DNA from: a virus
Direction: 5' to 3' (one strand)
DNA length: 60,252 nt
IMG/VR virus record: IMGVR_UViG_3300028895_000917
Coordinates: 1-60,252 of that record
Positions 1 through 60,252 of the stretch are shown one piece after another; position 1 is the first letter of the stretch; each line of letters starts with the position of its first letter. The notes beneath the pieces are model-generated. The model made no database searches, was not told the DNA's origin, and saw only the letters and a program-made list of their open reading frames with translations. Position numbers and translations under genes: made by a program.

Positions 1-75
1 AAAGAGATGGGGGACCCGGAGTTCGCATCATCCATCGAAGGGTGGACGTACAAAGACAACGAGGACAAACACTGA
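1..75 (+). CDS. C-terminal end of an unidentified protein (partial)
   Basis: Frame 1 is open from the window edge and ends with TGA at 73-75. It gives 24 residues ending in EDKH. The stop shares its last base with the ATG of the next gene (TGATG), the coupling style seen throughout this window, which supports it as the tail of a real gene. Too little remains to suggest a function. Confidence 0.6.
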   Translation, partial: KEMGDPEFASSIEGWTYKDNEDKH

Positions 76-542
76 TGACCGAACCCGACCAGGTGAAGAT
101 CCGGGTGATGTTGGACATCCCTGCGAGTGGCGTTCGCAGTGAAGGGTTGTGGGCGATCCCCACGGACAAGCCCGACCACTACGAGGTCAACAACATCCCG
201 TACCATGCCTACGGCATCAACGCGCATGACATCGTGCGGTGTACGGCACCACCTGAGCGTCGGGTTCTTGAAGTCGTTAAACCGAGCGGCCACCGAACAA
301 TCCGCATCGCGTTCCAACGGGGAACAGAGATGGAGGTGATGAATGCCGTGGTGAAATCCCTCGTGCAGAAAGGCGGCCACCCAGATCTCGGTTTCCCTGG
401 GTTCCTGTCGCTCGACGTGGCGCCCGACAAGGACTACGACCAGATTTTCACGTACCTGGAGGATCTCAATGACCAAGGTCTACTCGAGTTCGAGAGTGCG
501 GAGCAGCAAGTCGAAGGCAGCTTCTCACCCAAGAAGGAGTAG
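75..542 (+). CDS. DUF4265-like protein
   Basis: 155 residues, soluble, no signal peptide. The pattern of an N-terminal beta strand, then a segment EGLWAIP, then NIPYHAYGINAHDIVR, then SGHRTIRIAF fits the DUF4265 family, whose biochemical role is unknown and which is frequent in myxobacteria. I chose ATG at 75 because it overlaps the preceding stop (TGATG); an in-frame ATG at 42 would overlap the upstream gene more deeply. It appears to be the second gene of an operon running into the small membrane-protein genes downstream. Family assignment is from motif memory, not a search. Confidence 0.7.
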   Translation: MTEPDQVKIRVMLDIPASGVRSEGLWAIPTDKPDHYEVNNIPYHAYGINAHDIVRCTAPPERRVLEVVKPSGHRTIRIAFQRGTEMEVMNAVVKSLVQKGGHPDLGFPGFLSLDVAPDKDYDQIFTYLEDLNDQGLLEFESAEQQVEGSFSPKKE

Positions 543-551
543 AATGGGGGC

Positions 552-701
552 ATGGCCGATGAACCCGTAGAGGTGGAGGTCCTGATTCCCGTCAAAGCCC
601 TAGCGCTCGTGTTCGCTGTTTTGACGGCACTCATGATCCTGCTCGTCGGCCTCGCGGCCGTTCTCGTGCAACAGGGCGTGCCTCCGAAGGAGCCGGAATA
701 G
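552..701 (+). CDS. 49-residue single-span membrane protein
   Basis: ATG 552 to TAG 699-701. A short acidic N-terminus is followed by one hydrophobic helix at about residues 10-39 (rich in Leu, Val and Ala) and a short polar tail with QQ, PP and KEPE. It lies between two genes on the same strand with 9- and 10-base gaps. No family is recognised. Single-span miniproteins like this are common in phage lysis or superinfection clusters, but nothing here shows the role. Confidence 0.6.
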   Translation: MADEPVEVEVLIPVKALALVFAVLTALMILLVGLAAVLVQQGVPPKEPE

Positions 702-711
702 GATCCACAAC

Positions 712-969
712 ATGTCTGAAGTCGAAGCTTTCTTTCATCCGGCCCTCTGGATCGTTCTTCTCGTTTTGGCGATCGGTGCCGTCCTTGTCGGGTTTGGCTC
801 CTCGATGGCCGACCATGTGTGGGGACCCGACCCAGCTCAGATGCGCCAAGAGTGTATGGATCGAGCACATGAGGACCGCACGACGTGTCAGCGTGGCATT
901 CTCAAGACCAAGCGTCAGCTCGAGACGTGCCAGGAGATCTACGAGAAGGACGTGGCCGCGTGCCCATGA
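712..969 (+). CDS. Small membrane protein with Cys-containing helical tail
   Basis: 85 residues. A transmembrane helix spans about residues 11-31 and is followed by a charged segment with four cysteines (in QECMD, TTCQR, ETCQE and AACP) in a probably helical or coiled-coil tail. The evenly spaced Cys could form disulfides if the tail is exported. Its stop overlaps the start of the next gene (ATGA at 966-969), implying translational coupling. Topology resembles small phage inner-membrane proteins, including i-spanin-like ones, but no family is recognised. Confidence 0.65.
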   Translation: MSEVEAFFHPALWIVLLVLAIGAVLVGFGSSMADHVWGPDPAQMRQECMDRAHEDRTTCQRGILKTKRQLETCQEIYEKDVAACP

Positions 970-1274
970 GCTGGCAACTTCTCACTCAGGTTGCGGTGTT
1001 TTCCGTTGCTGTCGGAGTGGTGTCCCTGACGTTGACGCAAGCGGCGATCTTCGAGTGGCTGCGGGATTGGGTTGAGGACCGCAGTGAGTTTCTCGGCGAG
1101 CTCTTCAACTGTCCCTACTGCATGGCGCACTGGATCGCTTTGGCGGTCATGCTCATCTACCAACCAATGCTCATCGGCACAGGCCCAGCTTGGGCGAACT
1201 GGACCGTGTCTTGGTTCACTCTCGTTGGCTTAGGGTCTCTTGTGTCTGGACTGATCATGCGAGTGTTCAAGTAA
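966..1274 (+). CDS. DUF1360-like membrane protein
   Basis: 102 residues, starting at ATG 966 inside the preceding stop (ATGA). There are three hydrophobic segments (about 5-25, 50-72 and 80-98). The middle one begins with the motif FNCPYCMAHWIAL, which matches the CxxC-x-x-W signature of DUF1360, a family of small membrane proteins known from Bacillus spores and many phages. The function is unknown. It ends a four-gene cluster of small membrane proteins. Identification rests on the CPYC...W motif and the helix layout. Confidence 0.7.
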   Translation: MSWQLLTQVAVFSVAVGVVSLTLTQAAIFEWLRDWVEDRSEFLGELFNCPYCMAHWIALAVMLIYQPMLIGTGPAWANWTVSWFTLVGLGSLVSGLIMRVFK

Positions 1275-1320
1275 TCTCAACCACCAACCCCATCGGCCAA
1301 GTCGGCCAAGGAGAAAGAAA

Positions 1321-2688
1321 ATGGCAAGTCGCTATTACATCATCACAGGCGGGACGATGGTTCACGTCGCCCCACACTTCTCACTCTGCGCTCCGGCCTA
1401 CGGAAAGGTCGGAAGACAGATCTACAAAGAGCTCTACGAAGCCTTCGGAAGAATGGGCCCCGAGGACGACACCTGGGTTCACCTCGTCCCGACCAAGATG
1501 GCGCAGGACGAAAGCCGTAAGGATTCGGATGTTCAACGCATCCTCAAGGAAGCGGGGCTCAACTATCTCGAAACGAACGAGGACCTCGAGAAACTGCTCG
1601 ACTACCTCGTCCTTCAACCGGACACCAAGGGCATCGTACTCGCGTGTGCTGTCTGTGACTGGCAGCCCCAGGCGTACGCCTACTGGGACGATGCAGTTCC
1701 GGATTGGAACGGCCCCATCGGGAAGAAGGCTCCGCGTCTCAAGACCTCCCGGGGGACCGTCAAGATGAGCCTGACGCCGGCCGACAAGCTCATCGGCAAG
1801 ATCCGCAAGACGCGGAAGGACATCTTCCTGGTCGGCTTTAAGGCAACCACGGGGATGTCGGAGCAGGAGCAGTACCTCACCGGGCTCGGGCTGCTCAAGG
1901 GAGCTTCGTGCAACCTCGTGCTCGCCAACGACGTGCACGAGCACCGCAACATGGTCATCACTCCCGAGGAGGCGAAGTACCACGTCACCAAGGACCGGAA
2001 GGAAGTCATCAAGGGTTTGTGCGAGATGATCGCTCTACGCTCGCAGCTTCATTTCACGCGCTCCGAGGTCGTCGAAGGCGATCCAATCCCGTGGGACAGC
2101 GACGAGATTCCGGCCAACCTGCGCAAGGTCGTGAACCACCTGATCGCTCGAGGAGCCTACAAGCCCTTCCAAGGCAAGACGGTCGGGCACTTCGCCACGC
2201 GCGGCCCTCGAAAGGGGATTATCTACACGAGCCGTCGCAAGACGGACTTCAACAGGCTCCCCGAGGAGGGGCTTCTTCGCATCGACGCGATCGGTGAAGA
2301 CCGGGTCATCGCCCACGGAGCCAAGCCGAGCGTCGGTGGTCAGAGCCAGCGCATCATCTTCGATCAGCACCCCGACGTGGACTGCATCGTTCACGCCCAC
2401 GTACCTCTCCGAGCGGGTCAAGAAGCCGTTCCTGTCCGGGAGCAGCGACCCTACGAGTGTGGTTCGCACGAATGTGGGCGCAACACCTCCGAGGGGCTCC
2501 AGATGGTCCTACGTTCGGCCGACAAGAAGAGCCCGGACGGCATCAAGGCCGTGATGCTCGACCAGCACGGTCCCAACATCTGCTTCTCGAAAACGATGGA
2601 CCCCGATGTCGTGATCGAGTTCATCGAGCGCCACTGGGATCTCGAAGGCAAGACCGGAGGCCCGGTCAGTTTGGAGGACGCACGATGA
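1321..2688 (+). CDS. Fusion of a CoaB-like (DFP) domain with a class II aldolase/adducin-like domain
   Basis: 455 residues; a ribosome site (aaggag) lies just upstream of ATG. Residues 1 to about 235 resemble the phosphopantothenate-cysteine ligase (CoaB/DFP) fold: YYIITGGT at the nucleotide-binding turn, FLVGFKATTG near residue 170, and NLVLANDVH. Residues about 255-440 resemble the class II aldolase/adducin fold, with the zinc-type pair H358-x-H360 (IVHAH) and H416 (LDQHG). The position of the catalytic Glu in fuculose-phosphate aldolase appears to be Gly here (KPSVGG), so aldolase chemistry is doubtful. CoaB makes 4'-phosphopantothenoylcysteine for coenzyme A. What the pairing does is not known to me. 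The next gene starts inside its stop codon. Confidence 0.7.
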   Translation: MASRYYIITGGTMVHVAPHFSLCAPAYGKVGRQIYKELYEAFGRMGPEDDTWVHLVPTKMAQDESRKDSDVQRILKEAGLNYLETNEDLEKLLDYLVLQPDTKGIVLACAVCDWQPQAYAYWDDAVPDWNGPIGKKAPRLKTSRGTVKMSLTPADKLIGKIRKTRKDIFLVGFKATTGMSEQEQYLTGLGLLKGASCNLVLANDVHEHRNMVITPEEAKYHVTKDRKEVIKGLCEMIALRSQLHFTRSEVVEGDPIPWDSDEIPANLRKVVNHLIARGAYKPFQGKTVGHFATRGPRKGIIYTSRRKTDFNRLPEEGLLRIDAIGEDRVIAHGAKPSVGGQSQRIIFDQHPDVDCIVHAHVPLRAGQEAVPVREQRPYECGSHECGRNTSEGLQMVLRSADKKSPDGIKAVMLDQHGPNICFSKTMDPDVVIEFIERHWDLEGKTGGPVSLEDAR

Positions 2689-3041
2689 GCAACAAGAAAG
2701 GACACCTCCCTTGGGCTGCGCTCGGCAAGCCATTCATCGAGATGAGTCCCGCCGAGTGTGAGATGGCTTTGGAGGACATCGGAGACGATCTCAACCAGAA
2801 CATCCTGGCCCAAGCCCGCGACGGTAGGGGAGTGGGATCTACTCTCGTGTGTGCCGTTCTCACTCAAAACTCGGGAGAGCGGAAGGTGGTCTATGACGGG
2901 GTCGACTACGGTGACGGTGACGGTCGGGAAGGCGTGGAGGCTTTCGTAGACCAGGTCAAAAGACGTGGTCTGCTTCGTGAAGGTGAGAGCCTTGAGATCC
3001 ACGAGACGGAGATCACCACCGTCCTACTGGGTCTCGGGTAA
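2685..3041 (+). CDS. Hypothetical acidic protein
   Basis: 118 residues, starting at ATG 2685 within the stop of the CoaB/aldolase fusion (ATGA), so it is probably translated with it. It is soluble and acidic, with a GDGDGRE stretch in the middle and an EITTVLLGLG end. No motif is recognised. The coupling suggests that it acts with the upstream enzyme, which is inference from position only. Confidence 0.65.
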   Translation: MSNKKGHLPWAALGKPFIEMSPAECEMALEDIGDDLNQNILAQARDGRGVGSTLVCAVLTQNSGERKVVYDGVDYGDGDGREGVEAFVDQVKRRGLLREGESLEIHETEITTVLLGLG

Positions 3042-3111
3042 CCCATGCTGAACCAATGGAAAGAGGGGCACTGAGCTCCGCTGGAATAGCTTCGCTCTGG
3101 CTCCGGTTGAC

Positions 3112-3450
3112 GTGAGAAACATGCTCCGACGTTTCGTCAAGAATGGCACCCACCTTGTTGCTGTAGACCGCGTCGATTGGGCGGACTACTCGCGCATCGA
3201 GGAGCTCGTTTTGATCGTCGGGTTCGAAGATCAGGTCATCCAGATTGAAGGCATCGACGCGCTCGAGTCAGCGATGGCTCTGCGCCCTTCAGCACTGGAG
3301 GGCAAGAAGCTGCGGTGGGCCAAGAACAAGTGGCTGGTGCACAACGTGGTCGGGCACCCGTTGATGCAGCTTTTTGCGTTGTTTGGGTGGTACAACGAAG
3401 CGTTTTGGGTGCATGACCGGACGGTGCCCATGCCCGAGGGTCCCAAGTAG
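3112..3450 (+). CDS. Hypothetical protein
   Basis: 112 residues if it starts at GTG 3112, or 109 from ATG 3121; neither has a good ribosome site. The N-terminal half contains alternating strands and the C-terminal half a hydrophobic, aromatic run (VVGHPLMQLFALFGWYNEAFW) that could pack at a membrane or a protein interface. No family is recognised. The 70 bases upstream hold no gene I can support. Confidence 0.6.
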   Translation: MRNMLRRFVKNGTHLVAVDRVDWADYSRIEELVLIVGFEDQVIQIEGIDALESAMALRPSALEGKKLRWAKNKWLVHNVVGHPLMQLFALFGWYNEAFWVHDRTVPMPEGPK

Positions 3451-3480
3451 CTTTCCACGAAGAGGATCGCAGTAGATCGC

Positions 3481-3493
3481 CTATAGCCCTCCC
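3481..3493 (+). promoter_or_regulatory. Class A promoter-like motif (CTAT-N6-CCC)
   Basis: CTAT, six bases, CCC, preceded by GC. It lies 22 bases before the ATG of the 65-residue protein gene at 3515. This is one of about a dozen sites sharing the arrangement. Confidence 0.5.
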
Positions 3494-3514
3494 CTTTCAC
3501 AGGAGGACTCCCAC

Positions 3515-3712
3515 ATGGCAACTCGATCCACAACGTCCCAGTTTCAGCCCATCCCGCCCAACTATTCGACGGCGGCGGGCACGTACCGCAACATCGGCCG
3601 TTACCGGGCCATCAACTCGGCGACCCAGGGGCCGGCTCGTGCCAACATGAGCACCGCGCCCACCACGGCGAACAACACGCAGTATTTCTATGTGCCGCGT
3701 CTGAACGGTTAG
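3515..3712 (+). CDS. Small Ser/Thr/Asn-rich protein, probably strongly expressed
   Basis: 65 residues with no charged clusters, rich in Thr, Ser, Asn, Tyr and Pro, ending in FYVPRLNG. It is a single-gene unit: class A motif upstream, a strong AGGAGG ribosome site before the ATG, and a 12-bp perfect terminator hairpin 26 bases after the stop. That architecture suits an abundant protein such as a capsid decoration or small virion protein (inference). No family is recognised. Confidence 0.75.
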   Translation: MATRSTTSQFQPIPPNYSTAAGTYRNIGRYRAINSATQGPARANMSTAPTTANNTQYFYVPRLNG

Positions 3713-3738
3713 GGGTTCAAAACCCTCCGTTTTTGGAG

Positions 3739-3775
3739 AGTCCCTCGTGCGTATAGTAAGCACGAGGGACTTTTT
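3739..3775 (+). terminator. Rho-independent terminator
   Basis: A perfect 12-bp stem (arms 3739-3750 and 3760-3771) with a 9-base loop, closed by a run of T at 3771-3775. It ends the 65-residue gene unit. The loop contains TATAGT, a possible -10 box for the next gene. Confidence 0.9.
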
Positions 3776-3838
3776 GTGTCCGTAGCCTCCCCAAAAACCT
3801 CCTCATCCGGGTTTCTAAGGGACTTTCACTTCTCTACG

Positions 3839-4387
3839 ATGGCGAATGTCGCCCTCGACGAGCTCTTCGGTGAAGTGAAGCCTCCTTTGTGGATGAAATT
3901 CACGGTCGGGCATCATCTCGATCCGACGCACCATAACTTCATCTTCACGATCGACGCGACCTTTGACCCCTCCCTTGTCACGAAGGTCGAGGGTGTCGGT
4001 TTTCGGAACGTGCCTCGCAAACGGAAGCAATTTCAGTTTCGGTTCGACCTTGCACAGACCATTGTGCAGGAGATGCGGGACGAAGTTCCGAAGCTCTTCG
4101 TCAAGTGGGTGAAGAAGACGCTGTTCGAGAACGCCTACCGGATGTACGAGTTTGACCCGAGGATGGGCTGGAAATGGGAAGGCGACGCCTACCTTCCAGA
4201 GTGTCCTTTGTTCGATCCGCCTGAACATTTCTCAAGGACCGGGTTGCTCACCGAAGACGAGGAGGGCGAGCTCTTCTTTCCAACATGTCCTTTTTGTGGA
4301 GAGGAGCACACCTTTCTGGACCCTCCTGTTTGGGCCGGGGCCAACATGATGTGGGTTCACGAGGCGTGTTGGAGGAAGCCAACGTGA
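3839..4387 (+). CDS. Hypothetical protein with C-terminal CxxC/HxxC zinc-type motif
   Basis: 182 residues from ATG 3839; an in-frame GTG at 3776 lies in the terminator tail and is less likely. The bulk looks alpha/beta, with a basic segment near residues 60-75. The last about 35 residues hold CPFCGEEH followed by HEACW, giving CxxC and HxxC pairs that could bind one zinc. The gene overlaps the next by GTGA. No family is recognised. Confidence 0.7.
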   Translation: MANVALDELFGEVKPPLWMKFTVGHHLDPTHHNFIFTIDATFDPSLVTKVEGVGFRNVPRKRKQFQFRFDLAQTIVQEMRDEVPKLFVKWVKKTLFENAYRMYEFDPRMGWKWEGDAYLPECPLFDPPEHFSRTGLLTEDEEGELFFPTCPFCGEEHTFLDPPVWAGANMMWVHEACWRKPT

Positions 4388-4872
4388 AAAGCTCCATCCT
4401 CGAACATGGGAGGGTAGAAACCTGGAAGGCTGAGAACCCAAGGGAGTGGTGGGCATACCAACAACTCGACGAGGACGACAAGCTGCGAGACAGGGTTCTC
4501 GCGGCGGTTCTCAACGGTCGCGAAGACGACGAAGCGATCGACGACCTGATTCGTTTCACGGAAGCGCTGGAAGCTCACCGCCGAGTATCCAAGATGGGTA
4601 CGGTGCGTCTACCTCCTGCGGTTGGAGAGCGTCGCTCGTTCTCCATCCTCATCAACAGGATGACGCGGATGACTGGTAGTTCTGGCCTCTTTTTTCGTGT
4701 GGATTTCTCGTCGCCTGATGGGTGGGGCGGGTTCTTCGACACGACCAATCCAAGCGTGGTGGAGAAGATCGCGAAGGTGCGCAACCACGCCAAACCCTTG
4801 AACGTGGTGGCTGAAGTCTCGAGGCGTGTGTACGAGTTCTTCGTCGAACTAACCCACGTCAAGATCATGTGA
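4384..4872 (+). CDS. Hypothetical protein
   Basis: 162 residues starting at GTG 4384 in the preceding stop (GTGA). The N-terminal third is helical and very acidic (DEDDK, REDDEAIDD). The C-terminal part has beta-type segments such as GLFFRVDF and ends with a helix. No motif is recognised. It is coupled to the zinc-motif gene before it and is followed by a Lys-rich gene 7 bases on. Confidence 0.65.
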   Translation: MKSSILEHGRVETWKAENPREWWAYQQLDEDDKLRDRVLAAVLNGREDDEAIDDLIRFTEALEAHRRVSKMGTVRLPPAVGERRSFSILINRMTRMTGSSGLFFRVDFSSPDGWGGFFDTTNPSVVEKIAKVRNHAKPLNVVAEVSRRVYEFFVELTHVKIM

Positions 4873-4879
4873 GGAATCT

Positions 4880-5713
4880 ATGCCGAAGGCCAAACCCTAC
4901 TCGGGACCCGTAGAAGAAAGCGTCGCACGACAGCTCCTGAACAGCACTGGTCATGCCGTGGACATCAACGGAGAGTCCCTGCTACTTGGTGACGCCCTGC
5001 TGGCTGCTGCCAAACAACTCGCCGAGCTCGTATCGGAGGCAAACACGCAGCTCGACAACAACGACTTCGCCAAGATCGTCGCCGACCACCTGGCGGCGGA
5101 TCTGAACCGACGAGGGAAAGCCGAGATTGCCGTTCATGACAATGGCAGCGTGCAACTTCACATCAACTACCAGGGCAACCCGCGCAACCAGAAGCAGAAG
5201 CAGAAGCGCAAGCGCAACATCCCGTTGATGGAGGAGCTCAAGGCTCGAGCGGAGAAGCTCGGGGTTGAGATCCCAGAGGAGTTTGGCATCAAGCGCTCCA
5301 AGATCTTCGCGTGGCTCAACGAATACGAAGCGGGCGGAGTTCCCAAGGAAGCCGCTTCGAAGCCCAAGAAGGCAGCACGCAAGAGGCTCGAGGTGGCTGA
5401 AGACCCTCCTGAAACTGACCTTGGTCCGATGTCGGCAGGTCCTGATGAGACCAAGGTGTCGGCACCTCTCGATGAGGCAAAACTTCCGAAAAAACGTGGT
5501 TTCGTGAAAACCTCTGAAGCCCTCTCCGGCCCAGTGTTTGTTGGCGCCGATGCCGTGGGGGAGCCGAAACCGGCCCCAGAGGCAGAGTCGAACAGGGCCA
5601 AAAAACCCGCTGAAGACGCTCCAAAAGCCAAGGGACGTTCGATGCGGCAGCTCGTGGAAGAGAGCAAAGAGGTGGACATCTCCAACCTCTTGGCCTCCGA
5701 GCCGCCCAAATAG
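4880..5713 (+). CDS. Lys-rich protein with disordered tail
   Basis: 277 residues. A helical N-terminal half (about 1-100) is followed by a basic patch of alternating Gln and Lys (about 103-112), a short helical segment to about residue 150, then a long low-complexity tail of Lys, Ala, Pro and Glu to about 250, and a conserved-looking end (MRQLVEESKEVDISNLL). The basic stretch suggests nucleic-acid contact and the tail suggests disorder. No known family. The start has an acceptable ribosome site (gagg). Confidence 0.65.
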   Translation: MPKAKPYSGPVEESVARQLLNSTGHAVDINGESLLLGDALLAAAKQLAELVSEANTQLDNNDFAKIVADHLAADLNRRGKAEIAVHDNGSVQLHINYQGNPRNQKQKQKRKRNIPLMEELKARAEKLGVEIPEEFGIKRSKIFAWLNEYEAGGVPKEAASKPKKAARKRLEVAEDPPETDLGPMSAGPDETKVSAPLDEAKLPKKRGFVKTSEALSGPVFVGADAVGEPKPAPEAESNRAKKPAEDAPKAKGRSMRQLVEESKEVDISNLLASEPPK

Positions 5714-5724
5714 CGCGAATCCTT

Positions 5725-5737
5725 CTATGGGCGTCTC
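5725..5737 (+). promoter_or_regulatory. Class A promoter-like motif (CTAT-N6-CTC)
   Basis: CTAT, six bases, CTC. It lies 8 bases before ATG 5746 and is preceded by GAAT as at several other class A sites. Confidence 0.45.
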
Positions 5738-5745
5738 AGGGGTAG

Positions 5746-6198
5746 ATGTCCTTCAATCACTGCAAGGTCTGCGCACAGTGCAAGCAGCACCCCTGCACGT
5801 GCATCGACAATTTCTGGATCCTGCCCGAATCAGGGCGAAACTTGCTCAAGGGTTGCGAGTGCGATCCTGAAAACCCGATCCGCTTGCAGGACTGTTTTGT
5901 CCTGCACGCGATCCAGCACTCGACGAAGGCTCGCAAGGATTTTTGCGATCTCTACCCCTCCTTGTTCCCCTGTGAAAAGGAGCGGTTCGACATTCTATTC
6001 GGGGACAACCCGCTACTGACGAACCTCGTCGTCTGCTCGATGAACTACGAGGACACGTTCCAGCGGCGGATGAACAACATCCCCGTCTACACCAGTGGGC
6101 TCAACGGTGCGAAACGACTGCCGGTTGGGCACGTCTCGCAGGTCGTGAATCTGCCCCCGCACCTTGCTCCCAAACAACAACCCCCAGGATGTAAGTGA
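5746..6198 (+). CDS. Cys-rich hypothetical protein
   Basis: 150 residues. The N-terminus carries a dense cluster of cysteines (CKVCAQCKQHPCTC, then CECD) that could bind zinc or another metal; the rest is mixed, ending in a Pro/Gln-rich tail. The start follows a class A motif directly. The stop overlaps the next start (TGATG). I do not recognise a family. Confidence 0.65.
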   Translation: MSFNHCKVCAQCKQHPCTCIDNFWILPESGRNLLKGCECDPENPIRLQDCFVLHAIQHSTKARKDFCDLYPSLFPCEKERFDILFGDNPLLTNLVVCSMNYEDTFQRRMNNIPVYTSGLNGAKRLPVGHVSQVVNLPPHLAPKQQPPGCK

Positions 6199-6491
6199 TG
6201 GCTGAAGAGAACCCTGCTCAGAGTGAACACGAGAAGAGTCACCTCGCGTCGAAGAAGTTCGTCGCTTTTCTCGTCACGGAAGTCGGTCTCTTCGCTTTGC
6301 TGGGGATCATGATCTTCCTCGGTGAGCTCGACACGCTCGGCGAGAACGTGGCGTTCATGGTCCTCGCAGTGACGGCTGGTTTCGTTGCGGTCGGCTACAT
6401 CCTCGGTCAGTCAAGTCTCGATCGGTACGTGCGTGTCGCGATGATCACGGCTGGTAGAGAAGTCCCCGAAGAGAAGAAAACGGAGGAGTAA
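6198..6491 (+). CDS. Two-helix membrane protein, holin-like candidate
   Basis: 97 residues from ATG 6198 (in TGATG). A charged N-terminus (about 1-21) precedes two hydrophobic helices (about 22-41 and 49-72) separated by a short acidic loop, and a charged C-terminal tail ends in EEKKTEE. Size and topology fit a two-span phage holin, and a lipoprotein gene follows 4 bases on. No sequence family is recognised, so holin is a position-and-shape guess. Confidence 0.6.
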   Translation: MAEENPAQSEHEKSHLASKKFVAFLVTEVGLFALLGIMIFLGELDTLGENVAFMVLAVTAGFVAVGYILGQSSLDRYVRVAMITAGREVPEEKKTEE

Positions 6492-6495
6492 ACAG

Positions 6496-6873
6496 ATGTC
6501 GAAGTGGATCAAGAAACTAGCACTCGGTGCTGCGTTGGCTGGGATGCTCGGGACGACCGCGTGTAAGCGCGTGGTTATCCGTGACCCGGAGACGTACAAG
6601 AACGAGATCTACCTGTTGGAGATGACGATCCAGCAGGACACCGAGCTACTCAAGGCCCACATCGCGGATGGGTCGTGCTCCTGTGACGAGGACGGCAACT
6701 GGAACAACGAGGTCTGCGAGACCTCGGCCCTCAACGTCGTCGTGATGGAGGCTCGGCTCGAGTGGCACGTCGCGATGATGATGTTCCTCGGTGGCTTGTC
6801 CGAAGTAGACCCCGGCGTCGAGCCGGAGGTGTCGATGGACGATGTCGTGAACCTCTGCCCCGACAACGGGTAA
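6496..6873 (+). CDS. Predicted lipoprotein
   Basis: 125 residues. Lys-rich n-region, hydrophobic core and a lipobox-like TTAC place the lipidated Cys at residue 23. The mature part contains an SCSCDE stretch and two more Cys, with helical acidic segments. Directly after a holin-like gene, an o-spanin role is possible, although it is larger and more acidic than typical ones. No family is recognised. Confidence 0.65.
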   Translation: MSKWIKKLALGAALAGMLGTTACKRVVIRDPETYKNEIYLLEMTIQQDTELLKAHIADGSCSCDEDGNWNNEVCETSALNVVVMEARLEWHVAMMMFLGGLSEVDPGVEPEVSMDDVVNLCPDNG

Positions 6874-6893
6874 CGTGAAAAGAGGATACGGGC

Positions 6894-7274
6894 ATGAGTT
6901 ACAAGAAGAAGATCTCTGGCCTCGCCTCGAAGGTAGGTGAGGAAGGCGTCGAGAAGCTCTCCAGTTTCCTGGACGACGAAGCCGCCAAGGCCGATGAGCC
7001 GTGGAAGCGCACGCTCCTGGACTTGCTCGCGGATGGTGCCCGTCGTCACGGCCCCGAGGGTTTCCAGATGGCCCAGGAAGCCGCTGAGCGGCTCTTGGAT
7101 GGTGACGACACCGACATCCGCAAAGTGACCAAGAATCTGCTGATTGCCAGCAACATGGTCGCTCAGCTTCAACGCGCCGAAGCTGAACGCAAAGAACGAG
7201 CTCGAAAGTGGCTCAAAGCGGTTGGCCAAACGCTCGGTACGATCCTCAAGGCGGTACTCGGGACAGTTCTCTAG
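6894..7274 (+). CDS. Helical protein with C-terminal hydrophobic helix
   Basis: 126 residues, almost entirely predicted helix. Amphipathic segments with Lys/Glu/Ala repeats are followed by a basic stretch (ERKERARKWLK) and a C-terminal hydrophobic helix (about 108-126, with TLGTILKAVLG) that could be a tail anchor. A ribosome site (gagg) precedes the ATG. No family is recognised. It could belong to the membrane/lysis group just upstream. Confidence 0.6.
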   Translation: MSYKKKISGLASKVGEEGVEKLSSFLDDEAAKADEPWKRTLLDLLADGARRHGPEGFQMAQEAAERLLDGDDTDIRKVTKNLLIASNMVAQLQRAEAERKERARKWLKAVGQTLGTILKAVLGTVL

Positions 7275-7301
7275 GCCGCCGGGAAACCCCGGATTTGCGC
7301 T

Positions 7302-7757
7302 GTGGGAAAACTCGTCCGCAAGAAGATGCGGGTTCTCAAGTACCTGCCCAAGAAGCTGTTCGGCTTCGTCGTTGACGACGCGGGGCAACAGGTGTTTTTC
7401 CACATACGCGCATTTAAGTGGGGCGAGTTTCCAACAACCCCACCACCAGTCATCGGCGAAGAAGTCGAGGTGGAGTACGACCCAGGCGGTTCGAGCAACG
7501 GCAAAGCGCCGAAGGCACGAACCGTCACACGCCTTCATGAGCCTCGAGCTTCTTTTGGCATCGTCGAGGATTTCAACGAGCAACGTGGGTACGGTTTCAT
7601 CAAGACCGAGGACGGCCGATCTCACTACCTCCATCGGACAGAGATGACCGACGGGCGACTACCGATGCCCGGGATGGAGGTCAACTTCTTTGAGGGGTTT
7701 CGACAAGGTAGGACTCGAGCTTGCTACGTGTCCTTGACGGGAGAGAAGAACGGATGA
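7302..7757 (+). CDS. Protein with two cold-shock-like (OB) domains
   Basis: 151 residues from GTG 7302. The first OB/cold-shock unit spans about 15-77 (KKLFGFV, then VFFHIRAF, then EVEVEYDP). The second spans about 84-145 and shows the RNP1-like motif RGYGFIK and the RNP2-like SHYLHR. Cold-shock domains bind single-stranded RNA or DNA, often as RNA chaperones. A tandem pair in 151 residues is unusual, because bacterial Csp proteins normally carry one domain of about 70. It overlaps the next gene (ATGA at 7754). Confidence 0.75.
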   Translation: MGKLVRKKMRVLKYLPKKLFGFVVDDAGQQVFFHIRAFKWGEFPTTPPPVIGEEVEVEYDPGGSSNGKAPKARTVTRLHEPRASFGIVEDFNEQRGYGFIKTEDGRSHYLHRTEMTDGRLPMPGMEVNFFEGFRQGRTRACYVSLTGEKNG

Positions 7758-8389
7758 ACGACCAGCGCAACCCCTTTGGCGGCAAGAACCCCCACGGCAT
7801 GTACGTGCCGATGACCGACGAGGAGATCGAAGTTCTCTACCGGCTCGCTGAGGCGGGTGAGTTCAAGATCCTCATCAAGGGTGAGGGGACCAACGGTCAG
7901 TCCGTCGAGTGGGGCTACGTCACCGGTTTCAAGGTTGGCAAGTACCACGGACCCGAGAACTACTTCGGTCAGTCGATCGTCACCATCGGCGACAAGCGCA
8001 TCACCTTCGTCTTCCGCATGAACTTCAATGCGCCCGCGCTGCCTCAGCCGAACTACTTCTTCGACATGGAAGTGTGGGCGATGGGGCACCTGTTCTTCTC
8101 GCAACGGTTCCCCACTGTAAACCCGATGGGCAAGCCCATTCAGGTGGTCGCCGGCATGTATCACGACTTCGCCCTGGACGTGGCCGTCGATCAGATCGAC
8201 CCCAAGATCGTCAAGGAGATCAAGCCGTCTGCTCTCGGCTTGACGACCCGACATGGGAACATGCACCTGGACACGCATCATCAGCGGCTGCTGGCCAAGA
8301 CCCAGGCTGGAGAGCGTGCAATTCGGGATTTGACGAACCATGAAGCCGTCAAGGCGACCAAGAAGATGAAGAAGGCCACGGGTCAATGA
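7754..8389 (+). CDS. Hypothetical protein
   Basis: 211 residues, coupled to the cold-shock gene by ATGA. The central part is rich in beta-type segments (VEWGYVTGFKVGKY, ITFVFRMNF) and the C-terminus is Lys-rich (KATKKMKKATGQ), suggesting nucleic-acid or acidic-surface contact. No family is recognised. Confidence 0.65.
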   Translation: MNDQRNPFGGKNPHGMYVPMTDEEIEVLYRLAEAGEFKILIKGEGTNGQSVEWGYVTGFKVGKYHGPENYFGQSIVTIGDKRITFVFRMNFNAPALPQPNYFFDMEVWAMGHLFFSQRFPTVNPMGKPIQVVAGMYHDFALDVAVDQIDPKIVKEIKPSALGLTTRHGNMHLDTHHQRLLAKTQAGERAIRDLTNHEAVKATKKMKKATGQ

Positions 8390-8394
8390 CTTGC

Positions 8395-8407
8395 CTATAG
8401 CCCTCTC
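8395..8407 (+). promoter_or_regulatory. Class A promoter-like motif (CTAT-N6-CTC)
   Basis: GCCTATAGCCCTC at 8393-8405 is identical to the motif at 3479-3491. It sits 9 bases before ATG 8417. Confidence 0.5.
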
Positions 8408-8416
8408 GTTTGTAGG

Positions 8417-8584
8417 ATGCGCACCCCCAAGGCCAAAAAGCCCAAGAGGATCGTGAGCGCAGGGCGTAAACCCTCCCGGATCGTGGTGCCTCCAATGAAC
8501 CCGAACCAGCCGTACAAGCTGCGCACGACAAAGCCGGCCCCGGGAGGAGTGGGATGTCTACGTTTGACTCTTCAGGGGCGCTGA
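8417..8584 (+). CDS. Small basic protein
   Basis: 55 residues, with a very basic N-terminus (KAKKPKR, RKPSR) and Pro-rich middle. It starts directly after a class A motif with AGG before the ATG, as other class A genes do. It overlaps the following gene by 31 bases in another frame, which lowers confidence. It could be a small DNA- or RNA-binding peptide. Confidence 0.5.
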   Translation: MRTPKAKKPKRIVSAGRKPSRIVVPPMNPNQPYKLRTTKPAPGGVGCLRLTLQGR

Positions 8585-9312
8585 TCCTCAAGCGGCATTT
8601 CGTCCGTAAAGCGATGGAGCTCGAGGTCGAGCTCGACATCACACCTGAAGAGCTTGCGCAGCTCTGGGCCGCTCACCAGGAGCTCGGCATCTCAAAGTTC
8701 GAGATGGGTGGAGAGGCGGTGGCCTCCGATGCAGACATGGTCGTTGACGGGGTGTCGATGCCCACCGATTGGACGGAGCCGCCGACGGACTGGATGACGG
8801 CCAAGCAGGCAGCGGTCCGCAACGTGATGGCTTGCCTGGTCAATGATGCCCAGAGCCTCCCGCAGATCGGTCGGCGCGTGGACAGGATCGTTCGGCAGGT
8901 TGGCAAGGTGGACATCTACTTCGACGATGGCTCGTTCGTCTCGGCGACGGTGAGTGATCCACAGCCGAGCACGAATGACGAAGCTGAGGTCATCGAGCGC
9001 GTCTACGGGGTGCCGACCAAGGCCAAGTCCTGCGGGTGCAAGACAGCCGCCACCACAGTCGATATGGTCGCTGCTGTGAGGCGCGGAGAGTTGCTGGGGG
9101 CCATGGACGCCCGGAAGCGTGGAGCCTCTGACGTTCGCTTCTGGGGCTTCCAGGTGGATGGTCCGTTCGAGCTCTACCGGCTCGAGGATGTGCCCATGGA
9201 GATGGCACGTCCGCTCAACGATTTTCCGCGCTCTTCACGCTTCCGCAACGGGAAACAGGCGTGGCAGATGGCGAAAAAGCACGCTGGGCGCCCGTTCAAA
9301 CGGAAAAACTGA
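8554..9312 (+). CDS. Hypothetical protein
   Basis: 252 residues, with ATG preceded by gggaggag. An N-terminal helical, acidic part (to about 50), a middle part with KSCGCKTAA (Cys pair), and a C-terminal region that resembles a small domain (FWGFQVDGPFELYRL) ending in a basic tail (KKHAGRPFKRKN). No family is recognised. It is the last gene before a class B promoter-like site. Confidence 0.65.
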   Translation: MSTFDSSGALILKRHFVRKAMELEVELDITPEELAQLWAAHQELGISKFEMGGEAVASDADMVVDGVSMPTDWTEPPTDWMTAKQAAVRNVMACLVNDAQSLPQIGRRVDRIVRQVGKVDIYFDDGSFVSATVSDPQPSTNDEAEVIERVYGVPTKAKSCGCKTAATTVDMVAAVRRGELLGAMDARKRGASDVRFWGFQVDGPFELYRLEDVPMEMARPLNDFPRSSRFRNGKQAWQMAKKHAGRPFKRKN

Positions 9313-9325
9313 GTCTCGTTCTCGG

Positions 9326-9351
9326 TGTAAATTTTTCCATCGCTGCGTACA
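9326..9351 (+). promoter_or_regulatory. Class B promoter-like motif (TGTAAA ... T-N-CGTR)
   Basis: TGTAAA, 12 bases, T, one base, CGTA, ending 8 bases before ATG 9360. It shares exact spacing with sites at 40028, 40827, 50323 and 53988. Confidence 0.55.
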
Positions 9352-9359
9352 AGCAGTAG

Positions 9360-9941
9360 ATGGCACGTACCAGGGTAGCGATCAGCCGTGGGAAGTTTGA
9401 GGACTGGCTCTTCGAGCTTTGTCCTGTCTTCGAGTTCCGGGCCCACTGGGGTGAGAGTGCCTTTGTTTGTCCTCTCTCCAACCATGTTGCGATCGTGCTG
9501 AACATGCGGGGCCACATGAAGCTTGCGTCTCGGAAAACGGGGCGGCTGCTTCGTTTGGATTCAGGAGAAGCAACGCGGCGCTACAACCACGCTACGAAGA
9601 ACTGGGAGGAGAACTGGGCCTACTCGTTCAACGTTCTTCTGGAGAGGCACCGGGACAATCGGAACGAGCTCAACAGGAGGGCCAAGCGTCTGGACAACCT
9701 CCCTGCTCGCACGAAGAAGACGAAGCTCAACCCTCGAACGCAGCAGGCTCTGATCAATGCTCTCGACAAACTCGAGGTGGCAGCGACGAACGCCGGGGAC
9801 AAAAAGACTTCGACCACGGCAGGAGGGGCGATCCGACGCCGAGTTCAGGAAGGGAGACCTCCAACGACGAGGCAGGCGAACTGGCTTCGCGAAAAGTTGG
9901 AGAGGTACAAAATTTACGTTCCATCAGCGGTTGCGGCGTAA
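9360..9941 (+). CDS. Hypothetical basic protein
   Basis: 193 residues. The N-terminal half is mixed alpha/beta (FEFRAHWGESAFVCPL), and the C-terminal half is helical and very basic (RRAKRLDNLPARTKKTKL, later RRRVQEGR), suggesting nucleic-acid binding. It is a single transcription unit between a class B motif and a strong terminator. No family is recognised. Confidence 0.7.
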   Translation: MARTRVAISRGKFEDWLFELCPVFEFRAHWGESAFVCPLSNHVAIVLNMRGHMKLASRKTGRLLRLDSGEATRRYNHATKNWEENWAYSFNVLLERHRDNRNELNRRAKRLDNLPARTKKTKLNPRTQQALINALDKLEVAATNAGDKKTSTTAGGAIRRRVQEGRPPTTRQANWLREKLERYKIYVPSAVAA

Positions 9942-9964
9942 CCTCGTCTCCACAAAACTCGAGA

Positions 9965-10003
9965 GCGCGGCTCACACTGAAACGGTGTGGGCCGCGCTTT
10001 TTT
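9965..10003 (+). terminator. Rho-independent terminator
   Basis: A 13-bp stem (arms 9965-9977 and 9985-9997, with one G-T pair) and a 7-base loop, followed by six T. It separates the 9360 gene from the fibre region. Confidence 0.9.
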
Positions 10004-10053
10004 GATGCTTGTGGGTGATTAGGCGCTTCAGGTCCTGCGCTTCGGTTTTCGGT

Positions 10054-10066
10054 TGATAGCGGGCCC
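10054..10066 (+). promoter_or_regulatory. Class A-like motif (TGAT-N6-CCC)
   Basis: Same spacing as class A but TGAT in place of CTAT. It is 19 bases before GTG 10086 and merges into a hairpin that reaches the start codon. Confidence 0.4.
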
Positions 10067-10086
10067 TCTACCAGAGAGGCAGCCCG
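10060..10086 (+). promoter_or_regulatory. Leader hairpin reaching the start codon
   Basis: CGGGCCCTCT (10060-10069) can pair with AGAGG (10075-10079) and GCCCG (10082-10086), with a 2-base bulge. The stem takes in the first base of the GTG start, so it may control translation. A 22/23-identical element lies before the 15700 gene. Confidence 0.5.
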
Positions 10087-10796
10087 TGGCAACATTTACG
10101 AACTTCCAGGCCCTTCTTCAATTGGGCGGTGGCGGCGGCGGCGGAACGCTGGCGACCATTCTTGCGTCTGGTAACGCCACGGGTGGCTCGGACATCCTTT
10201 TCTCGGCAAGTACCGGCGACGGCATCGACACCGAAAACAACGCGGCGGGTGCGGGCTTCAGTCTCGACATCGAAGGAAGCGATGCGGGTGGTGGAGTCTT
10301 TGCCGGCGGCGACATCAACCTGACCCCAGGGTCCGGCTCCGGAGGCGGCCCCGATGGCGTGGTCAACATTGCCGGCGATCTGATCGTTACCGGAACCGTT
10401 TCGCTGTCGAACCTCATCGTGGGCGCCGGAACTCCCGAGGGTTCTGTCGCGGCTACGGTTTCGACAATTTTCCAACGCACCGACGGCGGTGCGGGCAACT
10501 CGGTCTACTTCAAACAGTCGGGTGCGGCTGCCACGGGCTGGGTCCCGGCAGGTCCTCCGGTGTTTGAAACCTTCGTCGCGGTGGGGGTCCCCACTTTTGT
10601 GACGAGTCGTGCGGTCTTCGACGACACCCTGGCGCTTGGGGTCGAGAACATCGCCGTCTTTTGGAATGGCGTCCTCCAACGCGAAGGCGGTCTCGACGAC
10701 TACACGGTGGTCTTCGGTGGCGCAAGCGCGACGGTGACGCTCACCTCCACGCCCCCTCCGGGTGACTTCATCACAATTCGATACCTCCCGGCCTAG
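10086..10796 (+). CDS. Glycine-rich fibre-like virion protein
   Basis: 236 residues from GTG 10086 (a TTG at 10053 is in frame but upstream of the hairpin). A short N-terminus is followed by a Gly-rich beta-repeat region (about 15-115), a module SVYFKQSGAAATGWVPAG (about 150) and a C-terminal beta domain containing AVFWNGVLQREGGLDDY and a FITIRY end. The same modules occur in the 10849 and 15700 proteins and are typical of phage fibre or appendage proteins. No signal peptide. Likely a structural protein at the virion surface (inference). Confidence 0.65.
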   Translation: MATFTNFQALLQLGGGGGGGTLATILASGNATGGSDILFSASTGDGIDTENNAAGAGFSLDIEGSDAGGGVFAGGDINLTPGSGSGGGPDGVVNIAGDLIVTGTVSLSNLIVGAGTPEGSVAATVSTIFQRTDGGAGNSVYFKQSGAAATGWVPAGPPVFETFVAVGVPTFVTSRAVFDDTLALGVENIAVFWNGVLQREGGLDDYTVVFGGASATVTLTSTPPPGDFITIRYLPA

Positions 10797-10848
10797 GCCC
10801 AGCTCCTGACCGTCCCAGCAAGACTCCCGCAGAGAAACGAAAATTCAC

Positions 10849-13800
10849 ATGGCTACCGCTGCACCGACTAGTCTCAACCCTGACGAGCAAGTCAAAAATG
10901 TCCTCACGTACGACGACACGCTTCCGGCCGGTTCGGGCCTTGAGGTTACCGGTAGTGCGATCGAGGACAACATCCACGCGATTCTTTCGCAGCTCAACCG
11001 CATCATCAACTCGACGACTGCGGGCAACGACTGGTTCCAAGGGTTGGTTGCACCCAGCGCTCTCGACCCCGGTACCGTGCGTGGCGTCAACGATATCAAC
11101 GACGACCTTCACAGTATCGAGCGCAAGCGCATCCTCAAGCGCTTGGTCATGGTGGGGGTTGACGTAACCATTGCTGCCGCAGGCAACCAGTTCGTCATTC
11201 TCGATGCGGCCGACATTCCGTCGACCACGACGGCAGCCGTGGGCGCCGTCACCACTACCGGTACGGTCGTGGCAGACGCGAGTGGTTCGTTCGGGACTGC
11301 GCAGCTCACTGAGGTGGCCGGGGCCAACGACCTGCAACCCAAGAACCTTTGTGTTCTGACAGACAACTCCACGGGTGACGTGGTCACTCGTTCTTCGGAT
11401 GGTCGGCAGATCTACGGGCTGCTTCAGTCCGAGAACGCCACGGACGGGTTCACCATCTCGGGGACTACTCCAAACCGTGTCCAGATCAGTTTCGTGGTCC
11501 ACAACTCGACCAACGATGACCTCGAGCTCGTCGCGGCCGGCGACATGGACGGCATCACGTTCGACTATGCCTACGTTCGCCGCGATGCTTTTGCGGATTG
11601 TCCCGAGGAAGCGTGGTTGGGAGACGGCTTCGCGGACACGGGTGTGACCGCAGCGACTCGTCAAGCCGGATACGACAACCAGGGCACGGGCGCGGTGCTC
11701 ACCACGTCCAACGCCACTTTGGACGTGGGCGCGGGGTTCTCCTGGGAGCTCGGTGACGCTGCAAGTGCGGCTCTCTTCACGATCACCGAAGACTCGGGGG
11801 GTGGAGCCACCGACCTGGCCATCGGTGCGGATGTCGATACGTACAACAACAACGCCATCGACGTGAACTTCGACAACGGCCTCACTGCCGACAACGGATC
11901 GAACGCCATCAACATCGGCGTTACGGCCGACCAGATCGACTTCACCGGCAACGGTACTCTGACCGCCTCGAGCGCCAGCACGGTGACCGTGACGGCGGAC
12001 TCGGCCAGCGTCAGCATGACCACCACCACCTCGGGTAACGTGGTCATTAACTCGGCAGGCAGCGTCTCCTCGACGGCTGTGGGCGCCACGGACATCGACG
12101 GTGCAGGTGCGGTGTCCATCAACTCCACGGGTGGCGCAATCAACATCGGTAACGACGCGGATGCTCAGGCGATCAACGTCGGTACGGGTGCGGCTGCTCG
12201 AACCATCACGGTTGGTAACGCCACTGGCGCTACCGCTGTGAACATGGACGCGGGTACTGGAGCCTTCTCCCTCGACTCGACAGTCGGCGGAAGCGCTGCT
12301 CTCATGACCCTGACCACCACGGGCGCTGATGGCGATTCCGTTGAGGTGTTCGTCAGTGACCTGGATCCCTCGGCTGGAGCCGGCATCCCGGCTCCAGTGG
12401 GTTCGACCCTTCATCGTGACTCGGGTGGTACGGGCACTACGGGTGAGATGTGGCTCAAGACGGGCGCAGCGGACACTGCTTGGGAGATCATTATCGTCGG
12501 CACTGCTGGCCAAGAGACGCTTCAAGAAGCATACGAGTTCGGAAACACGATCACCACGAGCGCCCCTGAGGGTCCCTTTGACGTCTCCGGAACCGAGGCC
12601 ATCAGCCTCGATGCTCAGACCGCATCGAACTTCACGGTCGACGGCGCAAACCTCTTGCTGAGCACAACCACTTCTGGTGCTCTTCAGTTGTCTTCGGACG
12701 CCAACATCGTCCAGAGCGCTTCTACCTCTTGGGCCGCTTCTACGGTTACGGGAGCTGCCACCATTACGTCTGGATTGACCGCAACGGTTCAGTCGACCGG
12801 CGATGCAACCTTCCGCTCAACCGGCCAAGGCGGAAACGTGGTGGTTACGACGGCTAACACGGGAGCAGGCGCTGTTGGTGACATCAGCCTCACCGGTGGT
12901 GACTACACGGGTGTGGGATCGGAAACGGGTGGCGGCATCAGTCTCACCGGTGGATCGGCCACTTCCGGTACAGGAAGTGACGGTGGTGAGCTTACGTTCA
13001 CTGCGGGTGACGGATTCGGCGCTTTCTCGGGCGGTGCTGTGACAACTACCGCCGGTGCTGGTGGCGCAACAGGAGACGGTGGTGCAATCCTCATCACCAG
13101 TGGCGCAGGTGGCATTACAAGCGGAGCCAGCGGCAATGTTACGATCTCAAGTGGCGACGTGCCGGTTGGCAACTCAGATGCCAGCGGTAACATTTCGGTG
13201 GGCTCTGCGACGCCCACTGGAACAGGCAACTCAGGCGATGTTGATATCACCACCGGCGACTCCGATAGCGCCGCTGGTGCCCTCTCGATTACTACGGGGC
13301 TGGGCGACACCGCTGGCAACTCCGGCGACATCACCGTTCAAGCTGGAAATAACGTCAATGCTGCTGGCGTCGCTGGCGGTATTGAGATTCTCGCAGGCAT
13401 CGCAACCACAGCAGGTGGTGCCGGTGGCGGGCTTACCCTCCGAGGCGGTGGAAACGTCTCTGCTGGTGGCGTTGGCGTCACTCGGCTGATCGGCTCAGTC
13501 GGACTCAGTCCCGGCGCAGACTCCGGGACCGTTTACATCATCGGATCTAACGCCTCGGCGGCGGGCGGAGATGTGACCATCACGAGCGGTGCAGGCGCAA
13601 CGGCCACAGACACTGGAGTTGTGACGATCGGTTGCGGTGGCTCAAACGCGAACATTCCGTTCGACTCCTCAAGCCTAGTAACCACCGAAGCTCAGCCTGT
13701 CGTGAACTTTGCCAACAATGGCACCGGTGCCGGTCTTGGCGCCGGGGGTTTCATCAACCTCTTTGTCAGTGATCCTGACGATGGTGGTAGCGCAAGCCCG

Positions 13801-14985
13801 AACACGGTGGTCACAGGCCGCTCTGGTTCACTGTTCTTCAAGAACGCTAGCGGAGCCGGATCCGGTGAGCTTTGGCTCAACACTTCGACGGGCGCTTCGG
13901 GCACGGCTTGGGAACAGGTCGTCACAGGCACTTCCCCGGTTACCCTGGAAGAGGCTATTGAGAACACGGGCACTTCCCCGGCGGTCCTCGGTGGTGTGTC
14001 GGGCTCGACGAGCTTTGAGGTGGAGATCCAAGACGGCTCAAACTGGATCTTCTCTGAGAGCGTCGGTGGCCTTAACCTCTTGACGGTTGAAGCCAACTCC
14101 GCAACGAACGCTTCGACGGTGGCTGCCATCGCTGACTCCATCACCCTGACGGGTCAAACCAACACGGGTGCTGCGGGCGGTACCGTAACGGTCTCTGGCG
14201 GAGGTTCGGACACCGCCCCGGGTGCGGTCACGGTCTCAGCCGGCGACCACACCGGAACAGGTGCAGGTGCAGACCTGACGCTCAACGCTGGCGATGGTGG
14301 AACCACTTCCGGCGCTGGCGGCAACGTTGTCGTGAATGCTGGTACCCCCACCGATGGTGACGGTGGTACCGTGACCCTCACTGGTTCGGCCGGTGTGGGC
14401 ACCAACCGCGACGGGGGTAACATCACCCTCGTTCCGGGAGCCAACACCGGCACTGGTGTGGCTGGTGTTGTCGGTGTCGACTCGGCGCTGGGTATCAACG
14501 AGCCGGTGTTCCGGCTCGACCGTGCCGACGGCACCTCAGGCGTGACCATCGACATGTTCAACGGTTCGGTGGATCCCGAAAACAATGTCACCGGCGACGA
14601 GGGCGACGTCTACTTCCGCGACGGTGCCGAGAACGCCATCTACATCAAGGAGACGGGAGACGCCAACAACACCGGATGGGAGCGTGTCACCACGGCGAGC
14701 TCGGCGGTCACACGCCAGTTCTACCAGACCACGATGGCGAGCACTGTGACAGGGCCTGGTGCGATCCAGAACGCCGATTTGAACGGAGGACTTCCCACCA
14801 AACCCACGTCGAATTTCAACTTCGATACCGACGCGGAAATTTACCTCAACGGTATCCTGCTTTGGAATGGTTCCAGTGGTGAAGTCGAAGACGGCACCGG
14901 TGACGAGATCAACCTCGTTGGGTCAGCTCCGACGTTTACAGCCAATGACGTAGTTACGATCATCTACTACACCAACTCCAACTAG
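10849..14985 (+). CDS. Large Gly/Thr/Ala-rich repeat fibre protein
   Basis: 1378 residues. A unique N-terminal part (about 1-260, with helices such as EDNIHAILSQLNRIIN) probably attaches to the virion. Next come short beta repeats of the NAINIG and TITVGNATG type, then long Gly-rich stretches with GG-x-VT-x-S spacing suggestive of a beta-helix. Three modules read like GEMWLKTGAADTAWE, GELWLNTSTG and AIYIKETGD...GWE. A C-terminal beta domain (EIYLNGILLWNG, ending DVVTIIYYTNSN) resembles the end of the 10086 protein. Repeats of this type fit a trimeric fibre. A terminator follows 10 bases after the stop. Confidence 0.75.
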   Translation: MATAAPTSLNPDEQVKNVLTYDDTLPAGSGLEVTGSAIEDNIHAILSQLNRIINSTTAGNDWFQGLVAPSALDPGTVRGVNDINDDLHSIERKRILKRLVMVGVDVTIAAAGNQFVILDAADIPSTTTAAVGAVTTTGTVVADASGSFGTAQLTEVAGANDLQPKNLCVLTDNSTGDVVTRSSDGRQIYGLLQSENATDGFTISGTTPNRVQISFVVHNSTNDDLELVAAGDMDGITFDYAYVRRDAFADCPEEAWLGDGFADTGVTAATRQAGYDNQGTGAVLTTSNATLDVGAGFSWELGDAASAALFTITEDSGGGATDLAIGADVDTYNNNAIDVNFDNGLTADNGSNAINIGVTADQIDFTGNGTLTASSASTVTVTADSASVSMTTTTSGNVVINSAGSVSSTAVGATDIDGAGAVSINSTGGAINIGNDADAQAINVGTGAAARTITVGNATGATAVNMDAGTGAFSLDSTVGGSAALMTLTTTGADGDSVEVFVSDLDPSAGAGIPAPVGSTLHRDSGGTGTTGEMWLKTGAADTAWEIIIVGTAGQETLQEAYEFGNTITTSAPEGPFDVSGTEAISLDAQTASNFTVDGANLLLSTTTSGALQLSSDANIVQSASTSWAASTVTGAATITSGLTATVQSTGDATFRSTGQGGNVVVTTANTGAGAVGDISLTGGDYTGVGSETGGGISLTGGSATSGTGSDGGELTFTAGDGFGAFSGGAVTTTAGAGGATGDGGAILITSGAGGITSGASGNVTISSGDVPVGNSDASGNISVGSATPTGTGNSGDVDITTGDSDSAAGALSITTGLGDTAGNSGDITVQAGNNVNAAGVAGGIEILAGIATTAGGAGGGLTLRGGGNVSAGGVGVTRLIGSVGLSPGADSGTVYIIGSNASAAGGDVTITSGAGATATDTGVVTIGCGGSNANIPFDSSSLVTTEAQPVVNFANNGTGAGLGAGGFINLFVSDPDDGGSASPNTVVTGRSGSLFFKNASGAGSGELWLNTSTGASGTAWEQVVTGTSPVTLEEAIENTGTSPAVLGGVSGSTSFEVEIQDGSNWIFSESVGGLNLLTVEANSATNASTVAAIADSITLTGQTNTGAAGGTVTVSGGGSDTAPGAVTVSAGDHTGTGAGADLTLNAGDGGTTSGAGGNVVVNAGTPTDGDGGTVTLTGSAGVGTNRDGGNITLVPGANTGTGVAGVVGVDSALGINEPVFRLDRADGTSGVTIDMFNGSVDPENNVTGDEGDVYFRDGAENAIYIKETGDANNTGWERVTTASSAVTRQFYQTTMASTVTGPGAIQNADLNGGLPTKPTSNFNFDTDAEIYLNGILLWNGSSGEVEDGTGDEINLVGSAPTFTANDVVTIIYYTNSN

Positions 14986-14995
14986 GGGTAAAATA

Positions 14996-15031
14996 GAAAG
15001 CCCCGGGTCATAATGACCCGGGGCTTTCTTC
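14996..15031 (+). terminator. Rho-independent terminator
   Basis: A 15-bp perfect stem (AGAAAGCCCCGGGTC pairing with its complement) around a 5-base loop, ending in TT. It follows the 1378-residue fibre gene. A TAAAAT box (14990-14995) lies directly before the stem and may be a -10 element. Confidence 0.85.
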
Positions 15032-15047
15032 GGGCTGTGCAACACAA

Positions 15048-15614
15048 ATGGAGAAAAACAAAATGCAGGACGTGGATCGTATGCGTGAGCAGGTCGCTGA
15101 TATGACTTTGAATGCGGAAACCAACGCTCGACTGGCCAACGAATACAAAGAGCTCGTGGCAGAGCACCGCAAACGCTCTGAACGTGAAATTCAGAAACTC
15201 AAACTGATGTTCGAAGTTTTCTCGATGGGGGAAAGGCTGCTTCTTGAAAAAAAAGAGAGCCTCCAAAAAGAGGAAACTGAGGTCGAAGAGTACGTGTTTG
15301 GCGCGATTGACGACGCCATCTCAAACATGGCCGCCCTTTCAAAACAGGCCCAGGAGCAGGTTGTCCGGAACGAGGGAGCCCTGGGTGCTTTTCAGGGGAT
15401 TGAGGAAGTTTTGACGACTAGGGCGCAAAAAGCGACCGCTAGAGCTCGTGGGATGGACATTCAAGGGGCCCGAGCCGTCGGTGTGGCCGAGCGCCGTGGG
15501 CCGGCTCCGGAGCTACAGGAGGCCCCTCAGAGCGCTCCTCAGGCCCCTGTGATGGCCTCTTCACAGGGGCCTCTGGTCTCTGGGTTTCTCGACACGAAAC
15601 CTTCAGGCTCCTGA
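15048..15614 (+). CDS. Coiled-coil protein
   Basis: 188 residues. About 1-125 is continuous amphipathic helix with heptad-like Leu/Met spacing and many Glu, Lys and Gln. The tail (about 140-188) is Ala/Pro/Gln-rich and probably disordered. It sits between the two largest fibre genes, so a chaperone or structural partner for fibres is plausible. No family is recognised. Confidence 0.65.
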   Translation: MEKNKMQDVDRMREQVADMTLNAETNARLANEYKELVAEHRKRSEREIQKLKLMFEVFSMGERLLLEKKESLQKEETEVEEYVFGAIDDAISNMAALSKQAQEQVVRNEGALGAFQGIEEVLTTRAQKATARARGMDIQGARAVGVAERRGPAPELQEAPQSAPQAPVMASSQGPLVSGFLDTKPSGS

Positions 15615-15626
15615 TTCCGCGAATGG

Positions 15627-15665
15627 GCCTATGGGCTGCCCTCTACAGAGAGGCAGCCCATAGGC
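15627..15665 (+). promoter_or_regulatory. Perfect inverted repeat with class A motif upstream of the giant fibre gene
   Basis: Arms GCCTATGGGCTGCC (15627-15640) and its exact complement (15652-15665) flank 11 bases. The left arm contains the class A site CTAT-N6-CCC at 15629-15641. There is no T-tract, so it is not a normal terminator. The core GCCCTCTAC...AGAGAGGCAGCCC recurs before the 10086 gene. Confidence 0.6.
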
Positions 15666-15699
15666 GGCTGTCTCATTCGCAGACGGAGCCTTTGAAGCT

Positions 15700-18600
15700 A
15701 TGGCCAACCCTCCCGCCAATCGACGCCCAGGTGTAGACGCCGACATTTTCCAAGGACAGTGGGTCCGGGGATTCGACGTTCCGGCGGGCAACGACGACCC
15801 TGCTGCCGACCCCTGCGATCTGATTGTCTCGAACGGCAAAAGTCAGATCGACCAGACGGTCTCGAACCTCATCTTCGCCAGCCGCAAAGACGACATCGGC
15901 CAACCGATCTTCGTCATGGCTCAGGGCGAGACGGCGACCGCTCCCATCGGCACCATCAACTTCCACATCGGTCGTGAGGCGGACCCCAACGGTTTGATCT
16001 CCGGTGTGGGCGGCGGCGCTCTTTACGCGAGCTACGGAACTCCGGGCTTGTGGCAGCTTCAGGCGGACAACACGACCTGGCAGAAGATCTCGGACGACCT
16101 CGGCGGGGAGGACCTCCAACAGACGCTTGCTCTGGGCAACTTCTCGGGCGGCTTCAACATCGTGATGACCAGCGGCGACAGCATCGTCGGCGCTGACAAT
16201 GCCTTGGGGAGCGACGGAGCTCCGGTTCAGTTGCAAGGTGGTGCGGCAACCGGTGCGGCGGGCAACGGTGGTCAGATCATCGCTCGAGGTGGCGACTCTG
16301 CCAACGGTGTCACTGGCAACGTCGAGGTCAGTACGCTCGCGACCACGAGTGGTGCGCAGTCGGGCACTGGTCGCGTTAACATCTTCACGGGCGATTCTCG
16401 TTTCGGAGGTAACTCGGGCGCCATCCGTATCGAGACCGGTAGTGCGGGCGACCCGGCCATCGCAGGCACTGCGGGCACTCTCCAACTCATCGGTGGCCGC
16501 AACTTCAACACTGGTGGGTTCGGCGGCGGCGGTCGCATGGACATGATCGCGGGTCAGGCGACCCAAGACGGCCAGGGCGGCTATGTCCGGATCTTCTCGG
16601 GTAACGCGACGACCACGACTCAGACCATCCCGCTTCCGTTCTTCGTCCAGGGACGTGCTGGTGACGTTCAGATCGGGGCTGGCACTTCGTCGGGCACGAA
16701 CGAGGGTGGTTTCATTCAGCTCACGGCTGGCGTCGGTGGTAGCGGTGGCGGCCCTGGCGGCAACATCCTTTTGAACGTCGGTCCTGGTGGTGGCGGTGCG
16801 GATGATGGCCAGGTCATCTCCAACGGTGTCCTGTCGTCCGACAACATCAAGCGTGGCACCCAAGATCCCAATAGCATCAACCTGGCCGGCAACGAAGGTG
16901 ACGTGTACCAGCGTACGGCTGGAGGTCTTGGCCAGGTTTGGGTCAATACCAATGGCTCGCCTACGGGGTGGCAGCAGCTCGCCTTTGCTGGGGACTTCGT
17001 CGAAGCATTCCAGCAGATGGAGATGGGCTACGTGTCTCCGTCGATGCAGGAGTTCGGCGGTCCCGATACGCAGAAGTACAGCGACATTGGTTTGTACAAG
17101 GGCCTGCGTACCGTCATCAACGGTATCGCTACGGTGACGCAAGGCCGGACGGGTACGGGTCCCGCTCTGGCGATGTTGGTCAACGAGACGATGAACAACG
17201 AGCAAGCCTCGTTGGACATGCAGACTTCTGGTTTGAGCGGTCAGGGTGTCGTTCTACGAAACCGGTTCTTTGCCACGTTCGCTTTGCAAACCGCTTCGAC
17301 GGATGAAGACTCGACACGTTTCTTTGTCGGGCTCTCGGACAACGACATCACGACCCAGCTTTCCTCGGATCTGCCTGGTGGTCGCTATTTGGGCTTCATG
17401 CGAAGCGCCATCAACGGCAACTGGGTGGTCGTTCACCGTGGCGGCGGTGGTGCGAACTTTGTCAACACCGGCGTCTCAAGAAGTACGACGGATGGCGGCG
17501 CTTCCGATGATGTCTACTATTTCGTGATCGATGCGACCGACGGGCTTCTGCCTGTGGTCAGGTTTTTCATCCTCGATCCCGATCTTCAGGTCATCGCGAA
17601 CATCACAGTTCCGAGCAACCTTCCCGGGCCCGGAGAACAGATGTGGCCCGCATTTGGCGTTCGTACCGTCAATGCCGCAGCGGGTTTCGTCAGCGCTCTT
17701 CGCGTCACCAATGCGTCGATCACAACGAAGGCCGCAACCGTTGCTCAAGGCGGAGGTACCGGAACGGGCGGTCTTTCCCTGGCCCAGGTGTTGGTCAACG
17801 GCAACGAGACGGGCCTCAACCCCATCCTCATCAACCAAGGCAGTAGCATCCTCGGTGTCACCGACGACAACGCGGGTGACGGTGCCTTCGTGTCCATCTT
17901 CGGTGGTGCGACGACGCTTGCCACCAACGATACCGGCGGCATCAACGTTGGCTCCGGTAATGCTTTCGGTGGTGGTGCTGAGAACCCTGGCTCGAGCACG
18001 GGTATCGCGGGCTTCGGTTCAGGTTTCCAACTCGGCCTGACTTCGCAAGGCAACACCGGTGTCGTGAACGTCATCAGTGGTGATCACCTCGGCACGGACG
18101 GTGACACGGGAGACATCAACCTTCGAAGCGGTGGGTTCTTCAACGGTGCCGCTGGTACACGCGAGCAGGGTGATGTGAACATCGCTCCCGGTTCGTTCAT
18201 CCCGAACCCGGCGACGGTCACAGGTGACTTGGTCCTCAAGGGCGGTAGCTCGAATCTTTCGGGTATCGTCGGTGGTGACGTGATCATCATGTCGGGCGAG
18301 AACAACTCGCCGTCCGGCAACACGGGTGACATCGTCATCGAGACCTTCGATGCGCTGACGGCTGGGGACTCCGGTGGTCTGGACCTGAGCACGGGTAGTG
18401 CGGGTGCGGTCAGTGGAGACTCGGGTAACCTGACCATCGCAACCGGTGCGGCCCCTGGGGGGAACTCAGGCTTCATCGCTCTTGTGACGGACAACGCCGG
18501 TAACGGCGCTGCGGGTCCAATGCTGCTGAGCATCGGCGGCACGACGCTCGGAGATGGCTCTGACATCTTCGTCAATGCCGGCTCCACCACCGATGCGGCG

Positions 18601-21600
18601 GGTTTTGGTGGTGACATCATCATGACGCCGGGCACGGGTGCTGCCGGCAATGGTGCGGTCGTCGTCAACGGCAAGCTCACCGTGACGGGTCTCATCGATC
18701 CGACCGGTCTCCAGCTCACTGGTCAGATCGCCACGCCGGTTGCTGTCCTTCCGGCCGGTGATGGTCTCCTGTGGGTGGACAACACGGCCGTGCCCTCGAG
18801 GCTCATTTTCCGGGATGACACGGGGACGGACAACGACATCAGCATGGGCGGCGGGGGCGGTGGGTCTCTCGGCTCGCTGAGCGACGTGAATCTCGTTGGT
18901 CCGGCGGTGGGCGAAGTGCTCACCTATAACGGGGCGCAGTGGACCAACCTGCCAGGAGCCGGTGGATCTCCATTGGCTACCATTCTCGGTCTCGGCAACG
19001 TGACCGGTGGTACGGCGGGCGGCATCACCGTGAGTGACTCGCTGGGCGACCGGATTGTCTCTGATGGAGACCTCGTACTGGATCCCTCGGTGACGCCAGG
19101 TGATGCGGTCGTCATCGATGGTTTGCGTTGGCCCGAGGCGGACGGACCAGCCGGGTTCGTGCTCACCACGAACGGTCTGGGGCAGCTCAGCTTCCAGCCT
19201 GGTGGCGGTGGGGGCGGCGGCTCGAGCTTCGCTGAAGCCTTCGCTCAGATGCAGTTCGGTGCTCTGATGCCACCGGCTGATGTGGCGGGCGTTCCGTACC
19301 TCAACGGGACGGGCATTCTCAACGATGTCAATCCGTCGGCTCCTGGTGGATCGAACATTTTCCCGCGCCTTGACGGTCTTGCGTCTCAATTTGTCGGCGT
19401 TGCTCCGAATGTGGCTCCGGGTCGGTTCGTTTCGGCCAACCCGATGACGCGGCTCGACAACCAGGGCCTGTACATCTACAAGTTTGAGATCAGCAACACG
19501 TTCGGTGTACGGCTGTTCTTGGGTCTGACCACCGATCCGAGCTCCGATGCCATGGTGACCAGCGATACGCCTCCCGGAGCTGTTGGGGGTTACGTTGGTC
19601 TGAGTTACTCGACGACGGTGCCGGATGCCGGATTTGTGTTCTGGCACAGTAGCGCAGCGGGTGCTGGTACTCGTGTCCCTACGGGCGTTGCTCCCATTGC
19701 GGGTGCCGTCTACTACTTTGCGCTCGACGCCACGGTCCCGGGTCAGGTCCGGATGACGATCTACGATCAGGACTTCGTCGCATTGTCGGCGGTTCCTCCG
19801 ATTGCAGCGTCGCTGCCTCTTCCCACAAGCATCATGGATGTGATGGGCGCCCTGATGCCGACGGGCGGGGTCAACGAGGCTCTGTTCCTCTACTCCTGCA
19901 ACGTGGTGCACCGGGCCGATCTGCTCAACGTCCTCGGTGGTGGTGGCAACCAAGACCTCGCGTCCGTCCTCGGTTTCGGCAACGAGACCGGCGGCGTGGC
20001 CATCAAGGGCTCGGACAACAACGCGGGTGCCGGTGGCGTCTTGGCGTTGCAAGGCGGCGACTCCACCGGTGGCGGTGGCGCTGGCGGCATCATCGACATC
20101 ATCACGGGTTCTCCCGACGGCGCCGGCAATGGCACGGGTGGTGACTTCCAGGTCACGACGGCTTCGGGTGCTGGTCTCGGGAACGCCGGCAGTTTCCAGC
20201 TTGTCGGGGGAACCGGCGGTCCTCTGGGCGGCGACGGGGGCACCTTCCGCGTGGATACGGGGCCTGGGCCCGGTGCTGCGTCGGGTGACGGTGGTGGAGC
20301 TGGCTTCAACCTGGGAGACGGTGGTGCCACTGGAGGCGACGGTGGGTTCTTCTCTGTCGCGGCCGGTAACGCCATCGGAGGGAACGGAGTCGGTGGCCGC
20401 ATCCAGATGTTCGGAGGCAACGGTTTCGGCACTGGAGACGGTGGTGCTTTCACCTTCACGGCTGGAGACGGCGGTGCTGGTGGTGGCGATGGCGGTTCCC
20501 TGTTCTTCACGGCAGGTACCGGCAACGGCGGTGGGGCGGACGGCACCATCACGTTCACCGGCGACACGACCATCACGGGCAAACTCAACGTCACGGGTCT
20601 CATCGACCCCACTGGACTGCTTCTCGATTCGCAGGGATCGGTGCCGTTCACCCCGGTTGGGGCTGACGGCGGTATCTGGGTCAACAACTCCGGCGAACTG
20701 ATTTTCACGAACGCTGGAGGCGACCTGAATCTGTCCACGGCCATTGGCGGTGGCGTGACGTGGCTGGATGCCATGCTCACGGCCGGCTACGGCTTCCTGG
20801 GCGCCGGCAACAACTTCGCTGGACCGCAGAGCTACGGTGTCTTCGGCAGCTCTGTGAACGGCGCTGTGAGCCCTGGACCCCCACCGGCTTCGGCGACCAT
20901 CGGTCAGGACAGCGAAGGCCCCTTCCTCAATCTGGCGGTCGCTGCGGCGCCCAACAGCGAGGCGTTCCTCGGAACGTCGGAGCTCCAGATTCAGCGGGAC
21001 TCCCGTTTCAAGGCTCGGTTCAAGTTCCAGGTCACTTCGCCGGCTCACACCGACGAGCGCATCTTCATCGGTTACACCGACGATGCGACCCAGGTGACTC
21101 CGAACCCGATGCTGGCCGTGGATACTCCGGTTCCGGGCATCCAGTACATGGGTCTCGCCCAGAGCGTGGCCGGCTTCAACCTCGAGTTCGTGGCTCATGG
21201 TTCCGGTGGCGCCATGGTCAACGTGTTCGCCATCCCGACGGACGCGCTGGTCCACTACCTCGAGATCGACGCGACGGCGACCTCGGGGGACGTGACCTTC
21301 AACCTGTACGCGGCAGATGGTGTCACCGTCGAAGCCACGCACACGGAGCCGAGCTCGTTCCTGATCCCGGACCTGGCAAACCCGCTTCGTCCCTTCTTTG
21401 GCATCCACACCGATACGGGTACGACACCGCGTTCCCTGGATATCTACCAGGCGACGGTCGTCACTCGAGCGGATGTGGTGGATGCGGTCACCGGTGGCGG
21501 TGGGGGCGGCGGAACGCCAGACCTCGAGACCGTACTGACGGCTGGGAGTACGACGGGCTCCAATAGCATCACGTTCTCGTTGGGCAGCGGAGGTCTTCTT

Positions 21601-23121
21601 TCGGATGCGGCCGTCGCCAATACGGGTGCTGCTGGCCAACCCCTGACGGTGGTGTTGGGTGCCGGTTCGACTGAGACCGGAACTGGCGTTGCCGGCGGTG
21701 CTGGTGGTGAGCTCGCGGTCACGACTGGACCTGGCGGGGCGACGGACGCTCCGCTTGCCGATGGCGGTGACGGTGGTGCTTGGAACACGACTCTCGGACC
21801 TGGTGGTGACAACACTGGCGGGTTTGATGGTGGTACTGGCGGACGGTTTGTCCTTACAACGGGAGATGGCGGCAACGCCACCGTGGGGTCTGGGGCCGGC
21901 GGTGGGGGCGGCAGCGTCCAGTTCTTCCCGGGTGCCGGTGGGGACTCAACCAACGACACTGGTGGTCGAGGTGGAGACTTCAGAATCGATCTCTCGTCCG
22001 CTACCGGTGGTGCCGGAGACATGCAGGGTGGTCGGGCTGGTCGCTTCACCATCACCGGAGGTGACGGTGGTAGCTCGGCCTCTGGAACCGGCGGTGATGG
22101 TAGCCGCATCGTCATCGTTGGTGGTCTTCCTGGCTCTGGTCCGGTTTCCAACGGTGACGGTGGTGGGATTGAGCTCCGTGCCGGTGGGTCTATTGGAACC
22201 ACAGGAGACCCGGGAGGCATCACACTCTACGCAGGTGATGCTGTTCCGGTCGTCAGCGGTGAAGGCACCGTGCAACTTGCTAGTGCCGCTGAGGCTGGTG
22301 ACGGCCTCACTCAGTCCTTCCTTCTGGTGACTCGTGCCACTTCGTCGGCTGGAGGCCCGATCACGCTTTCGGCAGGTCGAGCTCCTGTCGCCAGCGGTGG
22401 GGACGGTGGGAACATCGTCCTCAATACTCGAGAAGGAGACGGCGCCGGAGATGACGGGTCGATCCATCTGTTGGCCAATGGGGCAACGGCCCTCACAGGC
22501 ATTGGAGGAGGCAACGTCCAGTTGTGGGGTGCTCCCACGGTGGGCACCGGTACCGGCGCTCGAGTGGTCGCATCTAAGGCGATTGCAGGGCTTCCAGGGT
22601 CCGGTCAAGTTGCTGGCGGCGACGCCGAAGCTGGATCAGGCATCAACGGCGGTGCTGCGGCGGTGCAGGGTGGTGCCGGTGATGGTGTCGGTAACGGTGG
22701 AAGTGCCTTCATCAGTGGCGGTGCGGGAGGTGCTACTGGCGATGGTGGGAGCGCGCAGCTTCTGGGTGGTCCGGCGGTTGGCGTTGGCAACACTGGCGGT
22801 GATGTTCGTCTTCTCCCTGGTCCTGGTCCTGCGGGTCAGGGTGAGATCCGCATCGACGGCCCGATTCGTGATTCTAGCCGTGGTGTCCAATTCGGGACCT
22901 TCGCACCTCCGAGTGGGGGTGGTTTCATCGTGCCCTTCAACACAGTCTTCCCGAATGTGCCTCGCGTTGTGCAGTTGACCTTCGAAGCCACTGTGGCTGA
23001 TGCCGTTGGTCGTACAGTGACGGTGGCGCCAGGTTCGATCACCACTTTGAATTTTACCCTGAATGTTTCAGGAGGGGTTTTCATCGGAGCTCCGGTCGTG
23101 CACTGGGTCGCTTTCCTTTGA
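15700..23121 (+). CDS. Giant glycine-rich fibre protein with three jelly-roll-like repeats and a C-terminal H-type lectin-like domain
   Basis: 2473 residues, the largest gene here. Gly-rich beta-repeat stretches separate three related domains at about 435-675, 1179-1410 and 1687-1930. Each opens with an aromatic start (EAFQQMEMG, EAFAQMQFG, DAMLTAGYG), contains an R-x-x-FVGLSD/LFLGLTTD/IFIGYTDD strand and a YYF-x-IDAT-like strand, and ends near a VV-x-RAD-like or comparable segment; they look like concanavalin-type jelly rolls. The last about 90 residues (FNTVFPNVPRVVQLTFEA, later SITTLNFTLNV, end VVHWVAFL) match the H-type lectin pattern used by phage fibres for sugar binding. Probably the main host-adsorption fibre (inference). 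Strong hairpins lie at both ends. Confidence 0.75.
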   Translation: MANPPANRRPGVDADIFQGQWVRGFDVPAGNDDPAADPCDLIVSNGKSQIDQTVSNLIFASRKDDIGQPIFVMAQGETATAPIGTINFHIGREADPNGLISGVGGGALYASYGTPGLWQLQADNTTWQKISDDLGGEDLQQTLALGNFSGGFNIVMTSGDSIVGADNALGSDGAPVQLQGGAATGAAGNGGQIIARGGDSANGVTGNVEVSTLATTSGAQSGTGRVNIFTGDSRFGGNSGAIRIETGSAGDPAIAGTAGTLQLIGGRNFNTGGFGGGGRMDMIAGQATQDGQGGYVRIFSGNATTTTQTIPLPFFVQGRAGDVQIGAGTSSGTNEGGFIQLTAGVGGSGGGPGGNILLNVGPGGGGADDGQVISNGVLSSDNIKRGTQDPNSINLAGNEGDVYQRTAGGLGQVWVNTNGSPTGWQQLAFAGDFVEAFQQMEMGYVSPSMQEFGGPDTQKYSDIGLYKGLRTVINGIATVTQGRTGTGPALAMLVNETMNNEQASLDMQTSGLSGQGVVLRNRFFATFALQTASTDEDSTRFFVGLSDNDITTQLSSDLPGGRYLGFMRSAINGNWVVVHRGGGGANFVNTGVSRSTTDGGASDDVYYFVIDATDGLLPVVRFFILDPDLQVIANITVPSNLPGPGEQMWPAFGVRTVNAAAGFVSALRVTNASITTKAATVAQGGGTGTGGLSLAQVLVNGNETGLNPILINQGSSILGVTDDNAGDGAFVSIFGGATTLATNDTGGINVGSGNAFGGGAENPGSSTGIAGFGSGFQLGLTSQGNTGVVNVISGDHLGTDGDTGDINLRSGGFFNGAAGTREQGDVNIAPGSFIPNPATVTGDLVLKGGSSNLSGIVGGDVIIMSGENNSPSGNTGDIVIETFDALTAGDSGGLDLSTGSAGAVSGDSGNLTIATGAAPGGNSGFIALVTDNAGNGAAGPMLLSIGGTTLGDGSDIFVNAGSTTDAAGFGGDIIMTPGTGAAGNGAVVVNGKLTVTGLIDPTGLQLTGQIATPVAVLPAGDGLLWVDNTAVPSRLIFRDDTGTDNDISMGGGGGGSLGSLSDVNLVGPAVGEVLTYNGAQWTNLPGAGGSPLATILGLGNVTGGTAGGITVSDSLGDRIVSDGDLVLDPSVTPGDAVVIDGLRWPEADGPAGFVLTTNGLGQLSFQPGGGGGGGSSFAEAFAQMQFGALMPPADVAGVPYLNGTGILNDVNPSAPGGSNIFPRLDGLASQFVGVAPNVAPGRFVSANPMTRLDNQGLYIYKFEISNTFGVRLFLGLTTDPSSDAMVTSDTPPGAVGGYVGLSYSTTVPDAGFVFWHSSAAGAGTRVPTGVAPIAGAVYYFALDATVPGQVRMTIYDQDFVALSAVPPIAASLPLPTSIMDVMGALMPTGGVNEALFLYSCNVVHRADLLNVLGGGGNQDLASVLGFGNETGGVAIKGSDNNAGAGGVLALQGGDSTGGGGAGGIIDIITGSPDGAGNGTGGDFQVTTASGAGLGNAGSFQLVGGTGGPLGGDGGTFRVDTGPGPGAASGDGGGAGFNLGDGGATGGDGGFFSVAAGNAIGGNGVGGRIQMFGGNGFGTGDGGAFTFTAGDGGAGGGDGGSLFFTAGTGNGGGADGTITFTGDTTITGKLNVTGLIDPTGLLLDSQGSVPFTPVGADGGIWVNNSGELIFTNAGGDLNLSTAIGGGVTWLDAMLTAGYGFLGAGNNFAGPQSYGVFGSSVNGAVSPGPPPASATIGQDSEGPFLNLAVAAAPNSEAFLGTSELQIQRDSRFKARFKFQVTSPAHTDERIFIGYTDDATQVTPNPMLAVDTPVPGIQYMGLAQSVAGFNLEFVAHGSGGAMVNVFAIPTDALVHYLEIDATATSGDVTFNLYAADGVTVEATHTEPSSFLIPDLANPLRPFFGIHTDTGTTPRSLDIYQATVVTRADVVDAVTGGGGGGGTPDLETVLTAGSTTGSNSITFSLGSGGLLSDAAVANTGAAGQPLTVVLGAGSTETGTGVAGGAGGELAVTTGPGGATDAPLADGGDGGAWNTTLGPGGDNTGGFDGGTGGRFVLTTGDGGNATVGSGAGGGGGSVQFFPGAGGDSTNDTGGRGGDFRIDLSSATGGAGDMQGGRAGRFTITGGDGGSSASGTGGDGSRIVIVGGLPGSGPVSNGDGGGIELRAGGSIGTTGDPGGITLYAGDAVPVVSGEGTVQLASAAEAGDGLTQSFLLVTRATSSAGGPITLSAGRAPVASGGDGGNIVLNTREGDGAGDDGSIHLLANGATALTGIGGGNVQLWGAPTVGTGTGARVVASKAIAGLPGSGQVAGGDAEAGSGINGGAAAVQGGAGDGVGNGGSAFISGGAGGATGDGGSAQLLGGPAVGVGNTGGDVRLLPGPGPAGQGEIRIDGPIRDSSRGVQFGTFAPPSGGGFIVPFNTVFPNVPRVVQLTFEATVADAVGRTVTVAPGSITTLNFTLNVSGGVFIGAPVVHWVAFL

Positions 23122-23127
23122 CATAAA

Positions 23128-23160
23128 GAAGCCCGTGGAGCTCGAGCTCCACGGGCTTCG
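23128..23160 (+). terminator. Perfect 32-bp palindromic terminator
   Basis: GAAGCCCGTGGAGCTC followed directly by its exact complement (23128-23159), 6 bases after the giant fibre stop. The T-tract is short (ctt within the stem, then cgtgtt), so it may work in both directions. Confidence 0.75.
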
Positions 23161-23254
23161 TGTTGGAGGTAGGGGTCTGCTACTGGCAGACCTGCATGAA
23201 GCCGCCAAACATGTCCGTATCAACTACGTGGCCATCCTGTAGCCGCTTCGAACG

Positions 23255-23291
23255 CAAAAAGCCCCGGCGAGCTCGTGCTGGCCGGGGCTTT
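23255..23291 (-). terminator. Terminator for the minus-strand lipoprotein pair
   Basis: An 11-bp stem (AAAGCCCCGGC at 23258-23268 with its complement at 23281-23291). On the minus strand it is followed by a run of five T, 16 bases past the stop of the 23307 gene. Confidence 0.8.
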
Positions 23292-23306
23292 GTGTTGGAG
23301 GTGTTC

Positions 23307-23993
23307 TTACATGCAGATGATGGTGTTCAGGAACTCCGAGAACACGCAGGACATCGGGTTAGGGCACTGGTAGTCGGCCCCGCATTCGTAGACGCACTGG
23401 TTCATGACGCAACGTGGGGCTGCCTCACAGCCACTTATCCCTGGAACGGCACATTCCACGTCCGTGTCGCACCCGGCCGAGCAGTAGCCCGTGGTGCCGG
23501 GCTCGCCGAGGCAGAGCTCGCCGCCTTCGCAGTACTCGAGACCCTGCTGGGGGACTTCACAGGTACTGAGCGGGCCGTTTTCGGGCTGCGTGCAAGCCCC
23601 CACGCCGCACTGGTTCCTGTTGACAGTGCAGTCCTGGTTACAGGAGACGGTGCCGAAGTCGAAGCCCTGTGTTTCGCAGGTCTCGCCGTTCATGTTGTCT
23701 CCGTCGCATTCCTCGTTGCCGTTGACGGTGTCGTCGCCGCAGTAAGGCTCGGGACCTCCGGTGTCGCCGTCACCGTCTCCACCGCCGTCGCCATCTCCAT
23801 CGCCGTCCCCAGCCGATCCGGAGTCGGAGGTTTCGCTGCCTCCGTCCTCACCGGAGGTGCTCGTGTCTCCACTGTCGGAGCTGTCGCTTTCCGTGCCGCT
23901 TCCGGTTTCTCCGAAGCTGTCGAGGTCGGGGTTGAACTCGGCAGCGCAAGCGCCGAGGAACATGAAGGTGGTCAGTAGCAAAATGCGCTTCAT
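23307..23993 (-). CDS. Cys-rich lipoprotein with (GD)n linker, myxobacterial style
   Basis: 228 residues. Signal peptide MKRILLLTTFMFLGAC has lipobox LGAC. A Ser/Thr/Asp/Gly linker follows, with a GDGDGDGDGGGDGDGD core at about residues 63-78. Then comes a Cys-rich repeat (CGDDTVNGNEECDGDN, SCNQDC) and further Cys-rich segments, about 20 Cys in all. This layout is common in surface lipoproteins of Nannocystis-type myxobacteria and unlike ordinary phage proteins. It is second in a two-gene unit, 3 bases after the 23997 gene, with a minus-strand terminator behind it. It may coat the infected cell or was captured from a host. Confidence 0.75.
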   Translation of the reverse strand: MKRILLLTTFMFLGACAAEFNPDLDSFGETGSGTESDSSDSGDTSTSGEDGGSETSDSGSAGDGDGDGDGGGDGDGDTGGPEPYCGDDTVNGNEECDGDNMNGETCETQGFDFGTVSCNQDCTVNRNQCGVGACTQPENGPLSTCEVPQQGLEYCEGGELCLGEPGTTGYCSAGCDTDVECAVPGISGCEAAPRCVMNQCVYECGADYQCPNPMSCVFSEFLNTIICM

Positions 23994-23996
23994 GAC

Positions 23997-24713
23997 TTAG
24001 CCCTCCATGCACGCGCCGGTCGTACCGAACATCTGGCAAGTGAGTCCAGGGGCACAGCCCGCGTCCGTGTCGCAGTACGCGGTGCAGCAGTGGGAGTCCC
24101 AGTTCTCCCCAGGGAAGGGGTTGAGCATGTCGTTGTTCTGACAGAAGTCGAACGGGAGCTGGTCGGACGACACGCACGCCAGGTTGAAGCACCCGGCGAA
24201 TTGACGGTTGCCGCCTCCAGGCTCGAAACACCCGTTGTGGAGATCGGTGCCGTCGTTGCTCACGTCGAACATCGGCAGGCAGTACATCCCTCCGACGGGG
24301 TCCATCCCCGGACCCGGAGACACGGTCCCGAGCACGCACGTGTACGTGGTCAGCGGGGAGTCGGGATCGTTGATGTTGCGGGGACCGTCGGCGCAGTAGT
24401 TGTCGCCGGCCATCATCTCGATGGGATCACAGGGCATGTACGGCTCGACGGGCGTGGGTTCGGTGCCTCCATCATCGCCGTCACCGTCTCCACCGCCGTC
24501 GCCACCAGTGGAACCCGTCTCGCCGCCCGTTTCGTCGTCGCTCGAGCCGCTGTCTTCGTCACTGGTCTCGCTTTCGTCGGCTCCGGTTTCACCGTCATCC
24601 ATCATGCCGGCGGAGTCGTCAGCGGGCTGAGCTTCCTGAAAGCCTCCGGAGTCGAACGCACACCCTGCGGTGAGCATCATGGTCAGCAACATCGTGAAAA
24701 GTGTTCGTTTCAT
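23997..24713 (-). CDS. Lipoprotein with acidic (GD)n linker
   Basis: 238 residues from the ATG at 24711-24713; GGAGG lies upstream, and an upstream in-frame start would place charged residues before the signal peptide. The signal peptide ends in lipobox TAGC. An Asp/Glu/Ser/Gly linker (about 35-90) is followed by a domain with about 12 Cys (including HCCTAYC and the end QMFGTTGACMEG). First gene of the pair with 23307. It resembles myxobacterial surface lipoproteins, and the function is unknown. Confidence 0.75.
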   Translation of the reverse strand: MKRTLFTMLLTMMLTAGCAFDSGGFQEAQPADDSAGMMDDGETGADESETSDEDSGSSDDETGGETGSTGGDGGGDGDGDDGGTEPTPVEPYMPCDPIEMMAGDNYCADGPRNINDPDSPLTTYTCVLGTVSPGPGMDPVGGMYCLPMFDVSNDGTDLHNGCFEPGGGNRQFAGCFNLACVSSDQLPFDFCQNNDMLNPFPGENWDSHCCTAYCDTDAGCAPGLTCQMFGTTGACMEG

Positions 24714-24943
24714 TCGAAAATCTACCTCCTCACTGTACACGGACCAATCGAAAAAAATACATCAAGCTCATGATCTGAGGCGGATCAAGTACGCGAAAAA
24801 AGGTCATGCGCCTTCGATAACGGCTTTCTATAGGGGGAATCGCGCCGTTGGCGCTGATTCCGCAACTGATCCTTGGGTCCAGGAGACCTCCAAAACGAGC
24901 TCTCCCGAATCCGCCTATGGGCGCCCCTGGACGAGAGGTCCGG
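24714..24943. promoter_or_regulatory. Divergent intergenic region
   Basis: 230 bases between the minus-strand lipoproteins and the next plus-strand unit. It contains a CTATAG core at 24828-24833 that reads on the minus strand as CTAT-AGAAAG-CCG, a weak class A candidate for the lipoproteins. An inverted repeat GGAATC-GCGCC/GGCGC-T-GATTCC lies at 24836-24861. No gene is supported here. Confidence 0.4.
24915..24927 (+). promoter_or_regulatory. Class A promoter-like motif (CTAT-N6-CCC)
   Basis: GCCTATGGGCGCCCC, 16 bases before ATG 24944, and preceded by GAATCC as at 5717. Confidence 0.5.
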
Positions 24944-25051
24944 ATGAGCAGCACCCCAGACGTTTCCAGTTTGCAGACCTGTGTCGTCCTTCCTCGCGAC
25001 GTTGCGAAGAAAGGGACCGCGTTCCGGGTGATCGGCTTCGGAGAAGGATGA
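24944..25051 (+). CDS. 35-residue protein
   Basis: ATG 24944 has gagagg upstream and follows a class A motif directly. The 35 residues read as an ordinary small domain (LQTCVVLPRDVAKKGTAF) ending in GFGEG. It is too short to classify, and its existence rests on the promoter motif, ribosome site and codon pattern. Confidence 0.5.
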   Translation: MSSTPDVSSLQTCVVLPRDVAKKGTAFRVIGFGEG

Positions 25052-25075
25052 CCGCGACACGCGGCTCTAATCCCT

Positions 25076-25088
25076 CTATCGGCTTCCC
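25076..25088 (+). promoter_or_regulatory. Class A promoter-like motif (CTAT-N6-CCC)
   Basis: CTATCGGCTTCCC, preceded by TAATCC, 67 bases before ATG 25156. The leader is longer than at other class A sites. Confidence 0.45.
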
Positions 25089-25155
25089 TTCATAGGAACG
25101 CGCGTCTCCATGCTCCAAACCCCACTCATCGTGCCGCGAATTTCGGGAGGACGGC

Positions 25156-26130
25156 ATGTCTAGTACTCCTTGGCGTCGCGGGAACGTGAAACTCGAGGTT
25201 GACGCCTCGGTTGAGCACGTTGAATCAGCTTCTGTACCGGGCGGTGCGCCGGCAGCGGGCACTGGCAAGTTCTGGGTTCGCAACGACAGCGACAACACCC
25301 CGATGTTCACCTCAGACGGTGGCATCGACTACGTCCTCAATGGCGGCTCTCAGTGGCAAGAAGAAACTGCGACCACGACCGATGCGACGGCAAACGTCAC
25401 GATCGCCACCCCAGTGTCGGCGCTCGGGGTTGCCGAGCAGACGTTCGTAGACGTGATCATCCTGGCTGAGTCGGGCGCGGCCAACACCTACTTCCATCGG
25501 CAGCTCATCACCTACTACGAAAGCGGGGGCGTTACCCAGTGGACGGTGGAGATGAACGGCCTCGAGCAGCGTCGAGGTTTCCCAACCACGGTCACCGCTG
25601 CACTCGCCATCAACGGTTCGGCCATCGAAGTGCAGGCTACAGGTCAGGCTGCGACCACGATCAACTGGACCGTTCAGTACCGGACCAAAGAGACCGTCCA
25701 AGATGGTCTTGCCACGGGTAGTGGTGCGCCCTCCCCCACCGCCAGCACGCTCGTTTTCACATCCCTCGTCACGTCGGGTCCGACGACGGCGGCTGTGAAC
25801 GACTTGGTCAAGTACGACCCGTCCGGAGGTCCTTTCACGATCAATGCTCCTGCGAGTCCTTCGAAGGACGACCGTTTCGCGATCAAGAACGCTACGGCAG
25901 ACCTGACGAACATCACCCTCAGCGGCTACTCGCTCTACAAGACTGAAGCGTCCTTGGTGACTGGTCTTGAGCTCCACGGCGACCCGGTGAAGAAAATCTG
26001 GCGAACTCGAGTGCCGGTACCTTTTTCGGCTCTTGAGCTCGTAGATCGCGACCCCAACCCCACGACGTTGCCTGGGCTCACCGAGATGATCCGAGCCCGC
26101 GCTGCTGAGTATCCGAGCGTGACCTTGTAG
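25156..26130 (+). CDS. Virion-type beta-rich protein
   Basis: 324 residues. The N-terminal module GKFWVRNDSDNTPMFTSDGG is the same kind as the GxxWxK...W modules of the 10849 and 15700 fibres. The middle is beta-rich (QTFVDVIILAES, FHRQLITYYESGG). A C-terminal part resembles a small barrel (DDRFAIKNATADLTNITLSGY) and ends with a helix. It is likely a structural or baseplate/fibre component. Ribosome site ggagg before the ATG. Confidence 0.65.
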   Translation: MSSTPWRRGNVKLEVDASVEHVESASVPGGAPAAGTGKFWVRNDSDNTPMFTSDGGIDYVLNGGSQWQEETATTTDATANVTIATPVSALGVAEQTFVDVIILAESGAANTYFHRQLITYYESGGVTQWTVEMNGLEQRRGFPTTVTAALAINGSAIEVQATGQAATTINWTVQYRTKETVQDGLATGSGAPSPTASTLVFTSLVTSGPTTAAVNDLVKYDPSGGPFTINAPASPSKDDRFAIKNATADLTNITLSGYSLYKTEASLVTGLELHGDPVKKIWRTRVPVPFSALELVDRDPNPTTLPGLTEMIRARAAEYPSVTL

Positions 26131-26139
26131 GAAAGACCG

Positions 26140-26415
26140 ATGGTTTTTAGCGACATGGATAAAGAGTGCATCCGAGCTTGTCACGCTCACCTGATGGCTG
26201 TGCAGTCCAAACGCGAGCTGACCACCGAGGAAGCAGCGGACCTCGAGACCATCCTGGTGGGTGACGAGGCTGACAAGATCACGCTGGCTCGGACCTACGC
26301 TCAGGACAAAGAGCTCCCCATGGTCGAAGGTGAAATCGCCGGCCTGTCCATGGGAAGCCCCGACCTGGCGCCACTGCAAACCAAGCAGTCCGAGCTCGAA
26401 GGCTACCTCGCCTAG
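26140..26415 (+). CDS. Small helical protein
   Basis: 91 residues, 9 bases after the 25156 stop. Mostly amphipathic helix with acidic character (LTTEEAADLETILVGDEADK). It could be a chaperone or a joining protein for the preceding virion protein. No family is recognised. Confidence 0.6.
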   Translation: MVFSDMDKECIRACHAHLMAVQSKRELTTEEAADLETILVGDEADKITLARTYAQDKELPMVEGEIAGLSMGSPDLAPLQTKQSELEGYLA

Positions 26416-26503
26416 AGGCCCTACACGCTCCTGTGAGGCATGTTCCGGGTTCGGGCTCGGGGAGGCACTGCTCCGATGGCTAGACGCGCTCTGGAGAGCT
26501 CGT

Positions 26504-26533
26504 TTGGCTTTTGGGGTGGGATCAGAGTATGAT
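26504..26533 (+). promoter_or_regulatory. Sigma70-like promoter
   Basis: TTGGCT (26504-26509), 18-base spacer, TATGAT (26528-26533). It would start a transcript near 26540 with a structured leader of about 125 bases before ATG 26664. This is the clearest two-box promoter I see in the window. Confidence 0.55.
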
Positions 26534-26534
26534 G

Positions 26535-26616
26535 GCGAGCCTTCGGCCCGAAACGGCGCTAGAAGGCTCGCTAGTCCGGTCACAATGGCCGATCCCTCTC
26601 CACTCCGTGGTGGATC
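26535..26616 (+). other. Structured 5' leader (two hairpins)
   Basis: Perfect 10-bp inverted repeat GCGAGCCTTC (26535-26544) with GAAGGCTCGC (26562-26571). A second stem is formed by GATCC (26591-26595) with GGATC (26612-26616), enclosing CCAC-TCC-GTGG (26600-26610). Neither has a T-tract. It may be an attenuator, a protein-binding leader or a small RNA. Confidence 0.45.
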
Positions 26617-26663
26617 ATTTCGGAGGGGGTACAAGACACAGAGCCCCAACAGGAGGGGCCTAC

Positions 26664-27008
26664 ATGCTCGACATGTCCGCAAAATTGGAAGAAGCGGGAC
26701 TCGCCACGCTACGGCCGGCGAAGACTACGTTCCCCGATGGTCGCATGGCGACCAAAGAAGCCTGGAAGTACTGCCAGGCCCTATGTTCAAAACTGAAGAT
26801 GCAGGCTCCGACGCTACGGACGTTCAAGTGGCATCTGAAGCACGGCAACTTGATCAAGGCGACGTTGGTCCCCAACCCTTTCGGCGGGGGCGGCCCAGAC
26901 AAGGTCTACGCCCTTACGGTGGAAGCCGTAGACGCTTTCGTCAACGAGCTTCGGAACAACCCCACGAGGACGTGGTCGAAGCAGTACATCGTGTGGCTCG
27001 ACGCTTGA
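26664..27008 (+). CDS. Hypothetical protein with basic centre
   Basis: 114 residues from ATG 26664 with AGGAGGGG ahead of it. It reads as a compact alpha/beta domain with helix MATKEAWKYCQALCSKLKM, a basic stretch and end TWSKQYIVWLDA, perhaps a winged-helix type DNA binder, though not recognised. It has its own promoter and leader, which implies regulation apart from its neighbours. The next gene starts in its stop (TTGA). Confidence 0.65.
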   Translation: MLDMSAKLEEAGLATLRPAKTTFPDGRMATKEAWKYCQALCSKLKMQAPTLRTFKWHLKHGNLIKATLVPNPFGGGGPDKVYALTVEAVDAFVNELRNNPTRTWSKQYIVWLDA

Positions 27009-27364
27009 CCGATTGGTGCAAGGTTCTTTGGCCCGGATCGATACGGGCCCTCCAGGTCTATACGCAGCCCTCGCATTCCCTCGATGGGCTGATCCCCTCG
27101 AAGTCCATGCCGAAAACATGGGCAGAAGCGGCTATGAAGATCGACGATCACCTGACCGCAGAGCTCGCGAAGTCAGGTCGAGACGAGTTCGGGTGGTCAG
27201 ACTTCTCGTTCCTCCGGCCTGAAGCTCCCAACCCCGACAAAGCCCTCACCGAGGCCGTCAGCAAGATCGAAGGAGTCCTTACCGACGGCGAGGTGCCCGT
27301 ATCCAGGTCCGCAGAGGCGCCTGAGAGGATCGAGAGGCCACAAGAAGGCCCAGAGGGTCCGTAG
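27005..27364 (+). CDS. Hypothetical protein
   Basis: 119 residues if it starts at TTG 27005, overlapping the previous stop; an ATG at 27107 would give 85 residues. The upstream segment (DWCKVLWPGSIRALQVY) looks coding, so I prefer the longer form. The middle is helical, and the tail is rich in Glu, Pro and Arg. No family. Convergent with the spike gene 25 bases on; no terminator is visible between them. Confidence 0.5.
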   Translation: MTDWCKVLWPGSIRALQVYTQPSHSLDGLIPSKSMPKTWAEAAMKIDDHLTAELAKSGRDEFGWSDFSFLRPEAPNPDKALTEAVSKIEGVLTDGEVPVSRSAEAPERIERPQEGPEGP

Positions 27365-27389
27365 ACCGTCCGGGCCTTCAGGAAGCTCC

Positions 27390-29195
27390 TCAGACCGCTG
27401 TGACGGTAGGTCTCGGGGGTCCGAGCCGGAGCGAGATCATGCCGATGTTGCCGGGGAAGATCACCGTTCCGTTGGCGTTGTTGGGGCTGGCCGTCGCGGT
27501 GGAGGGGTCGAAGACCAAGCTCGTCTCGTCGCCACCCACCGAGGGCCCCTGGACCTCGAGTTCCTCGTCCTCGAGCGCTCCTCCCTGGTATGCGTACAGG
27601 GGGTACCCGACGTTGGCGATGCCGAACCCACCGAGATCGAGGCTGAACACGGTGCCGGTGGAGGTCGTGCCCTTGATGGAGTAGCGGTACGAGCCGCCCG
27701 GCGTGAGGTCGAGGGCTCCCACCGTCTGGACAGACGCCCACGACGTGCCCTGATCGTCCTCGGTGACACCGATCAGGGAGTCGAGGGTGTCGCCGACGAA
27801 AGTGACTGCGGACCCCGAGTCGAGCTGCCAGAACTCGAACCGTTTCTGGTTGGCGACTCCTGGGGCGTGTGCTTGGAACAGGGCCCAGGTGTCCTTGAGC
27901 TGGAGGTCTGCAAGAGTAGGAACCGTGATACCCCAAGCCACGAAGATGTCCTCGATTTCGCTGCCGGGCGGGTAGAGGTCTTGATCGTGGACACCAGGGA
28001 CAGCACCGGCGATGACGGTGTAGTCGCCGTCCTCTTGGTATGGAGCTTCTTGGATGACGAGGCGCACCTCGGTCCCGAAGTTGAAAGCAGCCGTCACAGC
28101 ACCCACGGGGCTCACGGTAGGTGTTGTGCTCCCCGAGGTGCCGTCCGTCAGCCACAAGGTGTTCCCTCCGCCGTCGTCGAAGAGACCGCCGTTGACCGAG
28201 CCGCCACCGAAGAGAGAACTCGTAGCACCGTCCCCGTGCGTCCCGATGAAGATGCGTTCCCCGCCGTTGTAGTAGAAGACCTCGTCAGGGGGGAGCCACT
28301 CACGATGCCAGGTGGCGGGCCCGCTGTCCCCGACGGTCCGGTCGATGTTCACGATGGCTCCCTCGGGGTTGCCGTCGCCGGTGCCTCCTGAAGCCACGGA
28401 CATCCGAACTCCGGTGCCGACGTTGTTGCCTCGGAGGATCTCGAGAGCCACCACGCGGAAAGGGCCAGCAGGGACGGTCGAGGGAAGGACCTGGACCCAG
28501 CCGGTGGTGTTCCCGTTGGTGCTCGAGCCCGACTGCATCTGGGTAGCCCCGAGCGTGCGGCCAAGACCACGACCGTCGTAGTTCGTGAGTGCGTCCTGTG
28601 CGGCGATGACATCCAAGGAGGTGAATTCCCCTTCGACCGTCACCGATCCGTCCCCGTTGTCCGTGACATTGAGGTCGGCGACCAAGTCCATCACGGCTGC
28701 AGCAGCCGTGGCCACTTGGATGCCCGTCCAAGGGCCAGCACCAACCAAGTCCACCCGATGAGCTGTCCCCGCAGCACTCGGCTGGACCCCCACGTCGTTG
28801 ACGGCAAACCAGACGTAGTCTGTCGGAGTGAAGTAGACCGCCGCACCGTACATGGTGTGACCCCCGAGGCCCTGAAAGGAGGGGCCCAGGTCTGTAGATG
28901 CCACTTCGGTGAGTGCTGCGAAGGTGGCGAGCACCGACTCCAGGACAGGGCCGGTGTCCTCCGAGCTCGAGGTGCTTCCGGGAAGAGCCCCGAGTGCCTT
29001 GAGCGTGCCAGACCCTCCCAGCAGGGCGGTACAGATGCCGGCCCCTTGGAGAGCGGAAGGCTGGCGAGTGCGCTCCACGGAGGTGGCTTCCATGGCCCGC
29101 ACCTTGAGCACGTGGTTGAAAGGAACCGAGCGAGCCAAGCTCACGTACGGAACAAGGGGGGTCTTGCGCCCTGGGGGAAGGAGAGGGTTGGTCAT
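27390..29195 (-). CDS. Spike-like protein, shared N-terminal anchor, unidentified C-terminal part
   Basis: 601 residues. The first about 60 residues (MTNPLLPPGR, then RQPSALQGAGICTALLGG) closely match the start of the 29238 protein and probably dock both onto the virion. The rest is beta-rich with Gly/Asp/Thr turns (FYYNGGERIFIGTHGDG, ending ISLRLGPPRPTVTAV) and has no catalytic motif that I recognise. It could be a receptor-binding or depolymerase spike. It starts after a class A motif with AGGAGAG before the ATG. The first codons lie within a 161-bp repeat. Confidence 0.65.
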   Translation of the reverse strand: MTNPLLPPGRKTPLVPYVSLARSVPFNHVLKVRAMEATSVERTRQPSALQGAGICTALLGGSGTLKALGALPGSTSSSEDTGPVLESVLATFAALTEVASTDLGPSFQGLGGHTMYGAAVYFTPTDYVWFAVNDVGVQPSAAGTAHRVDLVGAGPWTGIQVATAAAAVMDLVADLNVTDNGDGSVTVEGEFTSLDVIAAQDALTNYDGRGLGRTLGATQMQSGSSTNGNTTGWVQVLPSTVPAGPFRVVALEILRGNNVGTGVRMSVASGGTGDGNPEGAIVNIDRTVGDSGPATWHREWLPPDEVFYYNGGERIFIGTHGDGATSSLFGGGSVNGGLFDDGGGNTLWLTDGTSGSTTPTVSPVGAVTAAFNFGTEVRLVIQEAPYQEDGDYTVIAGAVPGVHDQDLYPPGSEIEDIFVAWGITVPTLADLQLKDTWALFQAHAPGVANQKRFEFWQLDSGSAVTFVGDTLDSLIGVTEDDQGTSWASVQTVGALDLTPGGSYRYSIKGTTSTGTVFSLDLGGFGIANVGYPLYAYQGGALEDEELEVQGPSVGGDETSLVFDPSTATASPNNANGTVIFPGNIGMISLRLGPPRPTVTAV

Positions 29196-29325
29196 GGGAT
29201 CGTCTCTCCTGGGGTTCCCTATAGCCCAGCTACCGAATCAGTCGAACTCGGTGATCCCGTTGAGCCAGTCGTCGATTGCCGCAACGATGCGCTCCTGGAT
29301 CTGAAGCTGCGTCGCCAACGACCAG
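29165..29325. repeat. 161-bp direct repeat, copy 1
   Basis: Matches 30605-30765 at a constant offset of 1440 with four mismatches (29192, 29231, 29254 and 29283). On the minus strand it holds the last about 28 codons of the SGNH-like gene, the class A promoter motif, the ribosome site and the first codons of the next spike gene. Confidence 0.95.
29212..29224 (-). promoter_or_regulatory. Class A promoter-like motif on the minus strand
   Basis: Reads CTAT-AGGGAA-CCC on the minus strand, 16 bases before the ATG of the 27390 gene. Confidence 0.5.
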
Positions 29326-30635
29326 TCGAGCACGAGCTCCGAGTCGGGGGGGCCACCGGGGTTGAAGTCGGTGTCGAACGGCACGTTCCCGACTCCCGTG
29401 GCATGACCCCCGTAGATGAGGCTCCCGTCAGGGCTGATGAAGTTGCTCAGCGGGACGGGCAGACCGACAGGGCTGGTGAAGGTGGTGTCGCCACGAGGGT
29501 CGATGCCCCACATCATGTAGCCCCAGGTCCAGGCTGCCACGATCGAGGAGAGCACATTGAAGTGAGTGTTGAAGTTGAAGGGGGCAACGGTCCCTTGGGT
29601 GCGATTCAACCAGCCCCAGTTGCGTCCACCGGGCTGCAAGCTCCCCGAGTGCGTCAGTGTCGCGTAAGCAGGGACGGGCGTATCGACCCCAGAGCCCACA
29701 GTTCCGAAGGCCCCGTACTGGAGCCTCGAGCCCACGTAGTGTTCCGGGACGACCAAGATTCCTTCTGCTTCGAGCTGGCGAGCTCCGAGGACCTGCCGCA
29801 ACAGGAAGTCTTGGACCTGGGTGAGGTCCACGTCAAGGTTCGTCCTGTATCCTTCGTGGGTCATCCGCACGATGCAGGTCGGTGCAGGGCTGATCCGACT
29901 TCCGATCTCCGTGATGATGTCTCGGACGGGCTGGAGGTAGACGGTGTCTGCTCCGCTGCCGGGGACCGTCTCGTCGGCGGCGGTAGGGTCCTCTTGGTTG
30001 AACCCCGACGTCAGGACGACGAAGTCGTAGGTCCCAGGAGGCACGGAGGCGAGCGCGTCGATGGCGTCCAGGGTGCCTGTAGCGCCGGACTCATAGCGCT
30101 GGTCGAAGGCTGGGTACAGTGCCATCCCGGCAAGGGTCATGGCTGGGTAGTAGCCATCGTTGCCGTTGGCGATGGTGCCAGCCAAGATTGGAGGCGGCCC
30201 CAACGTGACGGCTGCTCCCGGAAGGGTCGCGTCCACGTAGTGAGCCATGCTCGGGACGACCGCGAACTGCTGGGTGTAAGAGTTGCCGACGAAGGAGACC
30301 GTAGAGGTCCCAGTGAACAGAGGAGGATCCGGTTCTGGCTCCGGGTCAGGAGGGGGAGCTTCTTCGACAGGAGTCGGATCGGGACGGTAGAGGTGCTTGG
30401 CCACTGGCGCGAGAGCCCCGTGAGCCCGAAGGGTGGTCATCCCCTTCTGGCCGCCGAGGAGTGCGCTCGAGATCCCAGCACCTTGCAGAGCCGAAGGTTG
30501 CCGGCGCCGGTTGTCCAGATCGACTTCGTTGGCATCCACGACAGGAGAAGGGACCGACCGTCGAGGGCGTCGTGTCGCGGCCACGAAAGCTGCGATCGGT
30601 CGAGTGCGCCCTGGGGGAAGGAGAGGGTTGGCCAT
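29238..30635 (-). CDS. Spike-like protein with SGNH-hydrolase-like domain
   Basis: 465 residues. N-terminal anchor (MANPLLPPGR, RQPSALQGAGISSALLGG) is shared with the 27390 protein, then a Pro/Glu/Asp linker (about 88-105) joins the catalytic-type domain. Block I of SGNH/GDSL enzymes is visible as FVGNSYT (S119), and a block III-like SGFNQED contains N213. A C-terminal His (H329 in THSGS) is a candidate, but the usual Asp three residues before it is not obvious. Such domains on phage spikes remove acetyl groups from surface glycans; activity here is inferred. The last 28 codons are duplicated upstream. Confidence 0.65.
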   Translation of the reverse strand: MANPLLPPGRTRPIAAFVAATRRPRRSVPSPVVDANEVDLDNRRRQPSALQGAGISSALLGGQKGMTTLRAHGALAPVAKHLYRPDPTPVEEAPPPDPEPEPDPPLFTGTSTVSFVGNSYTQQFAVVPSMAHYVDATLPGAAVTLGPPPILAGTIANGNDGYYPAMTLAGMALYPAFDQRYESGATGTLDAIDALASVPPGTYDFVVLTSGFNQEDPTAADETVPGSGADTVYLQPVRDIITEIGSRISPAPTCIVRMTHEGYRTNLDVDLTQVQDFLLRQVLGARQLEAEGILVVPEHYVGSRLQYGAFGTVGSGVDTPVPAYATLTHSGSLQPGGRNWGWLNRTQGTVAPFNFNTHFNVLSSIVAAWTWGYMMWGIDPRGDTTFTSPVGLPVPLSNFISPDGSLIYGGHATGVGNVPFDTDFNPGGPPDSELVLDWSLATQLQIQERIVAAIDDWLNGITEFD

Positions 30636-30651
30636 GGGATCGTCTCTCCTG

Positions 30652-30664
30652 GGGTTCCCTATAG
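30652..30664 (-). promoter_or_regulatory. Class A promoter-like motif on the minus strand
   Basis: CTAT-AGGGAA-CCC, identical to 29212-29224, 16 bases before the ATG of the SGNH-like gene. Confidence 0.5.
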
Positions 30665-30677
30665 CCCAGCCACCGAA

Positions 30678-30765
30678 TCAGTCGAACTCGGTGGTCCCGT
30701 TGAGCCAGTCGTCGATTGCCGCGACGATGCGCTCCTGGATCTGAAGCTGCGTCGCCAACGACCAG
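30678..30765 (-). pseudogene. 3' remnant of a second SGNH-like spike gene
   Basis: Encodes WSLATQLQIQERIVAAIDDW and on to a TGA. It is the same as the C-terminus of the 29238 protein except for one residue (Thr for Ile near the end). The rest of the gene is missing, because the reading ends at the junction at 30765/30766. This shows that a further spike gene once lay upstream. Confidence 0.8.
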
Positions 30766-30981
30766 GGGGTCTCTGCGGATCGCTACGACATGGTGCTGAT
30801 GGCTGCGGCTTTCAGCAACCACAACGCGGACACGGCTCTCTGTCGGGCCACCAAGGCTGAGGGGCTCCCGTACAGCCGGGTGCAGAAGGGCCGCCTGGCC
30901 TCGACCATCCGAGCCATCGGGCGCGTCTACAAGGTCCAGACGAGCGACGTGGATCAAACGAACGTCGCCCACGCTGGGTGA
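30766..30981 (+). pseudogene. C-terminal remnant of a DUF2325-like gene
   Basis: 72 codons in frame from the junction to TGA 30979-30981, giving DRYDMVLMAAAFSNHNADTA and then AEGLPYSRVQKGRL. The NHN after a hydrophobic strand, with a following GLPY, resembles the second half of DUF2325 proteins. No start codon with a ribosome site exists at the junction, though ATG 30790 is in frame. It looks truncated by the same deletion that removed the spike gene. DUF2325 is my recollection, with modest certainty. Confidence 0.55.
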
Positions 30982-30987
30982 ACGTGA

Positions 30988-31046
30988 AAAGGGACGGCCG
31001 GTAGGATCTCCGTTTGAGAGATCTCTTCCGTGGAAACCGTCCCTTT
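30988..31046. terminator. Branched hairpin, possible terminator
   Basis: AAAGGGACGG (30988-30997) pairs with CCGTCCCTTT (31037-31046). Inside lies GATCTC (31005-31010) pairing with GAGATC (31018-31023). The outer stem sequence is the same as that of the terminator at 32733. The T-tract is only TTT. Confidence 0.5.
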
Positions 31047-31180
31047 GCAGCGCAACCTCACGAAGATCGCGGCCATAGCGGCTTCAACGAGCGGTCAGAG
31101 TGCGTAGAACAACCGACGCCTTCTGACCAGCTCGGTATTCCGCAAATGGTCACGCCTTCTTTACGTTCCGGTGCTATTCA
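31047..31180. other. Intergenic stretch without a supported gene
   Basis: 134 bases between the branched hairpin and the possible small gene at 31181. I see no convincing reading frame, tRNA-like fold or promoter motif. Confidence 0.4.
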
Positions 31181-31366
31181 ATGTTCTTGCGCGAAAATGT
31201 CCACGTTTACGCCCACCGCAGCGGGGGGTTCATCAGCGACCAGCTTGCGCTCCGGATCGTCTTTTTCATGATCTTTTGTCTTATCGCGGGACAACTCTTC
31301 GGGGCTTCGGGTTGTGACCCCTCCCGCCTTCGCGACCCCAACCAGGAACCACTCCATGAACAGTAA
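31181..31366 (+). CDS. Possible small membrane/lipoprotein
   Basis: 61 residues from ATG 31181, or 32 from ATG 31268. Both forms contain a hydrophobic helix (FFMIFCLIAGQLFGA) followed by SGC and a polar tail DPSRLRDPNQEPLHEQ, like a lipoprotein signal with Cys at the cleavage point. It overlaps the muramidase start by 11 bases. It could be a short o-spanin-like lysis protein. No strong ribosome site supports either start. Confidence 0.4.
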   Translation: MFLRENVHVYAHRSGGFISDQLALRIVFFMIFCLIAGQLFGASGCDPSRLRDPNQEPLHEQ

Positions 31367-32711
31367 AAAGCAGTTTTCCGTGTTCGCTCTGATGAGCTTG
31401 GCGTTTCTGCTCTTCGTCGCCGGCATGGCCGGAGATCCCAACAGTGAGGCCGTCACAGACTCCCTGTCTGTGGCTCCTGACGACGAAGACCTGAACCGCC
31501 CGAGCTCCGAAGAGCTTGCCCCGGAACCTGAACAGGAGGAGCTGGCCGCTCCAGAGGCGACCTCCGTAGCTCCTCCGCCCAGCAACCCTTGGGTCGGCTA
31601 CCCGAACGTCTGCGAGACGTTCAAGGTCATCCAGGGTAGCAAGCGGGTGAAAGGCAAAAAGGGGCACCACTACCCTGTGAGCTACAAGCGGAACCGTTAC
31701 GTCCGCACCAGGGAAGACAAGGCCCGGACCCGCAAGCTCGTCGAGCTTGTTGCCAAGGAGATGGGCGTCGCGGAGCCGGATTTCTTTGTCGCGTTCGCGT
31801 TGCACGAAAGCACGTGGAACCCTGAAGCGATCCACATCCTCAACCCCGACCGACAAGCGAACCAGCGGGCCTGGGAGCGGCACTCCTACAACCGCACCAA
31901 GGAGCTCGAGCTCGAGACGAAGATGCAGAACACCAGTGCTCAGGACAAGAAGTACTGGCACTACAAGGCTCAGCTCGCTGACGTTCGTCTCTACAAGGGG
32001 AACACACACTGGGACGACCGTCTTCAGTACGATTTCGTCATCCCTGGCCGCACAGTCCGTGTGGACGGTGAGGAGACGGAAATCCCGACCAAGGTGATCC
32101 AGGAGTCCCGCAACGTGTGGGCACTCGGATACGGGCTCTACGGCATGTACGCCGTGGGTTACGTGCACATCTGGGATCGTGAAGCTCCTCCGTGGATCCT
32201 GTGCGCAGATGAAGGCATCATTGCCACAGTCATCCAGGTTTGGGCGGCTCGCAATGCTGTCAGTGAGTGTGACAGCCTGACCAAAAAGAACCCCGAAAAG
32301 TGGGGTCACGATGGCGGTACCTACGAGGGTGTTGTTCGTCGTTTGGGTCGTGGTCACTGTGGCGATCAGCGCCTTGGCAAAGTTTGGCAGCGGCTGATGA
32401 AGCAGTACGACGGTGTCCCCTGGGACCAGCACGCGGACTTCGGCGACAAGTGGCCACGCTACGAGATGAAGAAGCGACGCGGAGAGTGGGTGTACGAGAG
32501 GGACGCCAACGGGAACAAGATCCCGACCGATCGTGAGGCGATCCTCGCTCACATGCTCAAGCGCGCCGAAGAGGAAGGTCTTTTGCGAGACACGCCTCTT
32601 CAACGCAAGGTGCCGAACTCCAAACCTGTGGTCATCCCTGGCCACAAGCCGACAGAGCCGCAACAAAGCTCTTCGCACGTTGGTGGCGGTAACGCTGCTG
32701 CCGCTCCGTAG
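31356..32711 (+). CDS. Membrane-anchored lytic transglycosylase-like muramidase
   Basis: 451 residues from ATG 31356 (agga upstream). A signal-anchor helix (about 7-24) is followed by an acidic Pro/Glu linker, then a lysozyme-like domain starting near residue 85. FFVAFALHESTWNPEAIH carries the typical transglycosylase Glu (E151), and NVWALGYGLYGMYAV corresponds to the glycine-rich block after it. These enzymes cleave the glycan strand of peptidoglycan. The C-terminus is basic, then Pro/Gln/Ser-rich. It lies in a cluster with the amidase (33472), so it is part of lysis or of virion wall penetration. Confidence 0.7.
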   Translation: MNSKKQFSVFALMSLAFLLFVAGMAGDPNSEAVTDSLSVAPDDEDLNRPSSEELAPEPEQEELAAPEATSVAPPPSNPWVGYPNVCETFKVIQGSKRVKGKKGHHYPVSYKRNRYVRTREDKARTRKLVELVAKEMGVAEPDFFVAFALHESTWNPEAIHILNPDRQANQRAWERHSYNRTKELELETKMQNTSAQDKKYWHYKAQLADVRLYKGNTHWDDRLQYDFVIPGRTVRVDGEETEIPTKVIQESRNVWALGYGLYGMYAVGYVHIWDREAPPWILCADEGIIATVIQVWAARNAVSECDSLTKKNPEKWGHDGGTYEGVVRRLGRGHCGDQRLGKVWQRLMKQYDGVPWDQHADFGDKWPRYEMKKRRGEWVYERDANGNKIPTDREAILAHMLKRAEEEGLLRDTPLQRKVPNSKPVVIPGHKPTEPQQSSSHVGGGNAAAAP

Positions 32712-32732
32712 AGGGCTTCTCTCGGTAGAGTG

Positions 32733-32766
32733 AAAGGGACGGTCTTCGGGCCGTCCCTTTCCTTTT
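32733..32766 (+). terminator. Rho-independent terminator
   Basis: AAAGGGACGG, 8-base loop, CCGTCCCTTT, then CCTTTT. It follows the muramidase stop by 21 bases. TAGAGT at 32726-32731, just before the stem, resembles a -10 box. Confidence 0.85.
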
Positions 32767-32775
32767 GGAGACGGC

Positions 32776-33462
32776 ATGTACACCTCCCCCAACGGCGACA
32801 CCTGCACCCTCATCGCAATCGAAGGCCCCGACCGCGTCGGCAAACACACTCAAGCCCGGATGCTTGGGAACGCCCTGTTCGGGAAGGGCCCCCACGGAGA
32901 TCAGCCAGTCGAAAAAGACACGCCTTGGTGGGCCAATAAAGTCTACGAGGTGCCTTGGAACGACGGTCCTCTGTACCAAGAGATCTACGCCATGCTCAGA
33001 GACCGCTCGGCGTTTGAGTTCCCGGTCGCGTTTCAGACGCTGCACGCCGCCAACCGGCGTGTCTTCCAGGCCCATGAGCTTCCTGCTTTTGCCGGCTGGG
33101 CCGACGTGGCGATCCTCGATCGTTGGACTTTGTCCACTCGCGTGTATGGGGCCTGCGATGGTGTCCCGGTTGAGGTCACGAACCGTATTTTGAAGGGTGT
33201 CGTCGAGCCCGACCTCACTCTCGTCTTCGATGGCGACCCCTTCCCGAAGGAAGACCTGGATGCCTACGAGGCCAACACCGAGTTTCAGAAGAAGGTCCGT
33301 GCCGAGTACATGAAGTGGTGTGAACGGGACCCGTCGAAGTACGTGAAAATCAAGGTGGACCGGCCGGCGGAAGAGCTTCACACCAAGGTTCTTGCTCGAG
33401 TTCTCGAGGTGATTGGGGATCCGACGGGCTACGGTAGTGGTCCTATGCTCGACAGTCGATAG
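32776..33462 (+). CDS. tmk: Thymidylate kinase
   Basis: 228 residues (usual about 205-215). P-loop at 16-25 reads EGPDRVGKHT; the family normally has GKST, so Ser is replaced by His24 while Lys23 and Thr25 remain. The DR-x-x-x-S motif appears as LDRWTLSTRVYG, and PDLTLVFDGD is the usual strand after it. It phosphorylates dTMP to dTDP with ATP, supplying dTTP for phage DNA synthesis. It stands directly after a terminator and 9 bases before the amidase gene, so the two are probably co-transcribed. Confidence 0.85.
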   Translation: MYTSPNGDTCTLIAIEGPDRVGKHTQARMLGNALFGKGPHGDQPVEKDTPWWANKVYEVPWNDGPLYQEIYAMLRDRSAFEFPVAFQTLHAANRRVFQAHELPAFAGWADVAILDRWTLSTRVYGACDGVPVEVTNRILKGVVEPDLTLVFDGDPFPKEDLDAYEANTEFQKKVRAEYMKWCERDPSKYVKIKVDRPAEELHTKVLARVLEVIGDPTGYGSGPMLDSR

Positions 33463-33471
33463 AGGCATCGC

Positions 33472-34785
33472 ATGAAGCTCTTCGAGTTCCTTCTCAACCT
33501 GCTTCGTTCTTTGTTCGGCGGTAAATCCAAGCCGAACAAAGAACTTCCTCCGGCAGCGGAAGAGCCGACGCCAACGCCGGAACCCGAGCCTGAGCCTGAG
33601 CCTGAGCCCGCTCCTGAGCCCGCTCCTGAGCCCGAGGACCAGCCGGAAGAGGAGTTTGACGACCCCGAGTACAACGTCGAGGAAGTCACTGAGGACGACG
33701 AAACCGAGCGTGAGCCCCTCGACGAAGAGGACGAGCCCGAGGAGGAGGTCGTTGTCGAGCTCGAGCTCAAGATGCTTCCGCTGGACTCCTGGAAGGAGCG
33801 TCAGCAGGCTTTGGTGGACCTGGGCTTCAACCCAGGCAAGGTCGACGGCATCCCTGGCCGCAAGACCAGCGCCGCGATGAGGCGCGCTGAGAAGGAGTAC
33901 GGACTCGAGCAAGATGGTGAGTGGGACTTTGAGCTTCATCAAGCCATCTCGGACGCCCTCAAAGAGAAGGGCAAGCCCAAACTCAAGCCGATGCCGATCG
34001 TACCTCCGCCCAGCGGAGAGTACGAGGACATGCTTGACCCGTCCGAGTACGAGCTCGACGACGTTTTCTTCGCGTCCTTCATCGATTTGACCCACAAGTC
34101 CAACGTGGTGAAAAACGGTAGCCGTCGCCGCAAAGGGCGTCGTCGTTGGTCACGGCTGACTCGGTTCTGTTGGCATCAGACCGCATTCGTGTGGCGCCCG
34201 TATCGCGAGAGCAAGCGTCTCGGGAAGCACACGGGCCATCACCGGATGAACGCCCACATGTGCTTCGACCGTGATGGCACGATCCTGCTGATCCACAACT
34301 TCTTCTACTACTTGTGGACTGCCAACGCTTTCAACCCCGACTGCATCTCCATCGAGGTACTCGGCAACTTCGAGGGTATCCAGGGCAGCGGCAAGTGGTA
34401 CAAGGGCGACAAGTTCGGTCGAGCTCGCCCGACCCGGATGCAGCTCATCCGTTGTCGCCAGTTCACGATTTGGATGCACAACCCCGAGCTCGGCCCCGAG
34501 GACGACAAGCTGCCCAAGCCTCTGCTCGAGTGGCGCCTGCACTGCCGCAAGGAAGGTAACCCCCTCAAGTGGGTCAACACCCACCGCGAGTCGGCCGACC
34601 AGCGCAACGGCGACTGCGGCTCGGAGCTCTGGTACCACCTGTGCGAGTGGGCCTACTGGTACTTCAGCGGTGACCTCACCCAAGGACCCAAGAAGGGGAA
34701 GGGCAAGGACATCCCGGCCGTGTGGCGAGCCAAGCCGCCGGCCCCTCCGCTGCCTCTCGACACGGGTGAGGACGAAGCCGCGTAG
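33472..34785 (+). CDS. Amidase-type endolysin with peptidoglycan-binding domain
   Basis: 437 residues. An amphipathic N-terminal helix (MKLFEFLLNLLRSLFGG) is followed by a long Glu/Pro linker, partly as PEPEPEP repeats (about 25-105). A peptidoglycan-binding type 1 repeat follows (about 108-145; ALVDLGFNPGKVDGIPG). The Amidase_2 domain (about 225-400) has likely zinc ligands H235 (CWHQT), H371 (NTHRES) and C382 (GDCG), with IEVLGNFEG in between. It hydrolyses the bond between N-acetylmuramic acid and L-alanine. The N-terminal helix and acidic linker are unusual for endolysins and could aid membrane passage. Confidence 0.8.
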   Translation: MKLFEFLLNLLRSLFGGKSKPNKELPPAAEEPTPTPEPEPEPEPEPAPEPAPEPEDQPEEEFDDPEYNVEEVTEDDETEREPLDEEDEPEEEVVVELELKMLPLDSWKERQQALVDLGFNPGKVDGIPGRKTSAAMRRAEKEYGLEQDGEWDFELHQAISDALKEKGKPKLKPMPIVPPPSGEYEDMLDPSEYELDDVFFASFIDLTHKSNVVKNGSRRRKGRRRWSRLTRFCWHQTAFVWRPYRESKRLGKHTGHHRMNAHMCFDRDGTILLIHNFFYYLWTANAFNPDCISIEVLGNFEGIQGSGKWYKGDKFGRARPTRMQLIRCRQFTIWMHNPELGPEDDKLPKPLLEWRLHCRKEGNPLKWVNTHRESADQRNGDCGSELWYHLCEWAYWYFSGDLTQGPKKGKGKDIPAVWRAKPPAPPLPLDTGEDEAA

Positions 34786-34793
34786 AGTACGGG

Positions 34794-35219
34794 GTGGAGT
34801 TCGTCATCGTAGAAAGTCCCTTCGCCACGAGCAGCCTCGTCTTCAAGGACGGACGGGGCTGTGTCATCGAGGAAGCCGACAACGTGGCGTACGCTCGCGC
34901 GTGTCTCCACGATTGCCTGGTGAACTACGGAGAGGCTCCGTACGCCTCGCACCTCCTCTACACGCAGCCGGGCATTCTGGACGACACGGTGCCCGAGGAG
35001 CGCAAGCTGGGCATTGAGGCTGGGCTCGAGCTCGGGCGTCACGCGGTTCGTCGAATCTTCTACATCGATCGTGGAATTTCGAAGGGCATGAAGTGGGGTT
35101 GGAAGTTCGGAGACGAGATCGAACAGCCCTGCGAAATTCGCGTTCTTGGAGGTGAATGGGATCTCGGATGGGCACAGCAATGGTCTGAGGACGAGATCCA
35201 AGCGATGTTGCGCGGCTGA
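34794..35219 (+). CDS. DUF7768-like protein
   Basis: 141 residues from GTG 34794. The strand MEFVIVESPFA, the helix NVAYARACLHDCL, then EAPYASHLLYTQPGILDD and PEERKLGIEAGL are the hallmarks of a phage family named DUF7768. Its fold resembles nucleoside 2-deoxyribosyltransferases and DUF4406, but no reaction is established. It lies 8 bases after the amidase gene. TAGAGT just upstream (34783-34788) may be a -10 box. Confidence 0.75.
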   Translation: MEFVIVESPFATSSLVFKDGRGCVIEEADNVAYARACLHDCLVNYGEAPYASHLLYTQPGILDDTVPEERKLGIEAGLELGRHAVRRIFYIDRGISKGMKWGWKFGDEIEQPCEIRVLGGEWDLGWAQQWSEDEIQAMLRG

Positions 35220-35234
35220 CGCCCGGTTATGGGC

Positions 35235-35247
35235 CTATCACGGTCCC
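35235..35247 (+). promoter_or_regulatory. Class A promoter-like motif (CTAT-N6-CCC)
   Basis: CTATCACGGTCCC followed by TTTTGTAG, 8 bases before ATG 35256. Confidence 0.5.
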
Positions 35248-35255
35248 TTTTGTAG

Positions 35256-35876
35256 ATGGCTGAGCCGACCGTCAAAACCGCTGTGGTGTTCCGGCCCAAG
35301 CGGGACTGGAAACCCAAAAAGCGGGACCGCAACATCACGCGCCGCAAGAAGCGCAAGAAGTGGTGGCGTCGGAACAAGCACAAGGTGAAGCTCCGGCGCA
35401 AGAAGCGTCAGCGGATGCTCAAACACAACTCCCTGTTCAAACAGTGGAGGAAGAAGCGACAGAAGGAAAAGCAGAGGCGCCGGATGCGTTTCGGTTCCGA
35501 GGAAGCTCCCACTCTGCCGCAGAGTTGGTTTGTTTTCCGCGACGATGTCGAGGAGGGAAAGCCCATCGACATCGATATGGGGTACATCGTGGACTACGAC
35601 CCCGACACCGAGGATCTGCTGATCTACGACGTGGATACGGACGAGGAGAAGGTCGTCAGTCTTGATGACTTCCTGACCCACAGCGAGTTCCTCGAGGAGG
35701 CTGACCTCCACAACTTCGAGCTCATTTTGGATCAGTACTACGGTGGTCCCGAGGATGACCTTGAGATCGTCGATGACGAAGATGAAGCTCCTCGCATGGA
35801 GTTCGAAGTAGACATGGATGAGTTTGCTCGGAAGGTCGCCCACACCTGGCTGCTTCGGTTGGCCGAGGAGGACTAG
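35256..35876 (+). CDS. Two-part protein: very basic N-terminus, very acidic C-terminus
   Basis: 206 residues. About 12-80 is dominated by Arg and Lys (for example RRKKRKKWWRRNKHK). About 85-206 is dominated by Asp and Glu (DDDLEIVDDEDEAPRMEFE-like runs). The basic part should bind nucleic acid and the acidic part could shield it or recruit basic partners. The gene is preceded by a class A motif, so it may be a virion or DNA-packaging-related protein. No family is recognised. Confidence 0.7.
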   Translation: MAEPTVKTAVVFRPKRDWKPKKRDRNITRRKKRKKWWRRNKHKVKLRRKKRQRMLKHNSLFKQWRKKRQKEKQRRRMRFGSEEAPTLPQSWFVFRDDVEEGKPIDIDMGYIVDYDPDTEDLLIYDVDTDEEKVVSLDDFLTHSEFLEEADLHNFELILDQYYGGPEDDLEIVDDEDEAPRMEFEVDMDEFARKVAHTWLLRLAEED

Positions 35877-35879
35877 ACG

Positions 35880-36704
35880 GTGGCGGACCCGAACTCAGCC
35901 GAACGCGCCACACTCTATCTGGGTCGAGCCCAGCAGGGTACCGTGTTCAACCGCGAGTTCAACTTCTACCCGGGAAGTGCCACGGTTCCAAACAGCTTCA
36001 CAGGGAACCAGGCGCTCGGCGCAACCTCGGGAGGGCCAGGCGCCTTCATCATCAACGGCATCGGCCCTGCTCTCGTAGGTGAAGCGTGCGATGAGCCAGT
36101 CATCCTCGTCACCAACGTCGTCTTCGGCGACGACAACGTGTTCATCTTCATCGAGATGAGCAACGTCTCGCCGACGGACACCTTCATCATCTTCAACGCG
36201 AACGGCGATGCTTTCAAAGCGTCCAACGTGTCGCCCTCGGGCGGGAACTGGGTGCTCACCTTTCCGGACTCAGCGCTGTTGCCCTCCGGTTCTTATGCGC
36301 TCAAGGTCATCCGGGAAGGCGACCTCGACTGTTTCGACATCGAGTACAATGTCTTCAACATCGCGGGAGCTGTGTGCGCCATCGATGCGGGTGCGTGGAC
36401 TTTTTCCGGTGGCGTCCCCTTCCCGCCTGTCGTGTTCCCAAACCCTCGAGCCACTCAGATTGTAGGGAGCGGGTTCACGACGTGCATGATCAGCGTGCAG
36501 GTCAACCTCCTGGTCTCGGTGGGCCCGAGCCCTGGCACGCTTCCTGTCATTGGTCTGACGGTGATCAACGACAACCTTCTCACCTTCACTGTCGATGGTA
36601 CGACAGCCGGCGTTCCCTCAACGTATGAGGCGGTCGTCATCTGCGACGATGTTCCAGGTTGTCAGGACACCGCCGACAATTTCATCTCCTGGGGCTTTGC
36701 ATGA
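35880..36704 (+). CDS. Beta-rich virion-type protein
   Basis: 274 residues from GTG 35880. Long beta segments with Gly/Asn/Thr turns (NVFIFIEMSNVSPTDTFIIF, GGNWVLTFPDSALLPSG), seven or eight Cys and an Ig- or TIG-like second half (PRATQIVGSGFTTCMISVQV). This composition suits a surface appendage. It starts 3 bases after the previous stop and overlaps the next gene by ATGA. No family is recognised. Confidence 0.65.
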   Translation: MADPNSAERATLYLGRAQQGTVFNREFNFYPGSATVPNSFTGNQALGATSGGPGAFIINGIGPALVGEACDEPVILVTNVVFGDDNVFIFIEMSNVSPTDTFIIFNANGDAFKASNVSPSGGNWVLTFPDSALLPSGSYALKVIREGDLDCFDIEYNVFNIAGAVCAIDAGAWTFSGGVPFPPVVFPNPRATQIVGSGFTTCMISVQVNLLVSVGPSPGTLPVIGLTVINDNLLTFTVDGTTAGVPSTYEAVVICDDVPGCQDTADNFISWGFA

Positions 36705-36976
36705 TGAACAATCCCGATCCGAAAAAAGTCGCCAAACAGTTTCTCGCTCAACGCGGGGAATCCTGGTCTGAGTTGTTCTTCGCCCCTTACCCTCGAGGAC
36801 TCACTCGCTACCTTCCAACCGAGCTTGACGTTGTATGGTGGCGTGCGGGTGAAATGTTCGAAGGTGACATCCACAAGTTCATTCCCGAAGGCAGCGACTT
36901 GGCCTTCGAAAAAGAGTCGGGCTACCAGGTGGGGCATAATCAGCGTGTCCGCGCAGATAAGGTGTACCTGCGATGA
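36701..36976 (+). CDS. Hypothetical protein
   Basis: 91 residues from ATG 36701 (ATGATG at the previous stop). Mixed alpha/beta with several Trp and Tyr (ESWSELFFAPYPRGL, VVWWRAGEMF). Its stop overlaps the start of the flavoprotein gene (ATGA), so it may act with it. No family is recognised. Confidence 0.6.
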   Translation: MMNNPDPKKVAKQFLAQRGESWSELFFAPYPRGLTRYLPTELDVVWWRAGEMFEGDIHKFIPEGSDLAFEKESGYQVGHNQRVRADKVYLR

Positions 36977-39003
36977 GTGACGCCAAGCACAGACTCAAGG
37001 TTCTCAACAAGCACTGGAGCGACTTCGTTTCTCTCGAAGAGGCGAACGCGCAGCACATGGAGAACGTGGCGCGCCTTCAGGAGATGTTCGAGAAGCGCAA
37101 AAACAAGAAGCGCCCTATCCATGTCGTCGGGATTGCGGGCTCGAACCGTAGCAAGGGCAACTGCGCCCACGAGACGAGCAGCTCCTGGCTGATGATCCGC
37201 AAGGCGATGGAGTACCTGTCGCACCAAGACAACGTCACCACGCACGCCTTCAACCTCCCCGGCATGGAGATCGAGCACTGCAACGGGTGCTACTCGAGCA
37301 CGAGCTCCCTGTGTCGCTTCCCCTGCATCGCTGCTGGAGAGAGGGTGCAAGGCCCCTCCATGTCCCGCATCGAGGATGTCAAAGCTGGGGATCAAATCTC
37401 GACGGGGATCGTGACGAAGGCGTGGCAGTCGGGAATCAAGCCTACTTTCTGGGTAACCCTATCTGACGGACGACGCCTTCGTCTAACTGATAACCACCCG
37501 GTCAAAGTCATCACGGGAAAAATCAGGAACAAAGAGACGAGCTGGAAGTGGGTGAGGACTACTGACTGGGTTCAGGTCAAAGACCTCGAAATTGGCGCCA
37601 AAATTCCGTTTGTTCTCGGTGGGGGTTTTGGAGAAGGCATCGACCAAGCGCCTCACGATTTTCTGCTCGCTGGAGCAGTTTTCGGCGACGGAACGTTCTA
37701 CGGAAAAAAGAAGGAAGAGGCGTGTATCTACTACGACGAGCGTAGTGATGGGCTTGCTGCTGCGTTGAGGAAAGAAGTCCCGTACGAAGCCGTAGACCGG
37801 AAACACCTCGTGAACGCAGAAATTTGCGAACGCCACGGTTGGCCTTCTTCGGCCTGCGATCACATGCGCAAGTTGGCGTACCCTGCTCGCATCGGGCGCC
37901 TTCTGAGACATCGTATCGGACTAAACAAGGAAGGCCCTGCATCGTCTCGACGACTCCCAGACTCTGTGATGGCGGGCTCCCGCGAACAGGTGGTCGCTTT
38001 CCTGCGTGGGTGGTTTTCGGCAGATGGTTCCGTGAACCACAAAACCGGCAACGGTGAAAAATACGCGCGGGTATCTCTCAGTAGCTCCAGTGTACAGGCG
38101 CTGCGAGATGCTCAGATGCTTCTGTCCAAACTGGGCATCCGATCCTGTGTGTACGATCTCTCTCACCATGTCGTGGAGGAAGAGAACCGTACATACACTC
38201 GATCCAGCGAACTTCAGATCACGGACGCCGAACACATCCAGACGTTTGCGGAGGTTGTGGGGTTTGCTGAGGAAACCAAAACGGCAAAACTGGATGGCCT
38301 TCCTGAGCGTCGGAGTTGTTCGCGTCCATACGGGGAAGTTGTTTCCATCGAGGCTACTGGTGTCAGTGAACCCGTGTACGATCTTACGGTCGAGGACACT
38401 CACGAATTCGTGGCTGGAGGGGTCCCAGTTCACAACTGCGACTGCTGGCCCTACGACGACATGCAGGACATCTACGCTCAGCTCACGCTGGCTGATGTCA
38501 TCCTGTTCTCGACCCCGGTGAACCAGTTCTTGCCGGGCTCGAGGCTCAAGATGGTGCTTGACCGTCTCATCTCGATGGACGGCGGCCGGTTCGCTCCGAT
38601 GTACAACGTGGACGGCCAGACCTGGAAGAACTCGGAGTCCAAGAACGCTGAGCAACGTGTCGGGATGCGTGGGGACTTCAGGTACGTCCAGAGGCTCGCA
38701 GGGAAGGTCTGTGCGGTCTTCTCGACGTGCAAGGACTACGGCTCGTACAAGGTCGCCTACGACATCCTGGCTGGCATGAACGACTACGGGTGCTTCATCC
38801 CCCCGAACTCCGTGGTCAGCTTCCACAGCCCACGTGTGCAGCGAGACACGGCCTACGACAAGCATGACTTCCTGAAGGACCTCCAGACGGGCGGTTGGAT
38901 CGGTGACGCGATCGAGAAAACCTGCGAGAGGTGCCTTGAAACGGCAAAACTCGTTCGTGACAACGAATCGCTCTGGATGGATGAGATGACAGGGCGCGCC
39001 TAG
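36973..39003 (+). CDS. NADPH-dependent FMN reductase-like flavoprotein interrupted by an intein
   Basis: 676 residues before splicing, about 305 after. Extein: a helical N-terminus (1-45), then HVVGIAGSNRSKGNC typical of the FMN-phosphate loop, Cys-rich CNGCYSSTSSLC, then (after the intein) CDCWPYDDMQDIYAQLTLAD and ILFSTPVNQFLPG, the family's ADVILFSTPV strand. This family reduces FMN or other acceptors with NAD(P)H; the two Cys clusters suggest an iron-sulfur flavoprotein type (inference). The intein occupies residues 118-488. The gene is coupled to 36701 by ATGA. Confidence 0.75.
   Translation: MSDAKHRLKVLNKHWSDFVSLEEANAQHMENVARLQEMFEKRKNKKRPIHVVGIAGSNRSKGNCAHETSSSWLMIRKAMEYLSHQDNVTTHAFNLPGMEIEHCNGCYSSTSSLCRFPCIAAGERVQGPSMSRIEDVKAGDQISTGIVTKAWQSGIKPTFWVTLSDGRRLRLTDNHPVKVITGKIRNKETSWKWVRTTDWVQVKDLEIGAKIPFVLGGGFGEGIDQAPHDFLLAGAVFGDGTFYGKKKEEACIYYDERSDGLAAALRKEVPYEAVDRKHLVNAEICERHGWPSSACDHMRKLAYPARIGRLLRHRIGLNKEGPASSRRLPDSVMAGSREQVVAFLRGWFSADGSVNHKTGNGEKYARVSLSSSSVQALRDAQMLLSKLGIRSCVYDLSHHVVEEENRTYTRSSELQITDAEHIQTFAEVVGFAEETKTAKLDGLPERRSCSRPYGEVVSIEATGVSEPVYDLTVEDTHEFVAGGVPVHNCDCWPYDDMQDIYAQLTLADVILFSTPVNQFLPGSRLKMVLDRLISMDGGRFAPMYNVDGQTWKNSESKNAEQRVGMRGDFRYVQRLAGKVCAVFSTCKDYGSYKVAYDILAGMNDYGCFIPPNSVVSFHSPRVQRDTAYDKHDFLKDLQTGGWIGDAIEKTCERCLETAKLVRDNESLWMDEMTGRA
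37324..38436 (+). mobile_element. LAGLIDADG intein in the flavoprotein gene
   Basis: 371 residues from Cys (after FP) to the VHN end, with Cys as the next extein residue. Block A-like CIAAGERV, block B-like LTDNHPVKV and the block F/G-like end VYDLTVEDTHEFV...VPVHN are present. Two LAGLIDADG motifs, LLAGAVFGDGTF and FLRGWFSADGSV, give a homing endonuclease. It is inserted in the Cys-rich stretch before DDM. A 60-base sample at 37681 has 30 G+C against 39 in the extein at 38581, consistent with a separate origin. Confidence 0.9.
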
Positions 39004-39053
39004 CCGATCTGATCCACAAGTCTGGGGTCAGCTTCGCCAGCTAGGAGCCAGCC

Positions 39054-39073
39054 CCTTGGATCATGATCCAAGG
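39054..39073. repeat. 20-bp perfect palindrome between convergent genes
   Basis: CCTTGGATCATGATCCAAGG. It lies between the flavoprotein stop and the minus-strand 39082 gene. There is no T-tract. It may be a two-way terminator or a protein site. Confidence 0.5.
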
Positions 39074-39081
39074 CTCTGAGA

Positions 39082-39558
39082 TCAAGGTAGATCGGCCGGC
39101 TCAGCGTTTTCGTAGAGCCACAGGAGCTCGAAGGCTTCCTCGCTCAGTTCTTCATCGAGCTCTTGTCCGATACGGAGGACAAGAGACTGGCCGACATGGC
39201 CTTGGCAGTAGCAGACGAAGCCCACGTCTCCGTCGCCGTACTCGAAGTGATCGAAGCCAGCATGGCCCGCGTGCTGCCAGATGAAAGACAAGAGGTCCGT
39301 CTCCTTCTGGCAATCGATCACGATGGGTCGCAGTTCTCGTTCATACAGATTCCACCGAACTGATAGAGCACGCTTGCGTTCGATGCCGTCAGAGCTCACC
39401 CACGTGTTGACGCAGTAGTAGCCCCACTGTCCAGCGAGAGGCACCTTCTCGGGATAGACATCCCATCCCTTCTGCCGAAGTGCTTCGGCAGCCATCTCGG
39501 CCTCTTCCCGCGAGCGTTTCAATTCGGCGGTATGGTCGTCGTAGTCGTGCTCGGCCAT
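39082..39558 (-). CDS. Hypothetical protein
   Basis: 158 residues on the minus strand. Acidic, with a helical N-terminus, a beta-rich centre (GQWGYYCVNTWVSSDGIERK) and a Glu/Leu-rich C-terminus (EELSEEAFELLWLYENAE). A CYC pair lies in VGFVCYCQGH. Upstream on the minus strand is TTAT-AGCCGC-GCA (39568-39580), a weak class A-like site. No family is recognised. Confidence 0.65.
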   Translation of the reverse strand: MAEHDYDDHTAELKRSREEAEMAAEALRQKGWDVYPEKVPLAGQWGYYCVNTWVSSDGIERKRALSVRWNLYERELRPIVIDCQKETDLLSFIWQHAGHAGFDHFEYGDGDVGFVCYCQGHVGQSLVLRIGQELDEELSEEAFELLWLYENAEPADLP

Positions 39559-39604
39559 CCCACTAATTGCGCGGCTATAAGCGCGCTGGCGCCGCTAACG
39601 AAGG

Positions 39605-39865
39605 TCAGTAGTCCTCCCACATTCGTTCGCGTTGGTCGTCCCAAATTTCTGCGGAACGAGGGCACGGCCCTTCCTTGATCGCGATGACGCAGTCGGGATG
39701 ATCGCGCCACACAAGGAGCGCTTCTTGTTGCGCTTCCTTGTGCGAGCCCTGAGCGCAGCACCAGCCGGGGCTGCTCTTGGGGTGGCGAGGTGAGCAGCAA
39801 GACGGCACGCCGTCGAGCTCGAGGTAGTAGGTCTTGGTGGGGATGAACGGGCGAGGTTGAGACAT
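39605..39865 (-). CDS. Small Cys-containing protein
   Basis: 86 residues. KTYYLELDGVPSCCSPRHP, then GWCCAQGSHKEAQQEA; two CC pairs and one more Cys pair (DC, PC) could bind metal. The ATG at 39863-39865 has no ribosome site, and an inverted repeat (GGGGAT/ATCCCC, 39870-39888) lies right before it. A different frame upstream (39866-39975, from GTG 39975) also looks coding, so the gene may really start there with a frameshift. Confidence 0.5.
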   Translation of the reverse strand: MSQPRPFIPTKTYYLELDGVPSCCSPRHPKSSPGWCCAQGSHKEAQQEALLVWRDHPDCVIAIKEGPCPRSAEIWDDQRERMWEDY

Positions 39866-40027
39866 GCTTGGGGATCACTGCCATCCCCGTGCCGCGTCTT
39901 CTCTTCGTGAAAAAGTTCAAGGATTTCGCCAACGGTCTCTTTTGTGGGATTCAGGCTCTGGCGAAGTTTCGCCACAACAAACGATGTGCCGGGGGTAAAA
40001 ACTCTTCTGGTGCGTCGAACGCGCTTG

Positions 40028-40053
40028 TGTAAAAGAAGCGAACGCTTCGTGAA
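40028..40053 (+). promoter_or_regulatory. Class B promoter-like motif
   Basis: TGTAAA, 12 bases, T, one base, CGTG, with the spacing of the other four sites. Ends 33 bases before ATG 40087. It contains a small AAGCG-AA-CGCTT inverted repeat. Confidence 0.5.
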
Positions 40054-40086
40054 AAGATCGATGTTCGACGACCAAGGGAGTTTTTG

Positions 40087-40818
40087 ATGGGAGGTTCAAT
40101 CGCAGTGACTGCACGACGAGCCAACGGCGAAGTCATCCGCATGTGCCGGTGGACCAACCCGTTGCCGTTCTTCATTCAAGACGCTCGTTGGATCGACGCC
40201 GACGAGACGCACCTCGACGAGTACCTCGAGCAGTGGAACTCCATGCGCGCGGACTACGAGAAGAACGAGCCCGGCAACTACGAGTTCAACATGACAGACG
40301 TGTACGCACCGTATCCGTTCCTGGCGCCGCACGGCTACGGTTTGGTCGTCATCGACTACCAGACGCATACGTTGCTCACGATGCAGGGCTACTCATCGCT
40401 CATCGAGGTGTTCCCGGACACCTTCCGGAACGTGAACCCGGGGCCTCTACCGGAAGACGTGTCGCCGCTCATTTCGATGCTTGCCATGTCGCAGGAGGAA
40501 CAAGCACAGGAGAACGCGCGTGTCATGGGGCTCTTCAAACGCAAGTGCCTGTACGTCATGCCTCGCGGGGCGGACAACCTGGACGCTGCGACCTTGGTAC
40601 CGGATCTTGAGACGGCGCAGTCTCTGGTGTCCGATAAGGAGGCGTGGTGGAACTACCGTTTTTTCATCAAGCCTGACCCGTGGAAGGTTCGACGGTTCCC
40701 CGAGACCCCAGACGGCGCCGACGAGTTTCACGACAACCTCATCGATCTCGGTTTCCAGTTCACGTCCCAGGAGAACGACCTGTGGGGTGAATTCCGGAAC
40801 CAGTGGGAGGATGCGTAG
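40087..40818 (+). CDS. Hypothetical protein
   Basis: 243 residues from ATG 40087 (gggag upstream; a TTG at 40084 is also in frame). Alpha/beta with many aromatic residues: RWTNPLPFFIQDARWIDADE, YGLVVIDYQTHTLLTMQGY and a C-terminal part with WWNYRFFIKPDPWKVRRFP. It is flanked by class B motifs on both sides and so appears to be a unit of its own. No family is recognised. Confidence 0.65.
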   Translation: MGGSIAVTARRANGEVIRMCRWTNPLPFFIQDARWIDADETHLDEYLEQWNSMRADYEKNEPGNYEFNMTDVYAPYPFLAPHGYGLVVIDYQTHTLLTMQGYSSLIEVFPDTFRNVNPGPLPEDVSPLISMLAMSQEEQAQENARVMGLFKRKCLYVMPRGADNLDAATLVPDLETAQSLVSDKEAWWNYRFFIKPDPWKVRRFPETPDGADEFHDNLIDLGFQFTSQENDLWGEFRNQWEDA

Positions 40819-40826
40819 CTTCGCGC

Positions 40827-40852
40827 TGTAAATTCTTCCCGAGGTCCGTGCA
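40827..40852 (+). promoter_or_regulatory. Class B promoter-like motif
   Basis: TGTAAA, 12 bases, T, one base, CGTG, then CACAGG. Ends 10 bases before ATG 40863. Confidence 0.55.
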
Positions 40853-40862
40853 CAGGTAGACG

Positions 40863-41699
40863 ATGAACACACTCCTACTCAGTCTCATTCTCGCTTTCGG
40901 CGCCGGTCAGCCGGTAGACCAGCAAGACGAGGCACGGACCTTGTTCCGCGAGGGCACCGTCAAGTACGAGAGCGCTGACTACAACGGCGCCATCGAGAGC
41001 TTCACGGAAGCCCTGGCGCTCGTGACCGACGATCACGTCCGCCTCTCCCTCCTGTTCAACATCGCCAAGGCCCACGAGAAGGCATTCAAGATTGACCGCG
41101 ACGTGACGCACCTCCGGCAGGCTCTGACGCTGTACCGCCGGTACCTGGAGTTCGCACAGAGCACGGGGGACCTGGGCGAGGAGCTCGATGTGGCAACCAA
41201 CATCGCACGGCTCGAAAAGCAGATCCGCATCCACAACCAGGTCGAGGATAACCGCGCTCGAGCCGAGGGGCCCCAGGTGCCGCCGCCTCCTCCTCCTCCT
41301 CCGCCCATCGACGGCAGCACCAACTGGAAGAAGGCTCGCAACACGGGAGTTGGACTCGTGGTCAGTGGTGGTGCGGCGACCATCGGGGGTGTCGTTCTTT
41401 TGACTCTGGGGAGCACCTTCGAGGGCAGCGCTCAGGACCAAGTCAACAGCCTCGCAGATGAGGGCGTGCCGCCAGACCACCCCGCTTGGGAGGAGGGTGA
41501 GGACTTCATCGCCAGTGAGCGTCGTCGAGGCGCTATCTTCATGGGCGTAGGAGGCTCTGTCGCTGTCGTGGGCGCCGTAGGCGTCGGGGTGGGCTCGTAC
41601 TACCTCGTCAAGTCCAAGCGCCTTCGTGAGGGCTCTGTGAGCGCCACACCAACCTTCGCCCCTGGCTTTGCCGGGGTTCAGATCTCGGGGAAGTTCTGA
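40863..41699 (+). CDS. TPR protein with poly-Pro linker and two membrane helices, host-like
   Basis: 278 residues. Signal peptide or anchor (1-16), two to three TPR-like helical pairs (about 20-125; DEARTLFREGTVKYESADYN, ALTLYRRYLEFA), a run of nine Pro (about 140-150), then two hydrophobic helices (about 163-182 and 222-245) around an acidic loop, and an end GFAGVQISGKF. This design is frequent in myxobacterial genomes, where such proteins are envelope-associated. It is likely a captured host gene. It has its own class B promoter-like motif. Function unknown. Confidence 0.75.
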   Translation: MNTLLLSLILAFGAGQPVDQQDEARTLFREGTVKYESADYNGAIESFTEALALVTDDHVRLSLLFNIAKAHEKAFKIDRDVTHLRQALTLYRRYLEFAQSTGDLGEELDVATNIARLEKQIRIHNQVEDNRARAEGPQVPPPPPPPPPIDGSTNWKKARNTGVGLVVSGGAATIGGVVLLTLGSTFEGSAQDQVNSLADEGVPPDHPAWEEGEDFIASERRRGAIFMGVGGSVAVVGAVGVGVGSYYLVKSKRLREGSVSATPTFAPGFAGVQISGKF

Positions 41700-41856
41700 T
41701 GTACCACGCCAACGGACACACCTACCGCAACAGCTTGGCAAGGTGCCGGTTCCTCTCGAAGAAGTGGCTCGAGTCGAACAGACGGCTCTGGGCCACAGCG
41801 ACTATGGCACCAAGTACGCCCTGTACTGCACCGAACTTGTGGAGAACACGCCATGA
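41699..41856 (+). pseudogene. Small gene with an apparent frameshift
   Basis: ATG 41699 overlaps the previous stop (TGATG) and its first 15 or so codons look coding (MYHANGHTYRNSLAR). From about 41745 a different frame looks coding instead (EEVARVEQTALGHSDYGTKY) and ends at TGA 41854-41856, overlapping the next start. Joined, they would make a protein of about 52 residues. Either a one-base error, a real frameshift mutation or programmed frameshifting. A GTG at 41750 could also start the second part alone. Confidence 0.5.
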
Positions 41857-42299
41857 AGCCCATCGATCTCAAAGTCGGCCACCTGTATCGCCTCACCGAG
41901 GACGTGAAGAACCCCGTCACCGACGGACGCTCGGCCAACAAGCTGCTCAAGCGTCAGATCTTTTCAAAGGGCACGCACTTCGTTTGCCTCAACCACGACG
42001 AGTACAAGAACATCATCCAACTTGCGTACGGCGAGTATCGGGGTGACAAGTTCGTCGTTGGAGTTCGCCGTGAAGGTGAGATGACGGAACCTCGGAGTGC
42101 CCGTGATCAAGCGTGGACGAAGGCCATCGTGCCTCACCTGGAAGAAGTGGAGATCGACTCGTGGCGCCGTATCCGTCTTGCTTTCGGGTGGAGCTCCACG
42201 GGTTCGGCTCTCGAGGAGCTCTGGAAAGACGGCACGATCTCCACAGAACGCCTTCTCGAACTGATGCGCAAGCACACCATCGGAGCCTCGACCGAGTGA
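41853..42299 (+). CDS. Hypothetical protein
   Basis: 148 residues. The N-terminal half is beta-rich (KVGHLYRLTEDVKNP, THFVCLNHDEYKN, FVVGVRREGEM) and the C-terminal half is helical, ending in LLELMRKHTIGASTE. Coupled at both ends (ATGA before, GTGA after). No family is recognised. Confidence 0.6.
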   Translation: MKPIDLKVGHLYRLTEDVKNPVTDGRSANKLLKRQIFSKGTHFVCLNHDEYKNIIQLAYGEYRGDKFVVGVRREGEMTEPRSARDQAWTKAIVPHLEEVEIDSWRRIRLAFGWSSTGSALEELWKDGTISTERLLELMRKHTIGASTE

Positions 42300-42571
42300 C
42301 CAGCGACTACATCGAGTGGGCCCAAACATGGTGCCCGCTCCCCGTTGCATCGGAGCCCGTGCCTCTGACGGAGGCCATGAAGATCTACGACGCCGTAGAC
42401 CTTCGCCTCGGTGATGATGCTGAAGGGGATGACTTTCTCACTCGAGTCTTGTGGCTCGAAACGGCCATCCGGCTCGCCAAAGTCGGGTGGACGATCTCCG
42501 AACTCGAGGCTGCCCGATGGCCTGTCTCGAACATCGCAGCGATGACCGCTGCCCTCATGGAACCGAACTGA
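42296..42571 (+). CDS. Small helical protein
   Basis: 91 residues from GTG 42296 (GTGA overlap). Mostly helix with Trp and Ala (FLTRVLWLETAIRLAKVGWT), ending in MTAALMEPN. No family is recognised. Part of the coupled run from 41699 to 44298. Confidence 0.6.
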   Translation: MTSDYIEWAQTWCPLPVASEPVPLTEAMKIYDAVDLRLGDDAEGDDFLTRVLWLETAIRLAKVGWTISELEAARWPVSNIAAMTAALMEPN

Positions 42572-42583
42572 AAGCGAACAACG

Positions 42584-43963
42584 ATGCGATACTTCCCCTC
42601 CGAAGACGAGTACGACAAGGAACTCAAGGACTACGCAGCCGAACCTTGGATGGTCGAGCAGCTCAAGCGCAACTGGGATTACGTTGCCTGGGGCCCCCAC
42701 GAGGACTACCAGTGGATCAGTGACCTCAGCAATCCCAACAGCCCGCGCAAGTTTCCGACGTGGGCATCGTTTCGGAAGGGGTTCACGCCCGGCAAGCACC
42801 CCGAGGTGCCTCAAGACCGTTCGGGCGGTGAGATCGTCGGGTGGTACTTCAACGTCGCTCGAGAGCGCCGCGAGTGCACCAAGTGCGAGGGCTCCGGCCT
42901 GAACGCAGAAAGCCGGCGCATCCACGATGACTGGTACGACTTCAACCGAACAGGGCGCCGGTGGTGCAACAACATCACGCAAGATGAGGTGGACGCCCTC
43001 ATCGAGGCGGGGCGGCTCAATAGCAGCATGACCGTCTACACGCGACAGGGACTCGACAGACTTGTGGAGGATGGTCGCATCACGGCCGAGCGTGCCGAAG
43101 AGCTCTGGGAAGGTCGAGACAAGTCCAAGGACCAGGAGTTCGACAACGATGACGGCGTGACGAAGCGTTTGCGCGTCTACATCCCGTGGCGCGATACGGT
43201 GCCTGTCGAAGAATTCAACAGGGGCCACAACCACGATGCCATCAACCGGTGGATCTGCGTCGAGACTCGGTGCAAGCGGCTCGGAGTATGGGGCACCTGT
43301 GATGCCTGTGAAGGCCATGGGTACGTGCCTGTGGATCTCAAGGGGCGTCTCCAGCTCGTCCTGTGGGTCGTCAACCCGATGACGGGTCAGAACTACGGGC
43401 TCGAGATCGACAACATCGAGCAGGACGAGCTCGAGGACGTGTACGACTTCCTCGGTGGGATGCAGAGGCGTCTGGTGTCGCGACTCGACATGCCCGAAGC
43501 AACGACCTCCAAGGGCCTCAAAAGCTTCGGTAGCGGGGAGTCCATGATGTGGACACAGGCCGGCTCGGCATTGGAAGTGTCGGACGCGGGGTGGCGCAGC
43601 GAGATCATCATCAGTTCGTGGGAAGACTTCTGCTGGCCTACGCACTACAAGTTCGGGAATCACGATGACGGTGATCGTGTGCCGAAAGACCACCCCAAGT
43701 TCGCGGAGCTCTACACAGGCAAGCCAGACCTCGAGCTCAACGACCTCAACGAGCTCATCGGTGTCCGCTTCGGGTATGACCCGCACGGGACGAGTATCGA
43801 GCGCCTGCACCTCTGGCTGGCGCTTCCTCGCAAGGGGTGCAGTCGTCGCATCACCATCAACAAGGTCACCGAGGACGACCTTCCTGGGATCCGTGAGTGG
43901 GTTCTGACGGGGCGGGAACGGGCTCGAGCTCGTCTCGATCCCTCGATGAGGGAGGTTGATTGA
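42584..43963 (+). CDS. Hypothetical protein with two DnaJ-type CxxCxGxG motifs
   Basis: 459 residues. Two zinc-type motifs, CTKCEGSGL (about residue 105) and CDACEGHGY (about residue 247), could together bind one zinc as in DnaJ. The rest is acidic alpha/beta with many Trp. C-terminal half: LQLVLWVVNPMTGQNYGLE, then a segment with RRITINKVTEDDLPGIREW. Similar motif pairs occur in uncharacterised phage proteins. The neighbouring genes are unknown, so no role can be given. Confidence 0.65.
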   Translation: MRYFPSEDEYDKELKDYAAEPWMVEQLKRNWDYVAWGPHEDYQWISDLSNPNSPRKFPTWASFRKGFTPGKHPEVPQDRSGGEIVGWYFNVARERRECTKCEGSGLNAESRRIHDDWYDFNRTGRRWCNNITQDEVDALIEAGRLNSSMTVYTRQGLDRLVEDGRITAERAEELWEGRDKSKDQEFDNDDGVTKRLRVYIPWRDTVPVEEFNRGHNHDAINRWICVETRCKRLGVWGTCDACEGHGYVPVDLKGRLQLVLWVVNPMTGQNYGLEIDNIEQDELEDVYDFLGGMQRRLVSRLDMPEATTSKGLKSFGSGESMMWTQAGSALEVSDAGWRSEIIISSWEDFCWPTHYKFGNHDDGDRVPKDHPKFAELYTGKPDLELNDLNELIGVRFGYDPHGTSIERLHLWLALPRKGCSRRITINKVTEDDLPGIREWVLTGRERARARLDPSMREVD

Positions 43964-44298
43964 TGTTGCAAGACGAAGCTGCCCTCAACTTCATCAAGGC
44001 GGCCACTGAACAGGAAGACGCCGTGTTCAAACGGTGCCTCAAGATGTTCCGGGCGGTGCCTCCCCCGCACAAGGATGACCGGATCGTGGACTCCGGGATC
44101 ACCATGATGCAGGTAGCCTTCACGATGCTGCTTCAGCAGGAGAAGAAGATGAAGCAAGCCGGCGGATGGCCAGAATCCCTCCGAGAGCACGAATCGGCGC
44201 GTACACGCAAGATGCGGAGGGCGCTCCGAACCCACACGGAAGACTATTTCGACGCCTGGTACACGCGAGCGAAACGGCTGAGTCCCGAGTTGGCGTAG
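43963..44298 (+). CDS. Helical hypothetical protein
   Basis: 111 residues from ATG 43963 (TGATG with the previous stop; ggagg upstream). Almost all helix, with Met-rich and basic stretches (QVAFTMLLQQEKKMKQAGG, RTRKMRRALRTH). No family is recognised. Confidence 0.6.
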   Translation: MLQDEAALNFIKAATEQEDAVFKRCLKMFRAVPPPHKDDRIVDSGITMMQVAFTMLLQQEKKMKQAGGWPESLREHESARTRKMRRALRTHTEDYFDAWYTRAKRLSPELA

Positions 44299-44320
44299 AA
44301 CAGTCGGAGGCTCACGTCAC

Positions 44321-44620
44321 GTGAAGTACTACATCATCCCTGCCAAGGATGTCCAAGCCGGCGACGTGATTTTCACGAACAACGGCGACGGCAAGGACAT
44401 CCAGTTCTGTGGCCGAGTCATCGGCCAGACCGTCCCGAGTTCTCACCCCATGATCACCGAGTGGCGTGTCGAGGTCATGGTTGGGGACGAGTCCGAGGCG
44501 CCCGGGACCCATACGACCATCGGGTTCCGGCACAGCACGCTGGTCGGTGTTGCTCGAGAGGATGCTTTCGTCGAGACCGACATCGCAGCCATCCTGGCTG
44601 ATCTCGACAAAGAGGGCTAA
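44321..44620 (+). CDS. Small beta-rich protein
   Basis: 99 residues from GTG 44321 (cggagg upstream). A beta barrel-like pattern: MKYYIIPAKDVQAGDVIFT, then DIQFCGRVIGQ, then EWRVEVMVGDESEAPGTHTT, ending with an acidic helix. It resembles a small SH3- or hint-like barrel, but no family is recognised. Confidence 0.6.
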   Translation: MKYYIIPAKDVQAGDVIFTNNGDGKDIQFCGRVIGQTVPSSHPMITEWRVEVMVGDESEAPGTHTTIGFRHSTLVGVAREDAFVETDIAAILADLDKEG

Positions 44621-44633
44621 GTGAAGCCGTTTT

Positions 44634-45011
44634 CTATTTCGCAGTAAGTGGTGTTTTTTCGCTGGTGTCATTCTGAGCTTTGAGGGTCTCGGTGAGATCA
44701 CCGATCTGACCGTCGATACCCTCAATCTGCTGCTCGATTTTCTCGATCTTCTCCGCGTTGTCGCGTGCGGTGAGTAGGTCCTTCACCGTTCCTTGAAGTC
44801 GTTCGATGCGGCGTTCCTGATTCTCGACTCGAGCTGTGAGGGATCGATGAAGCGAGTACAGGAAAATGTCGCCGATGAGCAGAATCCCGACACAGACGGC
44901 GAACATCATCCGGAACCAGGACTTCCAACGCTCCCCGTTCGGGCCCGAAAAGGGCCCTGTGGCGTTTTGGTCCTGCGTCGCTTCTTCCTGGGGCGCCTCG
45001 AGCTCGGACAT
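44634..45011 (-). CDS. Single-span membrane protein with coiled coil
   Basis: 125 residues on the minus strand. A polar N-terminus (1-33), a membrane helix (about 34-55) and a coiled coil (about 60-110; RVENQERRIERLQGTVKDLL). The topology fits an inner-membrane spanin or an anchor protein, but the distance from the lysis genes argues for caution. Its promoter-like motif (45020-45032) faces away from that of the 45059 gene. Confidence 0.6.
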   Translation of the reverse strand: MSELEAPQEEATQDQNATGPFSGPNGERWKSWFRMMFAVCVGILLIGDIFLYSLHRSLTARVENQERRIERLQGTVKDLLTARDNAEKIEKIEQQIEGIDGQIGDLTETLKAQNDTSEKTPLTAK

Positions 45012-45019
45012 GTTGCCAA

Positions 45020-45032
45020 GGGTTTAGCATAG
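45020..45032 (-). promoter_or_regulatory. Class A promoter-like motif on the minus strand
   Basis: Reads CTAT-GCTAAA-CCC, 8 bases before the ATG of the 44634 gene. It is paired with an opposite class A site at 45038, making a compact divergent promoter. Confidence 0.5.
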
Positions 45033-45037
45033 TCTGG

Positions 45038-45051
45038 CTATCGAACGTCCC
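45038..45051 (+). promoter_or_regulatory. Class A promoter-like motif (CTAT-N7-CCC)
   Basis: CTATCGAACGTCCC followed by TCTACAG, 7 bases before ATG 45059. The spacing is one base longer than elsewhere. Confidence 0.5.
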
Positions 45052-45058
45052 TCTACAG

Positions 45059-46303
45059 ATGCCCCTGGTCCCGCCCATCCCGCCGTTGCCGCAGGTTCCG
45101 TTCGATCTGCCGTTCAACGCGACGATCGACAAATCGCACATCCTGGCGTTGCCGCCCGAGGACGATTTTGACGTAATGGCTGTGACCTGTTTTCTCGATT
45201 GCCTGATCGTCGAACAGGTCAACCGAGACTGCTGCGACTGGGTCATCATCGCCAACCGCAAGGTCTACTACATCAAGTGGCGCGACGTGCCTCCACGTCC
45301 CCCGTGGACCCGACAGGTCTGGGACATCTACAAGCTGATGCCCGACTCCTGCGGCTGCCCGAGTCAGCCCAAAGGTCTCGGTTGGCAGTGGTGCTGGTCC
45401 GACGTGATCAAGACGCTGCGCAACGACATCATGCGCAACTGGCAGAACGGCAACCTCTCCGGTAGTGGAGAAACGGTCGTCGCCATCGGCACCAATGCTT
45501 TCCAACCCGCCACCCCGGGCATCGCTCAGGTCGGCCCCGTGCTCTACCTCGATGCCAGCGACGCGAGCACGCTGACCCTCACCGGTGGTGCCGTCGAACG
45601 TTGGGCGGACAAGAGCACCATGTTCAATGATGCCGTGCAGGAGGTGGCTGGTAACCGACCTACTGTGGCCGCTGCCTCTTTGAACGGGCTGGACACGCTC
45701 TTCTTTGATGAGACGCTGGACCAGTTCATGAACGTGCAGCTCAAGGCTCGAGCGGACTGGCACCTGTTCGTCGTGGGTCGCTTCATGGCAAGCGTCCTGA
45801 ACGCTCGAGGCACCTTCTTCTCGGCCGCAGGGTTTGATGGAACTTTCGGTGGGATCGACGGCAAGATCTACCAGGACAGCTCGGTGCAGCCGGTCGGCAC
45901 TCCGTTCACGTACATCGACCCGAGTGAGGTGCCGATGGTCGGGACGACGTTGGGCAGCGGCACCTTCGGCATCCTCGAGTGGCGTGAGACTATCTCAGGT
46001 ACGGGCACCGCAACCATCTCGGTCAACGCCTTCGAGCAGGATGTGTTCTCCGGCAACACGACCGACGATTTCTGGGACCCGACGCGACAGACTTTCGGTG
46101 AGCCCGTTCCGCTTCAAGCTGCGGTGGGACGATCGAACTGGGGCGTCAACCCAGCCCGAACGTTCGACTACCTCAGCGGGAACATCGGACAGATCTTGCT
46201 GTACCCTCGTGTGCTGGCGGAAGGTGAGCGCATCCAAGTGCTCAACGTGCTTCGTGCAAAGTGGGGCCTGGGAGCCCCTCTACCTTTCCCGCCTAGTCCG
46301 TGA
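45059..46303 (+). CDS. Fibre-like protein with LamG/concanavalin-like domain
   Basis: 414 residues. Pro-rich N-terminus, then a Cys- and Trp-rich segment (about 40-130; CCDWVIIANRKVYYIKW) that may be the attachment part. From about 160 on is a LamG-type jelly roll: LYLDASDASTLTLTGG, VERWADKS, ...LFFDE, FFSAAGFDG, and near the end NIGQILLYPRVL and RAKWGLG. The LDASD...W-x-DKS opening is typical of phage fibre carbohydrate-binding domains. Class A motif directly upstream. Probably an adsorption protein. Confidence 0.7.
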   Translation: MPLVPPIPPLPQVPFDLPFNATIDKSHILALPPEDDFDVMAVTCFLDCLIVEQVNRDCCDWVIIANRKVYYIKWRDVPPRPPWTRQVWDIYKLMPDSCGCPSQPKGLGWQWCWSDVIKTLRNDIMRNWQNGNLSGSGETVVAIGTNAFQPATPGIAQVGPVLYLDASDASTLTLTGGAVERWADKSTMFNDAVQEVAGNRPTVAAASLNGLDTLFFDETLDQFMNVQLKARADWHLFVVGRFMASVLNARGTFFSAAGFDGTFGGIDGKIYQDSSVQPVGTPFTYIDPSEVPMVGTTLGSGTFGILEWRETISGTGTATISVNAFEQDVFSGNTTDDFWDPTRQTFGEPVPLQAAVGRSNWGVNPARTFDYLSGNIGQILLYPRVLAEGERIQVLNVLRAKWGLGAPLPFPPSP

Positions 46304-46323
46304 AGGACCGGTATAGTCCGAGC

Positions 46324-46665
46324 ATGACCGACGACGAGTTTGCTGATGAAGTTGCGCGCCGCCTGAACCGTTTCATCAAAACGGACGAGATGCGTTCGTT
46401 GGCGACGCTGACGAGCTCGTTGGCGCACGTGGGCTACGCGAACGTAGCCCATTTCCTGGGGCAGCTCTGTTTGCCGCACGGCATGACCCAAGAAACTCCT
46501 CCCGAAGAGATGGAGAACGTGAAGTTCCTGATGCCCATCATCGATCTCGAGAAGAAAGGGATCAAGGGGTTCCGGACAGCAACAGGCTCAGAACTCCAGC
46601 AAGAGGCCGAAAAAGCACAGAAATTCCAGGAAAAGCAAACCGGCCCCGAGGACAAGATCCACTAG
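46324..46665 (+). CDS. Hypothetical helical protein
   Basis: 113 residues from ATG 46324; GTG 46300, overlapping the previous stop, would add eight residues. Helical, with a conserved-looking centre (VGYANVAHFLGQLCLPHG) and a Gln/Lys/Glu-rich tail. TATAGT at 46310-46315 may be a -10 box. No family is recognised. Confidence 0.6.
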   Translation: MTDDEFADEVARRLNRFIKTDEMRSLATLTSSLAHVGYANVAHFLGQLCLPHGMTQETPPEEMENVKFLMPIIDLEKKGIKGFRTATGSELQQEAEKAQKFQEKQTGPEDKIH

Positions 46666-46672
46666 GGGTAGA

Positions 46673-47491
46673 ATGAACGAAATGGGCACCGAAAGCGTTT
46701 TTTTGATCCGTATCGACGACGCCACCGTTCCGCTGGTGAAGTCGGTTCTGTGCGACGACAAGAGCCAGGAGGCCAAGCGGTTGCGTCGTGCCCTGGCCAA
46801 CTGGGGGAGCACGACCCTGAGCGTCGGTGATGCTCAGTACATGCAGGATGCTCTGGTCGCCTATGCCAACAACGAAGTGCGCGAAGGATCGGCCACGCAC
46901 AAGAAGGCCCTGCACTTCGCGGCTGCCCTCGAGGACTGCGTCATCGTGGCTGAGGCTCGAGCCAACGCTTCAAAGGAAGAAGAGCCCAAGTCGATCGTGA
47001 CCCCGGAGGCCGAGGTGGCTCGTCTCGAGAAGGAGCGCACCGATCGTCTCCGTGACGAGATGCTTCGTCAGGTGTTCCTCGGGGGCCCTCGCAAGAAGAT
47101 CGACATCTGGGGGAACGTCGTCGAGGACGAGGCGCCGGTCTCGAAGCACGAGTTCCGGAAGATGGCGAAGACCATCTCGAACGAGGACTTCCGTGACGCT
47201 CTCCGCAAGGATCTCGAGGACAAGAGGCGTCGAGAGATGGCAACTGCCGGTGGCAGCGCCATGAACTACGAGACGCTGCAGCGCATTCGGTTCAACCGCA
47301 AACCCGTCGCAGACGTGGAGGCCGACAAGGTCCTCACGGGTGGCTCCTCCATGAACTACAACGAGGACATGAAGGTCGAGGGCGCCACTACCTTGCTCAA
47401 GCAACAGCAGCAGTCGTCTCCGGTGGGTCGGTTGCAAAACGGCGGCGTTGTCGTCGGCACCGTCTCCGGGTTCCGCAACAAGACAAGGTAG
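46673..47491 (+). CDS. Hypothetical protein
   Basis: 272 residues, starting 7 bases after the previous stop, with TAGAAT (46667-46672) directly before the ATG. An N-terminal helical domain (to about 100) is followed by a Glu/Arg-rich helix (EAEVARLEKERTDRLRDEM), and a C-terminal part with two NY-containing repeats (SAMNYETLQRI and SSMNYNEDMKV) and a Gln run. No family. The repeated S-x-MNY motif could be a docking site. Confidence 0.6.
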   Translation: MNEMGTESVFLIRIDDATVPLVKSVLCDDKSQEAKRLRRALANWGSTTLSVGDAQYMQDALVAYANNEVREGSATHKKALHFAAALEDCVIVAEARANASKEEEPKSIVTPEAEVARLEKERTDRLRDEMLRQVFLGGPRKKIDIWGNVVEDEAPVSKHEFRKMAKTISNEDFRDALRKDLEDKRRREMATAGGSAMNYETLQRIRFNRKPVADVEADKVLTGGSSMNYNEDMKVEGATTLLKQQQQSSPVGRLQNGGVVVGTVSGFRNKTR

Positions 47492-47497
47492 TTCGAC

Positions 47498-48169
47498 GTG
47501 AAGGTCCCGGACACTGTCGAAGGGGTCCAAGACCCCTACCTCAATCAGTTCGAGCTCTGGGGCGCAGAAGGACGCCAGCTCACTACGGGTTCCGAGGTGC
47601 CTTCCGTGGGCATGGCGGACACCTACGCGGTTCAATTCCTCGGGCCCGAGGATGCCAAGCCCATGTTTCTGTGGGTGCAGGAGAACAAGATCACGAACAT
47701 CATGGCGCTCCAGCCCATCGGCCAGCGTTCGGTGTTCGATCAGCGCGGGACGTACCTCGGGCGTGGGGGTTTTGAGCTCGACCCCATCGTGACCAAACAG
47801 CAGTCCCCCGTGGACATCGTCACGGCGATCAAGCAGCAGACGCTTTCCAAGGTTGAGGAGGCTCCGGTTTCGGATCTGGTCGAAGAGCTTCGTAAGGTCC
47901 CGATGCCCGAGCAGTCTCTGGCTCTCTCGGACTTGGTCAAAGAGACCGAGTCAGATGAGATCGAGGGAGAAGAAGACAACGAAGTCATCGATCAGATGCT
48001 CGCTGAGCTTCAAGAGGAGATGGGGCCTGACCCCGCGCCTCTTCTTCACGTCTTCCACTTGCGCCCCGACTTCAAGCTCCAGATCCCGCTACCGTTGGAC
48101 CTGACCGAGCGGGAAGCCGAGAGGCTTGCGACGTTCATCCTTTCGTGTCCCTTCTGGCAAGAGAATTGA
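47498..48169 (+). CDS. Hypothetical acidic protein
   Basis: 223 residues from GTG 47498. The N-terminal part is beta-rich (TYAVQFLGPEDAKPMFLWVQ), followed by a long acidic helical stretch (about 120-175; ETESDEIEGEEDNEVIDQML) and a C-terminal strand-helix (HVFHLRPDFKLQIPLPLDLT). It ends one base before the metallophosphoesterase start. No family is recognised. Confidence 0.6.
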   Translation: MKVPDTVEGVQDPYLNQFELWGAEGRQLTTGSEVPSVGMADTYAVQFLGPEDAKPMFLWVQENKITNIMALQPIGQRSVFDQRGTYLGRGGFELDPIVTKQQSPVDIVTAIKQQTLSKVEEAPVSDLVEELRKVPMPEQSLALSDLVKETESDEIEGEEDNEVIDQMLAELQEEMGPDPAPLLHVFHLRPDFKLQIPLPLDLTEREAERLATFILSCPFWQEN

Positions 48170-48170
48170 T

Positions 48171-48938
48171 ATGAAGGCTCTGCTCGTCAGCGATTTGCAC
48201 TTCGAGTTCCACCGGGACAACGGTCGCTCGCTCGTGGACTCGCTGCCGGATGCAGATGTGCTTCTGTGTCCTGGCGATCTGACAAACGCGGCAGGGATCT
48301 GGGATGCTCTGTTGCTGCTACTCGAGAAGTGGCCGCACGTCGTCTACACCTACGGCAACCACGAGTTCTACGGGAGCAACATTCCGGCCGTGAAGAAGAA
48401 GGTCGCGCGTCTGATCAAACGGCTTCCAAGGTTGGGTGACAACCTTGGTCAGCTTCACGTCCTCGACAATTCGACCTGTGAGATCGAAGGGCGTCGCTTT
48501 GTCGGGACTACGCTTTGGTTCCGCAAGGTGATGGGCGGCCTCAAGTACGACCGCATGATGAACGACTTCTCACAGATCGGTAACTCGGAACGGATCTACG
48601 AAGAGAACGACGCCGCCGAAGAGTTCCTGCGTGAGACCGTGACCGGTGATGACATCGTCCTCACGCACCACATGCCGGCAGCCGAATCGATCCATCCGAA
48701 GTACGAGGGCTCACCGCTCAACCGCTACTTCATGACCGACATGGCGTGGCTCATTGAGCAACGTCAGCCGAAGCTGTGGGTGCATGGGCACACCCATACC
48801 TCCACTCAATATCAGTTGGGACATACCCGCGTCGTGTGTAACCCTTTCGGGTATGCGGCCTACGAAGAAAACCCAGAATTCGATCCAAACCTGATCATTG
48901 ATCTTACAAAGCTTCGACCCGAAGACGACGGCGCATAG
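48171..48938 (+). CDS. Calcineurin-like metallophosphoesterase
   Basis: 255 residues from ATG 48171. All family motifs are visible: D8-x-H10 (SDLHFE), G35-D36 (PGDLTN), G62-N63-H64-E65 (GNHEFYG), H166-H167 (LTHHMP) and G206-H-T-H209. The fold binds two metal ions and hydrolyses phosphoesters; the substrate here is unknown (nucleotides, RNA ends or nucleic acid are possible). The last 35 bases overlap the 3' end of the convergent LAGLIDADG gene. Confidence 0.85.
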   Translation: MKALLVSDLHFEFHRDNGRSLVDSLPDADVLLCPGDLTNAAGIWDALLLLLEKWPHVVYTYGNHEFYGSNIPAVKKKVARLIKRLPRLGDNLGQLHVLDNSTCEIEGRRFVGTTLWFRKVMGGLKYDRMMNDFSQIGNSERIYEENDAAEEFLRETVTGDDIVLTHHMPAAESIHPKYEGSPLNRYFMTDMAWLIEQRQPKLWVHGHTHTSTQYQLGHTRVVCNPFGYAAYEENPEFDPNLIIDLTKLRPEDDGA

Positions 48939-49833
48939 CGTAGTAGGCACTCTTTGAGCGCCCTTCCGGGCAGACACCGTCTCGCGCAAGCCCGATCTCG
49001 TGCCGCGACCAATGTCGGTGATTCGTTTGGATAGCGCGACCGCTACACCAAATGTCGTACTTGCGCTCCAACTTGAGCGATGCGTCTGCGTACATGTACT
49101 CGCCAATAGCCACGGAGTCGGCGTGGCCCAGAGAGAGTTTGAACATCTTCCTAGAACCCTTCTTTTTGCCAGAACCTCCCTTCGCAAGCACGCCTACCTT
49201 CTGGCCCACAAGACCGCGCTCGTGGAGACGTTGTACGATGTGTTCGAGAAACTCTTTACATGCGCACACGAGACTCCACTGCAAGCGTTCGTCCCTCCGG
49301 TTCACCACGATGCTCATCGAGCCGTCCCCGTCGCTTAGCCCACGTAGGAAATGCGGAAACCATTCTCCATCGCAGCCTTCCGGGATGAACTCGTTGCCTG
49401 TCTTGTCCGAGGTAAACCCGAGAGACTTGAGAACTTGGAGCGGCATCCCCGAGAAAGAGATGCGGTAAGAGAATTTTCCTGAGAGTTCTCGACTTTTCCA
49501 TTTCCGAAGCGGGATCTTCGAGATGGTGTTTCGGTAATGGACTGCCTCGGCGACGAGCCGGATAAGCTCCTGATCGTTGAGTGCAAGATACGCTGCTCCT
49601 CCTCGTTCCTCGAGCCAACCGTCCGCTACAAAAAGACCCAGGAAGTACGCCCGGAGTGCTGTCGGCGTAGACAGAAAAAGGGGGTCGTAGGCTGCCTTTA
49701 GGTGTCCCCTGGTCCATGCAGACACGGTCTCCACAGAGACACCCAGTTCTGTGGCAACCTCACCGCGTGTTTTTCCGTCGTTACGGAGTGCTATCGCACG
49801 GGCTTCGAGCTCGGGGCGTCGAGGACGGGGCAC
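48904..49833 (-). CDS. Free-standing LAGLIDADG homing endonuclease with N-terminal HTH
   Basis: 309 residues. A helix-turn-helix of the resolvase/HTH type spans about 18-45 (KTRGEVATELGVSVETVSAW). Two LAGLIDADG motifs follow: FLGLFVADGWL (about 64-74) and FLRGLSDGDGSM (about 162-173), giving a single-chain enzyme. Such genes spread by cutting alleles that lack them. Its stop lies inside the end of the metallophosphoesterase gene, so it may have inserted there and supplies no obvious phage function. The HTH may help target recognition or self-regulation. Confidence 0.85.
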   Translation of the reverse strand: MPRPRRPELEARAIALRNDGKTRGEVATELGVSVETVSAWTRGHLKAAYDPLFLSTPTALRAYFLGLFVADGWLEERGGAAYLALNDQELIRLVAEAVHYRNTISKIPLRKWKSRELSGKFSYRISFSGMPLQVLKSLGFTSDKTGNEFIPEGCDGEWFPHFLRGLSDGDGSMSIVVNRRDERLQWSLVCACKEFLEHIVQRLHERGLVGQKVGVLAKGGSGKKKGSRKMFKLSLGHADSVAIGEYMYADASLKLERKYDIWCSGRAIQTNHRHWSRHEIGLARDGVCPEGRSKSAYYAMRRRLRVEAL

Positions 49834-49884
49834 GTAGAGACGTTACCACACATCTCGTGTAGGACAATTGTGGTAAGCTTTCCC

Positions 49885-50229
49885 GTGGTCCTTTCGGTCT
49901 GGATCGTGACGGCAGTCGGACCCGAACCCTCCGTTCACTTCGTCATCGCAGGTTCCTTTGACCGGGCTCAGGATCTGGTCGTTCGACGAACGCACATCCG
50001 GGCTGAAAGCCTCAGCGTCGTGAAGCTTCGAGAGGACTTCGCTCCGGTGCCTCAGAGCCTCGCCAGGAAGCCCGGGGTCGAGAGGTACCTCGGCCCTTTG
50101 GAGAAGTTCAGCCCGTATCTGAGAGCCGACTGCTCGCTCTGCCGGGGCACCGGGAAGGTCATCGGCTCGAGGCCGCCTGAGCTGTGCCCGGTTTGTGGGG
50201 GCACCGGGCTGAAAACCACGCGGTCTTGA
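49885..50229 (+). CDS. Small protein with C-terminal DnaJ-type zinc motif
   Basis: 114 residues from GTG 49885 (weak start; 51 bases from the divergent endonuclease gene). The N-terminal part is alpha/beta (VHFVIAGSFDRAQDLVVRR). The C-terminus has CSLCRGTGKV and CPVCGGTGL, two CxxCxGTG motifs that should bind one zinc. Function unknown. The following 140 bases hold a class B motif and no other gene. Confidence 0.6.
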   Translation: MVLSVWIVTAVGPEPSVHFVIAGSFDRAQDLVVRRTHIRAESLSVVKLREDFAPVPQSLARKPGVERYLGPLEKFSPYLRADCSLCRGTGKVIGSRPPELCPVCGGTGLKTTRS

Positions 50230-50322
50230 GGCAGAGGGATCAGCAGACGTTCAGCCAAATAGGCTCTGGGACGCCGTCTGTGGCCTCCTGGGGCTTTTTT
50301 ACGAAAAAACCGGGTGTAGGTA

Positions 50323-50348
50323 TGTAAAAAGTTCGGGACCTCCGTGCA
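50323..50348 (+). promoter_or_regulatory. Class B promoter-like motif
   Basis: TGTAAA, 12 bases, T, one base, CGTG, then CAGAGG. Ends 21 bases before ATG 50370 of the SNF2-like gene. Confidence 0.55.
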
Positions 50349-50369
50349 GAGGGGGAGAGAAGACCCACC

Positions 50370-52538
50370 ATGGCGCTTTACCCGAACCGACGAGCTGGAA
50401 TCTGCACCACCTGCAAGGGCCGCGTGGCCGCTCAGGCTGGCTTCATCCACAAGAACGCCGCTGGCAAGTGGGACGTGTACCACAACAGCGACAAGTGCAT
50501 CCCCAAGGCACTCCAGACCGCTCAAGCCAAGGCTGACCGCAAGGAGCTGACGGCTGACGGCGAGCTCTACTTTCCCTACGACCGCGACGCGCTCGATCTG
50601 CTCCGGTCGTTCCCCCCGACCAAGGACCGCAACAAGCCGACGTGGGACAGCGTCAAGAAGTGCCGCAACGTGAGCACCGAGCCCGAGGACCGTCCTCGCG
50701 TGCTGGAGCTCTGTGAGAGGCTCGGCATCAAGGTTGCGGACGAGCTCAAGCAGGTTCCCACCAACCCGGCTGTGGAGGCAGCGATGCTTCGCTGCGACGC
50801 CATCCCGACCCTCCGTGGGTACCAGCGTGAAGGGGTCGAGTTCCTGGCCCGTCGCCGTGCTGCGATCCTGGCCGATGACATGGGTCTGGGCAAGACCCTC
50901 CAGGCACTCCTCGCCGTGGACCCCTCGATGGGTCTGCTGGTGGTGTGCCCCTCGGTCGTCAAGTACTCGTGGAAGAACGAGGTCGCCAAGTGGCGCCCCG
51001 ATCTGACCGCTGAGGTCATGGAGGGCCGCGACAGTTTCCGGTTCCCGAAGGCTGGCGAAGTCGTCATCACCAACTTCGAGATCCTGCCCAAGTGGCTCAT
51101 GCCCGTCACCATCGCCACCCGCAAGGACGGCTCCGAGATCAAGGGCGCGCAAATCCCTGACCTGCCGAGTTTCCGCGAGTCGGACCCGAAGAAGGTGGTC
51201 CTTGTTGTGGACGAGCTCCAGCGTGGCAAGAACTACCGCACCCAGCTCCACAAGAAGGTCAAGGAACTCGGCCGCCTGTGTGGCAAGGTCTGGGGTCTCA
51301 GTGGCACTCCGATCGACAACCGCCCGACTGACCTGTGGGGTGTCCTCCAGGCTGTCCACATGCACCGGGATGTGTTCGGTGGGTGGAAGGGCTTCGTGCG
51401 CTGCTTCCAGGCGTACAAGGGCGGCTACGGTAGCTCCTACATCTGGGGCTCCCCGCTCCCCGAGGTTCCCGAGCGTCTGCGTCGAGTGATGCTGCGTCGT
51501 CTCAAGGACAACGTGCTCACCGATCTTCCCCCCACCGTGTGGAAGGACGTGTACGTTCCCGTCTCGGGAGTCCGCTTCAACAAGCAGCTCAACAAGGCGT
51601 ACGACCGTGTGGAGCGGATCCTCAACGAGGGTCGTCTCCCCCGTTTCGAGGATCTTTCGGAGGTTCGTGCTCGCCTTGCCGAGTCTCGTATCCCGGCCCT
51701 GCTCGACATGGTCGAGGACTTCGAGGAGGCTGGTGAGCCCCTGGTCGTCTTCTCGGCCTACAAGGCTCCCATCAACGAGCTCGCCAAGCGCGACGGTTGG
51801 GAGATCATCACCGGTGATGTGTCGGCCAAGCGCCGCCAGGAGATCGTTGCGGATTTCCAGGCCGGCAAGCTCAAGGGTGTCGGACTCACCATCGCGGCCG
51901 GTGGTGTCGGCATCACGCTGACCCAGGCCAGCAACATGATCTTCGTGGACCTCGACTGGGTTCCGGCGAAGAACGCTCAGGCGGTCGATCGCATCCGTCG
52001 TATCGGTCAGACGGGTGCCTCCATCCAGGTCATCCGGATGGCGAGCGACCACCCCGTGGATCGTCGGGTGCAGGCGATTCTCAACGAGAAAATGGAGCTC
52101 ATCCAGCGCGCCATTGAGGACGAGATCGCCTACGAAAAGAAGACGGCGACCGTCATCAAGAGCGAGTCTCAGGCCGACTACGACGCTCGCATCGCGGCTG
52201 CCGTTGCCAAGGCGGAAGCCAAAGCCAAGGCTGATGCGCAGCAGCGGGTCATCAACAGCAACTACGTGGCTGGTGAGCGAGCCAAGGCTCAGCGTCCCGA
52301 GGTCACGATCACCCCGAAGGTGGCCGTCTCCCTGCGTGACGCCCTCCAGTACATGCTCACCCGCTGTGACGGTGCCCATCACCGCGATGATGTGGGTTTC
52401 AACAAGCCGGATGCCGGCCGTGCTCGAATCCTCGCGCAGACCGGCCTCACCACTGAGGACGAGCTTCGCACGGCGGAGCGACTCCTGTCCCGCTACTACC
52501 GGCAGCTCCACAACAAGTACCCGGAGCTGTTCGCCTGA
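50370..52538 (+). CDS. SNF2-family ATPase/helicase
   Basis: 722 residues. The N-terminus has a CTTC-type Cys pair and a DKC, perhaps a zinc finger. ATPase core: Q-type motif LRGYQREGVEF, Walker A ADDMGLGKT (about 168-176), motif II D281-E-L-Q284 (VVDELQR, where the family usually has DEAH), motif III LSGTPIDN, and motifs V-VI TLTQASNMIF and D540-RIRRIGQTG. It most resembles the SMARCAL1-like compact bacterial/phage group. Such enzymes move along duplex DNA or re-anneal strands using ATP. The C-terminal about 150 residues are helical and basic. Class B motif upstream; the next gene begins 16 bases on. Confidence 0.85.
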   Translation: MALYPNRRAGICTTCKGRVAAQAGFIHKNAAGKWDVYHNSDKCIPKALQTAQAKADRKELTADGELYFPYDRDALDLLRSFPPTKDRNKPTWDSVKKCRNVSTEPEDRPRVLELCERLGIKVADELKQVPTNPAVEAAMLRCDAIPTLRGYQREGVEFLARRRAAILADDMGLGKTLQALLAVDPSMGLLVVCPSVVKYSWKNEVAKWRPDLTAEVMEGRDSFRFPKAGEVVITNFEILPKWLMPVTIATRKDGSEIKGAQIPDLPSFRESDPKKVVLVVDELQRGKNYRTQLHKKVKELGRLCGKVWGLSGTPIDNRPTDLWGVLQAVHMHRDVFGGWKGFVRCFQAYKGGYGSSYIWGSPLPEVPERLRRVMLRRLKDNVLTDLPPTVWKDVYVPVSGVRFNKQLNKAYDRVERILNEGRLPRFEDLSEVRARLAESRIPALLDMVEDFEEAGEPLVVFSAYKAPINELAKRDGWEIITGDVSAKRRQEIVADFQAGKLKGVGLTIAAGGVGITLTQASNMIFVDLDWVPAKNAQAVDRIRRIGQTGASIQVIRMASDHPVDRRVQAILNEKMELIQRAIEDEIAYEKKTATVIKSESQADYDARIAAAVAKAEAKAKADAQQRVINSNYVAGERAKAQRPEVTITPKVAVSLRDALQYMLTRCDGAHHRDDVGFNKPDAGRARILAQTGLTTEDELRTAERLLSRYYRQLHNKYPELFA

Positions 52539-52554
52539 TCGAAGAAGAAACAAG

Positions 52555-53544
52555 ATGACCGAAGTCACCACTGTTCCCGACACCATCATGGACGCCGACA
52601 ACCCGGTGGCCATGCTCGCCCAAACCGACTCCATGTCCACATGGAGTGATGCCAAGAAGAACGAGTTCGCCGAGCTTTTCGAGAAACGGACTCGAATCGC
52701 GCTGTACCTGTGCGAGATCACGGTGTCGAAGCTCGCCAACATGGCGAAGGCTCGACACTTCATCTCCGACTACCACCTGACCAAGCTTCAACGTTCGCAC
52801 TCGTGGGCGCCGGTGCCCGAGTACATGTACTCGTACGCGCACGAGATCCAGGACTGTGGCCGCGATCCCGAGGAGATCCTGCACCTCGCAGACCAGCGGG
52901 CCAAGACGTTGCTGGCCGAGCTCCCTCCGCTCAAGCAGGCGGTGAGAGTCATCGATGCGGAGACGGCCAAGAAGATCGAGAAGATCGAACGGCTCAAGGC
53001 CAAGGCTGAGGGGCTCCAGGAGGAACTCGAGCAGCTCCCCGCCCAGATCGACATGGCGGACGACGAGTACCAGGACATGAAGGTCAGCGAGTTCCGTGCG
53101 GAGGTCCAGAAGCTCTTCGACACGCGCAACAAACTGGTCAAGGACATGAACAAGGCTGGCACCGAGGCCCACGATCTCGAGATCGCCGTGTCCAAGGCGC
53201 TCTACAAGGGGCTCCCCGGGCTGTCCGATGCCGTGATCGACGTGATCAAGGTCCACCTCGAACGCAAGACGGCTCTCGATCAGATGCAACGCCGGGTCAC
53301 CGAACAGGTCAAGTTCGGAGACAGCGAGGCGGCCACGGACCTGCTGGCCCAGTTCGAGAAAGATGAGGTCGCCGTGTCCGATGAGCTCAAGACGAAGCTC
53401 AACGCTGCCATGGCCTCTCTCAAGGCCAGCGTGAAGGCGCTTCCCAAGAAACCCCGCGCCAAGAAGACCTCCAAGGCCCTGTCGGCCAAGAAGGCCACCA
53501 AGAAGACGGCGTCGAAGAAGCGCGCCAAGAAGGGATCGCGCTGA
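52555..53544 (+). CDS. Coiled-coil protein with histone H1-like Lys/Ala tail
   Basis: 329 residues. The N-terminal half is helical (IALYLCEITVSKLANMAKAR), the middle is a long coiled coil (about 140-200), and the last about 45 residues are Lys/Ala/Ser-rich (PKKPRAKKTSKALSAKKATK and on). Such tails occur in H1-like proteins and bind DNA without sequence specificity. Located 16 bases after the SNF2 ATPase and coupled to the next gene (TGATG), it may be a DNA-compacting partner of that ATPase. Inference from tail and context only. Confidence 0.65.
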   Translation: MTEVTTVPDTIMDADNPVAMLAQTDSMSTWSDAKKNEFAELFEKRTRIALYLCEITVSKLANMAKARHFISDYHLTKLQRSHSWAPVPEYMYSYAHEIQDCGRDPEEILHLADQRAKTLLAELPPLKQAVRVIDAETAKKIEKIERLKAKAEGLQEELEQLPAQIDMADDEYQDMKVSEFRAEVQKLFDTRNKLVKDMNKAGTEAHDLEIAVSKALYKGLPGLSDAVIDVIKVHLERKTALDQMQRRVTEQVKFGDSEAATDLLAQFEKDEVAVSDELKTKLNAAMASLKASVKALPKKPRAKKTSKALSAKKATKKTASKKRAKKGSR

Positions 53545-53969
53545 TGCGGAAAGTTCGTCGAAAGCACCAGCGTAGGCTCCAAGAGACGCCACGGGTCTAT
53601 GCAGACGGCGCCAACATGGTGGTTTCCTTGGATGGCAGTCGCGGTCTCAACAAGGACGGTCAGGTCATCCACTCCCCCCACCCCCTCAGCCTCTACGATC
53701 TTCGCTTCTCGGTGACTCGGAGCGGGAAGCTCAAGTTCGCCAAGAAGATCACGCTGACCCCGCAGTTCGAAGAGCGGGAGAGGCTCGATGAGAACGGCAA
53801 CAAGATCCCCAACGCAAAACGCGAGAAAGAGCTCGAGCGTTGGGGGCATAGCTATCAGCCCGAGTTCGAGACCGAGAACGCGGTGCTAGATGAGCCCCAC
53901 GTGAAGCAGGAGTACGATGTGGACCGGGAGTGGTGGCGCCGCCACGCCTACACCACGGTGGTTTTCTAG
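53544..53969 (+). CDS. Hypothetical basic protein
   Basis: 141 residues from ATG 53544. N-terminus very basic (MRKVRRKHQRRLQE), centre beta-rich (LYDLRFSVTRSGKLKFAKK) and C-terminus acidic-aromatic. No family is recognised. Coupled to the H1-tailed protein gene, so probably part of the same DNA-related unit. Confidence 0.6.
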   Translation: MRKVRRKHQRRLQETPRVYADGANMVVSLDGSRGLNKDGQVIHSPHPLSLYDLRFSVTRSGKLKFAKKITLTPQFEERERLDENGNKIPNAKREKELERWGHSYQPEFETENAVLDEPHVKQEYDVDREWWRRHAYTTVVF

Positions 53970-53987
53970 GAGGCCACCACTTTTTCG

Positions 53988-54013
53988 TGTAAATCGTTCC
54001 GCCCTTGCGTGCA
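53988..54013 (+). promoter_or_regulatory. Class B promoter-like motif
   Basis: TGTAAA, 12 bases, T, one base, CGTG, ending 6 bases before GTG 54020. Confidence 0.55.
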
Positions 54014-54019
54014 CGTTTC

Positions 54020-54181
54020 GTGGGACAGAAACGGACCACAAAGCCCCCAGAGGTCATTCCGGTGCCCATCCGGACACCGGAAGACCTCCTCAAGGTGCCT
54101 GAGCGAATCTTGCGCAGGATCAAGCGGCAACTTGAGATTGAAGAGTTCGAAGAGTTCCTGCGCATCCGAGGAGAGAAATGA
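54020..54181 (+). CDS. 53-residue basic/acidic helical protein
   Basis: GTG 54020 to TGA 54179-54181. The N-terminus is basic with KPPEVIPVPIRTPEDLL, then a strongly amphipathic helix (RRIKRQLEIEEFEEFLRIR). It sits right behind a class B motif and overlaps the next start by ATGA, which is why I accept it despite its size. It could be a small binding or assembly peptide. Confidence 0.6.
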   Translation: MGQKRTTKPPEVIPVPIRTPEDLLKVPERILRRIKRQLEIEEFEEFLRIRGEK

Positions 54182-54561
54182 GCACGACTACACAAGACGC
54201 ATTCGAGACGGCTCTGGCCGACGTTTTCGAGGGCCGCGAGGTCCAGTTGGGCCATGGCCCCCGCAAGCTCCTGCGCGAGTTCTACGACCGCGCCCTGAAG
54301 GATTCCAGCAAGGTGCAGGGGTCCAAGGTGGGGCAGCCGGTTCGGGATTTCTCTGATCTCCAGGTCGGGGACGTGTTCCAGAACGGCTATCTCCAGGGCG
54401 AGAACCGTTGCCGGCGCGTCACCCGAGTCCTCAGCTCGGATGAGATCGAGACCGAGTACGTCAGCACCCGGTCGAAGCGCATCGTCCGAACCGAGAGCTA
54501 CGACCGGCACACGTTCAACAGCTACCACAACTACAAGTACATCGCGGATCCGGCCAAGTGA
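54178..54561 (+). CDS. Hypothetical protein, paralogue of the next gene
   Basis: 127 residues from ATG 54178. It shares with the 54558 protein an opening with AL-x-x-VF, a PRKLLREFYDRA-like segment (there LRDLLRQLYSAA), then DF-x-x-L-x-x-GDVFQ- and RVTRVLS-like segments, and an SY ending. The pair arose by tandem duplication. Small beta domain with basic patches, no family. Coupled by overlaps at both ends. Confidence 0.65.
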   Translation: MSTTTQDAFETALADVFEGREVQLGHGPRKLLREFYDRALKDSSKVQGSKVGQPVRDFSDLQVGDVFQNGYLQGENRCRRVTRVLSSDEIETEYVSTRSKRIVRTESYDRHTFNSYHNYKYIADPAK

Positions 54562-54959
54562 GCGACGAACAACGGTTTCAGGAGGCGCTGCAAGCCGTCT
54601 TCGGGCCCCGGTGCGCGGAGTTTCAACCGGGCTTGCGTGACCTGCTTCGGCAGCTATACAGTGCAGCCCATGCGGATGGTGTTCACGACGCAGCCCTGAC
54701 AGGGTGTTCGGCTCTCGAGCCGGGCACCCAAGTCACGGAATTCCTCGCTCTGCGGCCGGGAACCTTCCTGCAAAAAAACTGGCTCCGGAAACAGGGACAG
54801 GTTCGTCGAATCCTGTCCGTGACCTACCGGTCCGTCGTTCTGGATGCCCAGACGGGGAAACCCGTCACGCAGGAGGAGGGCTACACGGAACAGTCCTTCC
54901 GGTCGTACCAGCCGTACACCGTCGTCTTGCCCGTCGAGTCAGAAGACTCGGCGGCTTAG
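54558..54959 (+). CDS. Hypothetical protein, paralogue of the previous gene
   Basis: 133 residues from GTG 54558 (overlap GTGA). See the 54178 protein for the shared segments; the identity is moderate, so the duplication is not recent. The end is acidic (VESEDSAA). It is followed after 12 bases by rtcB. Confidence 0.65.
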   Translation: MSDEQRFQEALQAVFGPRCAEFQPGLRDLLRQLYSAAHADGVHDAALTGCSALEPGTQVTEFLALRPGTFLQKNWLRKQGQVRRILSVTYRSVVLDAQTGKPVTQEEGYTEQSFRSYQPYTVVLPVESEDSAA

Positions 54960-54971
54960 AAAGCCAAAACC

Positions 54972-57464
54972 ATGAGCCACAAGTACCGAGTCGAGAAGAT
55001 CAGCGACAACCACTACATCCTGCCGGCCATCAAGGACATGAAGTGCCGCGTGGATGCGTTCTTGTCGACCGAGCTCTACGAGCAGACCGACGAGGCGCTG
55101 TGGCAGCAGGCCGTGGACTCAGCATCGTACGATGGGGCGATCGGCATGTACCTCATGCCCGACACGCACCTCGGCTACAGTATCCCCGTGGGCGGCGTCC
55201 TCGTGACCGAGGGCACCATCGTGCAGTCGGGCTCAGGCTACGACATCTCGTGCTTCACCAAGGACACCAAAGTGTCCTTGGTTGACGGCCGTGAGCTTTC
55301 GTTCTCTGAACTCGTCGAACAGTACGGGGACGGTGGTGAATTCTACGTGTACTCGATGACTCCGGAAGGCCGCGTTACGGCGGGCAAAGCTCACAGCCCC
55401 CGGAAAACCAGGGAAAACGTTCTTTTGGTCGAGGTGCTCCTTGACAACGGAGAGGCGATCCGGTGCACCCCGGACCACCAATTCATGCTGCGAGACGGAA
55501 GCTACCGAGAAGCGCAGGACCTGCGTCCCGAGGACTCCCTCATGCCGCTCTACCGGACCTACTCGAAGGGCTACTGCGATGTGCAGCATCCCGTGGATAA
55601 CTCACAGGAACGGATGTACCGTGTCGCTTTTCGCGAACTTCACGGATATGTCCCGGAGTGGCCGAGGGTTGTACACCACGACCTTTTCGCCGAGGACAAC
55701 CCGAACCCGGACAAGACCAACGATGATCCGCGCTTCCTCGTTGAGATGGACCAGAATGACCACTGGCGCCTCCACTCTGAAACGGCGCGGACACGTCTCG
55801 ACCGTGGAGAAATCTGGGGAGCCAAGGCTCACAAGCTCTATCCTGAGATGTACTCAAAAATGGGGTCAGAGAACATGCGTCGCCTCCATGCTGATCCTGA
55901 ATTTTGCAAACGACGGGACGCACGGATGAGCGAAACAAACCGCCGGGTCCGGGCCCGAGGAGGCTACGCTGAGAACGACGCCAAAGCGGGAGAGCGCGGG
56001 CGGCAACACTTGATTGCTTACAACCAGAGCGAAAAAGGACGTAAGCAATCTCGTGAGAACGGTTTACGCAATCGAGGCCGTGTGCACACCGAGACCACAC
56101 GCCAGAAACTCCGTGAGGCTCACGCTAAGGCTCGGCAGGAAATTCTGGAGTGCCCGCACTGCGGGCGTCCCTGCCAGGGAAAAGGAGGTCTCAGTCGTCA
56201 CATCCACTACAAACACAACAACCACAAGGTGGTGTCGGTCACCCCTCTCCCAGAGAAGGATGACGTCTACTGCCTGACCGTGGACAAGTACCACAACTTT
56301 GCCTTGTCGGCCGGGGTGTTCGTCCACAACTGCGGAGTTGTGTATTTGAAAGTGCCCAACATCACGGCGGCCGACGTGGCCGACTGGGACAAGCGCAAGG
56401 CGTGGGTCGATGAGGTGGAGAAGCGTGTGGCGACGGGCCTCGGCAACGATCGTCCGGCGCTGGCCAAGCGCATCAAGTACAAGCAGGTCGATGAGGTGCT
56501 CCGGTACGGCGCCAAGGCGCTGGGAGTGTCGGCCGACTTGTGCGAGCGCCAGTACATCGAGATTCCCGAGGACCTCGATCTGACGAAGATCGAGCGGGCG
56601 CACAAGAAGTGCGTCCACCAGCTCGGGTCGGTGGGTGGTGGCAACCACTTCATCGAGATGCAGGTGGACAAGGACGATGGCTCCGTGTGGGTCATGGTCC
56701 ACTGCGGATCTCGAGGCTACGGTTGGCAGACCGCGAACCACTTCTTCCACGAGGGAGCCAAGCTTCGTGGTCTGCCGAAGAACCGGCGCGAGCAGTCGCA
56801 CCTGTACGCCGACGAGCCCCTGGGCAAGGAGTACTGGGCCTACCACAACAGCGCGGCCAACTTCGCCGTGGCCAACCGGCACACCATCGTCGAGGGCGTG
56901 CAGGAGGCTTTGCGTGAGGTCTTCCAGGTCGAGGGCGAGGTCTTCTACGAGATCTCCCACAACCTCGTGCAGGAGGAGACTTTGGTCCTTCCTGACGGGA
57001 CGACCAAGCGGGGCTTCGTGCACCGCAAGGGCGCGACTCGAGCGTTCCCTGGGGGTCACCCCGACCTCAAGGGGACGAAGTGGGAGAAGTCAGGGCACCC
57101 CTGTTGCATCCCCGGCTCGATGATCTCCGGCGCGGCGATCGTCTACCCCAAGGATGGGGCGTTCAACTCGGGCTGCTCCGTGAACCACGGTAGCGGTCGT
57201 GTGATGGGGCGTGGTCAGGCGAAGCGAGAGCTTCACGAGTACCACGACGACATCGACGAGGAGATGCGCACCATCGAGCGGACCTTCGGGCCTGATGAGG
57301 TGACGATCACCGGAATTGTCGGCAACACCGACCGTACTCCGCTCGATGAGTGTGGGCACGTGTACAAGGACCTCGACGCGGTCCTCAAGGTCCTCGAGGA
57401 CGAGGGCATCGCCGAGGTGGCGCACCGCCTATGGCCCGTTGCAAATATCAAAGGAACAGACTAG
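54972..57464 (+). CDS. rtcB: RtcB RNA ligase interrupted by an intein
   Basis: 830 residues before splicing, 470 after (normal for RtcB). Extein signatures: GAIGMYLMPDTHLGYSIPVG, the metal site Asp-Ile-Ser plus (after splicing) CGVVYLK, GGGNHFIEMQ, VHCGSRGYGW, EISHNLVQEE and the guanylylated His in VHRKGATRA. All metal-binding and catalytic residues appear present. RtcB joins 2',3'-cyclic phosphate or 3'-phosphate RNA ends to 5'-OH ends with GTP and Mn2+. In a phage it could repair tRNA cut by host defence nucleases. The intein sits immediately before the metal-binding Cys, so splicing is required for activity. Confidence 0.9.
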   Translation: MSHKYRVEKISDNHYILPAIKDMKCRVDAFLSTELYEQTDEALWQQAVDSASYDGAIGMYLMPDTHLGYSIPVGGVLVTEGTIVQSGSGYDISCFTKDTKVSLVDGRELSFSELVEQYGDGGEFYVYSMTPEGRVTAGKAHSPRKTRENVLLVEVLLDNGEAIRCTPDHQFMLRDGSYREAQDLRPEDSLMPLYRTYSKGYCDVQHPVDNSQERMYRVAFRELHGYVPEWPRVVHHDLFAEDNPNPDKTNDDPRFLVEMDQNDHWRLHSETARTRLDRGEIWGAKAHKLYPEMYSKMGSENMRRLHADPEFCKRRDARMSETNRRVRARGGYAENDAKAGERGRQHLIAYNQSEKGRKQSRENGLRNRGRVHTETTRQKLREAHAKARQEILECPHCGRPCQGKGGLSRHIHYKHNNHKVVSVTPLPEKDDVYCLTVDKYHNFALSAGVFVHNCGVVYLKVPNITAADVADWDKRKAWVDEVEKRVATGLGNDRPALAKRIKYKQVDEVLRYGAKALGVSADLCERQYIEIPEDLDLTKIERAHKKCVHQLGSVGGGNHFIEMQVDKDDGSVWVMVHCGSRGYGWQTANHFFHEGAKLRGLPKNRREQSHLYADEPLGKEYWAYHNSAANFAVANRHTIVEGVQEALREVFQVEGEVFYEISHNLVQEETLVLPDGTTKRGFVHRKGATRAFPGGHPDLKGTKWEKSGHPCCIPGSMISGAAIVYPKDGAFNSGCSVNHGSGRVMGRGQAKRELHEYHDDIDEEMRTIERTFGPDEVTITGIVGNTDRTPLDECGHVYKDLDAVLKVLEDEGIAEVAHRLWPVANIKGTD
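55251..56330 (+). mobile_element. HNH/NUMOD-type intein in rtcB
   Basis: 360 residues, starting CFTKDTKVSLVDG and ending VFVHN, with Cys as the next extein residue. Splicing blocks: TPDHQFMLRDGSYREA (block B-like) and DDVYCLTVDKYHNFAL (block F-like). The endonuclease part has VVHHDLFAEDNPNPDKTNDD, an HNH-like segment, then repeated NUMOD3-like motifs (MSETNRRVRARGG, LREAHAKARQ) and a C2H2-type finger (CPHCGRPC...HIHYKH). Insertion at the catalytic centre is typical of inteins. A 60-base sample at 55861 has 33 G+C against 41 at 56821. Confidence 0.85.
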
Positions 57465-57473
57465 CTTGGAAGG

Positions 57474-58061
57474 GTGCCGACCTGCGCCAAGTGCCAACAG
57501 ACCAAAGACGAGGATGCTTTTCACCGCAATAAGGCGCGCCCCAACGGGCGTCACGCATACTGCAAAGTCTGTCGAGCAGCCCAGAATGAACAGAACGCAG
57601 ACAAGATGCGGGAGTACAACCAGCGTTACTACGAGGAGAACAAGGGCGACCTCGCGGAGCGTATGCGCGGCTACTACGAGGAGAACAAGGACGACCTTTT
57701 GGCCTACGGCAAAAACTACCGCAAACGGAGAGCCCAAAATGAGCCAGAGAAGGTCATTCTTGTGCGCACTCGAGCCCGAGCGAAGCGACTCGGTCTTGAA
57801 TTCGATTTGGAACTGGAAGACGTGTGCATCCCCGACGTGTGCCCCGTTCTCGGGATCCCCATCGTATGCGGAAAAACGGGACGCAAAGGTCCACGTCAAA
57901 ACAGTCCGAGCATCGACAGGCTCAATCCTGCCAAGGGCTATATCAAAGGGAACGTCCGAGTGGTCTCGAATCGGGCCAACACGCTCAAGAACAACGCTTC
58001 GTTGCAAGAACTAGAACTCGTGATGAAAGACCTACGCAAGCTGGCAAAGGGGACGGACTGA
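57474..58061 (+). CDS. HNH-type (endonuclease VII-like) homing endonuclease
   Basis: 195 residues from GTG 57474. N-terminal zinc ribbon C4/C7/C30/C33 (CAKCQQTKDEDAF...YCKVC). The middle is helical with duplicated YYEENKDDL/GDL segments. The C-terminus has CPVLGIPIVCG, then SIDRLNPAKGYIKGNVRVVS, matching phage HNH enzymes of the Endo VII/group I intron type (likely D148, N160 and N166). It lies 9 bases after rtcB and ends in the same residues (KGTD) as RtcB, suggesting insertion at the 3' end of that gene. Confidence 0.8.
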   Translation: MPTCAKCQQTKDEDAFHRNKARPNGRHAYCKVCRAAQNEQNADKMREYNQRYYEENKGDLAERMRGYYEENKDDLLAYGKNYRKRRAQNEPEKVILVRTRARAKRLGLEFDLELEDVCIPDVCPVLGIPIVCGKTGRKGPRQNSPSIDRLNPAKGYIKGNVRVVSNRANTLKNNASLQELELVMKDLRKLAKGTD

Positions 58062-58412
58062 ATGAGGGTTCTGATCGTAGAAGACGAGGAGCACCTTCGG
58101 GAGGGGCTTCGGGCACTCATCGAAAAGATGGGGCACCAAGTCACCGTCGCCTCGGATGGGGAAGAAGGCTTAGCCGCCGTACAGGCGGTGGCCTTCGACC
58201 TCATCGTTTCAGACTTCAACATGCCGAGGAAGACCGGGCTCGAGCTCCACGCCGCCCTGGACTCTCGGATGCAGGAGCGCTTCATGCTCTACACGGCGGA
58301 CCTGGATGCCCTTCGTGATGCTCCTGCGGGCGTTCACAGGCTTCCCAAGTGGTCCTCGGTGTCTGAGCTCCGGGCCACGCTCCAAACGCTCCTGGAGGGC
58401 TGTGATGGCTGA
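58062..58412 (+). CDS. Stand-alone CheY-like receiver domain
   Basis: 116 residues, one receiver domain. Acid pocket E7/D8 (LIVEDEE), phosphorylation site D51 (IVSDFNMP), T78 (LYTAD) and K96 (RLPKW) are all present, so it should accept phosphate from a histidine kinase. No output domain and no kinase gene is visible. Such single domains relay or sequester phosphate; in a phage they could redirect a host signalling path. Starts directly at the HNH gene stop (TGAATG) and overlaps a short broken gene. Confidence 0.8.
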   Translation: MRVLIVEDEEHLREGLRALIEKMGHQVTVASDGEEGLAAVQAVAFDLIVSDFNMPRKTGLELHAALDSRMQERFMLYTADLDALRDAPAGVHRLPKWSSVSELRATLQTLLEGCDG

Positions 58413-58535
58413 AGACTACGAGAGGACGGCGAGAAATTCCCGGATGACCCGGAAAAGTTCTGGGGCAACAACTACTACCGGATCTATCAGGAGCGCGACC
58501 TAGGCTCCTGGGAGTATCAACAGAGAAGGAAGTGA
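58405..58535 (+). pseudogene. Short gene with an apparent frameshift
   Basis: ATG 58405 overlaps the receiver stop and begins MAEDYE. From about 58420 the coding-like reading moves to the frame DGEKFPDDPEKFWGNNYYRI and on to RRK, ending TGA 58533-58535, which overlaps the next ATG. The joined product would be about 43 residues. In the ATG frame the rest is low-quality and stops at 58500s. One missing base, a mutation or frameshifting would explain it; no slippery heptamer is obvious. Confidence 0.5.
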
Positions 58536-58750
58536 TGAAGGAAGTGATGTCGGCGAAACCCAAGGCACGCCATGTTCAGAAGTCCGCTCGTGAGCAAGGG
58601 CTCCAGGACAGCTACATGACGATCCGCCACCTCGTGCTCCAACACTGGGAAGAGATCAACGAGTACAAGCACACGCATGAAGACGTGACGTGGGGCGAGG
58701 CTGCGGACGCGATCATCCTCCCGCTTCTGCGGAAGAAGGACGATACGTGA
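58535..58750 (+). CDS. Small helical protein
   Basis: 71 residues from ATG 58535 (TGATG). Helical, with a basic N-terminus (SAKPKARHVQKSAREQG) and an aromatic/acidic centre (LQHWEEINEYKHTHEDVTW). No family is recognised. Coupled on both sides (GTGA to the next gene). Confidence 0.6.
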   Translation: MKEVMSAKPKARHVQKSAREQGLQDSYMTIRHLVLQHWEEINEYKHTHEDVTWGEAADAIILPLLRKKDDT

Positions 58751-59280
58751 CCTCCCTTCCTCGCAATTACATCCGGTTGCCGGACGGGACGATCGAGCCC
58801 TGCGATGACGAACGTCGCTTCATCCAGTGGTACAACGAAGTCAAGAACCGTCGGATTCTCCGGACGGCGGTGCCTTACGGCGACTTCAAGAAAGCCGTGA
58901 TTGTCGAGACGCGGTTTACGGGCCATGGCTCCATGGTTTCGGACGAGCCCGACTTCTTCGAGACTTTTGCTAAGTTCCCACACAAGAAGAGCACTCTGTC
59001 CAAACTGGACGCCACAGAAGCTCAAGCTCGAGAGACTCATCGGTGGATGGTGGCGGAAGTCGAAGAGGAGCTCGCCAAGAACCCCGCATATCGAGAGTTC
59101 TCTAAGGGCCTCGAGGAAGTGCTGACGAACCCTGGTGCGATGCCGGTACCCCGGCCTCGCCAAGCCGCTGCTCCGCACCTCCAGGCGCCCAAGGCGGACT
59201 GTCCGAAGTGTCACGGCAGCGGGAAGATTCACGGGGTCTTCGAGACGCTTCCTTGCGACTGCACCATCGTCACAACCTGA
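58747..59280 (+). CDS. Hypothetical protein with C-terminal zinc-type motif
   Basis: 177 residues from GTG 58747 (GTGA). The N-terminus is NYIRLPDGTIEP, the middle helical (THRWMVAEVEEELAKNPAY), then a Pro/Ala linker and CPKCHGSGK followed by LPCDC, a DnaJ-like zinc motif with the second pair altered (CDC). The same motif class ends the 49885 protein. Function unknown. Confidence 0.65.
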   Translation: MTSLPRNYIRLPDGTIEPCDDERRFIQWYNEVKNRRILRTAVPYGDFKKAVIVETRFTGHGSMVSDEPDFFETFAKFPHKKSTLSKLDATEAQARETHRWMVAEVEEELAKNPAYREFSKGLEEVLTNPGAMPVPRPRQAAAPHLQAPKADCPKCHGSGKIHGVFETLPCDCTIVTT

Positions 59281-59317
59281 ATGCGCGGTAAAATGGCTTT
59301 GAAGTCCCCTTGTACGG

Positions 59318-59989
59318 ATGAGCCTTGTCACCGAAGACGGCCAACAGACCCCCGACCTCAACGTCGATCTGGTGCGCCTTAGTCCCCGTGGGGAACCACT
59401 GTCACCATTTTTGGTGATGCTGTTCTATTCCAAGGGCGTCTTCTCGTGGTTGCACAAGAGAGGACGCCGCATGTGGTGGTCGCCTGAGCCCCGTTCGGTC
59501 CTCATCTTGTCCGAGCTCAAGGTCAGTCGTTCCCTCCGCAAAAAGCTCCGTAGTGGTCGTTTCCACGTCACTGCGGACACGCGCTTTGAAGAGGTCATGC
59601 GCCTGTGCAGGCTGACGCGGAAGGAGTCGTGGATCACCGACGAGCACATCGAAGTGTTCAGTAGGCTCCACGCTCTAGGCCATGCTCACAGCGTGGAGGT
59701 GTGGGAGGGGGATCAGTTGGTGGGGGGTCTGTACGGCGTCTGTATCGGCGAACTGTTCTGCGGATGTTCGATGTTCCACACAGCCCCAGACGCCTCCAAG
59801 ATCGCGCTGGTGAAGCTCGTGGAGCTCCTGGCGAGTTGGCGAATTCCGCTCCTAGACTGCCAGGTACACAACCCACACCTGCAACGCATGGGCGCTCGCG
59901 TCATCCCTCGAGACACCTTCCATCGCCTTGCCGGGCACCTTGTGCGTCAAAAGCGCAGGGTTGGAAGCTGGTCCAAGTATTTCACGTAA
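59318..59989 (+). CDS. aat: Leucyl/phenylalanyl-tRNA-protein transferase
   Basis: 223 residues (E. coli 234). Nearly every family motif is present: WWSPEPR (53-59), WI (105), GHAHSVEVW (121-129), GG-x-YG (136-140), LFCG-x-SMF (146-153), ASK (159-161) and DCQ (180-182). The enzyme adds Leu or Phe from tRNA to N-terminal Lys/Arg, sending the protein to ClpS/ClpAP. The Glu of the E. coli GESMF motif is Cys150 here, so activity or specificity may differ. TAAAAT at 59288-59293 is a possible -10 box. Rare on phages; context gives no partner. Confidence 0.85.
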   Translation: MSLVTEDGQQTPDLNVDLVRLSPRGEPLSPFLVMLFYSKGVFSWLHKRGRRMWWSPEPRSVLILSELKVSRSLRKKLRSGRFHVTADTRFEEVMRLCRLTRKESWITDEHIEVFSRLHALGHAHSVEVWEGDQLVGGLYGVCIGELFCGCSMFHTAPDASKIALVKLVELLASWRIPLLDCQVHNPHLQRMGARVIPRDTFHRLAGHLVRQKRRVGSWSKYFT

Positions 59990-60099
59990 CTGAGCGGCTC
60001 CTGATTTTCGCGTATAAGGAGCGACAGTGGCACAGGACCAGCCGCTGCTTGAGGGACAACCCCTCGTCGATCCTTTGGTCCGACACTCGGAGCTACAAC

Positions 60100-60252
60100 A
60101 TGACGACCAGTACCTCGGCCTCGACTTCTTCTCGTCGGGCCTCTTCCAAGAGCACCAAGGGTGCTTCCAAGAGCACCCTTGGTGCTTCCAAGAGCACCCT
60201 TGGTGCTTCCAAGAAGTTCACTGCGAAAGTCGAGCGTATCGGACCAAAGAAG
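60100..60252 (+). CDS. N-terminal part of a Ser/Thr/Lys-rich protein (partial)
   Basis: ATG 60100 with ggag upstream, open to the window end. Very rich in Ser, Thr, Ala and Lys, with a repeated GASKSTL unit and then KKFTAKVERIGPKK. Likely a disordered, DNA- or wall-binding N-terminus. A GTG at 60027 with a good AAGGAG site opens another frame that also runs off the end, but its residues (repeated QEHPWCF) look like an out-of-frame reading of the same repeat. Confidence 0.5.
   Translation, partial: MTTSTSASTSSRRASSKSTKGASKSTLGASKSTLGASKKFTAKVERIGPKK
60142..60216 (+). repeat. 21-bp tandem repeat in coding sequence
   Basis: Units at 60142-60162 (diverged), 60163-60183 and 60184-60204 (identical GCTTCCAAGAGCACCCTTGGT) and a partial unit to 60216. 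It encodes ASKSTLG repeats in the 60100 frame. Confidence 0.85.

Follow-up and report, generated by a model that had tools for sequence, protein, structure and literature searches.

A short sequence recurs in front of genes on both strands of a 60,252-nucleotide stretch of viral DNA (IMG/VR record IMGVR_UViG_3300028895_000917, a linear virus record; hereafter the window). What kind of signal is it, and what reads it? An original prediction, made from the letters of the window, had described CTAT followed by six bases and CCC or CTC before about a dozen genes, and had read it as a late promoter with a -10 element and no -35. This sequence is called class A below.

Related genomes and motif searches

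Megablast of the window against phage records gave zero relatives, and several searches of viral contigs with window proteins were empty. The largest window protein, used as query, led to IMGVR_UViG_3300022719_000283 (618,736 bp; G1). G1 encodes terminase, portal, prohead protease and T4-type baseplate wedge proteins. The window is syntenic with G1 from end to end (G1 600–618.7 kb plus 1–43 kb), with identities of matched proteins mostly between 32% and 90%, and was therefore taken to be a fragment of a huge phage. All G1 coordinates are given on the reverse complement of the record (G1rc). A 497-kb phage, G2, was reached via a sigma-like protein of G1, in which the two are 52% identical; the search that gave G2 returned two more contigs beyond G1. 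The gene caller was simple, and three small genes (8417–8584, 24944–25051 and 59318–59989) were added by hand; 89% of the window is coding.

The exact pattern CTATNNNNNNCYC (CTAT-N6-CYC) has 12 matches in the window, all of them outside called genes, compared with 4.74 ± 2.26 in dinucleotide shuffles, where 0 of 100 reached 12. Two of these matches, at 15698 (overlapping a start codon) and 27058, were set aside as chance. Expectation-maximisation on 444 G1 upstream regions gave three motif classes (I, B and A), with class A recovered de novo from both seeded and unseeded runs. When training was confined to G1 genes beyond the syntenic stretch, the log-likelihood of class A was 209, versus 62–84 for eight shuffled sets. 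A held-out matrix, applied to the window at ≥12 bits, gave 13 matches where 0.75 were expected: 11 sites or candidates of the original prediction, a new site at 59297, and one coding match (43023, minus strand) that was discarded as chance. The strong sites that the original prediction listed are all present where it had placed them (Table 1).

Table 1. Class A sites in the window. Sites are named by the C of CTAT or its counterpart; scores are in bits.
Site	Span	Strand	Score	Orthologous G1 site (G1rc)	Context
3481	3469–3494	+	19.1 (held-out matrix)	present	34 nt before gene 3515–3712
5725	5713–5738	+	14.4	603241	21 nt before gene 5746–6198
8395	8383–8408	+	14.3	605969	22 nt before small ORF 8417–8584
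10054 (TGAT variant)	10042–10067	+	18.3	607089 (TGAT kept)	32 nt before virion-type gene 10086–10796
15629	15617–15642	+	19.2	614556	before 2473-aa fibre-like gene 15700–23121
24833	24820–24845	-	16.3 (held-out matrix); 17.6 (all-G1 matrix)		upstream of lipoprotein-like gene 23997–24713
24915	24903–24928	+	19.6		29 nt before small ORF 24944–25051
25076	25064–25089	+	15.4		before gene 25156–26130
29224	29211–29236	-	19.1		29 nt before gene 27390–29195; 161-nt repeat shared with 30664
30664	30651–30676	-	17.0		29 nt before gene 29238–30635; duplicate of 29224 site
35235	35223–35248	+	21.7 (best in window)	17912	21 nt before gene 35256–35876, which lacks a Shine-Dalgarno
39580 (weak; register)	39567–39592	-	7.8	21006 minus (14.6 bits)	before gene 39082–39558
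45032	45019–45044	-	14.3 (all-G1-gene matrix)	26887 minus	21 nt before gene 44634–45011
45038 (seven-base spacing)	45026–45051	+			21 nt before virion structural gene 45059–46303 (phrog_10356); overlaps minus site 45032
59297 (CTTT variant; missed earlier)	59285–59310	+	13.4	core conserved in G1	21 nt before ORF 59318–59989

The irregular members repay attention. The TGAT site at 10054 and the site at 45038 with seven bases instead of six are genuine variants, and their G1 orthologues also carry the motif; site 45038 scores lower on the matrix because its register is shifted. The overlapping divergent pair 45032/45038 is conserved as G1rc 26887/26893. Two candidates had been listed as weak. 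The first, near 24828, proved to be a good site with the C of CTAT at 24833; the second, near 39577, stays below the threshold in the window, although its G1 orthologue scores well. The minus-strand sites placed at 29212 and 30652 (29224 and 30664 in Table 1) both exist but are not independent, being copies within a direct repeat that is 98% identical. The added site at 59297 has the core CGGTAAAATGGCTTT.

Could class A be chance, or intergenic base composition? Even by itself CTAT is over-represented in intergenic DNA (37 of 80), which is mainly where the original prediction had looked. Against this, in nine orthologous pairs from the window and G1, CTAT is 97% identical and the preceding 12 nt are 78% identical, compared with 49% and 41% in the flanks. 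The class emerges from random seeds in G2, and its rate in the window, G1 and G2 is 10.5–18.3 per 100 kb, versus 1.9–2.6 in simulated sequence. At ≥14 bits, 59 of 60 G1 sites are intergenic. Together with the held-out matrix, the de novo recovery of the motif from two relatives and from about 20 contigs, and the control phages described below, these results refute chance, the probability of which we regard as negligible.

Full form of the motif

The consensus of class A is tCGGTARTnnGCCTATRG-n4-CCCY-n-GGtTAG, in which the CGGTA box lies 7 nt upstream of CTAT. Positions were counted from the C of CTAT over 163 sites. The upstream preferences are C at -11, G at -10 and -9, T at -8, A at -7, R at -6, T at -5, G at -2 and C at -1; the CTAT bases themselves are 93–99% conserved. 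Downstream, R is favoured at +4 (the base right after CTAT is a purine in 70%), G at +5, CCCY at +10 to +13, G at +15/+16 and a purine at +19 (90%). Upstream of -16, none of the 163 sites' positions is conserved further, so that there is no -35 box. The original prediction was right on this last point but had taken for a single -10 element what is a two-box sequence, CGGTA plus CTAT; the AAT or AT that it had noticed a few bases earlier is real, yet is only the visible part of the second box, CGGTA(A/G)T. The pyrimidines and ACAG or GTAG that it had seen after the motif keep a fixed register to CTAT across the same 163 sites.

The distance from CTAT to the start codon varies from 16 to 40 nt and peaks in G1 at 20–22 nt (the short class) and 28–32 nt (the long class). 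Spacing between the two boxes is fixed, and the downstream features stay in register with CTAT in both classes. The layout of a bacterial sigma-70 promoter, with -35 and -10 boxes 16–18 nt apart, does not fit, the class A boxes being 7 nt apart. A sigma-54 reading was rejected because the spacing is unfit. A T7-like reading was also considered, since CTATAGGG of two minus-strand sites resembles the end of a T7 promoter; most other sites differ, the two CTATAGGG sites stem from a single duplicated unit, and the search for a T7-type polymerase (below) gave no match.

Two readings would make class A something other than a promoter. In the first, it would be an element of the leader RNA or of translation, such as a 5' hairpin or a ribosome-loading signal. 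At several sites, clear inverted repeats do follow directly on CTAT (such as the 12-bp repeat at 15629–15663, which begins at the motif of that site), and there is a weak overall folding bias; strong folding is confined to a minority of leaders, however, and the conserved bases form a linear two-box sequence whose internal spacing is fixed while the start-codon distance is not. Divergent gene pairs, moreover, carry one class A site in each direction. We consider a leader element decidedly improbable. The idea of a hairpin promoter was dropped because only a minority of sites fold.

In the second, class A would be an operator or other protein-binding site (for a regulator, packaging or partition) that accompanies promoters of another type. 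In the divergent pair at 45026–45044, CGGTA and CTATCG together make a near-palindrome. The conserved block of G1 class I, for its part, lies within a sigma-70-like spacer, which suggests that the phage may have operator-like elements. Class A is oriented relative to its gene, unlike most operators, and no second promoter motif keeps a fixed spacing to the class A sites. An operator seems quite unlikely.

Genes served by the three classes

In G1, class A heads the terminase/portal unit (after site 344999), the prohead protease unit (site 362085), the baseplate wedge genes (site 504002) and fibre genes. The genes served are not all of virion type: one class A gene of G1 encodes a tRNA nucleotidyltransferase. 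Because of this gene, and because the products of many class A genes belong to no known family, we infer rather than observe that the class is "late".

The other two classes differ in sequence and content. Class B (GGnGTAnAA; about 68 G1 sites) heads the genes for DNA polymerase, ligase, helicase, dUTPase and RuvC. Class I (cTTGACn3TATCACaTCGGcCCCATAGTa; 39 G1 sites, mostly at 140–213 kb) heads small, mostly unknown proteins within one 75-kb region of G1. The G2 counterparts of classes I and B have different sequences. For both classes leaderless mRNAs would be expected, judging from spacing, because the -10-like box lies so near the start codon.

Sigma-type proteins and the search for a polymerase

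Two G1 proteins are candidate readers of class A. The first, of 184 aa (G1 340661), matches Sigma70_r4 at 50 bits (cut-off 24), contains a second related unit and has no region 2. Over 52–56 residues, its structure model (pLDDT 83) superposes on sigma region 4 of SigF with a TM of 0.81–0.86 of the target, although the whole-protein E-values are weak; the sigma-4 profile matches structures of SigF, WhiG-type and FliA proteins. In nearly all relatives, the gene is directly upstream of a class A site. The second protein, of 246 aa, is sigma-2/sigma-4-like: it has a profile match to the SigH structure 3mzy (E 9e-5), a Sigma70_r2 match only below the Pfam cut-off, and a poor structure model (pLDDT 53).

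Searches for a multisubunit RNA polymerase with the Rpb1 domains PF04997 and PF00623 gave no match while controls were positive, though very divergent subunits could escape such searches. Six-frame inspection gave no credible catalytic Asp triad. The T7-type polymerase family PF00940 also had no match, though no control genome gave one either. Since no phage RNA polymerase was detected, the host core enzyme is the likely engine. Reviews anticipate that, in jumbo phages without an RNA polymerase of their own, phage sigma factors direct transcription from phage-specific promoters (PMC13282480; PMC7824862).

We conclude that class A is probably the phage-specific late promoter of this clade, read by host core RNA polymerase with phage sigma-type proteins. 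Strand, intergenic placement, conservation and gene context all support the late-promoter reading of the original prediction; the promoter role, start site and recognising protein are inferred. Host core polymerase carrying the phage proteins, with the 246-aa protein and the 184-aa tandem sigma-region-4 protein as candidate factors, would bind class A; CTAT would serve for DNA melting in the manner of a -10 element (T-12, A-11, T-10), and CGGTA, at about -24 to -20, would provide a second contact that replaces the -35 box. A sigma-70-type -10 would be expected to have T-7, and the absence of this base runs counter to the assignment.

A more specific version can be offered only tentatively. Having no region 2, the tandem region-4 protein might be a sigma-like factor of a new build, each unit of which reads one box (CGGTA or CCTAT), the boxes lying one helical turn apart; at late genes across a widespread clade of huge phages, it would take over from the usual -35/-10 recognition by the host polymerase.

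Where transcription would start

For the transcription start, CTAT itself, +13 to +16 and +19 were weighed against one another. In the long class, most Shine-Dalgarno sequences begin 14–22 nt after CTAT, with a peak at +18 to +20, and those of the short class are depleted (4 of 28, versus 45% of all genes; P = 7e-4). A start 13–16 nt after the C of CTAT was adopted, with modest confidence, because the long-class Shine-Dalgarno sequences mostly begin at +14 or beyond, the short class largely lacks them and G is preferred at +15/+16. With a start codon 20–22 nt downstream of CTAT, a gene would on this scheme have a leader of only 4–9 nt, lacking a Shine-Dalgarno; genes whose start lies at 28–32 nt often carry a Shine-Dalgarno within the leader. 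A start at the codon itself, as suggested for classes I and B, was rejected on the position of the long-class Shine-Dalgarno sequences.

Leader folding is slightly highest for starts at CTAT (with mean z between about -0.4 and -0.8 over +0 to +4, in four data sets). This would speak for CTAT as the start, but the layout of pyrimidines followed by purines may itself produce the bias. It bears on a further alternative, in which class A is the promoter of a divergent phage RNA polymerase similar to those of phiKZ and AR9, with the start at or just after CTAT (TATR, R = +1) and CGGTA as an upstream contact. The late promoters of those phages start inside the motif: TATG in phiKZ, where G is the start, and AACA-N6-T(A/G) in AR9, where the last base is the start (PMC5312081). 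The purine preference right after CTAT and the folding from CTAT onward fit the same scheme. The negative polymerase searches, with the silence of the T7 control kept in mind, speak against it, as does the presence of sigma-type proteins, which phages with phiKZ/AR9-type polymerases lack (PMC7824862). The short class, furthermore, largely lacks Shine-Dalgarno sequences although a start at CTAT would leave room for them. We therefore judge a phage polymerase to be unlikely, and retain host core polymerase with phage sigma-type proteins as the preferred reading.

Spread over the clade

Relatives of the 184-aa protein were found at 30 huge-phage loci, in one unannotated 485-kb phage record (LR745208) and in one bacterial metagenome bin. 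Motif discovery downstream of the tandem sigma-4 gene returned, unprompted, gtCGGT..T...cCTAT or a close variant, clear in 21 of 23 non-redundant loci and recognisable by eye as a variant in the remaining 2; its log-likelihood was 191, versus 55–73 for random gene ends. Twenty of these loci have 17.7 core matches per 100 kb, compared with 2.4 in simulated sequence, while the control phages CcrColossus, Tunturi_5 and LR745206 have no class A excess. In all, the motif occurs in G2 and about 20 further huge-phage contigs, with GC contents of 44–66%. Since it was the sigma-4 protein that led to these relatives, the co-occurrence of motif and gene is partly a matter of selection. On these sequences, class A appears common to the whole clade of huge phages.

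Comparison with known systems

Late promoters read by phage sigma-type factors are already known from T4, in which gp55 (sigma), gp33 (co-activator) and the sliding clamp take part. As with class A, T4-type promoters serve late genes and have no recognisable -35 box; both phages have no detected RNA polymerase of their own and encode sigma-type proteins, one of which is reduced to sigma-4-like helix-turn-helix units. The sequences differ, T4 having TATAAATA and the clade CGGTA-N6-CCTAT, with no TATAAATA-like -10. The sigma-4-like protein of the clade, unlike its T4 counterpart, is a tandem duplication with Pfam Sigma70_r4 matches, and the 246-aa and 184-aa proteins are putative counterparts of gp55 and gp33 in build.

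The phiKZ and AR9 late promoters are also short late motifs of jumbo phages, and that of AR9 likewise consists of two small boxes with six bases between them; their boxes and spacing differ from those of class A, and those phages have a non-virion multisubunit RNA polymerase, of which none was found here. Promoters of the sigma-28/FliA type have the form CTAAAG-N15-GCCGATAA. The CGGTA/CGATA box resembles their -10 core, CGATAA, but class A has no upstream TAAA box and has an extra, nearly invariant CTAT box.

A full-text literature search gave no phage-sigma-read promoter described for uncultured huge phages. As far as that search reached, the sequence of class A, its two-box layout, its spread over the clade and its fixed link to the tandem sigma-4 gene appear to be undescribed. 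The result is a clade-wide candidate late-promoter sequence together with a candidate factor encoded beside one conserved copy of it; for a 618-kb phage, putative promoters of early, middle and late type are mapped computationally as well. The presumed late switch of these phages thereby becomes testable, and the annotation of their small late genes is helped.

Putative promoter motifs and a candidate factor

Each copy of the 161-nt direct repeat in the window contains a site of class A, the putative late promoter, together with its leader and N-terminal codons; two adjacent genes are concerned, and the repeat is a promoter duplication. Hairpins akin to the one that the 12-bp inverted repeat could form occur at window position 10054 and at several sites in G1 (the 618,736-bp syntenic relative) and in other huge phages carrying class A.

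One candidate factor for class A is a phage protein with two sigma-region-4 units in tandem and without region 2, kept in about 30 huge-phage contigs. Among bacterial genome contigs it had a single match, from a metagenome bin.

The class I boxes of G1 are TTGAC and CATAGT, and the spacer holds a conserved block, TATCACATCGG. Class I genes are expected to yield leaderless mRNAs, because in most sites the start codon coincides with the presumed transcription start. The T of class B, the motif that heads the replication genes, usually lies 11–13 nt upstream of the start codon, a leaderless-like arrangement.

Features in the window and related loci
Feature	Location	Strand	Remarks
Tandem sigma-region-4 protein gene	L017:17525-18076 (= G1 340661-341215); L063:12285-12836; loci L070-L099
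Cys-rich lipoprotein-like proteins	window 23307-24713	minus	long Gly-Asp repeats
	G1 7-9.5 kb and 574.7 kb		same
Direct repeat, 161 nt	window 29165-29325 and 30605-30765		copies 98% identical
Inverted repeat, 12 bp	window 15629-15663		CTATGGGCTGCC / GGCAGCCCATAG; begins at class A motif
Class B, GGnGTAnAA	G1, mainly 50-400 kb (reverse-complement coordinates)		about 68-107 genes
Class I, putative early-type promoters	G1 loci L004-L034, mostly 140-213 kb (reverse-complement coordinates)
Intein in FMN-reductase-like protein	window 36973-39003
Intein in RtcB ligase	window 54972-57464

Unusual proteins

The G1 matches to both intein-bearing proteins are split at the intein, with the intein part missing, and G1 therefore seems to lack or vary both. 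In the product of window gene 1321-2688, a phage gene, a flavoprotein domain of the DFP type is fused to one of the class II aldolase type. L040 (G002:402611-403357), a homologue of the window virion protein at 45059-46303, has one in-frame TGA, present in two records that are apparently the same phage; TGA is the commonest stop there.

The Cys-rich lipoprotein-like Gly-Asp-repeat proteins resemble those of Nannocystis-type myxobacteria, a likeness that is a possible hint at the host.
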